From Ruminococcaceae bacterium AM07-15 (GTDB taxonomy: Bacteria > Bacillota > Clostridia > Oscillospirales > Butyricicoccaceae), in assembly GCA_003477405.1 (NCBI GenBank), contig QUDE01000013.1, positions 1 to 64,000 of the forward strand: a DNA stretch of 64,000 bases, read 5' to 3'. Every line of letters begins with the position of its first letter. Positions within the stretch are counted from its first letter, which is position 1. The position numbers and the translations under genes were made by a program. Shown piece by piece: positions 1 through 64,000 of the stretch. Under the pieces are notes generated by a model that saw nothing but the letters and a program-made list of their open reading frames with translations, was not told the origin of the DNA and searched no databases.

Positions 1-998
1 TTGCGGTACTGCTTCACGGCGAAGTGGTCCGGGTGCTCCTTCTCCAGCTTGGCGAACAGAATATCCACGGGCGACTGAAATTCCTCGTCGTCCTCTCTGG
101 CCTCCGATGCGTTGATGAGCTCCAGCAGCGTGAGAAAGTTCTTTTCTTTCGGCTCCGCCTCGTACCAGATATACCCGATCAGGGCGCAGTACAAAAGGCG
201 CTCGGCCTTGACCCAAAAATCTTCGGAGGATTTTTCCCCGTCGCCTTTGGTGTTGGCGATGATGACATTGACCAGCTTCAAAATATCTTTTTCGCTGCGA
301 ATGTAGGCGAAGGGGTTGTATTTCATGCTCTTTTTGAAGTTGATGGTGTTGAGGACCTTGATGCGGTACGGCTCATAGATGACCTTCCCGCGGGGGTCCC
401 GCATGGGTTTTCCGTTCTCGTCCAGCTTGGGGGCGCCCCGCCGCAGCATGGTCCCCACCTCGGACAAAAGCTGTCCTTTGGGATCGGTGACCACATAGGA
501 ACTGTGCATCTGCATGAGGGAGGGCTTGACGAAAAAACGGGTCTTGCCGCTGCCGCTTCCGCCGATGACCAGGATGTTTTTGTTCCGAGCATACTTGGGA
601 TTTTTCGGGCGGCTGGACATGGTGAGCTTTTCCGTCTGGGTCAGCGGGATATTCCAGTCAGGGACCGGATCGACATAGGGGGCAATATCGGCTGCCGTGC
701 CCCATCGGGCGCTGCCGTACTCGATGCCCTTGCGGTATTTGCGGGCGTTTTTCCCTTTGGCGTACACCGCCAGCCGGACGATGACCGCCCCGGCGATGCC
801 CACCAGCAGGTCCAGGGGATGCAGGCTTGGTGCCGCATAAGAAAACGCCTCCGTAAAGCCCTGACTCAAATGCAGGAACTTTTCAGAGGCGTCAAGGCCG
901 GGTGCAAGTCGCACCGCCTGGCAGAGCTTGTCAAAGAGATACACGAACAGCAGATACGGAAGGTTGAGGAGCAGCTTTTTCTTCCAGTCAACCATCAT
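1..998 (-). CDS. virD4: VirD4/TraG-type conjugative coupling protein (C-terminus cut by window edge)
   Basis: This is the N-terminal 332 codons of the ATPase that couples the relaxosome to the type IV secretion channel at the inner membrane. Two hydrophobic segments lie near residues 10-25 and 61-79. The Walker A motif GGSGSGKT is at about residues 146-153 and is followed by the conserved TDPKGQ stretch. Translation past residue 240 runs through ALIGYIWYEA and DHFAVKQYR, which matches firmicute VirD4 proteins. The start ATG overlaps the stop of pcfB by four bases (ATGA), so the two are translationally coupled. The gene runs off the left edge, so its real length is unknown. Confidence 0.93.
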   Translation of the reverse strand, partial: MMVDWKKKLLLNLPYLLFVYLFDKLCQAVRLAPGLDASEKFLHLSQGFTEAFSYAAPSLHPLDLLVGIAGAVIVRLAVYAKGKNARKYRKGIEYGSARWGTAADIAPYVDPVPDWNIPLTQTEKLTMSSRPKNPKYARNKNILVIGGSGSGKTRFFVKPSLMQMHSSYVVTDPKGQLLSEVGTMLRRGAPKLDENGKPMRDPRGKVIYEPYRIKVLNTINFKKSMKYNPFAYIRSEKDILKLVNVIIANTKGDGEKSSEDFWVKAERLLYCALIGYIWYEAEPKEKNFLTLLELINASEAREDDEEFQSPVDILFAKLEKEHPDHFAVKQYR

Positions 999-1483
999 AA
1001 TTCCACACCCCGGTCTTTGGTCTTGACCTTCTCCCGCTGGCGGTGCTGGGCTTTGGCCTGCTGCTTCGCCTGGGCCAGCTCCTTGCGGATGGAGGGCTTT
1101 TTCTCTTTCTCCAGGTTTTTTGCGGAAAACTCCCGGAAAGCCGCTGTGATAACGTCGGCATCCCGGCCCTTGAAGAACACCAGGTAGCGGGGTATCTCGC
1201 CGCTGGTGTCCTTTTTCAGCGCGAAGTCAATGCCGTACTTCTTGGCGGTGGCGGAAAAGGCCCGGATGTTCTGGTCGGTGATCTCGATGTTGGAAACGCC
1301 GGTGTTGTGCTTCATCAGCTGCCGGAGGGTCTGCTTTCCGTGGTGCAGTTTGGTCTTGCGGTCGGTCACTCCTTTCTGCATCTCGTCCAGCACCTTTTTC
1401 ATGGCCTGTTGCAGCATCCCGGCGGAGAGCTTGGTGGCCTCCACACAGAGGGCAACGGTGCGCTGGGTGACTTCTTCCTGCAT
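995..1483 (-). CDS. pcfB: PcfB family conjugation protein (DUF3801)
   Basis: This 162-residue protein matches the PcfB/DUF3801 family of Gram-positive conjugative elements, whose members are encoded next to the VirD4 coupling protein and support DNA transfer. The N-terminal half is helical (repeated VALCVEATKL and MKKVLDEMQ-type segments). The middle has a small alpha/beta core (IEITDQNIRAF, PRYLVFFKGRDADVI). The tail is a highly basic Lys/Gln coiled stretch. A GGAG site lies nine bases before the ATG. The gene begins six bases after the upstream replication gene and overlaps virD4. Confidence 0.9.
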   Translation of the reverse strand: MQEEVTQRTVALCVEATKLSAGMLQQAMKKVLDEMQKGVTDRKTKLHHGKQTLRQLMKHNTGVSNIEITDQNIRAFSATAKKYGIDFALKKDTSGEIPRYLVFFKGRDADVITAAFREFSAKNLEKEKKPSIRKELAQAKQQAKAQHRQREKVKTKDRGVEL

Positions 1484-1489
1484 GGTCTG

Positions 1490-2383
1490 TCATCTCCTTT
1501 CTCCGCTGCCGTACAGGTCGTGGTTCACCAGGGACGCATAGTAGCTGTCGATGGTGGCCGGGGCGTTATACAGGGCAGCCAGCAGATATTTCTTGATGTT
1601 GCGGACATAGGTGGTGTTCTCCCGCATACGGTCCAACACATACTCGATGTGAGAACTGTTCAGCTTCAGGAACCGGGATTTGACCACCTCCGCCGGATAG
1701 TCGTCCCCGGCAATGCGGATCGTCTCCCTGCGGGAACAGACAGTATCCACCATAAGTTCCACCAGCTCGTCCAAACGGTCACGGCCCATGCGCTCGTTCT
1801 GTGCGAGGATGTCATACTCGATGTTCTCCAAAATCAGCTCCCGATAGCTCTCTCGCTCCCGTATCCAGTCCCGTCCGGTCCGGTTGGCCCCTGCGGGGGA
1901 TTGGGGGCTAGATTGGATAGGATTTGATCCTTCCGTGCTTGTTGAATCAGTATTTTGTTCTTCAGGATTTCTTTTCTCTTTATTTAATTGCGGCCGGTTT
2001 TCCAGACATGGGTTATCCATATCCGGGTTTTCCGTATCTGGACAAGCCGTATCCGGCTCGTCCTCACACGGCTGGCCCGTGTCCGGGGGATAGGGCGTCT
2101 CGTAGATGACATACTCTACATCCACGATTTTGCCCTTGCTGTCCCGGAGGCGGTTGCGGACTATGTACCCGGCTCGTTCCAGCTCCTTCAGGGCTGATCC
2201 GATGCTGTCCGTGCCCTCCTTGCAGATTTTCGCCAGGCCCCTGGTGGTGTAGTTCCAGTCCTCCGGCAAGGATAGCATCATGGAGAGCAGCCCTTTGGAT
2301 TTCAGCGACAGCCCCGCATTCCGTAGGTGGTGGTTGGACATTACCGTGTAGTCGCGGGTTTTCTCAATGCGAAATACCGCCAT
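1490..2383 (-). CDS. Element replication initiator-like protein, winged-helix N-terminus plus DUF6017
   Basis: The first 100 residues (FRIEKTRDYTVMSNHHLRN, then LSLKSKGLLSMMLSLP and an HTH at about 45-75) form the winged-helix domain found in plasmid and ICE replication initiators. A low-complexity Pro/Asp/Ser-rich linker spans about 105-165. The C-terminus (about 175-290) matches DUF6017. Family knowledge places such proteins in autonomous replication or regulation of conjugative elements. Start: AAGGAGG seven bases before ATG. It leads the pcfB-virD4 operon. Function beyond DNA binding is inferred. Confidence 0.82.
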   Translation of the reverse strand: MAVFRIEKTRDYTVMSNHHLRNAGLSLKSKGLLSMMLSLPEDWNYTTRGLAKICKEGTDSIGSALKELERAGYIVRNRLRDSKGKIVDVEYVIYETPYPPDTGQPCEDEPDTACPDTENPDMDNPCLENRPQLNKEKRNPEEQNTDSTSTEGSNPIQSSPQSPAGANRTGRDWIRERESYRELILENIEYDILAQNERMGRDRLDELVELMVDTVCSRRETIRIAGDDYPAEVVKSRFLKLNSSHIEYVLDRMRENTTYVRNIKKYLLAALYNAPATIDSYYASLVNHDLYGSGERR

Positions 2384-2579
2384 GGTATCACCTCCTTTCG
2401 GCGGTTCGGAAAAGTGTTCATTTTTGGGGAAAAGACGGCCTCTACGCCACCCGGATACCCCAGAGGGGAAACCCTATGGGCGGCGGCCTTTCGGCTGATT
2501 ATGGATAAAAAAGCATGGGATTTTTGCCTCATTTAAAACAATTAAAACGAAAATGTAGCGTAATTTGTCTATAAAAATA

Positions 2580-2606
2580 CACCGCAGAAACTCTGCGGTG
2601 TTGCAA
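2580..2606. terminator. Hairpin at the low-GC cargo boundary
   Basis: A ten-base-pair stem (ACACCGCAGA) with a three-base loop is preceded by an AAAAT run. It could insulate the cargo from the divergent operon. It has no long T-tract, so termination is only likely. Confidence 0.4.
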
Positions 2607-2642
2607 TAATAATTAAATTTAAACGCATTTTCAAGTCGCCCA

Positions 2643-2671
2643 TTGCTGAAACTGGTAAAGTATGATATAAT
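2643..2671 (+). promoter_or_regulatory. Promoter of the Thoeris pair
   Basis: TTGCTG at 2643-2648 and TATAAT at 2666-2671 are separated by 17 bases, in an AT-rich region directly upstream of thsA. Confidence 0.6.
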
Positions 2672-2703
2672 TAAATTATATTATTAGATGTATACACAAA
2701 TTT

Positions 2704-3621
2704 ATGATAATACTAACTAAAAAAGTTATGAGATATTTTATGAAACGAATTTGGATTAACAAAAAATATATTTCTTCAATAGCGACGACGATTATTGGCG
2801 GTATTTACGCTTTTTTCGGTTTTATTGGAAATTTTGTATCATTAGATGGGGTTTTGCCCCAAGAATTGCCCTTTTATTCAAAGGTATTAATTAGTCTAGT
2901 AATTTTGGCTTTTTTATGGATTGTCTGTTTTCTAATTGTTGGGTGTACATTATCACGCAGAAAAAGGTTTGAGGTAATCTGCGGAAATAACGGCCATAAA
3001 TTATATGTCCAATATGGAGATTTATTTGATGCGAATGAAGTGCTCAATCCATGTGAACGAAGGAATATAATAATTCCTGTAAATAGATGCTTTGACACTA
3101 TAGTTGATAATCATTTAGTTTCAGAGCAAACGCTTCATGGAATTGCTTTTAAACAACTATATAGTTCTGGCAGATATACAGAGCAGTCCCTAAATGCAAC
3201 AATACAACGGCAGTTGTCTAATCAGCCTTATCAAGATATCGATATAATCGATAAACCCGAAGGGAACCTTAGACGGTACCCAGTCGGAACAATTGCCGAT
3301 ATTCCTAGCGATGAAACCACGCACCTATTCCTTTGGGCGTTAAGTACCTTTAATAGAGAGTTGAAAGCTCAAACATCTATGCAAGACTATGCACTAGCAG
3401 TACAAAAATTAATTGAAGCATGTAATAGTGAGTCTGAAGGTTTCCCTATTTTAATTCCACTAGTAGGGACAGGCCTTTCGAGAACAAAAAAAGACCAGAA
3501 AGATGTGCTTTCATACTTGGTACAAGCATTTAAATTGAATAAAAGTGAATTAAATTGTGATATTCATATCATTGTCCGTGAAACTATTAAAAGTGATATC
3601 CCCATAATGAATTTGAAATAA
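2704..3621 (+). CDS. thsA: Thoeris effector ThsA of the membrane-Macro type
   Basis: The predicted 305-residue protein has two transmembrane segments (about 22-44 and 60-81). A cytosolic domain from about residue 88 to the end matches the ThsA Macro-domain family (formerly DUF6430): YVQYGDLFD, then NIIIPVNRCFDT and the TLHG motif. In type II Thoeris this domain senses an ADP-ribose-derived signal made by the TIR partner, and the membrane part kills or arrests the infected cell. The next gene, 47 bases away, encodes that partner. No strong ribosome site precedes the first ATG, and ATG 2740 (MKRIW) is a possible alternative start. Base composition is far lower in GC than the flanking element genes, consistent with acquired cargo. 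Confidence 0.85.
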   Translation: MIILTKKVMRYFMKRIWINKKYISSIATTIIGGIYAFFGFIGNFVSLDGVLPQELPFYSKVLISLVILAFLWIVCFLIVGCTLSRRKRFEVICGNNGHKLYVQYGDLFDANEVLNPCERRNIIIPVNRCFDTIVDNHLVSEQTLHGIAFKQLYSSGRYTEQSLNATIQRQLSNQPYQDIDIIDKPEGNLRRYPVGTIADIPSDETTHLFLWALSTFNRELKAQTSMQDYALAVQKLIEACNSESEGFPILIPLVGTGLSRTKKDQKDVLSYLVQAFKLNKSELNCDIHIIVRETIKSDIPIMNLK

Positions 3622-3668
3622 AAATGCTTTAAAAATAAAAATTACTAAATTTTAGGAGGTACCTCAAA

Positions 3669-4181
3669 ATGTACAGAACTAGAACCTATATTGCTGCAGA
3701 CTGGGATGGCGATATTGATGCTGTAAATGCATTACACAATTGGAACAACGGAAAAAAATGGAGTCTGTCGTTTACAGATGCACATGATTTGACCAAATCA
3801 AGTGATAGCAGTCTAAATTGTAGCATTAAGGCTTCTCTTTCTACAAGAATGGATGCCTCTAAGACCTTTGTTCTTATCGTCGGAAAAGATACTAAGAGTC
3901 GCAAAGCAGGCGAATGCACATACTGCAACAACTATAAAGGCGGAAAGTGTTTAACGGGACATACAATAAATAATGACAGTTTTATTGAGTACGAATGTAA
4001 AAAAGCAGTTAGGGACAGAGATAAGTTGAAAATTATTGTTTTATATAATGCTGCAACAGTAGATAAGAGCAAATGTCCAGATGCAATTAAATCTTATGGC
4101 CAACATGTCGCAATGCAGAAAATGGAAAATGGAACCCATGTTTGGGATTATCAGGCCGTTAAAAATGCATTGGAAGCGTAA
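3669..4181 (+). CDS. thsB: Thoeris sensor ThsB, TIR-like (DUF1863) domain
   Basis: A single 170-residue domain matches the ThsB TIR-like family. YRTRTYIAADWDGD forms the first strand and loop, TFVLIVGKDT a central strand, and SFIEYECKKAV carries the likely catalytic glutamate (Glu109). On phage infection such TIR proteins use NAD+ to produce a nucleotide signal that activates ThsA; this is family knowledge, not seen here. GGAGG lies nine bases before ATG. Unusual features are Cys83, Cys86, Cys94 and His98 in a short insertion, a possible metal site. It is co-directional with thsA and ends facing the excisionase gene. Confidence 0.87.
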   Translation: MYRTRTYIAADWDGDIDAVNALHNWNNGKKWSLSFTDAHDLTKSSDSSLNCSIKASLSTRMDASKTFVLIVGKDTKSRKAGECTYCNNYKGGKCLTGHTINNDSFIEYECKKAVRDRDKLKIIVLYNAATVDKSKCPDAIKSYGQHVAMQKMENGTHVWDYQAVKNALEA

Positions 4182-4239
4182 CATATTATGAGCAATGGCG
4201 ATAGTCCATATTCTGTTGTGGTTTTTTCTTGATTGAACA

Positions 4240-4278
4240 ATTGGACCGCTGCAGGTGAACAGCCTGCGGCGGTCCAAT
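4240..4278. terminator. Convergent terminator between thsB and the excisionase gene
   Basis: The stem ATTGGACCGCTGCAGG pairs with CCTGCGGCGGTCCAAT around a seven-base loop. It lies between two convergent genes. Confidence 0.65.
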
Positions 4279-4282
4279 ATTC

Positions 4283-4492
4283 TTATTTCGTTTCGTCGTC
4301 CAGCCCCTCTGCTTTCAGCCACTCCTCAAAAGACTTCCTGGAAATGCGAATCATGTTGCCGATGCGGATCGTCTTGAACAATCCGGAGTTGGCGAGTTTA
4401 TAGGCCGAAGCGCGGCCAATACCGAGAATGGCTGCGATGTCATTCACGGTGTATGTTCTGCTTTGGGGCGTCTCTTTTTCGTTGGTGCTCAT
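4283..4492 (-). CDS. xis: Excisionase-like small HTH protein (first copy)
   Basis: The 69-residue product contains one winged-helix/MerR-like DNA-binding domain: YTVNDIAAILGIGRASAYKL is the HTH and IRISRKSFEEWL the wing. This is the usual layout of ICE excisionases, which bend attachment-site DNA and bias recombination toward excision. The start at 4492 is chosen because GGGAGG lies eight bases upstream. The segment upstream holds TGCTAATA direct repeats and an attachment core. A closely related copy lies at 8826-9023. No integrase follows, unlike standard xis-int pairs. Confidence 0.8.
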   Translation of the reverse strand: MSTNEKETPQSRTYTVNDIAAILGIGRASAYKLANSGLFKTIRIGNMIRISRKSFEEWLKAEGLDDETK

Positions 4493-4501
4493 AAAATGAT
4501 C

Positions 4502-4585
4502 CTCCCTTGCTAATAGCATTTTGAAATGGCCCCTGGAAGCCCTCTGTCACAAGGGGTTCCTGCTAATACCTTGCTAATACGACAT
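4502..4585. repeat. Three TGCTAATA direct repeats, probable recombinase arm sites
   Basis: TTGCTAATAGC (about 4507), CTGCTAATACC (about 4560) and TTGCTAATACG (about 4571) lie just upstream of xis. The second segment has matching copies near 9100. Spaced direct repeats near an attachment core fit integrase or excisionase arm-type sites. Confidence 0.45.
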
Positions 4586-4710
4586 TTGAAAAGCCGTTGT
4601 AAGGCAGCATATTTCAGGGGAATTTGTGCAAATTGACCTGCCTCCGGGCAGCACAATTTGCGAAGAAACAACACGGGAAGATATGATATGAACAATTTAC
4701 GAAATGGTAC

Positions 4711-4726
4711 GCCGTACTCCTAACGG
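4711..4726. other. Attachment-like core, junction of two stacked elements
   Basis: CGCC-G-TACTCCTAA here matches CGCC-A-TACTCCTAA at 9245-9257, where it lies in the anticodon-loop region of a tRNA-Arg(CCU)-like 3' fragment. The distance to the xis start is about the same in both places (~220 bases). Confidence 0.55.
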
Positions 4727-5010
4727 CTTCGAACAATTTATGACCTAGCTACATAAGGCTTTTTTGCTCTTTTAGGCATTTGCAGTACTGTATTGTGTCA
4801 TTTTCTATCAAAATATTCTTAGAATTGTTATAAAATCTATACAGGAAATTTCGGATAGTTCCTAGCCTCATGCGTATTTTTATTAAGAATCGTTCGAATC
4901 CATTATTAGCTTTCTCACTTATAGAGGCAACGCAAATATAGCGGAAACTTATGAAGCAAACAGGAGAGCGTGGCGCTCATGCACCACGCTCTCCTGCTTA
5001 TACTCTATCA
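4727..5010. other. AT-rich non-coding left end of the second element
   Basis: No gene is seen here. The only clear structure is the terminator hairpin near 4961-4995. Confidence 0.5.
4961..4995 (-). terminator. Terminator of the AAA/DUF4143 gene
   Basis: CAGGAGAGCGTGG and CCACGCTCTCCTG form a 13-bp perfect stem just past the minus-strand stop at 5011. Confidence 0.7.
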
Positions 5011-6459
5011 TTATTCCATTCCGTGATAGCCATGCTTTTCTGCATGACCAAGCAGATAGAGGAACGCAAAGGCCGGGATACGGATTAGATCTTTTCCGCT
5101 TTTCGTATTGTGGACGCCAAAATCATCGGCGGTTTTGGTCACCACGATGGAGGCCGCAGCCTCTCCACTCAACTCTACGATAGCGGAATCATCCGGGATG
5201 GGGGCGCCCTCCCGATATTTCACCTCAATGAGAATGTTCTTGGAATTGGAGTATTCCACCACAACATCAATTTCTTTGCTTCGCCTGCCACCACGATAAT
5301 AGCCCACCGATGCGGCCTGCTGATAATAGAATGCGGCCACATGCTTGTAAACGGCGGTTTCCACGACTTTTCCCATTTCCACCGGGTCACTCAGCATGGA
5401 ATCGTCCATTAAAACCGCATTGCGGATCGCCGCATCAGCAATATAGATCTTGGGACTGGCTTTGAGGACCTTTTTCCCCGCCATATTGACCGGCCAGCTC
5501 TGATAAATCAAGTTAGCGCTTTCCAAATAGTCAATATAATTTTCGACGGTAGGTCTGGAAACGCCATTCAGCTCCTTCGCAATCGCCTCAATAGAAACAA
5601 TTTCAGAAGAAACATTGCAGAGATAGAGGAAGATGCGCTCCAACTCTGTTGCGTTGCGGATCTTGTAAAGGGAGGGCAGGTCCCGCTTGAGTACTTTGTC
5701 CACCACATCCTCCCGCATGACCTGCTGGGCCAGGATGTCGTTGTCGGCCAGGGCCAGTTCGGGGAAGCCGCCTACTTGCAGATAGCGGTTAAAGTGGTTC
5801 TGTACCTTAGAGAGCTGCAGCATGATCTGGGTGCGTTCCTGCTGCGTCTTATACAGCAGTGGGGTGATCTTCAAATCATCCGGCAGGTTGGGGCGATCCA
5901 CATTCAGCAGCTCACAATACTCATAGAAAGACAGTGTCGGAACCTGGATGGCCGACCATCGCCCGGCGCCGCTCTCCTGGCTCCCCTTGACCAAAACCGG
6001 ACTGGCCGAGCCGGTGGCTACCACTTTGGTGTCCGGCTGCATATCGTAGATTGCCTTCAGCCATTTGTCCCAATCCTGCGCGTACTGAATTTCGTCAAAA
6101 AAGTAGTAGACATCCTGATCCGGATAGATGTTTTCGTGATAGCACTCCAGAATATCGTTCATGGCGCTCAGCTTCAGCATAGGATGATCCATGGAGACAA
6201 AGACAATCTTCTGGGGCGGAACACCGCTTTGAAGCAAGGCCTCGATCATCTGGTACTGTATGGTGGTCTTTCCCACTCGTCTTGTGCCGGTTAAAACCAC
6301 TGTGCGCCGGATGTCCGTCTGATTCAGGCGTTTCATGGCCTCGTAAAAGGCAAAGCGCTTATATGTTTTGGACAGTTTGGGGTTTACGACTCCTGTTTTC
6401 CACCAGGGGTTGTAGGAGACCAGCACTTTCAGCAGCCCTTCCTTGCTGATGATGGCCAT
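5011..6459 (-). CDS. AAA-family ATPase with C-terminal DUF4143 nuclease-like domain
   Basis: This 482-residue protein has Walker A GTRRVGKTT at about residues 58-66 and Walker B VYYFFDEIQ at about 117-125. A winged-helix segment (LNGVSRPTVENYIDYLESA) follows, and the C-terminal DUF4143 domain has SKEIDVVVE and ILIEVKYRE, a PD-(D/E)XK-like pattern. This large family is common on mobile DNA. Its role is unsettled, with toxin-like, defence and regulatory suggestions. The start at 6459 is preceded by AAAGGAGG. It is transcribed alone from a consensus promoter. Confidence 0.85.
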   Translation of the reverse strand: MAIISKEGLLKVLVSYNPWWKTGVVNPKLSKTYKRFAFYEAMKRLNQTDIRRTVVLTGTRRVGKTTIQYQMIEALLQSGVPPQKIVFVSMDHPMLKLSAMNDILECYHENIYPDQDVYYFFDEIQYAQDWDKWLKAIYDMQPDTKVVATGSASPVLVKGSQESGAGRWSAIQVPTLSFYEYCELLNVDRPNLPDDLKITPLLYKTQQERTQIMLQLSKVQNHFNRYLQVGGFPELALADNDILAQQVMREDVVDKVLKRDLPSLYKIRNATELERIFLYLCNVSSEIVSIEAIAKELNGVSRPTVENYIDYLESANLIYQSWPVNMAGKKVLKASPKIYIADAAIRNAVLMDDSMLSDPVEMGKVVETAVYKHVAAFYYQQAASVGYYRGGRRSKEIDVVVEYSNSKNILIEVKYREGAPIPDDSAIVELSGEAAASIVVTKTADDFGVHNTKSGKDLIRIPAFAFLYLLGHAEKHGYHGME

Positions 6460-6480
6460 GCAACCACCTCCTTTAACCAT

Positions 6481-6509
6481 ATAGTAGCGCTAATCTTCAT
6501 CTTTGTCAA
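6481..6509 (-). promoter_or_regulatory. Consensus promoter of the AAA/DUF4143 gene
   Basis: On the minus strand TTGACA (6509-6504) and TACTAT (6486-6481) are separated by 17 bases, directly before the ribosome site. Confidence 0.75.
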
Positions 6510-6605
6510 CTATCATTGCAACTGTACTTATAATAATTGCTCATTATTATTGATAATTGCACTACTATTCTATCCAAATCTAGAGGCGAGCATACCTCCG
6601 CTTTA

Positions 6606-8222
6606 CTACCGGTATCCCTTGTGCTGAGGACCTTTACTCTCTTGACTCTTTTCGTGTTCTCGCCTGCCAAGAAGTTCGTCTTCTTTTGCGACTGTGGGGT
6701 CATACCAATCTGCTTTTGCTCGAGCCCAGGACGCCCATTCAGAAAGATCCTGATCCGAATGTGCTTTTTCCATAGCAGAAACATAAGCACGGATTCTGCA
6801 CGCAATCTCATAATCTGCTGCACAGTTGACAAGTGCAAGGGTTCGATCCACTTCGGCATTATACCGTTGACGCTGCTCCTCTCGCCTTCGTTCCTGTTCC
6901 CGGCGCTGCCGCTCCGCCTCCTCCCGGGCCAAGCGTGCCTGCTTCACCTGCTCCGCCTCACCATAGATGGAGAGCATCATATCACCCAAACGGTCTTCCA
7001 GGACATAGAATCGGCAATCCCGAAATGTTTTTGCGCCGTTGATACATAGGCTCAATCGGCCATTGTAAACGGAATCATATTTGCGAATCTGCGGCTTTGC
7101 CGCCCACGAGTGCTTTTTACGCGCTTCCTCATATTCCAGCAACTTGAGATTTTCTTCTCTGGTTGGGGTATGTAGAATCTGGTCCGTCGCCTCAGAAAAT
7201 GTGAGTGTAACTATATCCTGGTCCCTTGCAAATTGAAGATCGTTCGTCAAACTCCACCCCAACGGTATCATCGCTTTGGCCAGCGCATCGATCAATCGAA
7301 AAATTCTCGGTTGCTGCTCTTCTGAAACCCCTTCAGCAAATGGAGGTGGAACTTCCCGTCTCCCGCGGTTCCAGTTTGGGCCCAATTCCCGCTCCAGCTG
7401 GCGCCTTCTCTTGTTCCACTCTGCAATTCGTTTCCGGTGTGCCACGATCTCCGGCCGCATACGGGCATGTTCCTGTGGAAGCAGGATCTGTGCTGCCACA
7501 TTCAGCACCACTTGTCGCTCTTCTTCAGGCAAAAAAGCCAGAGGCGCCGAGTTCTCACTTGGAGGCTCCACATGGCTGACCCCAGTTTGTATTCCCAGTT
7601 TCGTCTGTTCTTTTCCAGGCGGGAGTGGGAGTTTCTTGACAGGTTTTCCAGCCCGCAATTTTGCCCAATACCCCTGCGGCGGCGTGGGAATGTCCAGCGA
7701 CTTACAAACCTTATGGATGGCAACATCGGAAACTTTATACCGTTTCGCAACCTCTGTTACCGGCATGGACCAGACTTCCTGATACAGGGTCTCCCGGTGA
7801 TACACATTATAGGCTTGTCCAAACTTTTCAATCGTTTCCAGTGGATCAACAGTCGGTTGAGCAGCCTCTGACTCAGGCGGCTTTTGCGGAGGTGTCTCTG
7901 CTGGAGAGGACGCAGGGGACGACCCGGAGGCAGTTTCCTCCTGAAGTTTACATTTCTCTGTATCTGTGGTACCGGGCAAAGTTTCTTGTATCAGCTCAAC
8001 GACTGCATCCCCATCGCCGGAAAGGGGCGTCTGCTCCACGGATTTTCCGTAGTTGAGTTTGGTCCAATATCCAGAGGGCGGAACAGGGATCTGGGCCGCC
8101 TTGATCTTTGCCAGACATTTAGCGTATGGGATATTATATTTTTTGGATACACCCGCCACGGAGATGCTCCAGATCTCTTCGTAAAGTTCCTTTCGTGTCA
8201 AACGAATTTTAGAGGGTGGCAT
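6606..8222 (-). CDS. Uncharacterised protein with two repeated HTH modules and a coiled-coil
   Basis: The 538-residue product begins with a module of about 55 residues (LYEEIWSISVAGVSKKYNIP ending PPSGYWTKL). It is repeated at about residues 135-190 (LYQEVWSMPVTEVAKRYKVS ending PPQGYWAKL). Each module looks like an HTH followed by a conserved GYW motif. A Pro/Glu/Ser-rich linker separates them. The C-terminal half has a globular region and a long Arg/Glu/Gln coiled coil (about 415-450). I do not know a function. DNA binding is the likely activity. Start: the ATG at 8222 has AAGGAGG 11 bases upstream, which beats an in-frame TTG further up. Confidence 0.72.
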   Translation of the reverse strand: MPPSKIRLTRKELYEEIWSISVAGVSKKYNIPYAKCLAKIKAAQIPVPPSGYWTKLNYGKSVEQTPLSGDGDAVVELIQETLPGTTDTEKCKLQEETASGSSPASSPAETPPQKPPESEAAQPTVDPLETIEKFGQAYNVYHRETLYQEVWSMPVTEVAKRYKVSDVAIHKVCKSLDIPTPPQGYWAKLRAGKPVKKLPLPPGKEQTKLGIQTGVSHVEPPSENSAPLAFLPEEERQVVLNVAAQILLPQEHARMRPEIVAHRKRIAEWNKRRRQLERELGPNWNRGRREVPPPFAEGVSEEQQPRIFRLIDALAKAMIPLGWSLTNDLQFARDQDIVTLTFSEATDQILHTPTREENLKLLEYEEARKKHSWAAKPQIRKYDSVYNGRLSLCINGAKTFRDCRFYVLEDRLGDMMLSIYGEAEQVKQARLAREEAERQRREQERRREEQRQRYNAEVDRTLALVNCAADYEIACRIRAYVSAMEKAHSDQDLSEWASWARAKADWYDPTVAKEDELLGRREHEKSQESKGPQHKGYR

Positions 8223-8326
8223 CGCTGTTCTCACCTCCTTGTCTGGAACTACTGCCTTTTTCTCATCGGCTTGCAAAAGTTGTGCTTTTGACGATTCAGT
8301 ATCTGCAAGGATCGCTAAAAACTGTT

Positions 8327-8662
8327 TTATCCCTCCAATTCCTCGTTTTCTTTTAATAGAAAAACCAGATCGCGTTTCATCTCTTCAAATTGGCTGATGA
8401 TGGTGTTCAGGTTCTTTTCAATATTCTGAACCTGTACCTCATTGATTTTGCCGTGATTATAGGCGATCAATCGCTCCGCAATGATGTTGTAACTCCAGCT
8501 TTCGCTGTATCGATCCTCTTTTTTGATGGCGAAGCCGATTGGAAGCACATTGTTTCTCATGCCCAAAGTCACCATCATGGGAGAAATTCCTAGGTAGTCT
8601 GCGGCAATTTTGGCTGTGATTTTCGGCATTGCCCGGATCTCATCATCTGTATACTTTCCCAC
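8327..8662 (-). CDS. Small predicted DNA-binding protein with coiled-coil tail
   Basis: About 111 residues. The N-terminal half (EIRAMPKITAKIAADYLGIS) resembles an HTH or excisionase-type domain. The C-terminal half is a coiled coil (IEKNLNTIISQFEEMKRDL). A GTG start at 8662 is chosen because GGGGAGG lies eight bases upstream; an earlier in-frame codon overlaps that ribosome site. Similar short proteins are common on Clostridia mobile DNA. Role unknown. Probably transcribed before the tandem-HTH gene. Confidence 0.65.
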   Translation of the reverse strand: MGKYTDDEIRAMPKITAKIAADYLGISPMMVTLGMRNNVLPIGFAIKKEDRYSESWSYNIIAERLIAYNHGKINEVQVQNIEKNLNTIISQFEEMKRDLVFLLKENEELEG

Positions 8663-8825
8663 ACACTTCACCTCCCCTCTCTTGGAAAAATACCAGTTTT
8701 ATTATTATTCATTATATCATGGAGAGAGCTTAAATGCTGGAAGATTTATTCTCACTTTTAAGTAATAATTTCGGTTGTAATACAGAGGAGCGCACCATGG
8801 CAAAACCGTGATACGCTCCTCTGTA

Positions 8826-9023
8826 TTACAACTCCAATTGATCCAGCCATTCATCGAAAGATTTTCTAGAGATCCGGATGGCTGTACCGATGCGTACGCT
8901 CTTAAAGCACCCTTTCTTGACCAGGGTATAGGCGGATGATCGCCCGATATGAAGGATGGCTGCGATCTCTTCCACCGTGTAAGCGCGGGTCTGGGGCTGC
9001 AATTCTTTCTCTTTTTGTTCCAT
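8826..9023 (-). CDS. xis: Excisionase-like small HTH protein (second copy)
   Basis: The 65-residue protein parallels the one at 4283-4492: YTVEEIAAILHIGRSSAYTL is the HTH and IRISRKSFDEWL the wing. AGGAGG lies seven bases before the ATG at 9023. It is the last gene before the tRNA-borne attachment site. Like the first copy it has no integrase beside it, so excision would need an integrase in trans or outside the window. Confidence 0.8.
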   Translation of the reverse strand: MEQKEKELQPQTRAYTVEEIAAILHIGRSSAYTLVKKGCFKSVRIGTAIRISRKSFDEWLDQLEL

Positions 9024-9094
9024 GATTTTACCTCCTGAATATGTCGCCAGATTGGCCATTGCCATGCTATCTTGCCGGGAAGCGAATCATCCTT

Positions 9095-9125
9095 CCTGCT
9101 AATTTCTTGCTAATACGACTTTTGA
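9095..9125. repeat. TGCTAAT direct repeats, second arm-site cluster
   Basis: CCTGCTAATTT and TTGCTAATACG are followed by GACTTTTGAAAAGC. This matches the run near 4560-4600 almost base for base and supports homologous element ends. Confidence 0.45.
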
Positions 9126-9249
9126 AAAGCGGTTAAAAGCAGGGGATTATAGGGACAATTTGCGATTAGGTGTATCCGCCGTACAGCATGATATGAAACG
9201 AGAAGAAACTGTAGAGGAAGTAGAGAAGAACACAGAATTGGAACGCCAT

Positions 9250-9294
9250 ACTCCTAAGGGGCAATTATAGGTTCGATTCCTATTGGGGGTGCCA
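9250..9294 (+). pseudogene. 3' fragment of a tRNA-Arg(CCU)-like gene, attachment site
   Basis: From the anticodon loop (CTCCTAA) onward there is a T-arm (ATAGG-TTCGATT-CCTAT) and an acceptor end TGGGGGT-G-CCA. No matching 5' half or anticodon stem precedes it, as expected where an element has integrated into the 3' part of a tRNA gene. The full tRNA should lie at the far left of the stacked elements, outside the window. Confidence 0.65.
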
Positions 9295-9296
9295 TA

Positions 9297-9337
9297 GAAA
9301 AACGCCGCAAGATAGTTCTTGCGGTGTTTTTGTTTTT
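9297..9337. terminator. Bidirectional terminator after the tRNA fragment
   Basis: AACGCCGCAAGA pairs with TCTTGCGGTGTT, flanked by A- and T-runs. Two near-identical hairpins follow at 10144 and 12132. Confidence 0.75.
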
Positions 9338-9385
9338 GGAAAAATCGTATATAATTACCCAAATCAAGCAAATGACGAAAAAGGT

Positions 9386-10009
9386 CTACACAACTTGGAT
9401 GCGCTGATTTTTGATATGATCCATGGCCAACTGAAAACTGCTCAGGTCTCCGATCAGGGGTGATGAAGGCCGGATACTTCCCGTCGAAGCTCTGGCGGTA
9501 TTCATTTGATCCAGAATTCCCAGCACTTTGGCATAAGCACCTTGCTTGATCTGTACGCTGCTGCCTGGAACCTCCCACTGGGTCATGGCCTGCGCAAACA
9601 GGAGCGCATTGCCGTTTACATCGTCCAGTGTAGTGATCCCTGTGCCTACATGGGATGACGATGTCCAGATATGCACGGACTCAGAAAGCCCCGGTATGAT
9701 ATAGCGAACAGACATGCCAATGTCGCTGCTCTCCAGCTGACTCAGGACACCTTTTTCTTCCAGATAGCGGATAAAGCTGTCATATTCTTTCTGTGTCATG
9801 TTCTGTGGGTCAAATTTTTTCGCCAGTTCCTGAATTTCTTCGTTAGTCAATGTGTTTTGGCCCACGGGGTTCTTTTTTAGCTCCTCAGCTCTTTTCTGCA
9901 GCTTTTCCATGACAGCAGACTCATCATAAGTGCCAAGCTCCAATTTTTTGGTTGCGGGATTCAAATAGTAACAAGCCCGATTGGGGCCGGAAACTTCCGT
10001 CATGTTCAT
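9386..10009 (-). CDS. Uncharacterised 207-residue protein
   Basis: I do not recognise the family. The protein is soluble, with no signal peptide or membrane segment. The first half is charged and helical (MEKLQKRAEELKKNP and NEEIQELAKKFDPQNMTQKE). The middle to C-terminal part is more mixed (VRYIIPGLSESVHIWTSS). GGAGGG lies about 11 bases before the ATG. It has its own terminator and is the first gene outside the tRNA attachment site. Confidence 0.6.
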   Translation of the reverse strand: MNMTEVSGPNRACYYLNPATKKLELGTYDESAVMEKLQKRAEELKKNPVGQNTLTNEEIQELAKKFDPQNMTQKEYDSFIRYLEEKGVLSQLESSDIGMSVRYIIPGLSESVHIWTSSSHVGTGITTLDDVNGNALLFAQAMTQWEVPGSSVQIKQGAYAKVLGILDQMNTARASTGSIRPSSPLIGDLSSFQLAMDHIKNQRIQVV

Positions 10010-10143
10010 GCAGAGTCGCTCCCTCCAAAGTGCTGGAATAAAAAGCCTTCATTATATTATCGGAATCTGAAAGGAAAAGTTAAGAGGAGAGCCAAAGCAG
10101 GATTTGCCATAGGGAAAGCATGATCAACAGGCCTGTGGAAAAG

Positions 10144-10178
10144 AAAAACACCGCAAGAAACATCTTGCGGTGTTTTTT
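10144..10178. terminator. Terminator of the membrane-partner gene
   Basis: AACACCGCAAGA and TCTTGCGGTGTT form a stem with flanking A and T runs, five bases beyond the stop of the gene at 10183. Confidence 0.75.
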
Positions 10179-10182
10179 GGTT

Positions 10183-11400
10183 CTAGTTAAAATCCCCGTT
10201 CCATGTTGGCATGTTGGAAATGTAATCCCCTCTTACTGCTGGTACATAATATGCGCCATAGGTCTTTAAGCCATTTTCTTCTTCTTTTTCCGGCAATTCC
10301 ACATAGAAACAGTAATAAGGCATGAAGTATGTATCGTATGTTTCGCTGTGATAGACAAGCTCTACTTTGCTCACATATTCCAATCCCGGCATTTCATCGG
10401 GTACATTGGTAATATAATTTCCGCTGGCTAACAGTTCCCCTGCTTTTTCTGAAGTAATGATAGGGTAGTCTCCGGCCTTTTGTGACAAGTCCGGTTGATG
10501 GATTCTTGCCATAAAAAGTTTTCCGCTATCGTCACAATAAAAGGCGATCCCGTTGAAATTATAGTTGAGAATTTGTTCGGTCTCGCTACCATTTGCATCA
10601 AAAAATTCGATAGAATATGTCTGCTCAAGCTGATCGTTATAGTTGCCACCGTAGACATTTATTTGGGGGTTGTCGATGCCAATAAGATCTTTATACTCCT
10701 GCTTCAGATATTCGGCTGTGGAAAGAATATCTTCGTAAGAAGAGTGATATGTAAAATGGTACTTTTCCGGAAGTGATTGTGCAGGATCAAAGAAGATGGT
10801 GGCCGTCATCGTTTGGTCCACTTCAATTCGGAATCCATTTTCTTCAGCCAGCAGCTTGGTTGGATTGAAATAGCCTTCCGGAACCTTCTTTCCAGCTATT
10901 TTAAATGATTCTGTTATCATTTTTCGTGTTTCTTTATCAGGGGCATCGTCGGTGATATCAAGTTTCTCAGAATCAAGGCCCAAACGGTCGGCAACTTCCA
11001 ATAAAAGTTCATGCATTTTATCAAAATCCGCTCCGGAGGCTATGAAATTTTCATCATAGGTCAGTGGATTATGATAAACAGGGAGTGTAGAAATGTCCAG
11101 AGAGTCATTCCAGGGGTTTGCATTGACAAGCTCCGAAATATCGTAAGCCCTATAGCTTTCAAAGCCCATTCCATCGCTTACATTTTCCGAGATTGTAAGC
11201 ATGGGCCGTTCTGCTGCGGTTTCCGGCGCTTTCTGTGGAAGGAATCTTGTTCCTGCATATACCATTATGGCAAGCATAGCAGCGATACTTCCACAGGCGA
11301 TCCAAGTATTTTTCTTGCGCCTGGATTGGTAATTTGCAGCTTCTTCATAGTATTTGTCATCAATTTCGCTGATTGCATCCGAAAATTTCCGGGTATTCAT
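10183..11400 (-). CDS. Membrane-anchored probable anti-sigma factor
   Basis: The 405-residue protein has a short charged cytoplasmic head (FSDAISEIDDKYYEEAANYQ), one transmembrane segment (about 34-52) and a large extracytoplasmic domain of about 350 residues. The gene overlaps the ECF sigma gene upstream by four bases. Single-span membrane proteins translationally coupled to ECF sigma factors usually sequester the sigma factor until an envelope signal is sensed. No HxxxCxxC zinc motif is present, so it is not a classical ZAS-type anti-sigma. The sensor domain is not recognised. Confidence 0.68.
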   Translation of the reverse strand: MNTRKFSDAISEIDDKYYEEAANYQSRRKKNTWIACGSIAAMLAIMVYAGTRFLPQKAPETAAERPMLTISENVSDGMGFESYRAYDISELVNANPWNDSLDISTLPVYHNPLTYDENFIASGADFDKMHELLLEVADRLGLDSEKLDITDDAPDKETRKMITESFKIAGKKVPEGYFNPTKLLAEENGFRIEVDQTMTATIFFDPAQSLPEKYHFTYHSSYEDILSTAEYLKQEYKDLIGIDNPQINVYGGNYNDQLEQTYSIEFFDANGSETEQILNYNFNGIAFYCDDSGKLFMARIHQPDLSQKAGDYPIITSEKAGELLASGNYITNVPDEMPGLEYVSKVELVYHSETYDTYFMPYYCFYVELPEKEEENGLKTYGAYYVPAVRGDYISNMPTWNGDFN

Positions 11401-11957
11401 AGAGACACCTCTCTTTCCATTAAGTACTTTCTCATTTTTTGGCGAATGAGGGAGAGCCGGACGGATACATTCTTTTCAGATATTCCCACGCGCTTGGAGA
11501 TATCCCCATAGGTATCCATATAAGCGTAGCGGCGCATGAAAATAACCCGCTCCTTCAAGGTCAAGGTATCTAAAAAGCTCTGGATCATGCGGGCCAGCTC
11601 TCTGGCTTCCACTTCGTCCTCAACGGTTTTCAGATCGGCGATATAGGGTTCCATTTCCTCCATGGCAATGGTGTAGATGCTGTTTCGTTTGGCAGCTTCC
11701 TTTTTCCAGTAAAGTTTGAGCGAGATGTTTCGAACGATTTTCACAATATAAGAAAGCAGTGGATTGGGGTGTGTGGGAGGAATGGTGTTCCATGCGCCCA
11801 GGTAAGCGTCATTGACGCATTCCTCCGCATCCTGTTCATTGTTCACGATGTGATAGGAGAGTGTGTGGCAGATTTTTCCGTACTTCATGTCCAGTTCGCA
11901 TATGGCCTGCTGGGATCGCTTGAAAAATAGGTCGATGATTTTTTCGTCATGCATCAT
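11397..11957 (-). CDS. ECF-type RNA polymerase sigma-70 family factor
   Basis: The 186-residue protein has region 2 (DAEECVNDAYLGAWNTIPP) and region 4 (LTLKERVIFMRRYAYMDTYG followed by ISEKNVSVRLSLIRQKMRKY), the two-domain plan of ECF sigma factors. It directs RNA polymerase to a dedicated promoter set, probably for envelope stress. GGAGG lies seven bases before the ATG. The overlapping downstream membrane protein is its likely regulator. Target genes cannot be told from the sequence, but the neighbouring LCP and CAP-SLH surface genes are candidates. Confidence 0.9.
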   Translation of the reverse strand: MMHDEKIIDLFFKRSQQAICELDMKYGKICHTLSYHIVNNEQDAEECVNDAYLGAWNTIPPTHPNPLLSYIVKIVRNISLKLYWKKEAAKRNSIYTIAMEEMEPYIADLKTVEDEVEARELARMIQSFLDTLTLKERVIFMRRYAYMDTYGDISKRVGISEKNVSVRLSLIRQKMRKYLMEREVSL

Positions 11958-12131
11958 ATAGCTTCCTCCTTTCCCTTTTACCTATATACTACTTTTTTCG
12001 AAGCAAATACTAAATGAAAATAGAAAGATTTTTCAAAAATTGTCTCTTTCTGTATGTTTTATCGTTTCTCCAGGGGGATGTCAATGGGTTATGGGCTGAG
12101 CCTGTTGTGAGAAAGGCTTGTTGGAAACAAG

Positions 12132-12167
12132 AAAAAAACACCGCAAGATGTTTCTTGCGGTGTTTTG
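12132..12167. terminator. Terminator of the LCP gene
   Basis: This is the third copy of the AACACCGCAAGA/TCTTGCGGTGTT hairpin. It lies just past the minus-strand stop at 12170. Confidence 0.75.
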
Positions 12168-12169
12168 TG

Positions 12170-13279
12170 TTATGGCGTATCGGTATCGACATCGGCATCG
12201 GTATCGGTGTCTGTGCCGCCGGAGGATTGCTCCTGAGCCTTCTGCTCTTCGATGGACAGATCGTCATAGATGAATGCGTGCAGGCGTTTTACAGCCAAGG
12301 CATCTTCATAGGCCACCACGGAAAGGCCGCTGGAGGTGCGTTTTTCCGACCATTCACCCTCGCAGGGGAAGGTGGCCCGTTCGATGTCCGGTTTGCCGCC
12401 GGAGAGCACCTGGGTGGCCAGGGAAAGGATCTCCTTGGAAGAAAGGCTGGTTTCCACCATGGGCAGGAGTTTTGCGGCCAGGGAGGGATATTTCACGATG
12501 CTCATATCCATCACCTTTTCCATCATCTTTTCCAGGATCTCCTGCTGGCGGCTGGTACGGGCCGCGTCGCCGCCGGTGGCGCCTTTGCGGATGCGCCCAT
12601 AGGCCACGGCCTGAGGCCCGTTCAGAGTCTGAAGCCCCGGTTCGGTGAATTTGTAGTCATCCCAGATCAGGTCGTTGAACACACAGTACTCCCAAAGTGC
12701 ATCGTTGGCCTCGTCCATTTCGGCCTCCGTGACTTCCAGATCCACGCCGCCGATGGCGTCGATGATATCGGCCATCTGGTTAAAGTTGACAGTGGCATAT
12801 TCGCTGATGTCCATCTGGAAGTTCTGGTTGATGGTTTTAATGGCCAGCTCCGGCCCGCCATAGGCGTAGGCATGGCACAGCTTGGTCATGCCGTGATCCT
12901 CGATCTCCACATAGGCGTCACGCATGAGGGAGGACATCTTTACCTTCCCCCGTTTGGGATCTACCGATAAAATGATCATGGCATCGGACCGGGAATTTTC
13001 GCCGGCCCGGGAGTCCACGCCGAACAGGGCGATGTTTGTGATCTTGTCGCTCACCGGCTGCTGGGTCTGCACAATGCCCAGGTCACTTTCGTCCAGGGGA
13101 TTGTAATCATAGGAGTTCATCATTCTCCAAAAGTAAAAACCCACGCCTCCCAGGCCCAGCAGGATCAGCAGCCAACAGAAAAGCACTCGGCCCCGATGAC
13201 GGCGATGGCGTTTTTTTCGTACTATTCGTTTTCCTTGTGCCATTTTTCTGAAAAAAGCCTCCTTTGGCAAGCGGCTCAT
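12170..13279 (-). CDS. LytR-CpsA-Psr (LCP) family cell-wall glycopolymer ligase
   Basis: A short Arg/Lys-rich cytoplasmic head is followed by one transmembrane segment (about 28-50) and an extracellular LCP domain. NIALFGVDSR, SDAMIILSVDP and SLMRDAYVEI are the conserved catalytic-core motifs, and RTSRQQ lies further on. The enzyme transfers lipid-linked glycopolymers to peptidoglycan outside the cell. The last 20 residues alternate Asp and Thr (TDTDTDADVDTDTP), a low-complexity tail from a GT/AC-rich repeat. The start is uncertain: ATG 13279 has a weak ribosome site, and ATG 13243 has GGAGG but at a long 14-base distance. Confidence 0.92.
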   Translation of the reverse strand: MSRLPKEAFFRKMAQGKRIVRKKRHRRHRGRVLFCWLLILLGLGGVGFYFWRMMNSYDYNPLDESDLGIVQTQQPVSDKITNIALFGVDSRAGENSRSDAMIILSVDPKRGKVKMSSLMRDAYVEIEDHGMTKLCHAYAYGGPELAIKTINQNFQMDISEYATVNFNQMADIIDAIGGVDLEVTEAEMDEANDALWEYCVFNDLIWDDYKFTEPGLQTLNGPQAVAYGRIRKGATGGDAARTSRQQEILEKMMEKVMDMSIVKYPSLAAKLLPMVETSLSSKEILSLATQVLSGGKPDIERATFPCEGEWSEKRTSSGLSVVAYEDALAVKRLHAFIYDDLSIEEQKAQEQSSGGTDTDTDADVDTDTP

Positions 13280-13457
13280 GTGAGCCTGTTTCCGGACTGT
13301 CTTTTTTTAGACGGGTTTCTCCGGCAAAAAGTTGCCGGAAAGCCTTTCTTTTTTTATAAGCTCCGCTATTATACCAGAAAACAGGGAAGATGCCAATCCT
13401 TTGGCCAAAAGTTCAGAGTTTTCTAAGAATTTGCTGCTGTTTCCACCTTTTCCAGAC

Positions 13458-13489
13458 AAAAAAATCCCCGAAGCCGCAGCTTCGGGGAT
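13458..13489 (-). terminator. Terminator of the CAP-SLH gene
   Basis: On the minus strand ATCCCCGAAGC pairs with GCTTCGGGGAT and is followed by a run of seven T. It lies nine bases past the stop at 13498. Confidence 0.85.
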
Positions 13490-13497
13490 GAAGACAA

Positions 13498-14855
13498 TCA
13501 GTTGTAGTACCGATAGAGGAAGGTGAACACTTCCGAACGGACACAGGTACGGTCGGGCGTGAAGGTGGTGGCCGTGGTTCCGGTGGTGATGCCCTCCTTC
13601 ACCGCCCACACGGCGGCATTGGCAAACCAGTTGCCCTGGGGCACATCAGAGAATCCGGCGGACCCGGCTACGCTGGGACGGCCCGCCACCCGGTAGAGGA
13701 AGGTGACCACCTGGGCCCGGGTAAGTACCATGCTGGGGGAGAAGGTGGTGATGCTGGTGCCATTGGTGATGTTTTCCTCCACGGCCCAGCGAATGGCTTT
13801 CCGCTCCTGAGTGGACAGGGAAGAAAGGTCCGAGAAGGCGTTGATGGAGGTGATGGGCTCAGGAGAGCCGGCCAGTTGCCACAGATGGTATACCATTTCT
13901 GCACGGGTGCAAGGGGTGTAGACCCCCACCGTATTGCCGGCCTCATCCAGGAGCCCTTCATCGGCACACCACATGACGGCGTCGTAGAAATAATCGCTTT
14001 GGGACACATCGGTGAAGCTGTGGGAGCCCTGGGAGGGGTTGGATACGGTGACACGGCAGGAGCCGGAAGCCTTGCCGTCGGCGGTGGTGGCGTAAATAGT
14101 GGCGACGCCTTCACCCACAGCGGTGAGGCGCACAGCGGTGTCCGCCAGGCTCACTTTGACCACGCTTTCATCTGCGGAACGGAGGATGTCGGGCACCACA
14201 GGGCTTTTGTCATTGAGAACGAACACATCCTGGGGCTCATGCATCTGGACGGTGTAGGAAGAAGTCTCCACATGAGGGGTGATCATCTCCGGGGCGACGG
14301 GCACGGAAAAAGTGAGGTTGGCCGTGCCGGTGAGGGGGTTGGGGTCCACTTGGGCTGTGGCCGAAGAGAAGGTCTGCACCCAGTAGCTTTTTCCGTCCCG
14401 GGCATAGACCCAGGCGATGCCCGCCGACTGGTGGTTTTTGTCCATCATATTGGCGTAGTGGGAGGGAGAATCTCTCCAGGACTGGATGGCCCGCTGGGAA
14501 GAAACCTTGGCAGTTCCCCAGAGGATGTTTTCGCTGTAAAAGCTGCTTTGGTATCGGCTGCCCGAAGGACAGGCGGTGAGGTAGCTTTCTCCAGAGGGCC
14601 GGGTGTGGCTGTAATAGATGGAACATTCACTGGCCCGGGTGATGGCCGATTCCACCAGATTTTCGTCCATCACCAGATCGTGAAGGCCCGCCTCCCGGCG
14701 GAGCTGGTTGAGATATTCCACCGCCTCTATGGCGGCGGCGTAATCCACCGTCACAGCCGTTTTGACGGTCTGGGTGCCTGCGGCCAGAGGCCGGCGGGCA
14801 GAAGTCCCAGAGAAAGGCACAGGATCAGAAGCAGGGAAAGGCCGCGTTTTTTCAT
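13498..14855 (-). pseudogene. CAP-domain, Ig-like, SLH surface protein with frameshift after the signal peptide
   Basis: The mature part (frame ending 13498) has a CAP/SCP domain (AIEAVEYLNQLRREAGL, SPSHYANMMDKNH, WVQTFS), a bacterial Ig-like region (SPVVPDILRSADESVVKVSL) and three SLH repeats (FTDVSQSDYFYDAVMW, FSDLSSLSTQERKAIRWAVE, FSDVPQGNWFANAAVWAVKE), so it should be secreted and held on secondary wall polymer. The only good start, ATG 14855 behind AGAGGTG, encodes a typical signal peptide (MKKRGLSLLLILCLSLGLL) but in another frame. That frame stops soon after, so one base seems missing near 14775-14795. Either the gene is broken, or it is phase variable, or the read is wrong there. Confidence 0.82.
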
Positions 14856-15034
14856 CGGGGACACCTCTCTTTTCTTATAATATCATATAATATCATAAGC
14901 ATAGCACCGGATAGAAATGGATGTCAATGCAAGGGAAGGAAGGGTTTTCCATCCCTGCTTAGGGGATATTCTGATATTTACAAAACAAAAATAGATAATA
15001 TCAAGTAATAAAATAAATTGTGTTAATAATGGTA
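14856..15034. other. AT-rich divergent intergenic region
   Basis: This holds the promoter side of the CAP-SLH gene and leads into the promoter of the next plus-strand gene. No gene is visible. Confidence 0.5.
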
Positions 15035-15063
15035 TTGACAAGAGAATAAAATTAATATACTAT
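15035..15063 (+). promoter_or_regulatory. Consensus promoter of the secreted-protein gene
   Basis: TTGACA at 15035-15040, a 17-base spacer and TACTAT at 15058-15063. Confidence 0.75.
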
Positions 15064-15108
15064 TACAAATAAGCAATGATACAATTTAAAGTAAGAAAAG
15101 AGGGTAAG

Positions 15109-15648
15109 ATGAAAATGCGTAAACGGACAAAGAGAGTTTTAGCACTTTTGTTTGGGGTAGTAATGATAATAAATAGTATTACTGCATATGCTACCCCCGT
15201 ATCGGAAGAGAATCAAGAAACTTCATATCCTATCATCTCGACAAACGATTTGCCGAATGGACAGCTTCCTCCTGTTGAAGAGATGATACAGTTTTATGGC
15301 ATGGAGGATGGCATATATCCGGGAGTAGTACGCAGCGGAGATAGCGAATATTGTGCTATTTATTTAACAGTAATGACTCCTTCCTTTCAAACAATGGGAT
15401 TGCGCTATAAACAAGTTAAAATAAAGCCTCTGAGTGTTTTTAAAGACCCATATTTTGTATCTAAATCCAGAATTACTAATCCACATAAATATAGCCCAAC
15501 CATAGGAATAACAATTTGTATTGGAAATTGTAAAATACCCACAGATGTAACTCGCTATAATGCAGATGCCAGTTCACTGGCTGTTCAAAAAACTGATTTG
15601 AGCTGGCTGTCAGCAATAATCGGAGTAGGATTGGGGAAAATCAATTAA
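15109..15648 (+). CDS. Uncharacterised small secreted protein, low GC
   Basis: A 179-residue product with a clear signal peptide: a basic head MKMRKRTKR, a hydrophobic core LALLFGVVMI and a likely cleavage after AYA near residue 28. I do not recognise the mature domain. It has no repeats or anchor, and two cysteines (CIGNC) lie close together near the end. The start at 15109 follows AGAGGG. GC is clearly lower than in the flanking genes, suggesting recent acquisition. Two more unknown genes follow in the same direction. Confidence 0.6.
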   Translation: MKMRKRTKRVLALLFGVVMIINSITAYATPVSEENQETSYPIISTNDLPNGQLPPVEEMIQFYGMEDGIYPGVVRSGDSEYCAIYLTVMTPSFQTMGLRYKQVKIKPLSVFKDPYFVSKSRITNPHKYSPTIGITICIGNCKIPTDVTRYNADASSLAVQKTDLSWLSAIIGVGLGKIN

Positions 15649-15649
15649 A

Positions 15650-16132
15650 ATGAAGGAACAAAGGAATAGGTATTCTTTAGAGGGGATTAGCATCCCTGAA
15701 AATTTGGCCCGCTGGTTGGAAGAAACCTGGGGAGCGCAGCCGGTGGATTACGGTAGTCTGGACGGATTTTTCCGCAGCACCCAAGAAGACAACAGCTTTT
15801 TCGCCTGTGGGAAGAAAGAGGGCGCCTTTTTGGCCTATCGTCTTCCCCAGGGAGAGCAAAGCGCCCCTTTTTATGAAGAGGAGCGGGATGCAGTGCCGCT
15901 GGAGATGAGCCGGCTTCCGGAAGGGGCCTGTCCCTTTGATGAGCAGGTGTACGCCCTGATCGGGCAGGAAACCGGCTATACTTATAGCAACAGTTCCCGG
16001 CTTCAGTTGTTGCTGCTTATTTTGCGGGGCGTGCCGGAGGAACAAAAGCAGCCGGGAAATCCCCAGTGGGAGGCCTGGAAACACTTTGCGGAGGAATACC
16101 GGCAGCGTTATGGAGAAGACCAACTTCCCTGA
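15650..16132 (+). CDS. Uncharacterised acidic soluble protein
   Basis: 160 residues, no signal peptide, rich in Glu and aromatic residues (LARWLEETWGAQPVDYGSLD). It starts one base after the stop of the secreted-protein gene, with only a weak ribosome site, so coupling is likely. The size and position next to a secreted protein would allow an accessory or immunity role, but nothing in the sequence proves it. Confidence 0.55.
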   Translation: MKEQRNRYSLEGISIPENLARWLEETWGAQPVDYGSLDGFFRSTQEDNSFFACGKKEGAFLAYRLPQGEQSAPFYEEERDAVPLEMSRLPEGACPFDEQVYALIGQETGYTYSNSSRLQLLLLILRGVPEEQKQPGNPQWEAWKHFAEEYRQRYGEDQLP

Positions 16133-16177
16133 AAAGATGAAGCAAAGATCGGAAACAGAGAAAAAGAGGGTTTTCAA

Positions 16178-16702
16178 ATGATCCGCTATATTGGCAAACG
16201 GTTTTTTGTGCGTCTTGTACTGCTGACGGCGGTAATTCCGGGAGTGGTAGGCCTGTTTTCCTGGGCAGAAGGCGGCCCTGCGAAAAAGCTGGGGCTTTCC
16301 CCTTTCCGGGAAACTCAGTATGTTTATGTGGACAGAGGAATCACCGTGCCGGTTTCGGGGAAAGCGGCCCAGGGCACCATCCGGGCGCTGGCGGAAGATC
16401 TTCGGTATGACGATCTGCTGGATCTGTACCCCTCCATGGGCACCTGGCCCCATCGGATGACCGAAGTGGGACAGATGTATTTCCCCACTTGTTTTGTGAT
16501 GCGTCAGGGAAAGGACGCCTGGGCGCTGTCCTTGATCGGGGCGGAGCGGCCACAGGTGAAGGTGTGGAAGCTGAAAAACACAGAGGGCCAGTGGGAAACG
16601 GAATGGGAGGACTTTTATCAGAGCCGTAACCCGGAGCTTCTGGAAAGCCTGTTTGCCTTGGAAAAAGCCATCGGCCAAAAAGGCGTTTCCGCTTTGCAAT
16701 AG
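16178..16702 (+). CDS. Uncharacterised membrane-anchored protein
   Basis: The 174-residue protein has one N-terminal hydrophobic segment (about 10-29, FVRLVLLTAVIPGVVGLFSW) followed by a soluble domain with several Trp and Tyr residues. The segment could be an uncleaved signal anchor. AGAGGG precedes the ATG. It is the third gene of a probable operon that ends in the strong terminator at 16786. I do not recognise the family. Confidence 0.58.
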   Translation: MIRYIGKRFFVRLVLLTAVIPGVVGLFSWAEGGPAKKLGLSPFRETQYVYVDRGITVPVSGKAAQGTIRALAEDLRYDDLLDLYPSMGTWPHRMTEVGQMYFPTCFVMRQGKDAWALSLIGAERPQVKVWKLKNTEGQWETEWEDFYQSRNPELLESLFALEKAIGQKGVSALQ

Positions 16703-16785
16703 AGCCAGGGATGGTTGCGTCCACCAGGGCAAAGAAAGTATGGCCGCGGGGACACCCCGCTGACATTGCATCCATATTGTCTCAC

Positions 16786-16833
16786 AAGCATTCAGGCGCG
16801 GCTTGCCGCGCCTGAATGCTTGTGTTTTTTTAT
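16786..16833 (+). terminator. Strong intrinsic terminator with an 18-bp perfect stem
   Basis: ACAAGCATTCAGGCGCGG pairs perfectly with its complement around the loop CTTG and is followed by G and seven T. Confidence 0.92.
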
Positions 16834-16850
16834 AGGGAATGGTATGATAA
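16822..16850 (+). promoter_or_regulatory. Promoter of metG overlapping the upstream terminator
   Basis: TTGTGT (16822-16827) and TATGAT (16845-16850) are 17 bases apart. The -35 box lies in the descending arm and T-run of the terminator. Confidence 0.5.
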
Positions 16851-16948
16851 AGTGCGCAGGCAAAGGCTGCGTAGGCCTTTGACCCATACTATATCCGGCG
16901 CGCCGGCTCATTCGCCGGAAGAAGCAAAGGCGCCATGGAGGAAAGAAA

Positions 16949-18898
16949 ATGAACAGCAAAGGAAAGTACTATTTGACCACGGCCATCGCCTACACCTCGG
17001 GCAAACCCCATGTGGGCAACACCTATGAGATCGTGCTGGCCGACGCCATCGCCCGCTATAAGCGGAAGGACGGCTACGATGTGCTTTTTCAGACGGGCAC
17101 CGACGAGCACGGCCAGAAGATCCAGGAGAAGGCCGAAAAGGCCGGCATGACCCCCCAGGCCTTCGTGGACGAGATGGCTGCCGAGGTGCGCCGCAACTGG
17201 GATGTGCTCCACACCTCCTACGACCGGTTTATCCGCACCACCGACCCCATGCACGAAAAGAAGGTCCAGCAGATCTTCAAGCGTCTGTATGACCAGGGCG
17301 ATATCTATAAAGGAAGCTACGAGGGCTGGTACTGCACCCCCTGCGAGTCCTTCTTCACCGAAAGCCAGCTGAAAGACGGCAAGTGCCCCGATTGCGGCGC
17401 CCCGGTGCAGAAGGCCAAGGAGGAAGCCTATTTCTTCCGCATGAGCAAATACGCCGACAAGCTGATGCAATATATCGAAGACCATCCCGACTTTATCCAG
17501 CCGGAATCCCGGAAAAATGAGATGGTCAACAATTTCCTCAAGCCCGGCCTTCAGGATCTGTGCGTTTCCCGCACCTCCTTCAGCTGGGGCATCCCGGTGG
17601 AGTTTGACCCGGGCCATGTGGTCTATGTGTGGCTGGATGCTCTGACCAACTACATCACCTTCCTGGGCTATGAGCCGGAAGGGGAGAGCACAGAGGAATA
17701 CAAGAAGTTCTGGCCCGCCGATGTGCATCTCATCGGCAAGGACATTCTTCGTTTCCACACCATTTATTGGCCCATCTTCCTCATGGCCCTGGGCGAGGAG
17801 CTGCCCCACCAGGTCTTCGGCCATCCCTGGCTGCTGGTGGGCGAGGGCAAAATGAGCAAATCCAAGGGCAATGTGATCTATGCCGATCATCTGGTAGAGC
17901 TGTTCGGCGTGGACGCTGTGCGCTATTACCTGCTCCATGAGATGCCCTTTGCCAATGACGGCACCATCACCTATGAGCTGCTCATCGAGCGCACCAACAG
18001 CGACCTGGCCAACATCCTGGGCAACCTGGTCAACCGGACGGTGACCATGTGCCACCGGTACCAGAACGGTGTCATGGGCAGCCATGATGTGTGCGAGCCG
18101 GTGGACGAGGAACTGAAGCAGGTGTGCCTGGAGGCCCCCGAAAAGGTGCGGCGGGCCATGGACCAGCTGAAGGTGGGCGACGCCATCGACGAGGTCTTTG
18201 CCATCTTCCGCCGGGCCAACAAGTATATCGACGAGACCATGCCCTGGGTTCTGGGCAAGGACGAGAGCAAAAAGGGCCGGCTGGATACCGTGCTTTATAA
18301 TCTGCTGGAGAGCATCCGCTTCGGCGCCGTGCTGCTGGAGGCCTTCCTCCCCGACGCCGCCCAGAAGATCTTTGCTCAGCTGAACACCGATCAGACCGAC
18401 TTTGACAGTCTCAGCTCCTTCGGCGCGCTGCCGGAAGGCCATCAGGTGGGCCAGGCCGAGATCCTCTTCGCCCGGATGGACGCCGAAAAGAAGCTGGAGG
18501 AAGTGGCCGCCTTCCAGGCCGCTCATGCCCCCCAGGAGGAAAAGAAAGAGCCTCTGCCCCCTCACGAACCCAAGGACACCATCGTCTATGACGATTTTGC
18601 CAAGGTGGAACTGACGGTGGCCAAGGTGCTTCACTGCGAAAAGGTGAAGAAGAGCAAGAAGCTGCTGCGCTTTGAGCTGGATCTGGGCTATGAAAAGCGC
18701 CAGGTGCTTTCGGGCATCGCCCAGTGGTATGAGCCGGAAGACCTGATCGGCCACAATGTGGTGGTGGTGAGCAACCTGGCTCCCCGGAAGATGATGGGGC
18801 TGGACAGCTGCGGCATGATCCTGTCGGCCACCTGCGGGGAAAACGATGTGCGGGTGGTGCTGGCCGACGGCGCCGTGCCCGGGGCCCATCTGTCCTGA
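16949..18898 (+). CDS. metG: Methionyl-tRNA synthetase
   Basis: Charges tRNA-Met with methionine in the cytosol. The 649-residue protein has the class I signature PHVGN at residues 20-24, a zinc knuckle (CTPCESF then CPDCGAP), the KMSKS loop KMSKSKGN, an anticodon-binding helical domain and a C-terminal tRNA-binding (EMAPII-like) domain from about residue 540 (DDFAKVELTVAKVL). This matches the long bacterial form. GGAGG lies seven bases before the ATG. It overlaps tatD by one base (TGATG), a common metG-tatD pair in Firmicutes. Confidence 0.98.
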   Translation: MNSKGKYYLTTAIAYTSGKPHVGNTYEIVLADAIARYKRKDGYDVLFQTGTDEHGQKIQEKAEKAGMTPQAFVDEMAAEVRRNWDVLHTSYDRFIRTTDPMHEKKVQQIFKRLYDQGDIYKGSYEGWYCTPCESFFTESQLKDGKCPDCGAPVQKAKEEAYFFRMSKYADKLMQYIEDHPDFIQPESRKNEMVNNFLKPGLQDLCVSRTSFSWGIPVEFDPGHVVYVWLDALTNYITFLGYEPEGESTEEYKKFWPADVHLIGKDILRFHTIYWPIFLMALGEELPHQVFGHPWLLVGEGKMSKSKGNVIYADHLVELFGVDAVRYYLLHEMPFANDGTITYELLIERTNSDLANILGNLVNRTVTMCHRYQNGVMGSHDVCEPVDEELKQVCLEAPEKVRRAMDQLKVGDAIDEVFAIFRRANKYIDETMPWVLGKDESKKGRLDTVLYNLLESIRFGAVLLEAFLPDAAQKIFAQLNTDQTDFDSLSSFGALPEGHQVGQAEILFARMDAEKKLEEVAAFQAAHAPQEEKKEPLPPHEPKDTIVYDDFAKVELTVAKVLHCEKVKKSKKLLRFELDLGYEKRQVLSGIAQWYEPEDLIGHNVVVVSNLAPRKMMGLDSCGMILSATCGENDVRVVLADGAVPGAHLS

Positions 18899-19665
18899 TG
18901 GGGGTCTTTGATACCCACGCCCACTACGATTCCGGAGCCTTTAATCAGGACCGGCTGGAGGTGCTGGCCGGTTTGCCGGAACAGGGCGTGGAGCTGATCG
19001 TCAACCCGGGATGTGACCTGCCTTCCTCCCGCAAGGCCTTGGAGCTGGCCCATACCTTCCCCTTTGTCTATGCCGCCGTGGGCATTCACCCTTCGGACTG
19101 CGGGGATTTTGAGGAGAGCCAGATGGGTGAGCTGGAAGAACTGGCCCGGGACGAAAAGGTCAAGGCCATCGGAGAGATCGGCCTGGACTATCACTGGGAA
19201 GACAATCCCCCCAAAGAGCACCAGAAGAAAGTCTTTGCCCTCCAGATGGAGCTGGCGGAAAAACTGGGGCTTCCGGTGGTGGTGCACGACCGGGAAGCCC
19301 ATGGGGACAGCATGCAGATGGTGCGGGAGCACCCGGGGGTGCGGGGCGTGTTCCACTGCTATTCCGGCAGTCTGGAGGATGCCAAAACCTTGGTGAAGAT
19401 GGGCTGGATGCTCTCCTTCACCGGAGTCATCACCTATAAAAACGCCCGCCGGGCCCTGGAAGTGCTGGAGTGGCTGCCCCTGGACCGGGTAATGATCGAA
19501 ACCGACTCCCCCTACCTCACCCCCGAACCTTTCCGCCGGGAGCGGAACGATTCCTCCAAGGTGTGGAAGGTGGCCGAGTGCATCGGCAGGATCAAGGGCA
19601 TTTCCACAGAGGAAGCGGCCCGGATCACCCTGGAAAACGGCAAGCGATTTTTCAATATCCCATAA
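18898..19665 (+). CDS. tatD: TatD family metal-dependent hydrolase
   Basis: The 255-residue TIM-barrel protein carries the metal-binding set of the TatD DNase family: FDTHAHYD at the start, AVGIHPSD, GEIGLDYH, VHDREAH, FHCYSGS and ETDSPYLTPE. Family members act as 3'-5' exonucleases or D-aminoacyl-tRNA/DNA repair enzymes. The ATG overlaps the metG stop, so the pair is co-translated. Confidence 0.95.
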   Translation: MGVFDTHAHYDSGAFNQDRLEVLAGLPEQGVELIVNPGCDLPSSRKALELAHTFPFVYAAVGIHPSDCGDFEESQMGELEELARDEKVKAIGEIGLDYHWEDNPPKEHQKKVFALQMELAEKLGLPVVVHDREAHGDSMQMVREHPGVRGVFHCYSGSLEDAKTLVKMGWMLSFTGVITYKNARRALEVLEWLPLDRVMIETDSPYLTPEPFRRERNDSSKVWKVAECIGRIKGISTEEAARITLENGKRFFNIP

Positions 19666-19667
19666 CG

Positions 19668-19702
19668 CAATAAAAAAAGAGCCGAAAGGCTCTTTTTTAT
19701 TG
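19668..19702. terminator. Bidirectional terminator between tatD and the convergent kinase-like gene
   Basis: CAATAAAAAAAGAGCC pairs with GGCTCTTTTTTATTG around GAAA, giving T-runs on both strands. Confidence 0.9.
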
Positions 19703-19743
19703 CTCAGACGATGAAAAAACCATATCGCGTGAGAAATTCTTTT

Positions 19744-20883
19744 TTATTGCTCCGGGGGAGCAGGATAGGATTTTGATTTTTTGGGTTCTTCTTTATAGAA
19801 AGAAGCGGGCAGAGCTGTGGAGAGTTCCAGCAGCACATGGTCAAAGCCGCTGGCATAGTCCGGGGGCGGAGCACCCAGGGACAGATACGGCGTGGAGGGG
19901 TGCAGAGGAAGGGACAGCGTGACGGTGGTGCCCTCATCGGGGACGCTGGAGATGACGCAGGTGCCGCCGTGGAGCAGCATCACCGCCCGGGCCAGCATCA
20001 GGCTGTAACCGGCGCCGCCCACCATCAGCCCACGGGACAGGGAGGATTCCGGCGGACGGTTGAAGAGATGGGGCAGCACCGAAGAGGGAATGCCCCGGCC
20101 ACGGTCGGCCAGGATGATGACGGCGTTGTCCTCCCGCTTGGTGAGCACCAGCCGCATTTGGTTTTTCTGCCGGGTGTATTTCATGGAATTGGAGATCAGC
20201 CCCAGGATCACCCGCTCCATCCGCTCCCGGTCAAAGGGGCAGAAAAGGGGTTCTTCCGGGCAGTCCCAGGAAAAGGGAATGCCCATTTCTTCGGCCATGG
20301 GCGCGACCCGCTGGCAAAGCTCCCGGAAGAGCTGGGACAGATCGCCCTGGCGCACATTCAGCTCCAGTTGGCCGCTTTCGGCCCGGGCGCAGTCAAGCAG
20401 ATTGCGGCCCATGCGCATCAGCCGGTACATCCCTTGGCGCAGCACGCTTTTGGCATATTGGCTTTTTTGGTCCTGGGCCGGGGGCAAGGCATCCCAGGCG
20501 GCGAACATGGTGCCCAGGCTGCTGCTGATTTCCCGGCTGAGCAGTTCGGCGGCGCTGAGGGCCATGGCCGGGGGATGGTTCTCCTGAGCGAAAAAGACGG
20601 TGATGAGCATATTCCCCTCTTTGGGGGTCATACTGCACCGGACGGCTTTGCCCTGGAGTTTTGTGTGAAAGGAATGGCTCTGGCCCTCATGGGCCAGGGT
20701 GACGATCTGAGCGGCCAGGGAATCGGGGAAAATATCGTTGAGAGAGCGGCCTACCAAGTCCTCTTCCAGCTGAAAACGCAGGCTGCTTGTGACGAAGAGG
20801 ATGCGGCCCGACGGGCTGCAGATCATCAGCTGGTCATCGGCGGCAGGGAACCAGGTCATGTCCCCCAAGGCGGTGTTTTCCAA
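19744..20883 (-). CDS. PAS/HATPase histidine-kinase-like protein lacking the phospho-acceptor His
   Basis: 379 residues, no membrane segment. The N-terminus is PAS-like (about 10-110, SPSGRILFVTSSLRFQLEED). A dimerisation-helix region (about 115-180) follows, then an HATPase domain with N-box ISNSMKYT and G1 box ADRGRGIP. The G2 region is degenerate (GLMVGGAGYSLMLARAV). Where kinases have the SHELRTPL-type box this protein reads SREISSSLGTMF, with Arg in place of His, and there is no His elsewhere in that helix. It may be a pseudokinase or ATP-binding regulator. No response regulator is adjacent. TTG start behind AAAGGAGG. Confidence 0.8.
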   Translation of the reverse strand: MENTALGDMTWFPAADDQLMICSPSGRILFVTSSLRFQLEEDLVGRSLNDIFPDSLAAQIVTLAHEGQSHSFHTKLQGKAVRCSMTPKEGNMLITVFFAQENHPPAMALSAAELLSREISSSLGTMFAAWDALPPAQDQKSQYAKSVLRQGMYRLMRMGRNLLDCARAESGQLELNVRQGDLSQLFRELCQRVAPMAEEMGIPFSWDCPEEPLFCPFDRERMERVILGLISNSMKYTRQKNQMRLVLTKREDNAVIILADRGRGIPSSVLPHLFNRPPESSLSRGLMVGGAGYSLMLARAVMLLHGGTCVISSVPDEGTTVTLSLPLHPSTPYLSLGAPPPDYASGFDHVLLELSTALPASFYKEEPKKSKSYPAPPEQ

Positions 20884-21037
20884 GGCAGGTCCTCCTTTCC
20901 GGCGGGTATGGGGAGCAACTTTGTCTTTTTTTAGGCAAAGACTGGTACATTTTGCATAACATCCACCCCCATTCTAGTATGGGATTGGCCTGTTTGCAAG
21001 AAAAACTTCCTCCAGTGGGAAAGTTCTTCCTTTGTGC

Positions 21038-22151
<1,114 letters not shown>

Positions 22152-22162
22152 GAGCCATTTTC

Positions 22163-22199
22163 AATCCCCCGGCGCATCTTGCAGCGCCGGGGGATTTGC
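22163..22199 (+). terminator. Terminator of gapA (first copy)
   Basis: AATCCCCCGGCGC and GCGCCGGGGGATT form a 13-bp stem around an eight-base loop. The loop and right arm (ATCTTGCAGCGCC onward) recur at 22389-22410 beyond the repeat element. Confidence 0.85.
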
Positions 22200-22202
22200 A
22201 TT

Positions 22203-22388
22203 TCGAAAAAGCGGCTTAGCCGCTTTTTCGAGTTTTTGCAAGAGGCACGGCGCACGCCTTTGGCGCACACCGGTCTCTTGAGAGGTGCAAAAACCGACGC
22301 ACAGGTCGCCGCTTTTTGCGGATTGAAAAAGAAGGGCAAAAAAGCGCCTGATACTGTATTCTTCTGTGATCGGTTTTCTCTTTGCTAT
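22203..22388 (+). repeat. Triple-hairpin terminator-nested element, copy 1
   Basis: It begins TCGAAAAAGCGGC-TTA-GCCGCTTTTTCGA (hairpin 1). A second stem with TTGCAAGAGG and CTCTTGA follows, then a third (GCAAAAACCGACGCACAGG...CGCTTTTTGC). The last ~60 bases diverge from the other copies. It is flanked by a 22-base duplication of the gapA terminator. Confidence 0.8.
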
Positions 22389-22412
22389 ATCTTGCAGCGC
22401 CGGGGGATTTTT
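22389..22412 (+). terminator. Partial duplicate of the gapA terminator
   Basis: The loop and descending arm ATCTTGCAGCGCCGGGGG plus T-run repeat the sequence at 22176-22197. The ascending arm is absent. Confidence 0.6.
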
Positions 22413-22444
22413 GCCCTTTCGACGGGATTTTTCAAAAAAAGCGG

Positions 22445-22472
22445 TTGCAATTTTCCAAAGATACGCTATAAT
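22445..22472 (+). promoter_or_regulatory. Promoter of tRNA-Gly
   Basis: TTGCAA (22445-22450), a 16-base spacer and TATAAT (22467-22472), 14 bases before the tRNA. Confidence 0.7.
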
Positions 22473-22485
22473 AGAGTTACTCCAT

Positions 22486-22559
22486 GCGGGTATAGTTCAT
22501 TGGTAGAACGTCAGCTTCCCAAGCTGGATAGGAGGGTTCGATTCCCTTTACCCGCTCCA
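22486..22559 (+). tRNA. tRNA-Gly (anticodon CCC)
   Basis: A 74-base cloverleaf: acceptor GCGGGTA/TACCCGC, anticodon loop TTCCCAA, T-arm GGTTCGATTCC, encoded CCA end. Confidence 0.95.
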
Positions 22560-22566
22560 TAGCAAA

Positions 22567-22590
22567 GACAGCCACGGGCTGTCTTTTTTT
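22567..22590 (+). terminator. Terminator of tRNA-Gly
   Basis: GACAGCC-ACG-GGCTGTC is followed by seven T. Confidence 0.85.
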
Positions 22591-22614
22591 ATACTCTTCC
22601 GAGAGGTGAGAAAA

Positions 22615-23484
22615 ATGACAAAGGTGCTGTGCTTTGGCTCGCTGAACATTGATTATATCTATCAGGTACCCCATTTTGTAGGGGCGGGGGAGACCCTCAG
22701 CGCTCTGTCCCGGCAGCGGCTGGCCGGAGGCAAGGGGCTGAACCAGGCTGTGGCCCTGCGCCGGGCCGGGGCCGAGACTTACATGGCGGGAAGCGTGGGA
22801 GAGGACGGGGATTTTCTCCTGGACACCCTTCGCCAGGCCGGGGTGGATATTTCCCTGGTGCGGCAGATGGAGGGGAACACCGGCACCGCCGTCATTCAGC
22901 GGGACGGGGCGGGGGAAAACTGCATCCTGCTCCACGGCGGAGCCAACCGGTGTATCACAGAAGAACAGGTGCAGGAGACTTTGGAGCATTTTGCACCGGG
23001 GGACTGGCTGGTGCTGCAAAACGAGATCAGCTGTCTGCCCCTGCTGCTCAGCGAGGGAAGAAAGCGGGGAATGCAGGTGGTTTTCAACCCTTCGCCCATG
23101 GAACCGGATCTGCTGGGGCTGAATCTGGAAATGGTGCATTGCCTGCTGCTCAACCAGGTGGAAGGCCGTCAGCTGCTGGGAGGAGAAGAACGAGAGGAAG
23201 AGGCTTTGCGCCGTGGGCTGGAAGAGTGGTTCCAGGGGGATACCCTGGTGCTCACCCTGGGCAGCCGGGGCGCCTGGTGCCTGCATCAAGGGGAATGGGT
23301 GTTCCAGAAGGCCTTTTCCGTGCCGGTGGTGGATACCACTGGGGCCGGGGATGCTTTCACCGGCTTTTTCGTGGCCAGCCGCATGATGGGACAGAGTATT
23401 CCGGAGGCGCTGGAGAAGGCTGCCTGGGCTGCTGCCCAAACCATCCAGCACCCCGGCGGTGCGGCGGCCGCACTGCCAAACTGA
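22615..23484 (+). CDS. PfkB family carbohydrate kinase (ribokinase-like)
   Basis: The 289-residue protein has the PfkB N-terminal motif (CFGSLNIDYIY, then GGKGLNQAVALRRAGA) and the C-terminal signature VVDTTGAGDAFTGFFVA holding the catalytic Asp. NTGTAVIQRDGAGEN and LLLNQVEG are typical of ribokinases. It phosphorylates a small sugar or nucleoside with ATP. The sequence does not fix the substrate, and no sugar transporter is nearby. The start at 22615 follows GAGAGGT; the earlier in-frame GTG overlaps that site. Confidence 0.92.
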   Translation: MTKVLCFGSLNIDYIYQVPHFVGAGETLSALSRQRLAGGKGLNQAVALRRAGAETYMAGSVGEDGDFLLDTLRQAGVDISLVRQMEGNTGTAVIQRDGAGENCILLHGGANRCITEEQVQETLEHFAPGDWLVLQNEISCLPLLLSEGRKRGMQVVFNPSPMEPDLLGLNLEMVHCLLLNQVEGRQLLGGEEREEEALRRGLEEWFQGDTLVLTLGSRGAWCLHQGEWVFQKAFSVPVVDTTGAGDAFTGFFVASRMMGQSIPEALEKAAWAAAQTIQHPGGAAAALPN

Positions 23485-23520
23485 CCCTCCCCTGGGGTGG
23501 GAGAGTTAACAGCCTGGGCT

Positions 23521-24062
23521 TTGGTCGGGCCGGCGCAGAGGTTGCGCAGACAAGCTGACCCAGACCAGCAGCCCGACCGAATGACAGGCTCCTGTGCCGC
23601 CCGGGTTCGGGGAGGGCCAGTATGCCCCCAGTGGCACGCCGCTCTAGTTAAGGTAAAACCTTGTGCAGCAAATGCCGCCGCGCAGCGTGATATAGAGAAG
23701 TTTTCTCCACAAGACTTGGCGCTGCGTAGTATGGCAGCGGAGGCACTCCGCTAGATAGCCAGGATACACCCAGGCCAGCGGCCTGACCGAATGACAGGCT
23801 CCTGTGCCGCCTGGGTCCGGAGAGGGCCAGTATGCCTCCGATGGCACGCCACTCTAGTTAAGGTAAAACCTTGTGCAGCAAATGCCGCCGCACAGCGTGA
23901 AGCAAGGAAGTTTTCTCCACAAGACCTGGCGCTGCGTAGTATGGCAGCGGAGGCACTCCGCTAGATAGCCAGGATACACCCAGGCCAGCGGCCTGACCGA
24001 ATGACAGGCTCCTGTGCCGCCTGGGTCCGGGGAGGGCCAGTATGCCCCCGGCGGCACGCCGG
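23521..24062. repeat. 210-bp tandem repeat, two full units and a partial third
   Basis: The landmark ATGACAGGCTCCTGTGCCGC occurs at 23581, 23791 and 24001, exactly 210 bases apart. Each unit holds a hairpin GTGCCGCC...GGCGGCAC enclosing GGGG/CCCC or GGAG/CTCC, and a second hairpin CAGCGGAG-GCA-CTCCGCTA. The first copy is preceded by GGTCGGGC paired with GCCCGACC. Short frames open through the repeat have no ribosome site. The remaining intergenic DNA (23485-23520, 24063-24148) shows nothing else. Confidence 0.85.
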
Positions 24063-24148
24063 TTGCAATGTGGGGAGAAACAGGATATAATAAAATATCA
24101 AACTGTGCCCAGGGAAAATTTTCCCGGGAAATTTGGAGTGGAAGTGTA

Positions 24149-25807
24149 ATGGATCATAATAAACTGGCGGAACTGCTGTTCCCCCACATCGACAAAACCA
24201 TGGAGGAATATCTCACAGAGATCTATCCTCCCCGGAACCTGCCCCAGGGGGCCATGGTCACCCGGTTTGCCCCCAGCCCCACCGGCTTTCTCCACATCGG
24301 CGGCCTGTTCACCGCCCTGGTCAATGAGCGGCTGGCCCACCAAAGCGGCGGCAGGATCATCCTTCGCATCGAGGACACCGACAAAAAGCGGGAAGTGGAG
24401 GACGGCATCACCGGCATCGTGGCCGGCCTGCGTGATTTCGGCGTGGAATTTGACGAGGGCATGATGAGCCAGACCGAGGAAAAGGGCGATTACGGCCCTT
24501 ACCAGCAAAGCCGCCGTGGCCCGATCTACCAGGCTTTCTGCAAGGAACTGGTGAAGCGCGGCCTGGCCTATCCCTGCTTCTGCACCGAAGAGGACCTGGC
24601 CGCCATCCGCAAGCAGCAGGAGGCGGAAAAGGCCCTGCCCGGCTATCATACCACCTACGCCCGCTGCCGTGACCTGACCATGGAGCAGGTGGAGGAGAAC
24701 ATCAAGGCGGGCAAGCCCTATGTGATGCGCCTGCGCTCTCCGGGTAAACCCGGTGGCCGGATCAAATACAAGGATGTGATCCGGGGCGAAATCGAGATGG
24801 ACGAAAACATCGCCGATATCGTGCTTCTCAAAACAGACGGCATCCCCACCTATCACTTTGCCCATGCCGTGGACGACACCCTGATGGGTACCACCCATGT
24901 GGTGCGCAGCGACGAATGGGTCTCTTCGGTGCCCACTCATCTCCAGCTCTTCTATGTGCTGGGACTTAAGCCGCCCAAGTATGCCCATGTCTCCCCTGTG
25001 ATGAAGGAGGAAGGCGGGGCCAAGCGGAAGCTGAGCAAGCGGAAAGACCCGGAAGCCGCCGTTTCTTATTTTGTGGACGAGGGCTATCCCAAGGAAGCCG
25101 TGCTGGAATACCTGCTCAACCTGGCCAACTCCCCCTTCGAGGACTGGAGACGGCAGAACAAGACCGCACCTTACCAGGACTATAAGCTCCAGCTGAACAA
25201 GATGAGCCAGTCGGGCGCTTTGTTCGACCTGGTGAAGCTGGCCGATGTGTCCGCCGGCGTCATCGGCGCCTTTGATGCAGAGAAGGTGACAAAGGATGTG
25301 CTGGAATGGGCAAAGGGCCACGACGAGGAGCTGTATGCCCTTCTCAATCGGGACACAGACTATGCCCAGGGCATCTTTGCCATCGACCGTGGCGGCAAAA
25401 AGCCCCGGAAGGACATCCGCAAGTGGAGCGATGTGCGGGATTATGTGAGCTATTTCTATGACGAGCTGTGGCAGGGAGAATACGACCTGCCGGAGAATCT
25501 GACCAAAGAAGATATGATCGCCATTCTGGACACCTATGCCAAGGCCTATGAGGAAGCTCCCGACAAGAACACCTGGTTTGACGGGGTCAAGGCCATCTGC
25601 GAGGGCCTGGGCTTCTGCCCGGAGGTCAAGGCGTACAAGCAGGACCCCACCGGCTGGAAAGGCCATGTGGGCGATGTGAGCAATGTGGTGCGGGTGGCCA
25701 TCACCGGCCGGAAAAACTCCCCCGACCTTTGGTCCATCATGACCCTTCTGGGCAAGGAGCGCAGCCTCTCCCGCCTGGAAAAAATGAAAGAATTTCTGGC
25801 AAAATAA
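24149..25807 (+). CDS. gltX: Glutamyl-tRNA synthetase
   Basis: Attaches glutamate to tRNA-Glu. The 552-residue class I enzyme has the ATP-binding motif FAPSPTGFLHIGGL near residue 45, the RIEDTD motif and the KMSKS-type loop KRKLSKRKDP near residue 295. The C-terminal anticodon-binding part is longer than in the ~480-residue family standard. The start at 24149 is chosen because GGAGTG lies upstream and homology begins nearby; a longer in-frame reading runs back into the tandem repeat. It heads a gltX-glnS-desulfurase-thiI run. Confidence 0.96.
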   Translation: MDHNKLAELLFPHIDKTMEEYLTEIYPPRNLPQGAMVTRFAPSPTGFLHIGGLFTALVNERLAHQSGGRIILRIEDTDKKREVEDGITGIVAGLRDFGVEFDEGMMSQTEEKGDYGPYQQSRRGPIYQAFCKELVKRGLAYPCFCTEEDLAAIRKQQEAEKALPGYHTTYARCRDLTMEQVEENIKAGKPYVMRLRSPGKPGGRIKYKDVIRGEIEMDENIADIVLLKTDGIPTYHFAHAVDDTLMGTTHVVRSDEWVSSVPTHLQLFYVLGLKPPKYAHVSPVMKEEGGAKRKLSKRKDPEAAVSYFVDEGYPKEAVLEYLLNLANSPFEDWRRQNKTAPYQDYKLQLNKMSQSGALFDLVKLADVSAGVIGAFDAEKVTKDVLEWAKGHDEELYALLNRDTDYAQGIFAIDRGGKKPRKDIRKWSDVRDYVSYFYDELWQGEYDLPENLTKEDMIAILDTYAKAYEEAPDKNTWFDGVKAICEGLGFCPEVKAYKQDPTGWKGHVGDVSNVVRVAITGRKNSPDLWSIMTLLGKERSLSRLEKMKEFLAK

Positions 25808-25906
25808 AACAAATCAAGTTTGAAACCCCCTGGGGGACGATCAAAAGAAGCCCAGGGGAGTCCATTTCAAAGGAGGGCTTTGGAACCCTCCGGAAAGGAA
25901 TAAAGT

Positions 25907-27576
<1,670 letters not shown>

Positions 27577-27577
<1 letters not shown>

Positions 27578-28707
27578 TGGAAAACATCCACTATCTGGAT
27601 AACAGTGCCACCACTCAGGTGTTGGAGGAAGCGGCCCAGGCCGCCCTCCACCTGATGCGGCAGGATTACGGCAACCCCTCCGCTCTTCATGCCATGGGCA
27701 AACAGGCCCGGGAGGCCATGGAGCAGGCCCGGGGGCAGGTGGCCGGGGCGATGGGGTGCAAGGCAGAGCAGGTGATCTTCACCTCCTGCGGCACCGAGAG
27801 CATCAACACCGCCATCCAAAGCGCCGCCCGGAAGGGAAAAGCCTTCGGCCGGCACATCGTCAGCACCCAGATCGAACACAAGGCCACCCTGGATACCCTG
27901 AAAGCCTTGGAGCAGGAGGGGTTCCAGGTGACCCTGGTGCCGCCGGAAAAGGACGGCACGGTGTCCTGCGACCGGGTGCTGGAAGCGGTGCGGCCCGATA
28001 CCATCCTGCTCACCATGATGGAGGTCAACAGCGAAACCGGCTCCATTCTGCCCACCGCAGCGGCCATGGAAAAAGCCAAAGAAAAGGCCCCTCATTGCCT
28101 GTGCCACATCGACGGGGTGCAGGCCTATTGCAAGCTGCCCATCTCCCTTGTGGGGGTGGACTTTTTGTCGGTGAGCGGTCATAAGATCGGAGCCATGAAA
28201 GGGGTGGGGGCTCTTTACTGCAAAGATCCCCGCTCCCTGCGTCCCCTGCTCCACGGCGGCGGCCAGGAGGGAAACCGGCGCTCGGGCACCGAGGGCCTGC
28301 CTCAGATCGTCTCCATGGGGGTGGCCAGTGCCCTGCGGGTAGAAAAGCGGGAGGAAAGCCAGCGGCATATGGCGGCTTTGCGCCAAAGCCTGATAGAAGG
28401 GCTTTCGGCCATGCCCTGCCCGGTGCGCATCAATTCTCCCCGGAATGGGGCGGCCCATATTCTGAATATTTCCCCGGAAAAGGGTCGCAGCGAAGTGCTG
28501 CTGCGGGTGCTCTCCGACGAGGGGGTCTATGTGTCCGGGGGATCGGCCTGCGCCCGGGGCAGGCGCAGCCATGTGCTGGAAGCCATGAAGCTGCCGGCCG
28601 CCGCCATTGATGCGGCGCTGCGGGTGAGTTTCTGCCCGGAAAATACACAGGAGGATGTGAAGGCCTTTTTGGCAGGGCTTCAGAAAGCCCTGGGATTTTT
28701 CCTTTAG
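27577..28707 (+). CDS. Cysteine desulfurase (NifS/IscS family), thiI partner
   Basis: The PLP-dependent enzyme converts cysteine to alanine and passes sulfur onward. The 376 residues include YLDNSATTQVLEEA, NPSALHAMG, the lysine motif SGHKIGAMKGVGAL (Schiff-base Lys) and the active-site cysteine loop SGGSACARGRRSHVL. The short Cys loop is of the NifS/group I kind. It sits directly upstream of thiI, as NifZ does in Bacillus, so its main task is probably sulfur supply for tRNA 4-thiouridine. It is translationally coupled to glnS. Confidence 0.93.
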
Positions 28708-28725
28708 GCCTTCGGGAGAAATACC

Positions 28726-29904
28726 ATGAATCAAGAAGTTTTGCTGCTCAAATGCGGAGAGCTGGTGCTCAAAGGGCTGAACCGGGCCCGGTTTGAGGAC
28801 CGGCTCTTGTCCATCGTCCGCCGCCGTCTTTCCCATCTGGGGGAATATGAGGTCTATGCCATCCAGTCCACCCTGTATGTGGAGCCCAAAAACGGCGCGC
28901 CGGTGGAAGAGGCTTTGGAAGTGTGCCGGAAGATCTTCGGCGTGGTAGCCATCTGCCGGGCCATCAGCTGCCCCAAGGACATGGACAGCATCTGCCAGGC
29001 CGCGGTGGAATACCTGAAAGACACCATGGAACACACCCAGACTTTCCGCTGCCAGGCCAAGCGCTCGGACAAGCGCTTTCCCCTCACCTCTCCGGAGATC
29101 GCCCGGCAGGTGGGCGGCGCGCTGCTCTCCGCCTATCCCCGGATGAAGGTGAAGATGGACGGGGCCCAGACCCAGGTGCACATCGAAGTGCGGGACAAGG
29201 CGGCCTTTGTCTATGCCGACCGCATCCACGGCGCCGGAGGAATGCCCACCGGCACCAATGGCAAGGCCATGCTGCTGCTTTCCGGCGGCATCGACAGCCC
29301 GGTGGCCGGGTATATGATGGCCAAGCGGGGGCTTTACCTGGAGGGCGTCCACTTTTTCAGCTACCCCTATACCTCGGAAGAGGCCAAGGAAAAGACCCTC
29401 CATCTGGCCCGGATTCTGGCGTCCTACTGCGGCCCCATCAAGGTCCATGTGGTGCCCTTTACCGAAATCCAGGATCAGATCCGGAAAAACTGCCAGGAGG
29501 ATCTGTTCACCGTGCTCATGCGCCGGTTTATGATGCGCATTGCCGAACGGGTGGCCCGGCGTCAGGACTGCGGCGCGCTGGTCACCGGCGAGAGCCTGGG
29601 CCAGGTGGCCAGCCAGACCATGGAGGCCATCGGCGTCACCAACGCCGTGTGTGAGCTGCCGGTGCTGCGTCCGGCCATCGGCATGGACAAAGAGGAGATC
29701 GTCCTCATCGCCCGGCAGATCGGCACCTTTGAGACTTCCATTCTGCCCTATGAGGATTGCTGCACCGTCTTTACGCCCCGCCATCCCCAGACCAAGCCCA
29801 AGCTGCCCAAGGTGCTGGAAGAAGAGGCGAAGCTGGATGTGGAGGGCCTGATCCAGAAGGCCCTGGAAGGTGTGGAACAGGTCGTCTGCAAGGCGGAAGA
29901 TTAA
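28726..29904 (+). CDS. thiI: tRNA 4-thiouridine synthetase ThiI
   Basis: Makes s4U8 in tRNA using ATP and persulfide sulfur. The 392-residue protein has an N-terminal ferredoxin-like/THUMP part (about 1-165) and a PP-loop ATPase domain with SGGIDSPVAGYMM near residue 186. No C-terminal rhodanese domain follows, which is the Bacillus-type short form that takes sulfur from a neighbouring desulfurase. GGGAG lies upstream of the ATG, 18 bases after the desulfurase stop. Confidence 0.96.
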   Translation: MNQEVLLLKCGELVLKGLNRARFEDRLLSIVRRRLSHLGEYEVYAIQSTLYVEPKNGAPVEEALEVCRKIFGVVAICRAISCPKDMDSICQAAVEYLKDTMEHTQTFRCQAKRSDKRFPLTSPEIARQVGGALLSAYPRMKVKMDGAQTQVHIEVRDKAAFVYADRIHGAGGMPTGTNGKAMLLLSGGIDSPVAGYMMAKRGLYLEGVHFFSYPYTSEEAKEKTLHLARILASYCGPIKVHVVPFTEIQDQIRKNCQEDLFTVLMRRFMMRIAERVARRQDCGALVTGESLGQVASQTMEAIGVTNAVCELPVLRPAIGMDKEEIVLIARQIGTFETSILPYEDCCTVFTPRHPQTKPKLPKVLEEEAKLDVEGLIQKALEGVEQVVCKAED

Positions 29905-29948
29905 AAGAAAAAGTATACAGATCGGAATAAAAAAGGGAGGCCATTACT

Positions 29949-31190
29949 GTGAGAACAGAAATTATCGCTGTGGGCACCGAGCTTTTGCTGGGGGAGATCG
30001 TCAACACCGATGCCCCCATGATCGCCCAGGGTCTGGCGGAACTGGGCATCGGGGTCTATTTTCAGACGGTGTGTGGAGACAATCCGGACCGGCTGAAAAG
30101 CGTGCTGGAAGTGGCCAAACAGAGAGCCGATCTGATCATCACCACCGGCGGCCTGGGGCCCACGGCGGACGATCTCACCAAAGAGACCATCGCCGCCGCC
30201 TTCGGCAAGGGCCTTGTGCGGGACGAAGAGTCTATGGCAAGGCTGCGGGAGCACTTCAAAGGCCGCACCATGACCAAAAACAACGAAAAACAGGCCGATG
30301 TGCCCGAAGGGTGCACGGTGTTTCAAAACGACTGGGGCACCGCCCCGGCCTGTGCCTTTGAAGGGGAAGGGTGCCTGGTCATCATGCTCCCCGGTCCGCC
30401 CCGGGAGTGCACCCCCCTCTTCCGGGAAAAGGTGATGCCCTTTTTGGAAAAGCGCCGGGGCGGGGCACTTTGCTCCCGGTATGTGAAGGTGTTCGGCATG
30501 GGAGAATCGGAGATGGCCTCCCGCCTGAGCCGCCAGATGGACACCTGGGAAAACCCCACCGCCGCTCCCTATGCCAAGGAGGGAGAATGTCTGGTGCGCA
30601 TCACCGCCATGGGAAAAGACAAGGAGGAAGCCTTTGCCATGACCGAACCCGCCGTCCGGGAAGTGCGGCAGGTGCTGGGGGATGTGGTCTATGGGGTGGA
30701 TGTGGACTCTTTGGAGCAGGTGGTGGTGCAGGAAATGACCGCCCGGGGCCTGACCCTGGCCACGGCGGAAAGCTGCACCGGCGGGCTGATGGGCAAGCGC
30801 ATCACCGATGTGCCCGGCGCGTCTGCCTGCTATCTGGGGGGCGTTGTGTCCTACCAGAACGAAGTGAAGGAAAATCTGCTGGGGGTGCGCCATGAGACCC
30901 TCGTTACAAAAGGGGCAGTGAGCGAAGACACCGCCTGCCAGATGGCCGAAGGGGTGCGGAAGGCCCTGGGGGCCGATATCGGCATTTCCACCACTGGTGT
31001 GGCCGGCCCTGGGGGAGGTACCCCGGAAAAGCCGGTGGGGCTGATCTATGTGGGCATCAGCACCAAGGACAAGACCTGGGCGGTGCGCATCCTGCGGCCC
31101 CGCCAGAGCCGGGAGAGCCTGCGCCGTCTGGCCTCTTCCACCGCCTTTGATCTGGTGCGCCGCCATCTGGAGGGCCTGGACAATGCATGA
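29949..31190 (+). CDS. cinA: CinA family protein (NMN deamidase/competence-damage type)
   Basis: The 413-residue protein has the N-terminal molybdopterin-binding-like domain (EIIAVGTELLLGEIVNTDA, ITTGGLGPTADD) and the C-terminal CinA/PncC domain (ATAESCTGGLMGKRIT, ISTTGVAGPGGGTPEKPVG). The latter domain deamidates nicotinamide mononucleotide in pyridine-nucleotide salvage. GTG start behind GGGAGG. The stop overlaps the start of the small Nudix-like gene. Confidence 0.94.
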   Translation: MRTEIIAVGTELLLGEIVNTDAPMIAQGLAELGIGVYFQTVCGDNPDRLKSVLEVAKQRADLIITTGGLGPTADDLTKETIAAAFGKGLVRDEESMARLREHFKGRTMTKNNEKQADVPEGCTVFQNDWGTAPACAFEGEGCLVIMLPGPPRECTPLFREKVMPFLEKRRGGALCSRYVKVFGMGESEMASRLSRQMDTWENPTAAPYAKEGECLVRITAMGKDKEEAFAMTEPAVREVRQVLGDVVYGVDVDSLEQVVVQEMTARGLTLATAESCTGGLMGKRITDVPGASACYLGGVVSYQNEVKENLLGVRHETLVTKGAVSEDTACQMAEGVRKALGADIGISTTGVAGPGGGTPEKPVGLIYVGISTKDKTWAVRILRPRQSRESLRRLASSTAFDLVRRHLEGLDNA

Positions 31191-31635
31191 GGAAAAGTGC
31201 CTGGAAAAGCACACGGTGTATCAAGGCCCCAGCTTTTCCATCCGCCAGGACCGGGTGGAGCTGGAGGACGGAAGGGAGAGCCGCCGGGAGGTGATCTGCC
31301 GTCCTGACCGGGTGCTGGCTCTGGTCTATGACGGGGAAAAGCGGGTGCTGGCTGATGAAAAAGGCCATTTGCCCCGCAGGCCCCTGTCTCCAGGGGAAAG
31401 CCCGGAGGATGCCGCAGGGCGGCTGTTTGCTGCCCTGGGCGGGGAAGAACCCCGGTTTTTGGGAGAAGTTATGCCCTCCCCTGCGGTGCTCGGGGAAAAA
31501 GTGCTGGTTTTTGCCGGAAAAGGCAGCGGGCAGGCGCCGGAAGGGCTTCATTGGATGACTGTTTCCCAAGGGATGGCCGGGAATGACCTGTGCACCGGGG
31601 CGGCCCTGGCTCTTTGGGCCCTGGGGGAGGAATGA
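31183..31635 (+). CDS. Degenerate Nudix-fold protein, probable pseudoenzyme
   Basis: The 150-residue protein aligns by eye with the active Nudix hydrolase encoded next to it: similar N-terminal strands (YQGPSFSIRQDRVELEDGRE), then a Nudix-box position, then a VMPSPAVLGEKVLVFAG segment. The box reads GESPEDAAGRLFAALG instead of the catalytic GxxxxxExxxxxxxREUxEExGU, so the REL/EE metal ligands are gone. It overlaps cinA by eight bases and ends three bases before the active paralogue. A regulatory or structural role after gene duplication is inferred. Confidence 0.72.
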   Translation: MHEEKCLEKHTVYQGPSFSIRQDRVELEDGRESRREVICRPDRVLALVYDGEKRVLADEKGHLPRRPLSPGESPEDAAGRLFAALGGEEPRFLGEVMPSPAVLGEKVLVFAGKGSGQAPEGLHWMTVSQGMAGNDLCTGAALALWALGEE

Positions 31636-31637
31636 AG

Positions 31638-32138
31638 ATGGAAAGCAAAGAGAAGGAGCCTTTGTTCCGAGGCGTTCTGGTGGATGTATACCCTACCGGG
31701 GAAGGAGAAATCTGCCGCCACCGGGGTGCGGTGGCGGTTTTGTGCCAGTATCAGGGCAAGATTCCCCTGGTGCGTCAGTACCGCTATGCCCAGGGCAAGG
31801 AATGTGTGGAGCTTCCTGCGGGAAAGCTGGAAGAGGGAGAAGACCCCAAAGAGTGCGCCCGGCGGGAGCTTTTTGAGGAAACCGGACTTTCTGCCGGAAA
31901 GCTGGAAGAGCTGGGGGTCTATTGTTCCTCCCCCGATGTGCTGGAGGAAAAAATGCACCTTTATTGGGCGGAAGACCTGTCTTTGGGCCAGGCCAGGCCC
32001 GACGAAGGGGAATTTCTGGAGGGGGAGCTGTGGGAGCTTCCCCGGCTGAAAGACGCCCTGAAGCGGGGGGAGATCGGGGATGCCAAGACCCTGTGCGCCC
32101 TGTTTCTGGCCCGGGAAAAGGGGCTTTTGAGCCTGTAA
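31638..32138 (+). CDS. nudF: Nudix hydrolase, ADP-ribose pyrophosphatase type
   Basis: The 166-residue protein has an intact Nudix box GEDPKECARRELFEETG, preceded by VELPAGKLEE as in NudF/YqkG ADP-ribose pyrophosphatases. It cleaves ADP-ribose to AMP and ribose 5-phosphate. The start at 31638 has GGAGG seven bases upstream. A degenerate paralogue lies immediately before it, and walR starts 16 bases after it. ADP-ribose specificity is inferred from family resemblance. Confidence 0.9.
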   Translation: MESKEKEPLFRGVLVDVYPTGEGEICRHRGAVAVLCQYQGKIPLVRQYRYAQGKECVELPAGKLEEGEDPKECARRELFEETGLSAGKLEELGVYCSSPDVLEEKMHLYWAEDLSLGQARPDEGEFLEGELWELPRLKDALKRGEIGDAKTLCALFLAREKGLLSL

Positions 32139-32154
32139 AGAGAAGGAGAGAGCC

Positions 32155-32844
32155 ATGGCAAAAGTGCTGATCGTGGAAGATGAAAAGGCCATTGTGGACA
32201 TCATTGCCTTCAACCTGAAACGGGAAGGCTATGAAGTGGAGGAAGCCTATGAGGGAAAAGGGGGACTGGAAAAGGCCCTTTCTCCCCAGGTGGATCTGGT
32301 GCTTCTGGATGTGATGCTCCCGGGGATGGACGGCTTTGAACTGCTGCGCCGCCTGCGGGAAAAGAGCAATGTGCCCGTCATCATGGTCACCGCCCGGGAA
32401 GAAGAGCGGGACAAGGTGCTGGGGCTGGATACCGGCGCCGACGACTATATCACAAAGCCCTTTTCCATCAAGGAGCTGCTGGCCCGGGTGAAGGCCAACA
32501 TCCGCCGCCGCCTGGCCGACCAGCAGGACAGCATGGGAGGCGAAAAGAAAGAAGGCGGCCCCTTCCAGGTGGACACCGAAAAGCGTCTGGCCCGGAAGAA
32601 CGGGGAGGCCCTGGAGCTGTCCCAGCGGGAATTTGATATGCTCTGCTATTTTCTGGAATGTGCCGGGCGGGTGGTCACCCGGGAAGAGCTGATGGAAAAG
32701 GTGTGGGGCTTTGAGTATTACGGCGATCTGCGCACGGTGGATGTGGCCATCCGCCGCCTGCGGGAAAAGCTGGAGGACGACCCGGCCGATCCCCGCTATC
32801 TCATCACCCGCCGGGGAGCCGGGTATTATTTCAACAAGGAATAG
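32155..32844 (+). CDS. walR: OmpR-family response regulator, WalR/YycF
   Basis: The 229-residue regulator has a receiver domain with acidic pocket VEDE, phospho-acceptor Asp52 (LVLLDVMLPGMDG) and switch Lys (DYITKPFS). It ends in a winged-helix DNA-binding domain (LSQREFDMLCYFLECAGRVV, then RTVDVAIRRLREKLEDDP). WalR controls cell-wall hydrolases and growth in low-GC Gram-positives. The identity is supported by the downstream walK, yycH, yycI, walJ and rlmH. GGAGAG precedes the ATG. Confidence 0.95.
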   Translation: MAKVLIVEDEKAIVDIIAFNLKREGYEVEEAYEGKGGLEKALSPQVDLVLLDVMLPGMDGFELLRRLREKSNVPVIMVTAREEERDKVLGLDTGADDYITKPFSIKELLARVKANIRRRLADQQDSMGGEKKEGGPFQVDTEKRLARKNGEALELSQREFDMLCYFLECAGRVVTREELMEKVWGFEYYGDLRTVDVAIRRLREKLEDDPADPRYLITRRGAGYYFNKE

Positions 32845-32856
32845 GCGGAAGGAACC

Positions 32857-34626
32857 ATGCTGAAAAGCCTGCAAATGAAGCTGGTGCTCATATTGATGCT
32901 GCTGGTGGTGGCGGTGATGGCCGTGGTGGGCGTGTTTCTGGTCAACTCGGTCACTGCCTATAACCGCAGCGATTTTCAGCGCCAGATGGTGGATTTTTTC
33001 GCCCTGCGGGGGCAGGAGCTGGAAAAAGGGCTCAGCGCCTGCAATGGGGATCTGGACCAGATGGAAGAGGTGCTGGAGGCCTATAACGGCGGCCTGGGGC
33101 TGGATGACCATCGGAATTTCTATATTCTGGATGGCAAAACCGGGGAGTTCCTCACCTCGTCGGAAAGCCGGGATGCCACTCCCTTCCGGGAGCTGACCCC
33201 CAATATGATCACCGCCATGGAGGGGGAAGTGGGGCAGACCATCACCGCCCTGTCCCCCTATTTCGATGTGGCCCTGCCGGTGGATGGAGGCAATTATGTG
33301 CTGGCCGTGGTGGACGACAAAGGGGAACTGGATGAGCTGACCTGGACCATGTTCACCATTCTGATCCGATCCCTGATGTTCGGTCTGGCGGTGGCCATTT
33401 TGCTCAGCTTCATTCTGGCCCGCACCATCACAAACCCGGTGCAGCGGCTGACCCGCACCGCCCAGCGCATCGCCGCCGGGGACTTTTCCCAGCAGCCCCA
33501 GGCGGAATCGGCGGACGAGATCGGCAACCTGACCCGCACCTTCGGGGAGATGGCCAAGGTGCTGGAAAACACCCTGGCCGAAGTCAACGGGGAGCGGAAC
33601 AAGCTGAGCACCCTGTTTACCCACATGGCCGACGGAGTGGTGGCCTTTGACAAAAGCGGCCATATCCTTCATATGAACCCGGCGGCCCAGCAGATGCTGG
33701 GCATGGAGTTCGGGCCGGAGCTGACCTATACCCAGGTGTTCCCCAATCTGAATGTGGAGGAAAGCGATCTGGGAGAAGGCGGCCAGTACATCGAGATCGA
33801 CTATGCGGCAAACAAGCGCATCCTCAAGATTCTGCTGGCCATGTTCGGCACGGCGGAGGATGAAAACAGCGGCATCATGGCGGTGCTCCACGACATCACC
33901 GAGCAGAAGAAGCTGGATTCTTCCCGGCGGGAGTTTGTGGCCAATGTGTCCCACGAGCTGCGCACCCCTCTCACCAATGTGAAGGGCTACACTGAAACCC
34001 TTCTGGACGCCGGGGACGAGCTGGACGGGGAGACCCGCCGCAATTTCCTCCAGGTGATCTACAACGAATCTGACCGGATGACCCATATCGTCAAGGATCT
34101 GCTCACCCTGTCCCAGCTGGACTATGGGAAGATGGATATGGAGATGAGCCCCATTCCGGTGAAACTCATTGTGCAGAACATTGCCAGCGCCATGCTCATC
34201 GAGGCCCGGGGACAGGGCCTGACCCTGGAGACCAAGCTGGAAGAACCCCTGCCTTTGATCTTGGCCGACCGGAACCGGATGGAGCAGGTCATTGCCAACA
34301 TCGTTTCCAATGCAATTAAGTACAATCGCCCCGGCGGCACGGTCACCCTCAGTGCCTTCTCTCAGGAGGATAAGGTGGTCATCAAGGTGCAGGACACCGG
34401 CATCGGCATCCCCCAGGAGGACATCCCCCGGCTCTTCGAACGGTTTTACCGGGTGGACAAGGCCCGTTCCCGGGAACGGGGCGGCACCGGCCTGGGGCTG
34501 GCCATTGCAAAGGAGATCGTGGAGCAGCATCAGGGCACCATTGGGGTGGAAAGCCAGCTGGATGCAGGCACCACCGTCACCATCATTTTGCCGGTGTGTC
34601 CGCCGGACCATGAGGGGCAGCTATGA
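32857..34626 (+). CDS. walK: Sensor histidine kinase WalK
   Basis: The 589-residue protein has TM1 (about 7-29), an extracellular sensor domain (about 30-165), TM2 (about 166-188), HAMP (TNPVQRLTRTAQRIAAGDFS), PAS (about 245-345), HisKA with phospho-acceptor His366 (FVANVSHELRTPLTNVKGY) and HATPase (NAIKYN, DTGIGIPQED, GTGLGLAIAKEIVEQH). This is the full WalK plan. It phosphorylates WalR in response to wall state. It overlaps yycH by four bases. Confidence 0.95.
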   Translation: MLKSLQMKLVLILMLLVVAVMAVVGVFLVNSVTAYNRSDFQRQMVDFFALRGQELEKGLSACNGDLDQMEEVLEAYNGGLGLDDHRNFYILDGKTGEFLTSSESRDATPFRELTPNMITAMEGEVGQTITALSPYFDVALPVDGGNYVLAVVDDKGELDELTWTMFTILIRSLMFGLAVAILLSFILARTITNPVQRLTRTAQRIAAGDFSQQPQAESADEIGNLTRTFGEMAKVLENTLAEVNGERNKLSTLFTHMADGVVAFDKSGHILHMNPAAQQMLGMEFGPELTYTQVFPNLNVEESDLGEGGQYIEIDYAANKRILKILLAMFGTAEDENSGIMAVLHDITEQKKLDSSRREFVANVSHELRTPLTNVKGYTETLLDAGDELDGETRRNFLQVIYNESDRMTHIVKDLLTLSQLDYGKMDMEMSPIPVKLIVQNIASAMLIEARGQGLTLETKLEEPLPLILADRNRMEQVIANIVSNAIKYNRPGGTVTLSAFSQEDKVVIKVQDTGIGIPQEDIPRLFERFYRVDKARSRERGGTGLGLAIAKEIVEQHQGTIGVESQLDAGTTVTIILPVCPPDHEGQL

Positions 34627-35912
34627 AAGAAAAGATCAAAACGGCGGCCCTGATTGCAAACGGCCTTCTGATGGCGGTGCTGTTCACCCTTTCGGTGTCT
34701 CTGGGAGTGAGCGTGGACCCCTCCCTGGGGCCCCTTTACACCCTGTCCCGGTGGCTGCGGGGAGAAAACACCGTCAGCCAGGTGCAGGAGGAACAAAGCG
34801 ACCCCGCCGCCTATCCCCTGGCGGTGTCGGCCTTTCAGCAGGGGGATCTGTATTACGCCTACACCCAGCAGCCGGTTTCGGCCATCTACACCCTGCTCCG
34901 GCCCACATTGGAGGAAGCTTTGGGCTCTATGGGGGAAAAAAAGACGGTACAGCGGGAAGACTATTACCGTGTGCTTTTGGAGGAACAGGGGTTTTTGCTG
35001 GAATATGACGGCCAGGTGCCGCTGACGGCCATGCGGGCCTGGAGCGGAGCCTCCCCTGGGGAGGATGAGCTGGCCTTCTCCCGCCTGGTGCTTCTGGCCG
35101 AAGAAGACCGGGTGGACTTGCTGCTGGAGACCGAGGAGGGGGAGTGGTTCCGGTTTTCCACAGCCGCCGCCAGCGAAAAGCTCCAGACGGCGTTGGAGGA
35201 ATGTGACCCTGACGGCTCTTATTTCGCCATGGAAGACCCCAATCTGTCGGTGCTGGCCCCCGATCAGCCGGTGCCCGGCAGCGCCATCAAACTGCCGGTG
35301 TATGAATGCAAAGTGGCCGATGTGATCACCGGCGCCGTCAGCGGCGGAGAGATGCCCCGCGCTTTGTTGGAGTGCTTTTCCATGAATCCCTACCTGGCCA
35401 AGCGCTATGCCGCCGGAGAAGATATGGCGGTGTTCGTCCAGGGAAATTATTCCCTGCGTCTCAGCGGAGACGGAACGGTGCAGTTTACCGTGGACGGCGG
35501 CGAGGGCCTGGAGGGAGAGAGCGCCGAGAACACCCTGGTGGGCCTGATCGGCCGGGGCTGGCAGGTGGCCCAGGATGCCCTGGACAGTGCAGGCTCGCCC
35601 CTGGATCTGTCCCTCAAAAGTATTGAAACGGGGGCGGAAGAAGGGGAATACACCATTCTCTTTTCCTGCCGGGCTTCGGGCGTACCTCTTTCTTCCCAGC
35701 AGGTGACCATCCATGTACGGGAAGGGGTTATCGTCTCCATGGAGATGAGCCTTTTGTCCCTGACCCAGACAGGGGAGAAAACCTTGCTGCCCTATTCCCT
35801 GGCAGCTGCGGCCATGGAAGGAAGCGGGCCGGTGCGGCTTCAGTGCCGCTATACTCTCCAGGAGGGCAAGCTCACCCCCTATCTCAGCTATGCAACGGTG
35901 AAGGAGGGATAA
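34623..35912 (+). CDS. yycH: YycH-like WalK accessory protein
   Basis: The 429-residue protein has one N-terminal transmembrane segment (about 7-30) and a large extracytoplasmic domain. In Bacilli YycH with YycI holds WalK inactive through membrane contacts. Sequence resemblance is weak by eye; the call rests on topology, length and the walK-yycH-yycI order. ATGA overlap with walK gives translational coupling. Confidence 0.78.
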   Translation: MKEKIKTAALIANGLLMAVLFTLSVSLGVSVDPSLGPLYTLSRWLRGENTVSQVQEEQSDPAAYPLAVSAFQQGDLYYAYTQQPVSAIYTLLRPTLEEALGSMGEKKTVQREDYYRVLLEEQGFLLEYDGQVPLTAMRAWSGASPGEDELAFSRLVLLAEEDRVDLLLETEEGEWFRFSTAAASEKLQTALEECDPDGSYFAMEDPNLSVLAPDQPVPGSAIKLPVYECKVADVITGAVSGGEMPRALLECFSMNPYLAKRYAAGEDMAVFVQGNYSLRLSGDGTVQFTVDGGEGLEGESAENTLVGLIGRGWQVAQDALDSAGSPLDLSLKSIETGAEEGEYTILFSCRASGVPLSSQQVTIHVREGVIVSMEMSLLSLTQTGEKTLLPYSLAAAAMEGSGPVRLQCRYTLQEGKLTPYLSYATVKEG

Positions 35913-35915
35913 GCC

Positions 35916-36704
35916 ATGGAATGGAGCCGGGCCAAAACCATTTTGCTGGTGGTGCTCATCTGCACCAACCTGTTTTTGGCGGGAAATCTTCTGTGGCAGG
36001 TGAGCCACGGCTGGGCCCAGCAGCGCCAGGCCATGGACCAGGCCCTTGCCCTGCTGCAGGAGGATGTGGGAGAGTTTGACGAAGATATTTTCCGGGATCT
36101 GGGAACCCAGCGGCCGGTGTACGCCGCAAGCCGGGATACCGCTTTGGAAAAGAAGGCGGCCCAGGCCCTTTTGGGCACCGAAGAGAGCGATACCGACGGC
36201 GGCGTCTCCCGATTTTCTTCGGAAAAGGGCAGTCTTACCTTCTACACCGGGGGAGAAGTGCGGCTGGAGCTGTTTGACCAGCATTCCCTCACCGGGGAGG
36301 AGTGGCAGGAGCTTTTGGAAAAGGCCGGCTTCCCCATGGACAACTGCCGCCGGGAGGAAGAGGGGGAGCAGGTGGTCTTTTTCCAGGGGATGCCCTCGGG
36401 AGAAGAGCTGATGGAATGTACTCTCACCTGCCGGAAAAAGGGGAATGGCCTTGTGGCCGAGGGCCGCTGGCTGATGGATACCCAGCTTCGCCAGGTGGGC
36501 GAAGGGGCCAAGAGCTATCAGATGGTGGTGGATCTGCGCCGTCTGTGGCGGGAGGAAGGCTTTTCCCAGCCGCCGGAAAGCGCCCGGGAAAGCTATCGCC
36601 TGCGGGATCAGGGCAACGGAAATTACCTGCTTTTTCCTGTCTGGCAGGTGGAAACAGGCGGAAAAAGTTTCACAGTGGACACAGGGGAGAATCCGGTGGA
36701 ATGA
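35916..36704 (+). CDS. yycI: YycI-like WalK accessory protein
   Basis: The 262-residue protein starts MEWSRAKTILLVVLICTNLFLAGNLL, the single transmembrane anchor and WxxAKTIFI-like head typical of YycI. An extracytoplasmic domain of about 230 residues follows. It lies three bases after yycH and likely acts with it on WalK. It is the last gene of the tightly packed part of the operon; a 208-base gap follows before murA. Confidence 0.85.
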   Translation: MEWSRAKTILLVVLICTNLFLAGNLLWQVSHGWAQQRQAMDQALALLQEDVGEFDEDIFRDLGTQRPVYAASRDTALEKKAAQALLGTEESDTDGGVSRFSSEKGSLTFYTGGEVRLELFDQHSLTGEEWQELLEKAGFPMDNCRREEEGEQVVFFQGMPSGEELMECTLTCRKKGNGLVAEGRWLMDTQLRQVGEGAKSYQMVVDLRRLWREEGFSQPPESARESYRLRDQGNGNYLLFPVWQVETGGKSFTVDTGENPVE

Positions 36705-36912
36705 GCCTTTGGTCATTGTGCACGAGGATACGCCCTGGGGATTGGTGAAAACTTAGGTGAAAATCTGTGGGATTTTGTTTTTCATTCTGGGATGACTGTG
36801 GTAAAATATATAAAACAACAGTAAATTTTTGATGAACGAAGCTCTGTCGTTCTTCTTGCCGCCGGGGGGGCGGCATCTTGCAAGGGAGCAACTGGAATAC
36901 ACTGCCGGGAGA

Positions 36913-38214
36913 ATGAGGAATTTGGATAAATTTATCATCAATGGAAATAAACCGCTGCGGGGCGAAGTGACCGTCAGCGGCGCAAAGAACGCCGTCGTGG
37001 CCATCATTCCGGCCACCATCTTGGTCAACGGCGTCTGCCGCATCGAGAATGTGCCCCAGGTCAGCGATGTGATCATCCAGCTGGAGATCCTCCAGCAGAT
37101 GGGGGCCCAGGTGCGCAGCATGAACCCCACCACCGTGGAAATCGACTGCCGCCATATGCGCAACATCCGCACACCTGAGGATCTGATGCGGAAAATGCGG
37201 GCTTCCTATTATCTGATCGGTACTCTGCTGGGCCGCTATCACAAGGCCGAAGTGGCCATGCCTGGCGGATGTAATTTCGGCGGGGTGCGCCCCATTGATC
37301 AGCATGTGAAGGGCTTTGAAGCCCTGGGCGCCGAAGTCAGCGTGAAGAATGGCTTTGTCTATGCCCAGGCTCCCCAAGGTCTGCGGGGCGCCAACATCTA
37401 TCTGGATGTGGTGTCTGTGGGCGCCACCATGAACATCATGCTGGCCGCCACTCTGGCCGAAGGCCAGACGGTGATCGAAAACGCCGCAAAAGAGCCGCAC
37501 ATTGTGGACCTGGCCAACTTCCTCAACGCTATGGGCGCTGAGATCATGGGAGCCGGTACCGATGTGATCAAGATCCGGGGCGTGAAAGAGCTCCACGGCG
37601 GCACTTATTCGGTGATCCCCGACCAGATCGAAGCGGGCACCTATATGGCCGCTGTCATGGCCACCGGCGGCAGCGTGCTGGTGCGCAATGTGATCCCCAA
37701 GCACCTGGAGTGCATCACTGCAAAGCTCATCGAGATGGGCGCCCAGGTGGAAGAACTGGACGATGCCGTGCGGGTCAGCCGCACAGCACCTCTGCGGCGC
37801 ATCAACATCAAAACCCTGCCCTATCCGGGCTTTCCCACCGATATGCAGCCCCAGCTGGCCGCCGCTTTGTGTCTGGCGGAAGGCACCAGCGTCATCACCG
37901 AAGGGGTGTGGGATAACCGCTACCGCTATGTGGAAGAGCTGCGGCGGATGGGGGCCAAGATCCAGGTGGACGGCAAAGTGGCCATCATCGAAGGGGTGAG
38001 CGAGCTCACCGGCGCCAAGGTGCGCTCCTGCGATCTGCGGGCCGGAGCTGCCATGGTCATCGCCGGTCTGGCCGCCAAGGGCGTCACTGAAGTGGAGGAG
38101 ATCGCCTATATCGAGCGGGGCTATGACAACATCGTGGAAAAACTCCAGGGATTGGGAGCCGATATCCGCCGGGTGACTGTGTCCGAAGAGGATGCGGTGC
38201 CCATGGCCCGGTGA
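36913..38214 (+). CDS. murA: UDP-N-acetylglucosamine 1-carboxyvinyltransferase
   Basis: Performs the first committed step of peptidoglycan synthesis, transferring enolpyruvate from PEP to UDP-GlcNAc. The 433-residue protein has FIINGNKPLRGEVTVSGAKN at the start and the catalytic-loop cysteine in MPGGCNFGGVRPIDQH, so it keeps the fosfomycin-target Cys. TDMQPQLAA and LRAGAAMVIAGLAA are further family motifs. The start is uncertain: ATG 36913 fits homology, but its ribosome site is very close. It lies inside the Wal locus between yycI and walJ. Confidence 0.94.
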   Translation: MRNLDKFIINGNKPLRGEVTVSGAKNAVVAIIPATILVNGVCRIENVPQVSDVIIQLEILQQMGAQVRSMNPTTVEIDCRHMRNIRTPEDLMRKMRASYYLIGTLLGRYHKAEVAMPGGCNFGGVRPIDQHVKGFEALGAEVSVKNGFVYAQAPQGLRGANIYLDVVSVGATMNIMLAATLAEGQTVIENAAKEPHIVDLANFLNAMGAEIMGAGTDVIKIRGVKELHGGTYSVIPDQIEAGTYMAAVMATGGSVLVRNVIPKHLECITAKLIEMGAQVEELDDAVRVSRTAPLRRINIKTLPYPGFPTDMQPQLAAALCLAEGTSVITEGVWDNRYRYVEELRRMGAKIQVDGKVAIIEGVSELTGAKVRSCDLRAGAAMVIAGLAAKGVTEVEEIAYIERGYDNIVEKLQGLGADIRRVTVSEEDAVPMAR

Positions 38215-38302
38215 AAGGCAAAGAACAAGAAGAAATGATCTGTTCCGGCGGCGCGGTATTTTCCGTGCCGCCGCTATTTTTGAAAGGCGAAGGAAGGAAA
38301 CT

Positions 38303-39094
38303 ATGACCCGTTTTTACAGCCTGGCCAGTTCCTCTTCGGGGAACTGCTCGGTGTTCCAGGGAGGAGGCCGTACCCTGCTCATCGATGGGGGCACCAACAC
38401 CAAGTACATCCGCAATGCCCTGTCCCAGCTGGGCATTGCGTTGGGCGATATCACCGATGTGCTCATCACCCACACCCATTCCGACCATATCAGCGCTTTG
38501 CCAGTGCTGACCAAGCACTGCCAGGCGCCCATCCATGCCACCGCCCCCACGGTGGAAGGGCTGAAAGCAAAGTGTGCCCACGACCAGCTGGAAGCCGTGG
38601 AGCCCGACACGCCCTTCTGGCTTGGGGAGGTGCGCATCACTCCCTTCCTCACGCCCCATGACTGCCCGGGCAGCTGCGGTTTTTTGCTGGAGACCCAAGA
38701 GGGGAAGCTGGGCTATTGCACCGATTTGGGGCACCTGCCGGACTCTGTGTTTGAAACTCTGCGAGGGGCCGAGACGGTGTTTCTGGAATCCAACCACGAT
38801 GTGTATCAGCTGAAAAACGGGGAATATCCCTATTATCTCAAGCAGCGGATTCTGTCGCCCCAGGGGCATTTGTCCAACGACGATGCCGCCCAGGCCGTGG
38901 CAGAATGGGGAAAATATGGGCTGCAAAAGGTGATCCTGGCCCATCTGAGCGAGCACAACAACCGGCCGGAGTGGGCGCTGGAAGAGACAGAGCGGGCGCT
39001 GCGGCTGGCAGGGCTCCGGGAGCAGGTGCAGGTGGCAGTGGCGCCTCATAAGGCACCCCTCTCCCTCACCGGGAAAGGAAGGGCCGCCGGATGA
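38303..39094 (+). CDS. walJ: WalJ/YycJ MBL-fold hydrolase
   Basis: The 263-residue metallo-beta-lactamase-fold protein has SLASSSSGNCS at the start, the metal motif THTHSDHISAL, PHDCPGSCGF, LGYCTDLGH and a late LAHLSEHNN His. WalJ proteins are nucleases or hydrolases linked to coordination of division with replication in Gram-positives. GGAAGGAAA precedes the ATG at 38303. It overlaps rlmH by four bases. Confidence 0.94.
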   Translation: MTRFYSLASSSSGNCSVFQGGGRTLLIDGGTNTKYIRNALSQLGIALGDITDVLITHTHSDHISALPVLTKHCQAPIHATAPTVEGLKAKCAHDQLEAVEPDTPFWLGEVRITPFLTPHDCPGSCGFLLETQEGKLGYCTDLGHLPDSVFETLRGAETVFLESNHDVYQLKNGEYPYYLKQRILSPQGHLSNDDAAQAVAEWGKYGLQKVILAHLSEHNNRPEWALEETERALRLAGLREQVQVAVAPHKAPLSLTGKGRAAG

Positions 39095-39546
39095 CAGGAG
39101 TCAAGCTGATCTGCGCTGGCAAGCTGAAGGAAGATTTTTATCTGAAAGCCTGCCAGGAATACCAAAAGCGGCTGAGCGCCTTTTGCCGCCTGGAGGTGCT
39201 GGAGATCCCCGAGGACACCCGTCCCGGTGGATTGGAGCGGGAAGGAGACAAGATCTTGGCCGCCATCCCGCCCCAGAGCTATGTGGTGGCAATGTGCATC
39301 GAAGGGGAAGAAATGAGCAGCCGGGAGCTGAGCCGGAAGATGGAAAAATGGCAAAATAGCGGCATTTCCCGCCTGTGCTTTATCATTGGCTCTTCCGAGG
39401 GCCTTTCGGATAAGGTGAAAAGCCGGGCCGGGCTGCGTCTGTCCATGTCCCCCATGACTTTTCCCCACCATTTGGCCAGGGTAATGGTGCTGGAGCAGAT
39501 CTATCGGGCCTTTTCCATTGCCGCAGGAAGCAAATATCACAAATAA
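39091..39546 (+). CDS. rlmH: 23S rRNA pseudouridine-1915 N3-methyltransferase
   Basis: The 151-residue SPOUT methyltransferase matches RlmH in length and motifs: GKLKEDFY near the start, CFIIGSSEGLSDKVKSRA as the SAM-binding knot, and the C-terminal MTFPHHLARVMVLEQIYRAF with the family signature. The last residues GSKYHK are the near-invariant (Y)H-K tail. It ends the Wal locus at a strong terminator. Confidence 0.96.
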   Translation: MTGVKLICAGKLKEDFYLKACQEYQKRLSAFCRLEVLEIPEDTRPGGLEREGDKILAAIPPQSYVVAMCIEGEEMSSRELSRKMEKWQNSGISRLCFIIGSSEGLSDKVKSRAGLRLSMSPMTFPHHLARVMVLEQIYRAFSIAAGSKYHK

Positions 39547-39547
39547 T

Positions 39548-39592
39548 AATCCCCCTTTTCCTTGCATTTTTTAGGGAAAAGGGGGATTTTTT
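39548..39592 (+). terminator. Terminator of the Wal locus
   Basis: AATCCCCCTTTTCC pairs with GGAAAAGGGGGATT and is followed by T-run. Confidence 0.9.
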
Positions 39593-39714
39593 GCATCTTA
39601 TTCATTTTATTGAAAAAAACGATTGGAAAACATATGCATTATTTGATATAATAATATGAATTATTTGATCTGATAAAGAGAAAAATGAAAAAAGCAAGTA
39701 AAGAGGAGAGGGAT

Positions 39715-41040
39715 ATGAGAAAAGAAGAAAAAGGACACTCTGCGGGAGAACAGCTGAAAAAATCAGTCAGCTTTTTGGAAGCGCTGGCGCTGGTGGTAGG
39801 TATGATCATCGGCAGCGGTATTTTCCTCAAGCCCGGCGTGGTGCTGGAAAGCGCCGGGAGCTTGCCCATGGCCTTGGTGGCCTGGGCGGCTGGCGGTATC
39901 ATCACTTTGGCTGCTGCTTTGTCGGTGGCGGAGATCGCTTCGGCCATTCCGAAAACCGGTGGCTTGTATGTGTATCTGGAAGAATTATACGGGAAAAAAT
40001 GGGGATTCCTCCTGGGATGGGTCCAGTCGGTGATTTCCTATCCCGCCTCCATCGCCGCCCAGGCCATTGCCTTTGCCACCTATGCAGCGGTGTTTTTCCC
40101 CATGGGGGCATGGCAGCAAAAGGCTTTGGCTATTTTCGTGATGGCTTTTGTTTTGTGGATGAACATTCTGTCCACCAAATATGGCGGCATCATCCAGACA
40201 GTGGCCACCTTCGGCAAGCTGATCCCGGTGGCGGCCATTATCGCCTTCGGCCTGCTTTCCGGCGGTGAGCTGAATTTTGCCGCAGGAAGCGCCACCGGCG
40301 CCGCCGGATTGGGAGCGGCCATCCTGGGTACACTGTGGGCCTATGACGGCTGGATCGGCGTGACCAATATGGCTGGGGAACTGAAGAACCCGGGCAAGGA
40401 CCTGCCCCGGGTCATTTCCTTTGGCGTGCTCTTTGTGGTGGCGGTGTATGTGGTCTTTAACCTGGCGGTATTCATGGTGCTGCCCTACGACCAGGTGGCG
40501 GGAGCAGCGACGCCTGGCGCTGCGGCTGCGGTGGCCCTGTTTGGAGAGAAAGGCGCCGCCTTTATCACCGCAGGCATTATGATATCGGTGTTCGGCGCCA
40601 TGAATGGTTACACTATGACGGCGGCCCGGGTGCCTTTGGCCATGGGTCACCGGGGCCAGCTCCCCTTCAGCCAGGTACTGGGGGCGCTGCATCCCAAATA
40701 CGGCACACCGGCCAACGCTCTGATCTTTCAGTGCGGATTGGCGGCCATTTATATCCTGTCCGGCTCCTTTAACACCCTGACCGATCTTTTGATCTTTGTG
40801 CTGTGGATCTTCTTCACCATGGGTGTTCTGGGCGTCTTTATCCTGCGGAAAAAGCACCCGGATAAAAAAGGTCCCTATCGGGTGCCCCTTTATCCGGTGG
40901 TACCCATTGTGGGGGCACTGGGGGCCATGTATATCCTCATCAGCACGGTGATCTCTGATCCTGTCCAGTCGCTGGTGGGCATCGGCCTGACATTGATCGG
41001 TCTGCCGGTCTATGCATTTCTGGAAAAGAAGAAGGGCTAA
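39715..41040 (+). CDS. APC-family amino acid permease (SteT/LAT-like)
   Basis: About 441 residues with some 12 transmembrane segments. The first one carries the APC signature VGMIIGSGIFLKPG. GGLYVYLEELYGKKWGFLLG and AYDGWIGVTNMAGELKNPGK are typical of the L-type/SteT serine-threonine exchanger branch. It moves amino acids across the membrane by exchange or proton coupling; the substrate is not certain. The start at 39715 follows GGAGAGG. A DMT transporter follows within four bases. Confidence 0.92.
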   Translation: MRKEEKGHSAGEQLKKSVSFLEALALVVGMIIGSGIFLKPGVVLESAGSLPMALVAWAAGGIITLAAALSVAEIASAIPKTGGLYVYLEELYGKKWGFLLGWVQSVISYPASIAAQAIAFATYAAVFFPMGAWQQKALAIFVMAFVLWMNILSTKYGGIIQTVATFGKLIPVAAIIAFGLLSGGELNFAAGSATGAAGLGAAILGTLWAYDGWIGVTNMAGELKNPGKDLPRVISFGVLFVVAVYVVFNLAVFMVLPYDQVAGAATPGAAAAVALFGEKGAAFITAGIMISVFGAMNGYTMTAARVPLAMGHRGQLPFSQVLGALHPKYGTPANALIFQCGLAAIYILSGSFNTLTDLLIFVLWIFFTMGVLGVFILRKKHPDKKGPYRVPLYPVVPIVGALGAMYILISTVISDPVQSLVGIGLTLIGLPVYAFLEKKKG

Positions 41041-41043
41041 AGA

Positions 41044-41892
41044 ATGAAAAAACAGCAGGGGCTGTGGCAGCTCCATATGGCGGTGCTGCTGTTTGGTCTT
41101 TCGGGGCTGTTCGGCAAGGTGATATGCCAGCATTCTTTGGTCATCACTTGGGGCCGGGTGGTGTTTTCCGCTCTGTCCCTCCGCATTTGGCTGAAGATCC
41201 AGAAGGAGAATCCTTGGGCTGTGCCAGGGCGCACCAAAGCAGCTCTGGCGGCATTGGGCGTATTGCTGGCCTTCCACTGGAGCACCTTTTATCAGGCCAT
41301 CCAGGTTTCTACCGTGGCCATGGGCCTGATTTCCTTTTCGGCCTTTCCCATATTCGTCACCTTTTTGGAGCCGCTCTTTACCGGGAAAAAGCCCCGGGGC
41401 CGGGATGTGGCGCTGGCTTTTGTGGCCTTCGGCGGCATCCTGCTGGCCACTCCACTGGAAGGTGGGGGAACGCTGTGGCTGGGGGCCTTGTGGGGCCTTT
41501 TGTCCGGTTTCAGCTATGCTTTGCTGGGGCTGTTCAATCAAAAATGGGTGGGCAGCCTTCCAGCGGCCATGGTCTCCTTTTGGGAGCAGCTGTGGGCCGC
41601 TGTGATTTTGACCCCTTGCCTGCTTTGGCTGCGTCCTGTTCTGCATTTGTCCGATTGGGGCGGGCTTTTGCTGCTGGGGGTGGTGTTCACCGCTCTGTCT
41701 CATACCCTGTTTATCGGCAGCCTGCGCACCATCCGTGCCCAGACGGCCAGCGTGGTCTCCTGTCTGGAACCGGTGTATGGCATTTTGCTGGCGGCTTTGT
41801 TCCTGGGGGAGATCCCTTCCCTCCGGGAGGTGCTGGGAGGAGCCGTGGTCTTTGCCTGCGCCATCTGGGGCAGTCTGAAAAAGGAAGCATAA
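41044..41892 (+). CDS. EamA/DMT-superfamily transporter
   Basis: The 282-residue protein has about ten transmembrane helices arranged as two EamA repeats (first FGLSGLFGKVICQHS, second LLSGFSYALLGLFNQKW). These proteins usually export amino acids or metabolites. It lies directly behind the amino-acid permease, suggesting a joint role in amino-acid traffic. The substrate is unknown. Confidence 0.92.
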   Translation: MKKQQGLWQLHMAVLLFGLSGLFGKVICQHSLVITWGRVVFSALSLRIWLKIQKENPWAVPGRTKAALAALGVLLAFHWSTFYQAIQVSTVAMGLISFSAFPIFVTFLEPLFTGKKPRGRDVALAFVAFGGILLATPLEGGGTLWLGALWGLLSGFSYALLGLFNQKWVGSLPAAMVSFWEQLWAAVILTPCLLWLRPVLHLSDWGGLLLLGVVFTALSHTLFIGSLRTIRAQTASVVSCLEPVYGILLAALFLGEIPSLREVLGGAVVFACAIWGSLKKEA

Positions 41893-41918
41893 AAAAAGCG
41901 CCCAAAGGGCGCTTTTTT
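41891..41918. terminator. Bidirectional terminator between convergent transporter genes
   Basis: AAAAAAGCGCCC-AAA-GGGCGCTTTTTT, with T-runs on both strands. Confidence 0.92.
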
Positions 41919-41920
41919 CT

Positions 41921-43039
41921 TTACCGGTCCAGCAGCAGACACAGGGGAAGGAGCAGCAGAAGCAGCAGCACATTCACCAGGGTGAAATACAGAAGATACC
42001 GGCCTTTTTGTTCCGGCTGGGCCTTGCCGTAAATGCGGAAGGAAATCAGGCTGGCCAGGGAGGCCACCAGCGTGCCCAGGCCGCCCAGGTTGGAGCCCAG
42101 CAGCAGCGCGCCGCCTTTCTCGGTGAAGCCGGAAAGCAGCACGGCGGCGGGTACATTGCTGATCACCTGGCTCATCAGGGTGCAGGCGATCATCTCCCGG
42201 CCCTGGATGGCCTGGTACAGCGCTTGCTTTACTGGGGGGATGGCCCCCAGATTGCCCACAAAGAGAAAGAAAAACACAAAGGTCAGAAGCAGGCCGTAGT
42301 CCACACGGCGGAGGATGGGCCGGTCTTTGACTATAAGATAAAGCAGAACCAGCACAAAGGTGATGGGATAGGGCACCAGATGCAAAACGGTGCTCAGGCA
42401 CAGGGCGAAGAGCACGCCATAGGGCAAAATGGCTTTGAGGGAAAGGGGCCGGGGGCTTTGGCCGCTTTGTACCGAAAGACTTCCCCGGGGAATGGGGAGC
42501 AGCAGGAGAAGCAGCAGCAAAAGGGAAAGCCCAGCCACCGGCAGCACCCGGATGAAGAAATAGGGGGCGCTCATCTGGTAGCGGGAAAAAAGGAAGAGGT
42601 TCTGGGGATTGCCCACAGGGGTGGCCATACTTCCCAGGTTGGCCGCTGCCGTCTGGAGCACCACCACATATAAAAGGTGCTTTTCAAAGCCCGCACCTTT
42701 GAGCACCAGCACCGCAAAGGGCACAAAGGTCAAAAGGGCCACATCGTTTGTCACCAGCATGGAGGAGAAAAAGCACAGAAGCACCAAAACGGCGCACAGA
42801 CCCCGCAGGCTCCCTGCCCGCTGAATGGCGCTTTGGGCCAGTTTTTCAAACAGTCCGGCCCCTTCCAACCCCTGCACCACTGCCATCAGGCAAAAAAGAA
42901 GGGCAAGTACCCGCCAGTCGATGGCTTCCCCCATGGCCCGAAGGGAGAAGGGGGCAAAAAAGGCCGTCACAATGGCGGCCAGGGCTGCAATGGACAGCAC
43001 CGGCTCCCGCCGGAAAAATCCCGTGAGTTTGGACAACAT
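41921..43039 (-). CDS. SLC13/ArsB-type anion permease
   Basis: The 372-residue protein has about ten transmembrane segments. The LVTNDVALLTFVPFA and ATPVGNPQN stretches match the ion-transporter (IT) superfamily motifs of SLC13, CitM and ArsB/NhaD permeases, as does the second half SNVPAAVLLSGF. It would carry a dicarboxylate, sulfate, arsenite or Na+/H+. No ars or citrate genes are near, so the substrate is open. AGGTGA precedes the ATG. Confidence 0.88.
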   Translation of the reverse strand: MLSKLTGFFRREPVLSIAALAAIVTAFFAPFSLRAMGEAIDWRVLALLFCLMAVVQGLEGAGLFEKLAQSAIQRAGSLRGLCAVLVLLCFFSSMLVTNDVALLTFVPFAVLVLKGAGFEKHLLYVVVLQTAAANLGSMATPVGNPQNLFLFSRYQMSAPYFFIRVLPVAGLSLLLLLLLLLPIPRGSLSVQSGQSPRPLSLKAILPYGVLFALCLSTVLHLVPYPITFVLVLLYLIVKDRPILRRVDYGLLLTFVFFFLFVGNLGAIPPVKQALYQAIQGREMIACTLMSQVISNVPAAVLLSGFTEKGGALLLGSNLGGLGTLVASLASLISFRIYGKAQPEQKGRYLLYFTLVNVLLLLLLLPLCLLLDR

Positions 43040-43114
43040 CCCGTCACCTGCTTTTTCAAAAAATCACATACCGCTTTATTTTACCACTTGCGCCTTTTGG
43101 GGGCAACATCCCTC

Positions 43115-43144
43115 TTGCAAGGGCGGGGAGGGGTGTGCTACACT
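43115..43144 (+). promoter_or_regulatory. Promoter of the nitroreductase-hutD pair
   Basis: TTGCAA (43115-43120), an 18-base spacer and TACACT (43139-43144). Confidence 0.55.
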
Positions 43145-43198
43145 AAAATATAGAAAATGCCCTTGATACGGGGCGGAAAAGAAAGGATGGTTTTGCAT

Positions 43199-43720
43199 AT
43201 GAACGAAGTGATTCAAAATATCCTGAACCGGCGCAGCTGGCGCAGCTATGAGGAAAAGCAGATCAAGGAAGAAGAACTGGAGCAGATCATCCGCTGCGGC
43301 CTGTGGGCTCCCAGCGCCATGAACCAGCAGTCCTGGCATTTCACCGTGGTCCAGGACAAAGAGACCATCCAGCGCATCCGCAAGGGCTGCCAGGAGATGA
43401 TGGAGACCGACCGGGATATGTTCTACGGCGCTCCCACCCTGGTGATTGTCACCGGCAAACAGGACAACATCGCCCCTGTGGCCGACTGTTCTCTGGCCAT
43501 CCAGAATATGTTCCTTTCGGCAGCATCCCTGGGCATTGGCTCCTGCTGGATCAACTGCATCGGCCGCTACCTCACCACCCCTCAGGGCCAGGCCTTTGCC
43601 AAAGATGCCGGTATCCCGGAAGGCTATATCGGCGTGGCCGGCGTGATCCTGGGCTATCCCAAGGGAGAAGCACCCCAGGGCAAAGAGCGGGTAGAAGGCG
43701 CTGTGGACTACATCCGCTAG
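43199..43720 (+). CDS. Nitroreductase family FMN oxidoreductase
   Basis: The 173-residue protein has the nitroreductase signature: ILNRRSWRSYEEKQI (FMN phosphate-binding Arg/Ser), GLWAPSAMNQQSWHF, ADCSLAIQNMFLSAASLGIGSCWI and a GYPKGE C-terminus. It reduces quinones, nitroaromatics or an enzyme-specific substrate with NAD(P)H. Start 43199 has AAAGGA upstream at a longish distance. It is followed after five bases by hutD. Confidence 0.93.
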   Translation: MNEVIQNILNRRSWRSYEEKQIKEEELEQIIRCGLWAPSAMNQQSWHFTVVQDKETIQRIRKGCQEMMETDRDMFYGAPTLVIVTGKQDNIAPVADCSLAIQNMFLSAASLGIGSCWINCIGRYLTTPQGQAFAKDAGIPEGYIGVAGVILGYPKGEAPQGKERVEGAVDYIR

Positions 43721-43725
43721 AAGCT

Positions 43726-44289
43726 ATGGAAATGAGAAAATTGCCCCGTGAGGGGCACAAGGTCTCCACTTGGTCCGGCGGCTCCACCACCCAGGTGTAT
43801 ATTTTCCCGGAAGAAGCCGATTATGGCAAACGGGATTTCCTGTTTCGGGTGAGCAGCGCCGGGGTGGATTGTGACCGATCGGACTTTACGCCCCTTCCCG
43901 GGGTGGAGCGGCACATTATGGTGCTCAATGGCGCTCTGCGCCTCCTTTACGAAGGCCATGGAGAAAAAGACCTGGCGGTGCTGGAGCAGGACACCTTTTC
44001 CGGGGACTGGCACACCGTCAGCCTGGGTCAGGCCCAGGACTTTAACCTGATGCTCCGGGAGGGGACAAAAGGCTGCATTCAGGGCCTGCGGTTGAGAGCG
44101 GGCGAAAGCCATGCATTTTCCTTTTTTCCTGGGGAAAAGGGCGTGCTGCTGCTGTACCAGGGCAGCGGGGAGGCAAACCAGCTGTCTCTCAGTGAATGGG
44201 ACGGCTTACTCTGCCAAGGCCCGGGAGAGCTCAATGTAAAAGCACAGACAGACTGCATTCTGGCGCTGGCCCGGGTGCAACAGCAATAA
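43726..44289 (+). CDS. HutD/Ves family cupin-like protein
   Basis: The 187-residue protein matches HutD/Ves: WSGGSTTQVYIFPEEADY at the N-terminus, FRVSSAGVDCDRSDFTPLPG and ERHIMVLNGALRLLYEG. The family has a double cupin-like fold. HutD accompanies histidine utilisation in other bacteria, but no hut genes occur here. The molecular function is not established. The start may be 43726 or 43732. Confidence 0.85.
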   Translation: MEMRKLPREGHKVSTWSGGSTTQVYIFPEEADYGKRDFLFRVSSAGVDCDRSDFTPLPGVERHIMVLNGALRLLYEGHGEKDLAVLEQDTFSGDWHTVSLGQAQDFNLMLREGTKGCIQGLRLRAGESHAFSFFPGEKGVLLLYQGSGEANQLSLSEWDGLLCQGPGELNVKAQTDCILALARVQQQ

Positions 44290-44293
44290 AAAA

Positions 44294-44320
44294 AGACCGG
44301 AAGCTCAAGGCTTCCGGTCT
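44294..44320. terminator. Terminator hairpin, distal copy at the hutD/SBP boundary
   Basis: AGACCGGAAGC-TCAAG-GCTTCCGGTCT. An A-run precedes it, so it acts as a terminator on the minus strand. The near-identical stem recurs at 44505-44531. Confidence 0.75.
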
Positions 44321-44504
44321 CAGACTGTTGAAGAACTTATCTGGCTAGAGGGAACGGTTTGTCCTACCCTTTATCAATCCGCAAAAAGCCGCGACCTGTG
44401 CGTGGCTTTTTGCACCTATCAAGGGGCCAGTGTACGCCAAAGGCGTGCATGCAGTCCCTTGCAAAAACTCGAAAAAGTGGCTTGAGCCACTTTTTCGACA
44501 TGCT
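44321..44504 (-). repeat. Triple-hairpin terminator-nested element, copy 2
   Basis: On the minus strand: hairpin 1 TCGAAAAAGTGGC-TCAA-GCCACTTTTTCGA, a second stem with GCAAGGGACT and CCCCTTG, and a third GCAAAAAGCC...GGCTTTTTGC. The conserved tail AAGGGTAGGACAAAC to CAGTCTG ends it. It follows the 3' end of the peptide-binding lipoprotein gene and lies between two terminator copies. Confidence 0.82.
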
Positions 44505-44535
44505 AGACCGGAAGCCTTTGGCTTCCGGTCTTTTT
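44505..44535. terminator. Terminator hairpin, proximal copy after the SBP gene
   Basis: AGACCGGAAGCC-TTT-GGCTTCCGGTCT is followed by T-run on the plus strand. It serves both convergent genes. Confidence 0.8.
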
Positions 44536-44552
44536 GGCAATAGGGGGAAATT

Positions 44553-46094
44553 CTATTTCCAATACATGGCGTGCATATACAGTGTGCCGCCGGGGTACAT
44601 GATGACGCCGCCCAGATTTTCGTTATAAGCCCGCATATGCATATCCTGGTACAGCGGGACCTGGGGACACAGATCGTTGATCAGGGCGATGCATTCGGAC
44701 AGAACTTCCGCGCGCTCATCCGGGTCGATGGTGGCAGCGGCCTTGTCGATCAGAGCATCCACTTCCGGACTGTTCAGTCTAGTTCTGTTGGAAGCGCCGA
44801 TGGATTTGGTGTGATAAACACCCACCAGATACTGAATCATATCAGTGGCCGAATAATTGCCGATGGCTGCGGTATAGTTACCCTCAGATGTTACCGTCAA
44901 ATAGGTGGCCAGGTCCATGCTTTCGATCTCGCACTCGATGCCCAGCACTTCCTTCAGGTTGGCCTGCACCACTTCGCCAGCTCTCTTCTTCTGATCGTTG
45001 GAGCAGATGATGGAGAATTTCACATCGGCAGGGTCCACACCGGAAGCGGCCATATATTCCTTGGCTTTTTCCGGATCGTAGGGCAGGGTGTTTTCATCGG
45101 TGGCGCCCGGCATATTGTCCGGTGCCATGGAGTAGGAAGGTGTGCCCAGGTTGTTCAGGGCCACCTGCACCACATCTTCCTTGTTGATGGCGCAGTTCAT
45201 GGCGCGGCGCACATCCACATTGTCCAGACCGGGAACTTCGTTGTTGACCATCATCCACATATGGTTGGTGGCGGCGATCTTGTCCAGCTTGATACCGTCG
45301 GCCGCTTCCAGCCGCTCCACATCCATGGCTTCCACATCCACGATGTAGTCGACCTCACCGGCTTCCAGAGCGATGGTCCGGGAAGAGCCTTCGGGGATGA
45401 TCTTCCAGATCATGTGCTTGATGGAGGGCATGTGCTCTTCATCCCAGTAATCTTCGAACATTTCAAATTCCAGGCTGTCGCCCCGCTTCCATTCCACATG
45501 CTTGTAGGGGCCGGTGCCGATGGGATCGGTAGAAAAGTTATGGCCCTCATCCAGCAACTTTTTGGGCATGATCGCATTGCCGTGGTGGGACAGATCGCTC
45601 AGCAATATGGCGGACGGTCCTGGTGTGGTGATTTTAACGGTATAATCATCTACTTTTTCAATTTTTTCAACAGACGCATTGTATAGATTGATTTCAGGGC
45701 AGGTCTTGGCATAGGTGATGGAAGTTACCACATCGTCGGCAGTCATTTCTTCACCGTTGTGGAACTTGACGCCTTTGCGCAGATGGAAGACCCATTCCGT
45801 TTCGCTGGTGTTTTCAAAGGATTCGGCTAAAGCTCCCTCCATCTCCATATCTTCATTCATCCGGGTCAACTGACTAAATGTTAAAGCATTCATATAACTG
45901 GATGCGATAGCATTTTGTTCTGTGGGCGATAGAGTCGGTGGTTCTGCCATAGTAGCGATGATAATGGTATCTTTTTTACCGCCTTTGCCGCCGGAGCCTT
46001 TTTCTCCGCCGTCCTTGCTGCATCCAAACAGGATACCCAGGGTCATTACTGCCACAAGCAGCAAACTGAGGACACGCCATTTTCTGTTTCTCAT
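44553..46094 (-). CDS. Family 5 ABC transporter substrate-binding lipoprotein (oligopeptide/dipeptide type)
   Basis: The 513-residue protein has a lipoprotein signal (LLLVAVMTLGILFGCS, lipobox Cys near residue 28), then the SBP family 5 core: PPTLSPTEQNAIASS, WVFHLRKGVKFHNGEEMTAD, DPIGTGPYKHVEWKRGD and RRAMNCAINKEDVV. It would bind peptides or a similar solute at the outer face. No permease or ATPase genes are beside it, so it must share a transporter encoded elsewhere. The start at 46094 has GAGGTG upstream. Confidence 0.93.
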   Translation of the reverse strand: MRNRKWRVLSLLLVAVMTLGILFGCSKDGGEKGSGGKGGKKDTIIIATMAEPPTLSPTEQNAIASSYMNALTFSQLTRMNEDMEMEGALAESFENTSETEWVFHLRKGVKFHNGEEMTADDVVTSITYAKTCPEINLYNASVEKIEKVDDYTVKITTPGPSAILLSDLSHHGNAIMPKKLLDEGHNFSTDPIGTGPYKHVEWKRGDSLEFEMFEDYWDEEHMPSIKHMIWKIIPEGSSRTIALEAGEVDYIVDVEAMDVERLEAADGIKLDKIAATNHMWMMVNNEVPGLDNVDVRRAMNCAINKEDVVQVALNNLGTPSYSMAPDNMPGATDENTLPYDPEKAKEYMAASGVDPADVKFSIICSNDQKKRAGEVVQANLKEVLGIECEIESMDLATYLTVTSEGNYTAAIGNYSATDMIQYLVGVYHTKSIGASNRTRLNSPEVDALIDKAAATIDPDERAEVLSECIALINDLCPQVPLYQDMHMRAYNENLGGVIMYPGGTLYMHAMYWK

Positions 46095-46402
46095 TCCGTA
46101 CACCTCATTTTCCGGTTCCCGGATCCGGCCCGATCCGGGGAAAGTATTTTCAGGGGCTTTCCCTGAATTGCTTTCAGTATAGCGCAGTTTATTTATTTTG
46201 CAATATATTTTTTAAAAATTATCCCTGATATCTATATAATTTGTACAAGTTTGTTGTTTTAAGTGTTTTTTATTGTAACAAATAACCAGAGGATTGCAGC
46301 GGAGTGCTTGCTTTACAGACAGAAAAAAACCGGCCGGATGGCCGGGGAAGATGGGGCGGAAAGAATAAAAAAACAGCCCGCTCTATTGAGCAGGCTGTTT
46401 TT
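46095..46402. other. AT-rich upstream region of the substrate-binding protein gene
   Basis: AT-rich DNA (46190-46262) probably holds the minus-strand promoter. A hairpin after the tRNA (AAACAGCCTGCT with its complement, 46368-46402) resembles its terminator. No gene is seen. Confidence 0.5.
46368..46402 (-). terminator. Terminator of tRNA-Arg
   Basis: On the minus strand AACAGCCTGCTC-AATA-GAGCGGGCTGTTTTTTT follows the CCA end. Confidence 0.75.
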
Positions 46403-46479
46403 TGGCACGCCCAACAGGATTCGAACCTGTGACCTTCTGATTCGTAGTCAGACACTCTATCCAGCTGAGCTATGGGCGC
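46403..46479 (-). tRNA. tRNA-Arg (anticodon ACG)
   Basis: A 77-base cloverleaf: acceptor GCGCCCA/TGGGCGT, D-arm AGCTCAGCTGGATAGAG, anticodon loop CTACGAA, T-arm ACAGG-TTCGAAT-CCTGT, encoded CCA. Confidence 0.95.
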
Positions 46480-46564
46480 ATGTTCCGCATTTGGAACGCT
46501 TAATTATAATACCATGCTCCCCTGAAAAAAGCAAGAGAAATTTTTGTTTTTTCGGAAAAAATTT

Positions 46565-46587
46565 GCGCCCCGGAAAACCCGGGGCGC
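46565..46587 (-). terminator. Terminator hairpin, distal copy before tRNA-Arg
   Basis: GCGCCCCGG-AAAA-C-CCGGGGCGC. The same hairpin recurs at 46788-46816 on the other side of repeat copy 3. Confidence 0.75.
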
Positions 46588-46787
46588 GCGGACAATAAAA
46601 AGGATGCAGGATCAAAAGGATCCATAGCCTGCTTTTCATCAATCCACAAAAAGCGGCGACCTGTGCGTCGCTTTTTGTACCGATCAAGGGGCCAGTGTGG
46701 CCCGTTGCCACTAAGGGTGGACAACGGGCTGCGCGCAGCCCATTGCAAAAATTCGAAAAAGCGGTCGATGCCGCTTTTTCGAGGGTC
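46588..46787 (-). repeat. Triple-hairpin terminator-nested element, copy 3 (variant middle stem)
   Basis: On the minus strand: hairpin 1 TCGAAAAAGCGGC-ATCG-ACCGCTTTTTCGA, and hairpin 3 ACAAAAAGCGACGCACAGG...CGCTTTTTGT. The middle stem is rebuilt, with GCCCGTTG paired to CAACGGGC in place of the usual GCACGCC-TTT-GGCG core. It lies 3' of the flotillin gene between two terminator copies. Confidence 0.8.
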
Positions 46788-46816
46788 TTTGCGCCCCGGA
46801 AAACCCGGAGCGCAAA
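46788..46816 (-). terminator. Terminator hairpin, proximal copy after the flotillin gene
   Basis: On the minus strand TTTGCGCTCCGG pairs with CCGGGGCGCAAA (one mismatch), 12 bases past the stop at 46829. Confidence 0.75.
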
Positions 46817-46828
46817 GGCAGGAGATTC

Positions 46829-48253
46829 TTATTTTTCTTCGGTCACTTCAGGCTGCTCTTTCTTGGGGGAGGCCGCAGGGACGGCAGATTCTGCTTCCTC
46901 TTTTTTGTCGCTGCCCAGGAAAGAGGGCAGATTCATTCCGGCCATGTCGAACAGCTCGTTCATGGGGGGCAGGGATTTCATCAGCCCGGAGACAAAACCG
47001 GCGGTGGCCGTTTTGCCCTGGCCGTTTTCGCCGCTGTCCCAAACGGTGACCTTGTCGATCTTGATGTTCTTCACCGCTTCCACCTGGACACGCAGCAGTT
47101 CTTCCATCTTGTCGGCCAGCAGCAGACGCAGCGCGGCATCGGGATCGCCGCCGGCGGCCTGCACGATCTCCCGCAGACCATCGGCCTGCTTGGTGAGCAT
47201 GGCCTGCATACCGGTGGCTTCGGCCTGCATCTTGGCCAGGATGGCGTCGGCTTCACCCTTGGCCTTCCGGCGGATCTGCTCGGCCTGGGCCTCGGCTTCC
47301 AGCTCCAGCTTCCGCTTTTCGATCTCGGTCTTGACGATGATATCGGCTTCCTGGGTGGCCTTTTCCCGGGCGGCACGGGCCACTTCGGCCTGCTGCTCGG
47401 CGGCGTAGGCCTCTTCCAGAGCACGGGCGGCCTGGATCTTTTCGGCGGAGGTGGCGATCTTCAAAGCTTCCGCTTCCTTTTCACGCCGGGCGGCGTTGGA
47501 CATGGCCACTTCCATCTTGGCGGCGTTTTCGCCCTTGATGGCCTCGGAATCGGCCTGGGCCACCTGGACACGCTGGTCACGGTGGGCATTGGCTTCGCCG
47601 ATGGAGCCGTCACGGTCTTTTTCGGCCACGCTCTTCTTGGCGTCGTTGATGGCCTTGGCCGCGGCTTCCTTGCCCAGGGCGGCGATATAACCGCTTTCGT
47701 CGCTGATGTCGGTGACATTCACATTGATCAGCCGCAGGCCGATCTTTTTCAGTTCACCTTCCACATTCCGGGAGACCGCTTCCAGGAATTTATCCCGGTC
47801 GGTGTTGATCTCCTCAATGTCCATGGTGGCGATGACCAGACGCAGCTGACCGAAAATGATGTCCTTGGCCAGCTCCTGGACTTCCTCCAGCTTGAGCCCC
47901 AGCAGCCGCTCGGCGGCGTTCTGCATGACGGCGGGCTCGGTGGAGATGCCCACGGTGAAACGGGAGGGCACATTGATGCGGATGTTCTGCCGGGACAGGG
48001 CGTTTTCCAGATCCACCGAAATGGACAGGGGGGTCAGGTCCAGAAATTCCCGGGCCTGGATCACCGGCCAGACGAAGGCGGCGCCGCCGTGGATGCACTT
48101 GGCGCTGCGGGCGCTGCCATCCTTGTTGCTGCCCACTTTACCGTAAATGACCATCACTTTGTCGGAAGGACATTTTTTGTACCGGGACAAAATCAGCAGG
48201 ATCATGGAGAAAAGCAGCAGTGCAATGACGCAGACCAGAATCAAAGTTTCCAT
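46829..48253 (-). CDS. Flotillin/SPFH-domain membrane scaffold protein
   Basis: The 474-residue protein has a hydrophobic N-terminal hairpin (about 4-24), the SPFH domain (about 30-200; FTVGISTEPAVMQNAAERLL, LRLINVNVTDISDESGYI) and a long Ala/Glu/Lys coiled coil (about 210-350). The C-terminus is variable and acidic (PAASPKKEQPEVTEEK). Flotillins scaffold membrane microdomains and influence fluidity and wall synthesis. GAGG precedes the ATG. The NfeD-family gene upstream is its usual operon partner (FloT-YuaF type). Confidence 0.95.
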   Translation of the reverse strand: METLILVCVIALLLFSMILLILSRYKKCPSDKVMVIYGKVGSNKDGSARSAKCIHGGAAFVWPVIQAREFLDLTPLSISVDLENALSRQNIRINVPSRFTVGISTEPAVMQNAAERLLGLKLEEVQELAKDIIFGQLRLVIATMDIEEINTDRDKFLEAVSRNVEGELKKIGLRLINVNVTDISDESGYIAALGKEAAAKAINDAKKSVAEKDRDGSIGEANAHRDQRVQVAQADSEAIKGENAAKMEVAMSNAARREKEAEALKIATSAEKIQAARALEEAYAAEQQAEVARAAREKATQEADIIVKTEIEKRKLELEAEAQAEQIRRKAKGEADAILAKMQAEATGMQAMLTKQADGLREIVQAAGGDPDAALRLLLADKMEELLRVQVEAVKNIKIDKVTVWDSGENGQGKTATAGFVSGLMKSLPPMNELFDMAGMNLPSFLGSDKKEEAESAVPAASPKKEQPEVTEEK

Positions 48254-48294
48254 TCTTCATACCTCTTTTCTTTTTCTTTTTGTGAAAAGCCGCG

Positions 48295-48966
48295 TTATTT
48301 GCGGCAGACTACCATAATGGGGCCGGACAGGCCCACGACCTGGACGGACTGTCCGGTTTTCAGTGGCTCCGGCTCGTCGGTAAGGGCCTCAAATTCCCCC
48401 AGCTGGCCCTGGAGCACCAATGTGATTTTTCCGGTGCCCTGGCGGCGGGGCGGCACGGTGAGATAGACGGTGCCGCAAAGGCCCAGGGCGTTTTTCAGGT
48501 CCATGGTGCCGTCGGATTGCAGACGCAGGGCCCCCCGCAGCATCAGGGCCAGCACCACCATGGCCCCAATGCCCAGCAAAAAGGCGATGAGGGTGGATAA
48601 GCCTCCCGACATACCGCTGCGGCTGAGGGCCAGCCCGGCCCAGCCGAACACCGAGAAGAAGGCCACAAGGCCACGGATGGTAAAGATGCGCAGTCCCGGG
48701 TCGGGTTCCAGAGCGTGGCCGCCTTCCCCATCCCAGCTGTCCGGCACATCGGCGTCCGGGGTGTCCAGATCAGGGGCATCCAGGTCGGGTGCGGTGCCGT
48801 CTCCGGTGTCCAGCCCGGATGTGTCGCTGTCCAGATCCCCGTCCCCTCCGGCGCCCAGGCCGAAGAGCAGCAGGATGGTCTGGATGCACAGGATCAGGGT
48901 GGCGGGAATGGCCACATAGGCAAAAAAGTGTTGCAAAGCGTCCAGTGAGTTCCACCAGTTCAGCAT
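48295..48966 (-). CDS. NfeD-family membrane protein, flotillin partner
   Basis: The 223-residue protein has one transmembrane segment near residues 12-37, an extracellular Asp-rich loop (GDLDSDTSGLDTGDGTAPDL), two further segments (about 95-145) and a C-terminal OB-like NfeD domain (LCGTVYLTVPPRRQGTGKIT, SVQVVGLSGPIMVV). NfeD proteins are encoded beside flotillins in many bacteria and act with them in the membrane. GGAGG lies ten bases before the ATG. The acidic loop could bind cations. Confidence 0.85.
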   Translation of the reverse strand: MLNWWNSLDALQHFFAYVAIPATLILCIQTILLLFGLGAGGDGDLDSDTSGLDTGDGTAPDLDAPDLDTPDADVPDSWDGEGGHALEPDPGLRIFTIRGLVAFFSVFGWAGLALSRSGMSGGLSTLIAFLLGIGAMVVLALMLRGALRLQSDGTMDLKNALGLCGTVYLTVPPRRQGTGKITLVLQGQLGEFEALTDEPEPLKTGQSVQVVGLSGPIMVVCRK

Positions 48967-49019
48967 ATCCCTTTTTCCTCCATTTCAAAGGCGGTGGTTT
49001 TCATTCTATCAAAAGCCCC

Positions 49020-49580
49020 TCAGTCTTCCATACGCCCGATCAGCAGGTTGGCCTGCTGGGTCAGTCGGGAGGCCAGGTGGGCGGTGACGATGATGCGCAG
49101 CACCAGCAGTACCCGGTCACGGGCCCCGGCAAAAGGTTCCTGGTACCCTTCCAGCACCTGGCGGCACCGCTCTTCCAGCTGCGACAGTCCATCCAGCTTG
49201 TCATTTTCCAGGGAAAAGACCACCCGGATGATATAGAGATAGAGCTGGCTGTCGTCGATGCTGTCATCGGAATTTTTGTCCAGCTGGCCGTTGATATAGG
49301 AAAGCAGACGGCAGATGGTGGGCAGGGGCAGCGTGTCTTTTAGCATATGGATGATGAGAATACGGCATAATTGGCTGCGATCGTAGCGCTTGTTCTGGGG
49401 CGGGGGTAAAAAGCCCCGCTTGACCCAATTCTGGATGGTGTGGGGTTCCAGCCCGGTGAATTGGGACACCTGAGAGAGCATCAGCCCCCCGGTGAGAAAC
49501 AGGGAACTGAGAATGTCGTCGGCGGCCTGGGGGTTTGAGATGTCCACTTCCACTGTGGCGCCGGGCAAGGTTTTCAGCAT
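49020..49580 (-). CDS. DUF1836 MerR-like regulator
   Basis: The 186-residue protein has an HTH with MerR-like sequence (MLSQVSQFTGLEPHTIQNWV, then RYDRSQLCRILIIHML), matching DUF1836. The C-terminal half is helical with no known ligand motif. AAGGAG precedes the ATG. A GTCA-N2-TGAC palindrome sits inside its own consensus promoter, suggesting autoregulation. Targets are unknown. It lies between the NfeD and calcium-ATPase genes, all on the minus strand. Confidence 0.85.
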   Translation of the reverse strand: MLKTLPGATVEVDISNPQAADDILSSLFLTGGLMLSQVSQFTGLEPHTIQNWVKRGFLPPPQNKRYDRSQLCRILIIHMLKDTLPLPTICRLLSYINGQLDKNSDDSIDDSQLYLYIIRVVFSLENDKLDGLSQLEERCRQVLEGYQEPFAGARDRVLLVLRIIVTAHLASRLTQQANLLIGRMED

Positions 49581-49644
49581 GGCGATTCTCCTTTCTCCCC
49601 CGCCAAAAGAAAGGGTCAGGGGTCTGTGCTATCAGGTTGATGTG

Positions 49645-49673
49645 ATTATACTACATGGTCACATGACTGTCAA
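49645..49673 (-). promoter_or_regulatory. Consensus promoter of the DUF1836 gene with embedded palindrome
   Basis: On the minus strand TTGACA (49673-49668), a 17-base spacer and TATAAT (49650-49645). GTCACATGAC at 49658-49667 is an inverted repeat (GTCA/TGAC) next to the -35 box, a candidate operator. Confidence 0.75.
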
Positions 49674-49747
49674 GAGGGATCAAAAGATTTTCAAAGGGCA
49701 AAACAAAGCCCGGCCCATAAGAGGGCCGGGCGAAATGGCGGGATCAT

Positions 49748-52429
49748 TTAGAAGGGACTGCGGCTGCGGCGGAGACGGCCGCCGGGGCCCCGGCGCAGAA
49801 TGAGCTTGCGGACAAAGTCCACCGGGATCACCGAGAAGGCCAGAAGCAGCACCAGTTGGAAAGCCGGAAGGGGCAGAGGGGAGGTACGGAACAGCGAGCC
49901 GCCCCGGTAGATCAGCAGGCACTGGACCAGCCCCACCATCACCATAATGAAAAGGAAGCGGGGGTTTTTTCCCAGATGGGCCAGCAGATTCAGCCGTTCG
50001 GTGCGGGCATTGAAGCTGTTGAACACACCACAGAAGATGAACAGGGCAAAAAATCCGGTGAGCAGATAGAAGGAGGCCTGCTGGGGAGGAAGGACCTGGG
50101 TAAGCAGCGGCAGTTTCAGGAAGGCCAGGCAGAGCAGAATGGTGTAAAACCCCATGCACAGCACCTGATGGAGCATGGCGGAGGTAAAGATGGGTTCATC
50201 CCGCTTTTTGGGCGGCTCTTCCATGTATTCTTCCAGAGGGGCTTCTCCGGCGTAGGCCAGGGCGGCCAGGGTGTCCATGATAATGTTCACCCACAGCATC
50301 TGCACCACCGTGATGGGGTTTTCCACTCCCAGGAAGGGCCCCAGCACCGAAACACCCACGGCGCACAGGTTCATGGTCAGCTGAAAGACGATGAACTTCC
50401 GGATGCTTTTAAAAATGGTGCGGCCATAGAGGATGGCCTTGCCGATGCTTTGGAAGTTGTCGTCCAGAATGACGATGTCCCCTGCCTCCTTGGCCACCTC
50501 GGTGCCGCTGCCCATGGCAAAGCCCACATCGGACAGCTTGAGGGCAGGGGCGTCGTTGATGCCGTCGCCGGTCATGCCGGCCACCATCCCCATCTCCTGG
50601 GCCAGGGTGACCAGCCGGCTTTTGTCCTGGGGCATGGCCCGGGCCACCACCCGCAGCCGGGGCAGAAGGGCCTTGACCTCTTCATCGGACAGGGCGGCAA
50701 GTTCGTCATGGGTCAGGGCCAGCCGGTCATTTTCCCGGCACAGCCCGGCCTTTTCTCCCATGGCCAGGGCGGTATCCTTGTTGTCCCCGGTGATCATCAC
50801 CACCTGCACTCCGGCCCGCCGCACCTGCTCCACCGCCTTTTTCACCTGGGGCCGCAGGGTGTCGCCAATGGCGATGAGCCCCAGGAAGGTAAGGCCGGAC
50901 AGAGTGTTGCCGCCCGTTTCTCCGGGGGCATAGGCCAGGGCCAGCACCCGGTAGGCCTTCTTTGTCAGCTCCTGCCAGGCCCGGCGGACTTTTTCCTGAG
51001 AAAAGGGCAGGGCAGAGCCGTCGGCGGAGAGATACTGGGTGCAGCCCGGGAGGATCTGCTCCGGCGCTCCTTTCACCAAAGTGAGGGTCTGGCCGCTGTC
51101 CCGCAGGGTCACCGCCGAAAACTTCCGGCGGCTGTCAAAGGGGGAGCGCCAGGAGGGAGCAGGGGCGGTATACTGCCGGGCCTGGGTGAGAAAAAACTGA
51201 AGCAAGGCCCGGTCGGTGGCGTTGCCTCCCACCGGCTGGCCCTGGCCGGACAGGGTGCTTTCGTTGTTATAGGCTCCGCAGAGGAAGCACAGCCGGTAGA
51301 GTGGCAATGAGTGCTCCCGCAGGGACTGGGGGCTGGCAAAGTGCCCGCCCTCTCCGGTGACCAACTCCCGCACTTGCAGTTTGCCCCGGGTGAGGGTGCC
51401 GGTCTTGTCGGTGAACAGGATGTTCAGGCTGCCGGAGGTCTCGATGCCTACCAGCTTGCGCACCAGCACATGGTCCCGGAGCATCCGGCGCATATTGGAG
51501 GAGAGCACCACGGTGATCATCATGGGCAGGCCCTCGGGTACGGCCACCACCAAAACGGTGACGGCCAGGGTCAGGCTTTCCAGCAAAAGCCCCAGAAACT
51601 GGGGCGGCTGGGAAAGCAGGGACAGAAGGGCCGGGGTCTGAAAGCCGGTGAGCTGCCACATTTCCCCCAGCAGGTCGGCCAGGGCCACCAGAATGGCGGC
51701 GGCAAAACCCAGTCGGCTGAGGGTGTCGGCCAGCCCTTCCAGACGCAGCTTGAGGGGGCTTTGCCGGGTGTCCTGCTGCATCTGCCGGGCCATGCCGCCA
51801 TAAAATGTGCTGTCACCCACCCGTTGCACCTGCATGAGCCCATTTCCGGCGCACACCACCGTGCCCCGGAACAGCTGGTTTTCCCTGGAAAGATCCCAGC
51901 CCTCCCGGGCGCCTCCGGGGACTTTCTGGGCTTCCCGGCTTTCTCCGTTGAGGGAGGATTGGTCCACCGCCAGCTTTCCTTCCACCAGAAGGCCGTCGGC
52001 GGGAATACGCTCGCCGCTTTCCAGCAGCACCAGGTCCCCCACCACCACTTCTTCCAGAGGGATGAGGGCGATTTTTCCCTCCCGCATCACCCGGCACCGC
52101 AGGGCCTGGGCTTCCTGCTGCAAACGGAGGAAGGCCGATTCGCTGCCGTACTCCGACAGGGTGGACACGAAGGTGGCCAGGAAAATGGCGATGGCAATGC
52201 CCACCGATTCAAACCAGTTCTGTTCTTTGAAGACAAAAAGAAGATTGAGCAAAAGGGCGGCCAGCAGAATTTTAATGATGGGGTCGCCAAAATTGCTCAG
52301 CAGCTGCTTTCCAAAACCCGACCGCCCCTGTTTGGTCAGAGCGTTGGAGCCGTGCTTTTGCCGGGATCGCTCCACAGCCTGGGGAGAAAGCCCCCGGGCG
52401 GCCAGGGAGGGGGATGTTGTCCGTTCCAT
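49748..52429 (-). CDS. Cation-transporting P-type ATPase, calcium (PMCA/SERCA) type
   Basis: The ~893-residue P-IIA/B-type pump has an N-terminal cation-ATPase domain (LSPQAVERSRQKHGSNALTK), ten membrane segments and actuator motif SSLNGESREA. The phosphorylation site DKTGTLTRGK is near residue 345, the hinge is MTGDGINDAPALK, and the ion-binding helix VVAVPEGLPMMI is the calcium-pump signature. It exports Ca2+ or a similar cation at the cost of ATP. The start is ATG 52429 or the GTG at 52441. It is divergent from the ferredoxin operon. Confidence 0.94.
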   Translation of the reverse strand: MERTTSPSLAARGLSPQAVERSRQKHGSNALTKQGRSGFGKQLLSNFGDPIIKILLAALLLNLLFVFKEQNWFESVGIAIAIFLATFVSTLSEYGSESAFLRLQQEAQALRCRVMREGKIALIPLEEVVVGDLVLLESGERIPADGLLVEGKLAVDQSSLNGESREAQKVPGGAREGWDLSRENQLFRGTVVCAGNGLMQVQRVGDSTFYGGMARQMQQDTRQSPLKLRLEGLADTLSRLGFAAAILVALADLLGEMWQLTGFQTPALLSLLSQPPQFLGLLLESLTLAVTVLVVAVPEGLPMMITVVLSSNMRRMLRDHVLVRKLVGIETSGSLNILFTDKTGTLTRGKLQVRELVTGEGGHFASPQSLREHSLPLYRLCFLCGAYNNESTLSGQGQPVGGNATDRALLQFFLTQARQYTAPAPSWRSPFDSRRKFSAVTLRDSGQTLTLVKGAPEQILPGCTQYLSADGSALPFSQEKVRRAWQELTKKAYRVLALAYAPGETGGNTLSGLTFLGLIAIGDTLRPQVKKAVEQVRRAGVQVVMITGDNKDTALAMGEKAGLCRENDRLALTHDELAALSDEEVKALLPRLRVVARAMPQDKSRLVTLAQEMGMVAGMTGDGINDAPALKLSDVGFAMGSGTEVAKEAGDIVILDDNFQSIGKAILYGRTIFKSIRKFIVFQLTMNLCAVGVSVLGPFLGVENPITVVQMLWVNIIMDTLAALAYAGEAPLEEYMEEPPKKRDEPIFTSAMLHQVLCMGFYTILLCLAFLKLPLLTQVLPPQQASFYLLTGFFALFIFCGVFNSFNARTERLNLLAHLGKNPRFLFIMVMVGLVQCLLIYRGGSLFRTSPLPLPAFQLVLLLAFSVIPVDFVRKLILRRGPGGRLRRSRSPF

Positions 52430-52506
52430 GTTTTTTTTCACACCTTTCTTTTGGGAGGGCCAGTCCTACACCTCCACTCTATGGCACGGGAAGGAAAAAT
52501 ATGCCC

Positions 52507-52535
52507 TTGCACCAGGAGGGGAAAGATGATATATT
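52507..52535 (+). promoter_or_regulatory. Promoter of the ferredoxin-NapH-ArsR operon
   Basis: TTGCAC (52507-52512), a 17-base spacer and TATATT (52530-52535). Confidence 0.6.
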
Positions 52536-52538
52536 AGT

Positions 52539-52561
52539 AATTGCTTAATTACTTAATTATT
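52539..52561 (+). promoter_or_regulatory. Candidate ArsR operator downstream of the -10 box
   Basis: AATTGCTTAATTACTTAATT contains two TTAATTA-type half-sites at the transcription start. The last gene of the operon encodes an ArsR-family repressor, so autoregulation is likely. Confidence 0.5.
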
Positions 52562-52576
52562 GGCAGGAGGAAAGGT

Positions 52577-52780
52577 ATGGCAGGAAAACGATTGGCCCAG
52601 GTGGGAAAAAACTGCGTGGCCTGCGGCAGCTGTCTGGAGGTGTGCCCTTTGGGGGCCATTTCCATCTGGAAGGGCGTCATCGCCCAGGTAAGCGGAGAAA
52701 AGTGTGTGGGCTGCGGAAAATGCGCCAGGGAGTGTCCGGCCTCGGCCATCCTTGTAACAGAACGGGAGGTGCAGCAATGA
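52577..52780 (+). CDS. Small 2x[4Fe-4S] ferredoxin-like protein
   Basis: 67 residues with two four-cysteine clusters: CVACGSCLEVCP and CVGCGKCARECP. Both bind [4Fe-4S] and pass electrons. GGAGG lies six bases before the ATG at 52577. The stop overlaps the next start (ATGA). The partner is probably the membrane iron-sulfur protein that follows. Confidence 0.92.
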   Translation: MAGKRLAQVGKNCVACGSCLEVCPLGAISIWKGVIAQVSGEKCVGCGKCARECPASAILVTEREVQQ

Positions 52781-53373
52781 AGAAAACCGGCCGGAAGCGG
52801 CCCTGGTATGAATACCTGTGGATCGTGACCCCCATTTATCTGGGGCTGGGATTTTTCAACATCCTCTTTGCCTGGCTGGGGATGATTTTCTTCTGTCTGC
52901 CCTTGATTATCGCTTTGGCTGGCGGGGGAAAACTCTATTGCAACCGCTATTGTGACCGTGGCCGGTTCTTTGCCTTGCTGGGAGGGAAACTGGGCCTGTC
53001 CTGCCGCCGTCCCACTCCACGGTGGCTGGGCAGCAAATGGTTCCGCTATGGATTTCTGATCTTCTTTTTCGCCATGTTCTTCCAGATGCTTTTCGTCACC
53101 TATCTGGTAGGGGCAGGCCAGCAGGAACTGGGTCAGACGGTGAAGCTCTTCTGGACCTTCCGCCTGCCCTGGCACTGGGCCTATCACGGCACCCTGTTTG
53201 CCCCCTGGGTGGCCCAGTTTGCCTTTGGGTTTTATTCTCTGATGCTCACTTCTACCCTCATCGGCTTCATTACCATGGTGTTGTGGATGCCCCGTTCCTG
53301 GTGCGTCTTTTGCCCCATGGGCACCATGACCCAGTTGATCTGCCGGGCGAAAGCCGGAAAGGCCCAGCCATGA
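52777..53373 (+). CDS. NapH/YccM-like membrane iron-sulfur protein
   Basis: The 198-residue protein has about four transmembrane segments (near 17-45, 85-110, 140-160, 160-180). Two cysteine motifs at the membrane faces, LYCNRYCDRG and WCVFCPMGT, are typical of NapH/PceC/RnfD-related polyferredoxin-like proteins. It may move electrons between the small ferredoxin and a membrane or exported acceptor. The cognate reductase is not nearby. It overlaps both neighbours by four bases. Confidence 0.82.
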   Translation: MKKTGRKRPWYEYLWIVTPIYLGLGFFNILFAWLGMIFFCLPLIIALAGGGKLYCNRYCDRGRFFALLGGKLGLSCRRPTPRWLGSKWFRYGFLIFFFAMFFQMLFVTYLVGAGQQELGQTVKLFWTFRLPWHWAYHGTLFAPWVAQFAFGFYSLMLTSTLIGFITMVLWMPRSWCVFCPMGTMTQLICRAKAGKAQP

Positions 53374-53669
53374 GCCGGGGGCTGGAAGAACAGGCCCGCC
53401 AGGTGGCGGAGCTTCTGGGGCGGCTGGCCAATGAAAACCGGCTTCTCATTCTGTGCGCCTTGGAGGACGGCCCCAAGACGGTGGGGCAGATCGGGGAAAA
53501 ACTGCCTTCTTTGACCCGGCCCGCTCTGTCCCAGCATCTGCACCTTCTGCGGGAAGGGGGACTGGTGCAGGGGGAAAAGCAGGGACAGTATGTGGTCTAT
53601 TCCCTATCGGATGAAAGACTCCCCCAGCTGCTGGGCACATTGCGCCGGCTGTACTGCCAGGGAGAATAG
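53370..53669 (+). CDS. ArsR-family winged-helix repressor
   Basis: The 99-residue protein has an ArsR/SmtB winged helix: LANENRLLILCALEDGPKTV, then TRPALSQHLHLLREGGLV (recognition helix) and GQYVVYSLSDERL (wing). It lacks the CxC metal site of ArsR/CadC. The only cysteines are single and far apart, so it may sense redox or another signal. The gene is translationally coupled to the NapH-like gene, and a palindrome-like site lies at the operon promoter. Confidence 0.9.
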   Translation: MSRGLEEQARQVAELLGRLANENRLLILCALEDGPKTVGQIGEKLPSLTRPALSQHLHLLREGGLVQGEKQGQYVVYSLSDERLPQLLGTLRRLYCQGE

Positions 53670-53729
53670 GCTTCCTCTTGCGGGCAAGAGGCAGATGGGG
53701 TATACTGGAAGAAAAAAGGAGGGGATGGG

Positions 53730-54179
53730 ATGGAAGAGCTGCGTCTGCATCCAGTGGGGCATATCCGACGGGAAGGAGAGCGGGTCTTTGTGGAGATTCT
53801 GCCTGCATACCGTCCGGCCCTCAAGGGCATTGAGGAATATGAGTACCTCCATCTTTTGTGGTGGTTTGATCAGAGCCAGGACCCTCACAGCAGAGAAAGG
53901 CTGCTGGTGAAAACACCTCATGCCAACGCTCCCGAACGGCTGGGGGTCTTTGCCACCCGCACACCCCACCGGCCCAATCCCATCGCTCTGGATGTGGTGA
54001 AGGTCTATTGGGTGAACCACGGAAAGGGCCTTTTGCGCATCGATCAAAGCGATGCCTGGGACGGCACACCGGTGCTGGATATCAAGCCCTATGTCCCCGG
54101 CTGCGATCGGGTGGAGGGGGCAGGAACGCCCGCCTGGCACCAGGGCTGGGCCCAAAGCCGTGCCGAAAAAACAGAATAG
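53730..54179 (+). CDS. trmO: TrmO/TsaA-like tRNA m6t6A37 methyltransferase
   Basis: The 149-residue beta-barrel protein starts LHPVGHIR and has GIEEYEYLHLLWWFDQ, then GVFATRTPHRPNPIALDVVKV, the family signature of TrmO (formerly UPF0066). It uses S-adenosylmethionine to methylate t6A37 in some tRNAs. It lacks the extra C-terminal domain of the E. coli protein, as many Firmicutes versions do. AAGGAGGGG precedes the ATG. Confidence 0.93.
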   Translation: MEELRLHPVGHIRREGERVFVEILPAYRPALKGIEEYEYLHLLWWFDQSQDPHSRERLLVKTPHANAPERLGVFATRTPHRPNPIALDVVKVYWVNHGKGLLRIDQSDAWDGTPVLDIKPYVPGCDRVEGAGTPAWHQGWAQSRAEKTE

Positions 54180-54188
54180 GAAAACAAA

Positions 54189-54213
54189 AAAGCCGCCCTT
54201 ATGGGGCGGCTTT
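54189..54213 (+). terminator. Terminator of trmO (first copy)
   Basis: AAAGCCGCCC-TTAT-GGGGCGGCTTT. It recurs at 54399-54426 beyond repeat copy 4. Confidence 0.85.
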
Positions 54214-54398
54214 GAGTGAGTCGAAAAAGTGGCAAAAGCCACTTTTTCGAGTTTTTGCAAGGGTCTTCATGCACGCCTTTGGCGCACACTTGCCCCTTGA
54301 GAGGTGCAAAAATCGACGCGCAGGTCGCCGTTTTTTGCAAATTGATTAAGGGTAGGGCAAACGGTTTCTTTTCGCTATCTAGGTTTTTCGGCAGTCTG
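54214..54398 (+). repeat. Triple-hairpin terminator-nested element, copy 4
   Basis: Hairpin 1 TCGAAAAAGTGGC-AAAA-GCCACTTTTTCGA at 54221-54250. A middle stem holds TTGCAAGGG and CCCCTTGA with the GCACGCCTTTGGCGCACAC core, followed by a third stem GCAAAAATCG...CGTTTTTTGC. The conserved tail AAGGGTAGGGCAAAC ends at CAGTCTG, directly against the second terminator copy. Confidence 0.85.
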
Positions 54399-54426
54399 AA
54401 AGCCGCCCTTTTGGGGCGGCTTTTTT
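54399..54426 (+). terminator. Duplicate trmO terminator
   Basis: AAAGCCGCCC-TTTT-GGGGCGGC is followed by six T, the stronger of the two copies. Confidence 0.88.
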
Positions 54427-54466
54427 CTCTGTTTTGCAAAATATAACGAAGATATAACTTTTAGTA

Positions 54467-55948
54467 TTATAAATGGAATTCCTGGCCTTCCAGAGCGCAA
54501 AGGCGCTGTAAGGTGAATTTGGCCATGGTCAGCGCGGCGGACAGGCCGCCGGGAGGCTGGAGCCATTGGCCGGTGAGCAGGCAGTTGTCCACTCCGGGCA
54601 CCGAGCCGGGGCTGTTTTGCAGCTTGCCGCCGGGGGCCAGGTAGAAGCCCATGGGGGAGCCTTTGTAGGCCCCGGTGACCCGGTGGAAGCTGGCAGGGGT
54701 AACGGCACTGAGCAGGCGGGCCTGGCTCAGAGAGGGCAGGGCCTGCTCCAGTTTTTCCTTGATCATCACGGCCACCCGGTGCTTTTCCACCCCGTAGGCC
54801 TCCTTGTTCTGGGACAGACGGAGCCAGGCGTCGCACTGGTGCTCGCTTTGGTTGATCTGGCAGGAAAGCAGGGTGAAACCGTTGGGAGCGCCGCCAGGGT
54901 GCCGCCGCAGCCACAGGGTATCGTATGTCTCTCCGGCCAGGGAGAAGGGGGGACAGGGCAGCAAAGCCGGGGCCTCCAGGGGCAGAGGGCTTTGGCCGGG
55001 AATGGCCAGATAGACGGTGAGAAAGCTGGAGACCGGGTATTTTTCCGGAGCGCTGTACCACCCTCCCAGCAGAGGGTCCAGATAGGAAGGCCCCAGCAGA
55101 CGGCTGCGCACCAGCCAGGGATCACAGGCGCAGATCACATAATCCCCCAAAGCGGTGCGTCCGCTGCGCAGCAGCAGCCCTCGGGCCCGGTTGCCGGAGA
55201 GCAGAATACGCTCTACCCCCTGACCGGTGAAGAGCTGGCCCCCATGGGTCTCCAGAGCGGCGGCCATCCGCTGGGCCAGCATGGCTCCCTGGGGCAGGTA
55301 CAGCCCGTGGGGATGGAGGGCTTGCCCCAGCCACAGAAGGGCAAAGGAAGCCGAAGCCCCCGGCGGGGGCGTTTTTTCCAGCAGGGCCTGGAGCAGAGGA
55401 TGGTGAAAGGAGCGGGCATATTCCCCGGCGCTTTGCCGGGCATAGGGCAAAAGCCGGCCACGGGCGGTAAGGTGGGCACCCAGGCGCACCTTTTCCCAGG
55501 CCATCATCATATCCAGGGGCTTTTCCTGGGGAAAGGACAGCTGGCAGGTGCGGCGCAGCAGGCGGCACAGCTCGCCGATTTCCGGGCCGTCCTGGGGCGA
55601 AAGGTGGAGCATAGCCTCTTCCAGATCCTCCGGACAGCGGAACAGGGGAAGCGCGGTCTGCCCCTGTCCCAGGGAAAAGGCCAGGACAGGCTGTGCTTCC
55701 CCTGGGCCCATTTCCTCCCCCAAAGCCCCTACGGCCTGCCACAGAGGGCGCATTTCGCCGCCGGGAGCGGCGCCGGACAGCCAGCGGGGCCCGGTGTCCA
55801 GGCGGAACCCACGCCGGGTCCACCCGGCGCACAGTCCGCCCGGTTGGGCGTTTTTTTCATAGACTTCCACCTGAAAGCCGTTTTTTGCGGCCAGTACCCC
55901 GGCGGCCAGGCCGGAAATGCCGCCGCCTACAATGAGCAGCTTTGCCAT
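54467..55948 (-). CDS. FAD-dependent oxidoreductase, phytoene desaturase/retinol saturase type
   Basis: The 493-residue protein has the FAD Rossmann motif LLIVGGGISGLAAGVLAAKNG, with EVYEKNAQPGG following as in CrtI-like amine oxidases. LDTGPRW and a C-terminal NCLLTGQWLQPPGGLSAAL glycine-rich FAD motif complete the fold. It would oxidise or saturate a lipid or isoprenoid-like substrate. No carotenoid genes are near, so the substrate is unknown. GGAGG precedes the ATG by seven bases. Confidence 0.87.
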   Translation of the reverse strand: MAKLLIVGGGISGLAAGVLAAKNGFQVEVYEKNAQPGGLCAGWTRRGFRLDTGPRWLSGAAPGGEMRPLWQAVGALGEEMGPGEAQPVLAFSLGQGQTALPLFRCPEDLEEAMLHLSPQDGPEIGELCRLLRRTCQLSFPQEKPLDMMMAWEKVRLGAHLTARGRLLPYARQSAGEYARSFHHPLLQALLEKTPPPGASASFALLWLGQALHPHGLYLPQGAMLAQRMAAALETHGGQLFTGQGVERILLSGNRARGLLLRSGRTALGDYVICACDPWLVRSRLLGPSYLDPLLGGWYSAPEKYPVSSFLTVYLAIPGQSPLPLEAPALLPCPPFSLAGETYDTLWLRRHPGGAPNGFTLLSCQINQSEHQCDAWLRLSQNKEAYGVEKHRVAVMIKEKLEQALPSLSQARLLSAVTPASFHRVTGAYKGSPMGFYLAPGGKLQNSPGSVPGVDNCLLTGQWLQPPGGLSAALTMAKFTLQRLCALEGQEFHL

Positions 55949-55981
55949 ATGGATTCCTCCTTTCTTCCAAAAATAGGCCGG

Positions 55982-56734
55982 TCACAGCCCTCGGTGATGC
56001 AGAACAAAGAAATAGACCAAAAGGGAAAAGGCCCCGAAAGCTAAAAGCACACAGGGGGCATAGAGAAAAAGAGGCAGCGCCCCCACGGCCGGATGGCACA
56101 GATAGGCCAGAAGGCAAAAAAGCAGCAGAGCCGTCCCGCTGCCAAGAATGCCCCAAAGTCCTTTTTTCTCCCGGGTGTTCTGGCCCCAGGAGGAGCTGGT
56201 TTTCCTTTGCAGCAGGCCAGCAAGCTCCTCCGCCCCTTCCAGACGGCGGGAGAGCAGATAGACCGGCCCATGGCCCTGCAAGCGCAGGAGAAAATAGGTG
56301 CGGTGGGGCACAATGGCCTCCACCCGGGTGATCTTCCGGGCCCCCAGAGGGATGGAGGGATTCTGAGCCAGGGAAGAAAGGATGCGCTGGGTCGTTCGTG
56401 CGCCCTGGAAAAAGCCCAGCACTTTGCCCGATGCAAACGCCCGGGCGTCAAAGACATACAACTCCCCCTGAAGGTCCTCAAAGAACAGAGTGCACTCCAT
56501 GGCGCTTTTCCGCCCCAGGTTCAGGGCAAGCACACCCATGAGAAGGGCGGTGCCCAGGCAGAGAAAAAGGGAAGGGAGGGCTTTATTTGTTCCCAGAGGC
56601 ATCAGCACCATGGCCCCGCCTACCGACAAAAGCAGCCCCAGAAGCAGGATTCCGCCTATGCTTCCCAGCAGGAAGCGGATGTAATGTCCCTTTTTCCCCA
56701 GATGGGGGCTGGCCCACATCCGCCGCTTTTCCAT
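55982..56734 (-). CDS. Uncharacterised membrane protein
   Basis: The ~250-residue protein has two N-terminal transmembrane segments (about 20-65), a cytosolic domain (about 70-180; LFFEDLQGELYVFDARAF, RVEAIVPHRTYFLLRL) and two C-terminal segments (about 195-245). I do not recognise the family. The start at 56734 is chosen for GGGGAG eight bases upstream; the frame stays open further. It lies between sigK and the FAD enzyme on the same strand. Confidence 0.65.
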   Translation of the reverse strand: MEKRRMWASPHLGKKGHYIRFLLGSIGGILLLGLLLSVGGAMVLMPLGTNKALPSLFLCLGTALLMGVLALNLGRKSAMECTLFFEDLQGELYVFDARAFASGKVLGFFQGARTTQRILSSLAQNPSIPLGARKITRVEAIVPHRTYFLLRLQGHGPVYLLSRRLEGAEELAGLLQRKTSSSWGQNTREKKGLWGILGSGTALLLFCLLAYLCHPAVGALPLFLYAPCVLLAFGAFSLLVYFFVLHHRGL

Positions 56735-56802
56735 TCCTGTTTCTCCCCTTTGGCCCGGTGTTTTTCTTATCATACCCGAAATGGGGCACAAAGGCAATGG
56801 GA

Positions 56803-57492
56803 TCAGTCCTCCAAAGCCCGGCGCAGCTTGAGCAGAGCCTTTTTTTCCAGGCGGGACACATAGGAGCGGGAAATGCCGCATTTTTCCGCCACCTCCCGCT
56901 GGGGCAAGGGCTGGGTGTCATACAGGCCGTAACGCATGACGATGATCTGCTTTTCCCGGCTTTCCAGCACCTGGTCCACCTTTTCCAGCAGCTGCTGCTG
57001 CCTCTCGTCCTGCTCCAGTTTTTCCATCATGTCCTCATCGCAGCGGATCACATCCACCAAAGAGAGCACATTGCCGTCCTTGTCGCTGTCGATGGGCTCG
57101 GAGAGGGACACTTCGCAGCTTTGCTTTTTCCGGGAGCGGAAATGCATCAGGATCTCGTTTTCGATGCACCGGGAAGCATAGGTGGCCAGGCGTGCTCCTT
57201 TGCTGGCATCAAAGGAGGAGATGGCTTTGATGAGCCCAAAGGTGCCGATGGAGATCAGATCGTCCTGTTCCTCCCGGGCCGCATAGTATTTTTTGATCAC
57301 ATGGGCCACAAGACGCAGATTGTGCTCGATCAGGGTGTTCCGGGCGCTCAGATCCCCCTGGGCCCATTTTTCCAGAGCTTCCCGCTCTTCGGCGGCGGTG
57401 AGGGGCCGGGGGAAGGAGCCGGCGGCGGGGGATACCCGCAGCATCAGATAAAGAGAATTGACAAACAAAAAGGCGGCGGCTGGCATGAGCAT
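56803..57492 (-). CDS. sigK: Sporulation sigma factor SigK (pro-sigma K type)
   Basis: The product matches SigK: a hydrophobic pro-like N-terminus (AAAFLFVNSLYLMLR), then FPRPLTAAEE, region 2 (SARNTLIEHNLRLVAHVIKK, ISIGTFGLIKAISSFD, LATYASRCIENEILMHFRS) and region 4 with REVAEKCGISRSYVSRLEKK. SigK drives late mother-cell genes in endospore formation. The gene is continuous here, not split by a skin element. The start is uncertain among nearby ATGs; 57492 has GGGAGG ten bases upstream. Confidence 0.92.
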   Translation of the reverse strand: MLMPAAAFLFVNSLYLMLRVSPAAGSFPRPLTAAEEREALEKWAQGDLSARNTLIEHNLRLVAHVIKKYYAAREEQDDLISIGTFGLIKAISSFDASKGARLATYASRCIENEILMHFRSRKKQSCEVSLSEPIDSDKDGNVLSLVDVIRCDEDMMEKLEQDERQQQLLEKVDQVLESREKQIIVMRYGLYDTQPLPQREVAEKCGISRSYVSRLEKKALLKLRRALED

Positions 57493-57598
57493 AGCAAACA
57501 TTCCTCCCAACAAGTTCCGTAGTAGCAGGATATTCCCCCAGGCCTTGTCTGTTGCAAGTCCGGGGAAAAACCTTCCATAAAGGAGGAAAGGGCGGCGG

Positions 57599-57627
57599 TT
57601 GACAAGGAAAAAAGAGCATGCTAACAT
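57599..57627 (+). promoter_or_regulatory. Promoter of the MATE leader
   Basis: TTGACA (57599-57604), a 17-base spacer and TAACAT (57622-57627), giving a start near 57635 and a leader of about 118 bases. Confidence 0.6.
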
Positions 57628-57634
57628 ATATTTA

Positions 57635-57752
57635 TACATCGGAGGGCAAGCCCCGAAGCAAAGGGACGGCCGGATAAGATGGCGGGAGAGTTCCCGTTTT
57701 CTTATCCGGCTTTTTTGATATCAGGAGCGCTTGCAGAAAAGGAGAAGAAAGA
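57635..57752 (+). promoter_or_regulatory. Candidate riboswitch or attenuator leader of the MATE gene
   Basis: The leader holds a G-rich segment (CGGAGGGCAAGCCCCGAAGC, AAAGGGACGG) followed by a complete intrinsic terminator before the start codon. No plus-strand gene precedes it, so a terminator here would act on the MATE message itself. I could not assign a known riboswitch class. Confidence 0.5.
57669..57716 (+). terminator. Leader terminator upstream of the MATE gene
   Basis: GCCGGATAAGA pairs with TCTTATCCGGC, with the inner stem CGGGA/TCCCG, and is followed by six T. Confidence 0.8.
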
Positions 57753-59088
57753 ATGAAAGAACACAGCCTGACCAAAGGGAGCATTTTCCGCTCCCTGCTC
57801 ACCTTTGCCGTAGGTCTTTTTGGCCCTGTTTCTCCAGGCCATGTACGGCGCCGCCGATCTGATCATTGTGGGTCAGTTCGCCGGCACCGGGGATCAGTCC
57901 GGCGTGGCCTCAGGGAGTCAGCTGTTCAACACCGCCACCATGTTGGTGGTGGGACTGACCATGGGCGTGACGGTGTTTGTGGCCCGGTGCATGGGGGCCG
58001 GGGAAAAGGAGAAGGCCGCCCGGGGTGTGGGCACCAGCATTGTGCTCTTTGCTCTGGTGGCCATTGTGGGCACCGCGATCATGGTGCCCGGCAGCGAAGT
58101 GCTCACCCGCCTGGTCCATGCACCCCAGGAGGCCTTCGGCCCCACCCAGGATTATATCCGGGTGTGCGGCATCGGCATGGTGTTCATCGTTTTCTATAAT
58201 GTATTGGGAGCCATTTTCCGGGGACTGGGGGATTCCAGAACGCCGCTGTTCACCGTGGCAGTGGCCTGCCTGTTCAACATTGCGGGAGACCTGTTCCTGG
58301 TGGCCGGGCTGGGGATGGGGGCCAAGGGCGCCGCCATCGCCACCGTATCGGCCCAGGCCCTCAGCGTGCTCATTTCTCTTGCGGTCATCTGGAAGCGGGG
58401 CCTGCCTTTTGCCTTTTCCCTTTCCCATGTGCGCTTTTTCAAAGACTGCCTTGTGCCCATTCTGAAAGTGGGTGTTCCCATCGCTTTGCAGGATGTGCTG
58501 GTGCATTTTTCCTTCCTCTTCATCCAGATCGTGGTCAACGGCATGGGCGTGGTGGAATCGGCGGCGGTGGGCGTGGCCGAAAAGGTCTGCGTCTTTCTCA
58601 TGCTCACCGCCTCGGCCTTCATGCAGTCCATCTCCGCCTTTGTGGCCCAGAACAACGGGGCAGGATTGCAGGATCGCAGCCGCAAGGCCCTTTCCTACGG
58701 CATCCGCATGGCCCTTTTCTCCGGAGCTGTGATGGGGGCCTTGGCTCTGTTTTTCGGCGACGGGCTGGCCAACCTGTTTTCCCGGGAGACAGGGGTCATA
58801 TTGGCCGCCCATTCCTACCTGAAAGCCTACGCCATCGACTGCCTGCTCACCGCCATCCTCTTCTGCTTTGTGGGCTTTTTCAACGGCTGCGGCAAAACGG
58901 TGTTCGTCATGCTCCAGGGTGTCATCGGCGCGTTCTGTGTCCGTATCCCGGTGGTTTATCTCATGAGTGCCCTCCCCGGGGCCACTCTGTTCCATGTGGG
59001 ACTGGGAACCCCCGCCTCTTCCCTGGTGCAGATCGCCCTGTGCCTGCTCTATTACCGGCATCTGGGGAAAAAAGGCCGGCTGTTCTGA
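57753..59088 (+). pseudogene. MATE-family efflux transporter with N-terminal frameshift
   Basis: The true start is ATG 57753 behind AAAGGAG, giving MKEHSLTKGSIFRSLLTFA, a typical MATE beginning. After about 20 codons the frame is lost near 57810, and the rest of the protein (from LALFLQAMYGAADLIIVGQF at 57820 to 59088) reads in another frame with all remaining transmembrane segments intact. Two bases missing or one extra near GCCGTAGGTC would explain it. Members export drugs or metabolites with Na+ or H+. The gene may be inactive, read from an internal TTG, or affected by a sequence error. Confidence 0.85.
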
Positions 59089-59527
59089 GTTTTTCCGGGC
59101 CTTTTCCCATGGCTCCCGCTGGGAAGGCTCCGCCTCATGCCATCAGTATACTCCCTCCCAGGCGTGTTTTTCGTCCTGGGAGATTTTTTTGCCTGCCTGA
59201 AAAAGAAGAAAGAAAAGGAATGGACAGGGGGTGGGTGCAAAGCCCCTTTTCCGCCTTCTCCTTTTTCTTTTTCTTCACCCTCACCCTCTCTTTTTTCTTC
59301 GTCTTTGTTTTTGTTTTTGTCTTCGTTTTTGTTTTTGCCTTTGCCTTTTCCTTTTCTTTGGCTTTTTTCGGTTTTAAAAAAACCCACTCGCTTTTTTCGG
59401 TTTCGGAAAAAAACATTTGCTTTTTCTTTGCGTCCAAGAAGTTTTGCAGAAAAAATCCCACAGAGGGCCTCTTTCGTGATACAATGTGGACAGAAAAGGC
59501 CCCGGCCTAGGGAAAGGAGTTTTTCAG
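59089..59527. other. Non-coding region with a long pyrimidine tract
   Basis: Nothing gene-like is found here. The main feature is the C/T-rich low-complexity stretch described separately. An open frame across it is an artefact of the repeat. Confidence 0.55.
59245..59376 (+). repeat. Polypyrimidine low-complexity tract
   Basis: About 130 bases almost free of A, with irregular TTTTTG, TTTTTC and TCTTCG units (for example GTTTTTGTTTTTGTCTTCG). Confidence 0.8.
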
Positions 59528-60922
59528 TTGAACAAAGGCACCATGGAGGGCATCCGCCCTCTGGAACAGTGGATCGAAAAGATGATGGCCCATTATGAGG
59601 CTGCCGGTTTGGCAGTGGCGGTCGTCGACAAAAATGTGACCTTGTATCAGAAATTTTTTGGCTTCCGGGATGCGGAAAATCAGACGCCCATTGACGAAAA
59701 TACCATTTTTGGTCTGGCGTCGGTGTCCAAGTCCTTTACGGCCCTGAGCATTATGCAGCTGGCCGAAAAGGGGGTCATCGACCTTGGGGGGCCGGTGAGC
59801 CGGTATCTGCCGGAGTTCCAGAACGCCCACGCCGCCCAGCCGGTGACGGTGGCCCATCTGCTCAGCCACGCCGGGGGATTTCTTCCCAAGCGGCGGATGC
59901 TGGTGGAAGAGGTGGCCCGGTCAATGGGCATCTGGCAGGACGGCAAAGCCGAGATCGGCCCCCATCCGGGTCTGGCCATGGAGGGCTGCCGCCGGGTGTG
60001 CAAGGGATTGGACGAAGAAGAAGCCCGCACCGGTCTGCCCGGGGAATATATGAGCTACAGCAACGACAGCTACGGCCTGCTGTCTGAGATCATCCGCCGC
60101 TATGGCGGGGAAAATTCCTTCCAGGACTATCTGGAAAAGAATGTGTTCGCCCCTCTGGGGATGGATCGGGCCACCGGCCTGTTTATCGCCCCGGCTCAGG
60201 ACCCCAACAGCACAAAGCTCTATTTCCACAAAGACGGCAAGCGTCAGTGGTGCCGGGATTACTATGACAACGCCTTTGTGCTCATGGGCGGCGGCGCTGT
60301 CAAGGCCAGCCTGGGCAGCATGAAGAAATATGTGCAGATGTACCTCAACGAGGGCAAGGGCGAGCATGGCCGTCTGCTCAGCCCCTACGGCATCCGGGAG
60401 ATGATGAAGCCCCGGCAGCATTACCGCTATGGCCAGTGGTATGGCTATGGCGTGGCCATGAGCGAGCTGGAAGGGGTGCGCATGGTGGGCCACGGCGGCA
60501 GCATGACCGGTATCTCCAGTCATTTTGCCTGGTCTCCTGAGCTGGAAGCTGGCGTCGTGGTGCTGTGCAACACCAGCGGCGTGCCGGTCAGCCGTGTGGC
60601 CGAGGAGGCCCTGCGCTGGGTCACCGGGGCCGCTGTGCCCGCGCCCATGAAAAACTGGCAGGACGCCGGATGGAGCGAAGAGGAAAAGAAGAGCTGCCTG
60701 GGTAAGTTTGCCTGCGCCGAGGGCAACGAGGTCACCTTCACCTGGGAAAACGGGGATCTCCATCTGACCATGGGCGGCAAGGAACGGGAGTTCATCATGG
60801 CCGGGCACGATCTGATCATCCTGCCTGGGGAATTCTCCCAAAGCGATATCCTGCTCCTGCGGGAAGAGGGCAGAGGAGTCTGGGGTGTGCGCACCGGCGG
60901 ACGCATCCTGACAAGACAGTAA
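59528..60922 (+). CDS. Serine beta-lactamase-like hydrolase (class C/D-alanine carboxypeptidase fold)
   Basis: The 464-residue protein has the penicillin-recognising triad: Ser65-x-x-Lys68 in GLASVSKSF, Tyr177-Ser-Asn179 in YSNDSYG, and the KTG-equivalent HGG in VGHGGSMTG. A C-terminal lipocalin-like domain follows (about 380-464). No signal peptide is present, so it probably acts in the cytosol on an ester or peptide rather than on beta-lactams. A TTG start at 59528 has AAAGGAG eight bases upstream and is preferred over the nearby ATG. Confidence 0.88.
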   Translation: MNKGTMEGIRPLEQWIEKMMAHYEAAGLAVAVVDKNVTLYQKFFGFRDAENQTPIDENTIFGLASVSKSFTALSIMQLAEKGVIDLGGPVSRYLPEFQNAHAAQPVTVAHLLSHAGGFLPKRRMLVEEVARSMGIWQDGKAEIGPHPGLAMEGCRRVCKGLDEEEARTGLPGEYMSYSNDSYGLLSEIIRRYGGENSFQDYLEKNVFAPLGMDRATGLFIAPAQDPNSTKLYFHKDGKRQWCRDYYDNAFVLMGGGAVKASLGSMKKYVQMYLNEGKGEHGRLLSPYGIREMMKPRQHYRYGQWYGYGVAMSELEGVRMVGHGGSMTGISSHFAWSPELEAGVVVLCNTSGVPVSRVAEEALRWVTGAAVPAPMKNWQDAGWSEEEKKSCLGKFACAEGNEVTFTWENGDLHLTMGGKEREFIMAGHDLIILPGEFSQSDILLLREEGRGVWGVRTGGRILTRQ

Positions 60923-60937
60923 AATCCCGCCTTGTCT
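60910..60937 (+). terminator. Terminator of the serine hydrolase gene (first copy, overlaps stop codon)
   Basis: GACAAG and CTTGTC pair around AGTAAAATCCCGC. The stop codon lies within the loop side. The sequence recurs at 61123-61150. Confidence 0.7.
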
Positions 60938-61122
60938 CAGCGTCTCGAAAAAGTGGCGAAAGCCGCTTTTTCGAGTCTTTGCAAGGGGCTGCATGCACGC
61001 CTTCGGCGCACACTGGCCCCTTGATAGGTGCAAAAACCGACGCACCGGTCGCCGGTTTTTGCGGATGGATGAAGGGTAGGGCAAATCATCTCTTTTTGCA
61101 TGACAGGTTTCGGGCAGTTTGT
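60938..61122 (+). repeat. Triple-hairpin terminator-nested element, copy 5
   Basis: Hairpin 1 TCGAAAAAGTGGC-GAAA-GCCGCTTTTTCGA at 60945-60974. The middle stem is CAAGGGGC...GCCCCTTG. The third stem GCAAAAACCG...CGGTTTTTGC is fully paired. The tail AAGGGTAGGGCAAAT ends at CAGTTTG. Confidence 0.85.
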
Positions 61123-61153
61123 GACAAGGGAGTAAAATCCCGCCTTGTCTTTG
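61123..61153 (+). terminator. Duplicate serine-hydrolase terminator
   Basis: GACAAGG and CCTTGTC pair around the shared AGTAAAATCCCG and are followed by TTT. Confidence 0.7.
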
Positions 61154-61231
61154 GCAAAAGAGAAAGGTATAATAGTGTACAGACAACAGCGGTAAAATCA
61201 CACCGATTTTTGTGAAGGAGGACGATGATCC

Positions 61232-63229
61232 ATGGAACGGATTCAGATCGACGATTTCAGTCAGGTGAAAATGCTGTCCCAGCTGCAGGCTTCCCCCAGC
61301 GGCGAGAAGCTGGCCTTTGTGGTCACGCAGGCCCAGGTGAAGGCCAACAAGTATGTGTCCCACATCCACCTGCTGGAAAATGGCAAAGTGCGCAAGCTGA
61401 CAAGCGGCGGCGCAGAAAAGAGCCTGTACTGGCTGGATGAAGAGCATATCCTCTTCCCCGGCGACCGCACCGGAAAATACAAGGCCATGGCCGACGAAGG
61501 CTTCCATTACACCGTGTTCAACAAAATCTCCATTCAGGGCGGCGAAGCCGAGGAGTATTTTGCTCTGCCTTTCCCCGCTTCCAACCTGATCGTGCTGGGC
61601 GACGGCAAATTCCTGTGCATCGGCCAGTATGATAACTATGCCATGACCACCGAAGGTCTGGAAGGCGCCGAGAAGGAAGAAATGCTCCAGAAGATCCAGG
61701 AAGAAAAGGATTATGAGATCTTCGATGAGCTTCCCTTCTGGTTCAACGGCAAGGGCATTGTGAACAAAAAGCGCGGCCGGGTCTATCTCTGCGACATCTG
61801 CAAGGATGAGCAGAAGGCCATCACCGGCCCCTATATGCAGGTCACCGGCCTGAAATACAACAAGGAGCTGGGCCTGGCTCTGTACTATGGCAGCGACTAT
61901 CAGTGGATGGACGATCAGATCAGCCGGATGTTTGTGTATGATCTGAAGACCGGCGAGAGCCGTGAAATGGATCTGGGCGGCAAGTACCGGGTCCAGGCCG
62001 CCGATTTCGTAGGCGATCACATCCTGATGGCCGCCACCACCGGCGAGCGCTATGGCTCCAACGAAAACCCCATCTTCTTCAATGTGGATATCAGCACCGG
62101 CAAGATGACACAGCTGGCCGATCTGGACACCAGCCTGGGTTCCAGCGTGGGCAGCGATTGCCGCTATGGCGGCGGCGCCACCAACAAGGGCGAAAAGGAC
62201 GGCTTCTATTTCCTGGAGACCGTGGGCTTTAACTCCGTCATCCGCAAGCTGGATGAAAAGGGCCAGGTCAAGACGGTTTCTCCCGATGTCCACGGCAGCG
62301 TGGATTGCTTCCAGAAGGTGGGAGATACCTTCTACTATGTGGGTATGCGCTGTAACGGCCTGCAGGAAATCTATTGCTGCAAGGAAGGCGGCGAGGAAAA
62401 CTGCCTGACCTGCTTCAACAAGGAATTCCTTGAGAGCCACAGCGTGGTGGAGCCCAAGTATATGCACTTTACCGACAAGGACGGCGTGGACATCGACGGC
62501 TGGATTCTGGAGCCGGTGGATTACGATCCTGCCAAGAAGTATCCTGCCATCCTCAATGTGCACGGCGGCCCCAAGGCGGTTTACGGCGAGACCTTCTTCC
62601 ATGAGATGCAGTTCTGGGCCAACGAAGGCTATTTCGTCTTCTATTGCAACCCCCGCGGCGGCGACGGCAAGGGCAACGACTTTGCCAATATCCGCGGCGA
62701 GCACTATGGCGTCTGGGACTATAACGACCTGATGGAGTTCACCGACAAGGTGCTGGAGATGGTTCCCCAGATCGACCAGAAGCGTGTGGGCATGGCCGGC
62801 GGCTCCTACGGCGGCTTTATGGCCAACTGGATCGTGGGCCACACCGACCGGTTTGCAGCGGTGGCTTCTCAGCGTTCCATCTCCAACTACCTGAGCAAGT
62901 GCCTGACCACCGACATCGGCTACTACCACAACCTGTCCGCCATGATGGCCGATCCCTGGACCAACATGGACCGGATGTGGAACAACTCCCCCCTGAAGTA
63001 TGCCGACAAGGCCAAGACCCCCACATTGTTCATTCAGTCCGATGAGGACTATCGCTGCTGGATGGCCGACGCCCTCCAGATGATGACCGCTCTGCGGATG
63101 CACGGTGTGGAAACCCGTCTGTGCCTGTTCCACGGGGAGAACCATGAGCTGTCCCGTTCCGGCAAGCCCAAGCATCGTATCCGCCGTCTGCGGGAGATCA
63201 CAAACTGGTTTGACCATTACATGAAGTAA
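61232..63229 (+). CDS. S9 family (prolyl oligopeptidase-type) serine peptidase
   Basis: The 665-residue protein has an N-terminal beta-propeller (about 1-400) and an alpha/beta-hydrolase domain with nucleophile Ser525 in AGGSYGGFMANW, an acid in IQSDEDYRCW and catalytic His in FHGENHELSRSG. This matches acylaminoacyl-peptidase/dipeptidyl-peptidase-like S9 enzymes, which trim short peptides. No signal peptide is seen, so it acts in the cytosol. GGAGG lies ten bases before the ATG. A GNAT gene follows 15 bases later. Confidence 0.95.
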   Translation: MERIQIDDFSQVKMLSQLQASPSGEKLAFVVTQAQVKANKYVSHIHLLENGKVRKLTSGGAEKSLYWLDEEHILFPGDRTGKYKAMADEGFHYTVFNKISIQGGEAEEYFALPFPASNLIVLGDGKFLCIGQYDNYAMTTEGLEGAEKEEMLQKIQEEKDYEIFDELPFWFNGKGIVNKKRGRVYLCDICKDEQKAITGPYMQVTGLKYNKELGLALYYGSDYQWMDDQISRMFVYDLKTGESREMDLGGKYRVQAADFVGDHILMAATTGERYGSNENPIFFNVDISTGKMTQLADLDTSLGSSVGSDCRYGGGATNKGEKDGFYFLETVGFNSVIRKLDEKGQVKTVSPDVHGSVDCFQKVGDTFYYVGMRCNGLQEIYCCKEGGEENCLTCFNKEFLESHSVVEPKYMHFTDKDGVDIDGWILEPVDYDPAKKYPAILNVHGGPKAVYGETFFHEMQFWANEGYFVFYCNPRGGDGKGNDFANIRGEHYGVWDYNDLMEFTDKVLEMVPQIDQKRVGMAGGSYGGFMANWIVGHTDRFAAVASQRSISNYLSKCLTTDIGYYHNLSAMMADPWTNMDRMWNNSPLKYADKAKTPTLFIQSDEDYRCWMADALQMMTALRMHGVETRLCLFHGENHELSRSGKPKHRIRRLREITNWFDHYMK

Positions 63230-63244
63230 GAAGGAGGGGACACT

Positions 63245-64000
63245 GTGGAAATTTCCACCAGACCTTTCCGAAAGGACGATCTGTCCCGCTGCCTTCTCAT
63301 CGAAGAACATACCGCCCCGAAAAACCGGTATTTTGCCGATGTGGCCGATTACTTCACCACCACCCGTGGGGAGCTCACCGTGGCCCTGGCCGACGGTGAG
63401 CCCGCCGGGTTCGGCAAACTGACGGTGCTCTTTGACGGCTCGGCCTGGCTGGAGCTTTTGCGGGTGGACCCCCAGTTTCAGCGCCGGGGCATGGGTATGG
63501 CCATCTACCGCCGGTACCTGGAGCAGATAAAGGACATGGGCTGCCCCCGGGCGGCCATGTACACCGGGGTCAGAAATGTGGCCAGCGCCGCTTTGGCGGA
63601 AAAAAACGGCCTGCACCGGGGAAGAGAATTCAAAGGCATGACCCTGGAAGTGGCAAATGCTCCCAAGGGCAAGGCCGATGGTCTCTCTCTGGTGGCGGAC
63701 AAAGACCGGGCCGCTTTTCTCCTGGAGCCCTGCCGAGGGGCTTTCGGGGATACCATGTGCGTCAACCACACCTTCTACCAGATGAATGAGGGCACCTATG
63801 GGGGCTTTGTCTCCCAGGGCTGGCTCTACGAAGGGGAAGGCTGTGTTCTGGCCCTGGGCGCCCGGTTCCAGCCCAAACGCGCCCTGTATATCGCAGGGCT
63901 TCACGGAGACCTGGAAAAAGGCCTTGCCTATGCCATCGGGCAGGCGGAGAGCCGGGGCGTGCCCCGCATCACCACCCACTTCCCCCGGGAAGACAAGGCC
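63245..64000 (+). CDS. GNAT-family N-acetyltransferase (cut by window edge)
   Basis: The GTG start at 63245 has GGAGGGG seven bases upstream. The first 252 codons give an acetyltransferase fold: STRPFRKDDLSRCLLIEEH at the start, VALADGEPAGFGKL, and the acetyl-CoA loop LLRVDPQFQRRGMGMAIYRR followed by GVRNVASAALAEKNGLHRG. A second part after residue 150 suggests a two-domain (tandem GNAT-like) enzyme. Substrate unknown. It is probably co-transcribed with the S9 peptidase. Confidence 0.85.
   Translation, partial: MEISTRPFRKDDLSRCLLIEEHTAPKNRYFADVADYFTTTRGELTVALADGEPAGFGKLTVLFDGSAWLELLRVDPQFQRRGMGMAIYRRYLEQIKDMGCPRAAMYTGVRNVASAALAEKNGLHRGREFKGMTLEVANAPKGKADGLSLVADKDRAAFLLEPCRGAFGDTMCVNHTFYQMNEGTYGGFVSQGWLYEGEGCVLALGARFQPKRALYIAGLHGDLEKGLAYAIGQAESRGVPRITTHFPREDKA

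Follow-up and report, generated by a model that had tools for sequence, protein, structure and literature searches.

A transpososome normally holds its two active sites a fixed distance apart, so that target site duplications are short and vary little in length. Terminators are targeted by group IIC introns, which to our knowledge leave no target duplication, and CRISPR repeats are palindromic in many systems. IS1272 belongs to the IS1182 family, and both are associated with a DUF772-type DDE transposase. In Staphylococcus aureus, IS1272 has been described as making 'inverted-repeat-replacing' insertions, and the three new insertions reported hit inverted repeats of 22–30 bp that differ in sequence and have the potential to fold into stem-loops; two of these sites lie immediately downstream of genes (PMC5678879). 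Target duplications of 5–6, 15–17, or 24–29 bp are reported for the IS1202 group (PMC10045372), CRISPR spacer integration is reported to duplicate a repeat of 23–55 bp, and family 2 casposons to tend toward duplications of 14 bp that show slight signs of a palindromic motif (PMC4150552). Bacterial MITEs and intergenic repeats, including BOX, RUP, SPRITE, and QMITE, have been reviewed together (PMC10969869).

The window analyzed here, a 64,000-nucleotide stretch of Ruminococcaceae bacterium AM07-15, holds five copies of an element of ~185–200 bp, three on the + strand and two on the − strand, whose target is the hairpin of a transcription terminator. Like IS1272, the element targets inverted repeats capable of forming stem-loops; unlike IS1272, which by the published account replaces its target hairpin and makes no target duplication (PMC5678879), it is accompanied by a duplicated hairpin. 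Long target duplications of similar size link it to the IS1202 group, although in the accessible text of the paper on that group the terms palindrom-, hairpin, and terminator never occur (PMC10045372). With BOX, RUP, SPRITE, and QMITE the element shares a short length, multiple and mostly intergenic copies, structured transcripts, and terminal inverted and direct repeats, but SPRITE is described as being itself terminator-like, and the accessible parts of the review mention no element that enters terminators and duplicates the entire hairpin (PMC10969869). The recognition of DNA stem-loops is a trait that group IIC introns have in common with it (PMC10190682). Among open-licence PMC papers, the literature covered by the search, no description of duplicated terminators around an element was found.

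The first-pass annotation had placed every copy between two duplicates of the local terminator, and significant repeats do occur at all five (direct-repeat scores for copies 1–5: 22, 17, 23.5, 22.5, and 24; all flanking repeats on the + strand), with the reservation that one of them is half a hairpin. Copy 1 (22197..22388, +; right end decayed, limits approximate) follows a gene with GAPDH domains (21108–22151) and its terminator hairpin (22163..22196), and its right-hand repeat (22389..22409) is the half hairpin, consisting of the loop and 3' arm alone. A HutD-domain gene (43303–44289) ends just before the first hairpin of copy 2 (44294..44320), which is separated by the element (44321..44504, −) from a second hairpin (44505..44531) that is a better match when inverted (score 26 vs. 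17 for the direct orientation). Copy 3 (46588..46787, −), a longer variant with ~19 extra bases in mid-element, lies between hairpins at 46562..46587 and 46788..46813. Copy 4 (54214..54398, +) has a 25-bp left target copy centered on the hairpin axis (54189..54213) and a right target copy that keeps the T-tract (54399..54423), and copy 5 (60938..61121, +) lies between a 29-bp left target copy (60909..60937) and its right counterpart (61122..61150).

A 21-nt core pattern of the element matches the window five times, whereas 100 shuffles averaged 0.00 matches, and the near relative Intestinimonas butyriciproducens An565 contains 32 exact pattern matches and 68 profile matches of at least 60 bits in 1.89 Mb, a few of them partial. 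The two of the 31 stretches found in species genomes that do not come from An565 bear no resemblance to the element, and phage and plasmid records and viral contigs yielded no match to it. Four left-end matches in other genomes of the family belong to one conserved, apparently coding sequence that is not followed by the element. The element, written from left to right, has the ends GAGCGTGTCGAAAAA...CGACAGTCTG, and the consensus left end GAGCGTGTCGAAAAA agrees with the reverse complement of the right end, CAGACTGTCGAAAAA, at 12 of 15 positions, an imperfect terminal inverted repeat. Within the internal hairpins 97.3% of cells are paired and compensatory changes are present; 16 of the 34 pairs have changed on both sides, and none of 500 shuffles was as high. 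The shuffles ignore the relatedness of the copies, for which slid controls correct. Across the whole window only two tRNAs reach an Rfam gathering threshold, and a lax search of the copy 4 region returned 32 weak matches, all below the gathering score.

An565 is colinear with the window from ~10 to 64 kb, which allowed individual sites to be compared. The sites of copies 3 and 4, which align on both sides, are empty in An565 and carry one terminator each, as is also the case at the site of copy 2, where the gene side alone can be aligned; copies 1 and 5 are present in both genomes and offer no empty site. Three orthologous sites with one terminator and no element, together with the more distant outgroup G002, in which the element is missing where copies 1, 3, and 5 would lie, support the proposal of the first-pass annotation that insertion recognizes and copies a terminator hairpin. 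In principle, An565 could have reached its single terminators through recombination between the repeats that removed the element precisely. G002 argues against that reading at copy 3; at copy 2 its gene side has no element, and at copy 4 it cannot be aligned. The comparison also revealed the probable scar of a sixth insertion at 19703..19739 (−), where a single terminator and 37 bp of the right end are left in the window, compared with a complete element flanked by two terminators in An565.

Beyond the window, duplication of the terminator is frequent but not universal. Of 73 copies, 71 could be scored (66 from An565 and five from the window; two were dropped at stretch edges) against a null of 4970 mismatched flank pairs (99% level, 11.5; 99.9% level, 19.0; maximum, 26.5). 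Significant direct repeats at or above the 99% level flank 49 of the 71, with ~0.7 expected, and 35 reach at least the 99.9% level; counting inverted repeats as well brings the copies at the 99% level to 51. In seven of the 71 the flanking hairpins match better inverted than direct. Elements with single, unduplicated terminators, named beforehand as an outcome that would count against hairpin copying, are thus represented in part by the 22 copies with no significant direct repeat. A left hairpin was detected in 19 of these and a right hairpin in nine, at a lax energy cut-off also passed by 38% of 136 control stretches, so that loss of one hairpin copy after insertion is possible for them. Where the repeat is good (37 copies), CAGTCTG directly precedes its start in 21 and GAGCGTG directly follows its end in 20.

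The duplicated unit measures 22–34 bp in the 26 copies with exact ends, a selected set drawn from 60 copies with recognizable ends among the 73 and searched for duplication lengths of 18 to 35 bp only. In this set the duplication is palindromic and its center sits on the hairpin axis of the terminator: by a free axis search, the two coincide exactly in 19 of 26 copies, to within 0.5 bp in 24, and to within 1.5 bp in all 26, compared with 5.6% exactly centered when blocks are shifted by −6 to +6 bp. For copy 5 of the window, another script gave an offset of 18.5, taken as a mis-called hairpin, and the free axis search, which uses another score, placed it within 1.5 bp. The two cut positions are equally or nearly equally far from the axis, at a distance that differs by site, and the left and right half-lengths are correlated (r = 0.80, permutation p = 5e-5; r = 0.61, p = 9e-4 without the two longest). 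Duplication length clusters at 26.0 bp (sd 2.9) and barely tracks the length of the GC stem (slope 0.11, 95% interval −0.07 to 0.26) or of the full hairpin (slope 0.17, −0.03 to 0.44). Because the slope on stem length is near 0, a simple rule of cutting at the stem base was rejected.

In the same 26 copies an A-tract lies outside the left hairpin copy and a T-tract outside the right one (A fraction 0.56 and T fraction 0.56, respectively, in the adjoining 8 nt), and each hairpin copy would therefore retain a poly-T side for one direction only. The earlier statement that termination is preserved on both sides is correct only in part, with each side apparently serving a single direction. On insertion, the left copy would retain the A-tract and the right copy the T-tract, so that forward transcripts would be expected to run across the element and terminate at the right hairpin copy.

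The repeats are best explained as copies of a MITE-like, non-autonomous transposable element of ~185–205 bp with three internal hairpins. They are short, multicopy, and without coding capacity (as judged from length alone), end in terminal inverted repeats (12 of 15 consensus positions), and combine target duplication (49 of 71 copies) with sites for copies 2, 3, and 4 that are empty in An565. This family is probably moved in trans by a putative integrase, whose cuts at paired positions in terminator hairpins would duplicate the hairpin. The integrase or transposase would bind the terminator as a hairpin, either as a cruciform or single-stranded during transcription or replication, the two element ends would be joined to paired stem positions on opposite strands, ~10 bp away from the loop, after which gap repair would copy the whole hairpin onto both sides. 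A more specific and tentative version, about which we have more doubt than confidence, is that the putative integrase stands outside the known insertion-sequence families and targets DNA secondary structure, cleaving the extruded terminator hairpin at paired positions, so that the duplication is a whole centered palindrome of variable length, terminators are landing pads, and the element joins host 3' ends.

No transposase with matching ends was found in An565, G002, or the window. A search for the ends that covered the window, 0.4 Mb of G002, and 1.58 Mb of An565 placed all 22 left-end matches within known copies and nine of 40 right-end matches outside them, one in a G002 element, and no autonomous partner was found in the 1.58 Mb of An565; 35 of 35 tiny contigs retrieved read N. 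A hairpin-pair search of the An565 and G002 stretches retrieved and of the window gave 102 pairs, 33 of which span known elements, and among the other pairs listed (<4 kb apart) none has element-like ends. The transposases of IS1182/IS5 type were rejected as drivers, as neither DUF772 (PF05598, the domain associated with IS1182 and IS1272) nor DDE_Tnp_1 (PF01609) had a match in An565 or G002, genomes in which some contigs are unreadable. Proteins with an rve domain (two in An565, one in G002) have no close copy of the element ends nearby, only distant end-like matches with up to 4 mismatches in 15, and those of An565 look, from their translations, like IS3-type open frames. Y1 transposase genes are present at contig edges in what reads as an IS200-type element; the two An565 stretches that carry them hold no profile match and no end-like match, and the surrounding sequence is unlike the element, leaving the RAYT suggested in the first-pass annotation unsupported. 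Cas1 was matched once in An565 and once in G002, each time adjoining a CRISPR array rather than outside a CRISPR locus and within inverted repeats as in a casposon, and the element differs in being ~185 bp long with ends of its own; Cas1 was rejected as driver.

An ordinary DDE transposase with a stagger of ~25 bp and a preference for palindromic DNA, for which the hairpin would be no more than a symmetric duplex and the enzyme would set the length, could account for lengths clustering at 26.0 and for their shallow slopes on stem and hairpin length, and one of the three size ranges of the IS1202 group, as reported, is comparable (24–29 bp; PMC10045372). Against it, lengths run from 22 to 34 bp yet the center stays on the axis, and the half-length correlation is hard to reconcile with a fixed stagger because independent jitter would shift the center. 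The only IS1202-group element in the accessible text of PMC10045372 ends in TG...CA, and the ends of the present element differ. ISNCY_2 (NF033594), which we take to be the model nearest to or covering the IS1202 group, had no match in An565 or G002, and among 87 family genomes none exceeded its cut-off and 13 fell below it at E ≤ 0.001. We consider a fixed stagger unlikely. Smaller still is the probability we give to a later origin of the palindromic repeats, in which replication slippage or hairpin-templated repair, and not target duplication, formed them once the element was in place. Hairpins in this lineage do appear to flip, because seven of 71 copies have better inverted matches and the loop of the copy 3 terminator is inverted between the window and An565, but the repeat directly abuts CAGTCTG and GAGCGTG in more than half of the good-repeat copies, as an insertion step would give.

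RNA-mediated retro-copying, or insertion at terminator stem-loops in the manner of a group IIC intron, would fit the conserved structure of the element and the DNA stem-loop recognition reported for these introns (PMC10190682). The element, however, lies between two hairpin copies and not downstream of one, no Rfam family other than the tRNAs reaches its cut-off in the window and none does so at copy 4, and the reverse transcriptase that such introns require is missing from the profile matches (RVT_1, PF00078, unmatched in both An565 and G002). The retro-copy mechanism raised at the outset is accordingly unsupported and, in our estimate, extremely improbable. The same very low probability attaches to the alternative that no insertion took place and the element is an old, structured module of 3' UTRs or the spacer that separates two natural back-to-back terminators. 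Conserved internal hairpins would suit such a module, as would the neighboring 3' end that faces the element in 37 of 49 scorable copies (by crude ORF calls, which put six copies inside a long frame; 24 of 73 were dropped at edges), but the one-terminator empty sites refute it at copies 3 and 4, many copies have the same ends at different terminators, and in 49 of 71 copies the repeats at one site resemble each other far more than those at other sites.

Trans-mobilization by a hairpin-cutting integrase, the preferred reading, agrees with a duplication that tracks the symmetry axis of the hairpin and varies in length, as expected from structure-guided cutting. A small, gene-less mobile element of a gut bacterium that enters the hairpins at gene ends, and often leaves a copy of the hairpin on each side, points to an enzyme that recognizes hairpins. 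Were the more tentative version true, terminators would offer safe landing pads across the genome, defined by structure, and host transcripts would carry the element as part of their 3' ends. Structure-guided cutting, if confirmed, would let a mobile element avoid genes by reading hairpin structure and provide a natural system in which to study hairpin extrusion at terminators in cells, and the predicted enzyme would be traceable by a simple rule, as long elements between duplicated, centered palindromes.

The window holds five copies of an intergenic repeat of ~185-200 bp (22.2, 44.3, 46.6, 54.2, and 60.9 kb; two of the five on the minus strand), each with the local transcription terminator repeated at both flanks. 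Flank-to-flank scores for copies 1-5, numbered by position, were 22, 17, 23.5, 22.5, and 24, all above the 99% level (11.5) of a null of 4970 mismatched flank pairs with a maximum of 26.5, while the right-hand repeat of copy 1 consists of the loop and 3' arm only. As the first-pass annotation had claimed, terminator repeats flank every element in the window and the terminators themselves are unrelated, with a sequence that varies by site; the observation was right.

One contig (C24) of the near relative Intestinimonas butyriciproducens An565 runs colinear with window positions ~10.1 to 64 kb at 90-97% identity, except for one 324-bp piece at 80%. An565 has a single terminator and lacks the element at the sites of copy 3 and copy 4, where the sequence aligns on both sides, and at the site of copy 2, where only the gene side is alignable because the adjacent gene for a solute-binding protein (44553-46103) is missing from An565. 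The window and An565 have copies 1 and 5 in common, the An565 element at copy 5 being longer by about 60 bases. The more distant genus relative used as an outgroup (G002) lacks the element where copies 1, 3, and 5 lie in the window (roughly 66-87% identity in aligned pieces) and also on the gene side of copy 2. At 19.7 kb, a single terminator with 37 bp of right-end element sequence in the window corresponds in An565 to a complete element bracketed by two terminators; we read the remnant as a deletion scar. A check for relatives with two terminators and no element found none at the sites compared among the window, An565, and G002. Insertion followed by decay is the best account of these site differences, and the proposal that the element inserts at a terminator is well supported by An565 sites 3 and 4, with site 2 contributing its gene side only.

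Two elements in the same orientation bracket the solute-binding protein gene (PF00496) together with a tRNA, and at that place An565 keeps the tRNA. The An565 element at L165 14045-14335 (window 59182-59414) shows no clear terminator copy on its right, and after the same terminator the window sequence is largely unalignable. Window positions 1-10144 had no alignment over 300 bp among the An565 stretches compared, possibly representing a rearrangement or a strain-specific region.

Exact matches to a 21-nt core pattern common to the five window copies, scanned in one genome per species across 84,980 prokaryote species, occurred in 31 stretches: 29 from An565, containing 32 matches, plus a single stretch in a Paenibacillus genome and another in a Burkholderiales genome, the last two rejected as element copies on account of surrounding sequence unlike the element. 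There was no match to the pattern in viral contigs, phage records, or plasmid records. Searching An565 by blastn with copy 4 gave, among the matches listed, at least 54 (40 of 95 first-look candidates were scored), 14 of which were the palindromic hairpin only. A profile built in part from the same An565 DNA returned 68 hits scoring at least 60 bits (a few of them partial) in the 1.89 Mb that was readable of ~2.6 Mb, which extrapolates to about 94 copies per genome. G002 gave one blastn match, covering the element's first hairpin only, within an element that is single-copy there by blastn; its interior differs, its ends are similar (CAGCGTGTCGAAAAAGTGGC...TTTCGGCAGTCTG), and its flanking hairpins partly match on both sides.

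Flanks were scored for 71 elements (68 from An565 and five from the window, minus two at stretch edges). Direct flank repeats reached the 99% null level in 49 (about 0.7 expected) and the 99.9% level in 35, with 51 elements when inverted repeats were also counted. The claim that every element is flanked in this way therefore holds in the window and fails genome-wide, where 22 of the 71 had no significant direct repeat. These 22 have a left hairpin in 19 cases and a right hairpin in nine, under a lax energy cut-off also passed by 38% of 136 control stretches, and loss of one terminator copy after insertion may well account for the unrepeated flanks. That termination is preserved on both sides, as was also claimed, is at best half true. 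In seven of the 71 elements the flank hairpins match better inverted than direct. Further, the terminator of copy 3 (46562-46813; An565 L166) has nearly identical arms in the two genomes but a loop that reads AAAA in the window and TTTT in An565, a hairpin inversion.

An alignment of 52 elements (window copies 1 and 3 plus 50 of the 60 whose ends are recognisable, ten long or degenerate ones being omitted) contains three hairpins (columns 11-45, 53-114, and 120-154), in which 97.3% of 1766 alignment cells are paired. Both sides have changed in 16 of 34 pairs (eight in the first hairpin, two in the second, and six in the third); shuffled controls averaged 4.5 such pairs, with none of 500 reaching 16, and sliding the partners by 1-3 columns lowered pairing to 40-56% and both-side-changed pairs to 2-7. 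Identity among the 52 averages 76% and reaches 94% in the closest pair, so the assembled copies do not stem from a recent burst; any nearly identical ones could be collapsed in tiny An565 contigs that read N.

Several other repeats were seen. A 210-bp tandem repeat at window 23558-24061 (two complete units plus a partial one of 84 nt) occupies a region of about 556 bp in the window versus about 300 bp in An565, upstream of a gene that may encode glutamyl-tRNA synthetase. Nearly identical terminator hairpins about 2 kb apart (10143-10177 and 12134-12166) enclose two minus-strand frames (405 aa, no Pfam match; 186 aa, sigma-70-like), with no element-like ends seen at this pair. An565 also has a separate short hairpin repeat family, CCCCCCTTTGCACAAGGGGGG, outside the element (L192, L163, L202, and L099).

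Searches of An565 and G002 did not find the enzyme that moves the element; neither genome had a match to DUF772 or DDE_Tnp_1 transposases. Nor did either have a match to reverse transcriptase, and the earlier suggestion of a retro-copy mechanism is not supported. An565 has two rve proteins and G002 has one; these were set aside, as nearby end-like matches were distant only, as were Cas1, whose genes are part of CRISPR loci, and Y1 transposases, located in an apparent IS200-type element unlike the present one. The Y1 genes lie at contig edges (the end of L102 and start of L116 in An565, and the end of L254 in G002), with terminator-like hairpins shortly upstream in all three places read. Outside known copies, in 1.58 Mb of An565, 0.4 Mb of G002, and the window, a left-end search had no match and a right-end search had nine, one being the G002 element; the adjoining sequence inspected for the remainder gave no sign of an element. 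A search for elements between duplicated hairpins showed none with such ends among the hairpin pairs listed.

The consensus ends (left, GAGCGTGTCGAAAAA; right, TTTTTCGACAGTCTG) are recognisable in 60 of the 73 elements, the others lacking a right end (nine), lacking a left end (two), or lying at an edge (two). Between these fixed ends, trying lengths of 18 to 35 bp, a good duplication was present in 26 of the 60, including window copies 4 and 5, with a length of 22-34 bp (mean, 26.0; sd, 2.9). By free axis search, the block centre coincides exactly with the symmetry axis in 19 of the 26; its offset is at most 0.5 bp in 24 and at most 1.5 bp in all. Left and right half-lengths are correlated (r = 0.80, permutation p = 5e-5, n = 26), also among the 24 duplications of 31 bp or less (r = 0.61, p = 9e-4). 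Descriptively, from a restricted axis search, the duplicated arms of these 24 extend ~10 bp beyond the loop (mean, 9.8; sd, 1.8) and the stem continues beyond the cut in 12 of the 26. Duplication length depends little on GC stem length (slope 0.11, interval -0.07 to 0.26), and cutting simply at the stem base therefore does not describe the data. The cuts are at paired positions of the hairpin, which fits an enzyme gripping a hairpin better than one that cuts duplex DNA with a fixed stagger; a flexible symmetric complex acting on a palindromic duplex is possible.

The nearest published behaviour found in the literature search is that of IS1272, new insertions of which target inverted repeats of 22-30 bp and replace them, leaving no duplication (PMC5678879). 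The target type is the same, but IS1272 replaces the hairpin whereas the present element duplicates it. Duplication size is like that of the IS1202 group, which includes target duplications of 24-29 bp (PMC10045372). By transposase search, the present family fits neither, and what is unusual about it is a duplication that is centred, palindromic, and variable in length.
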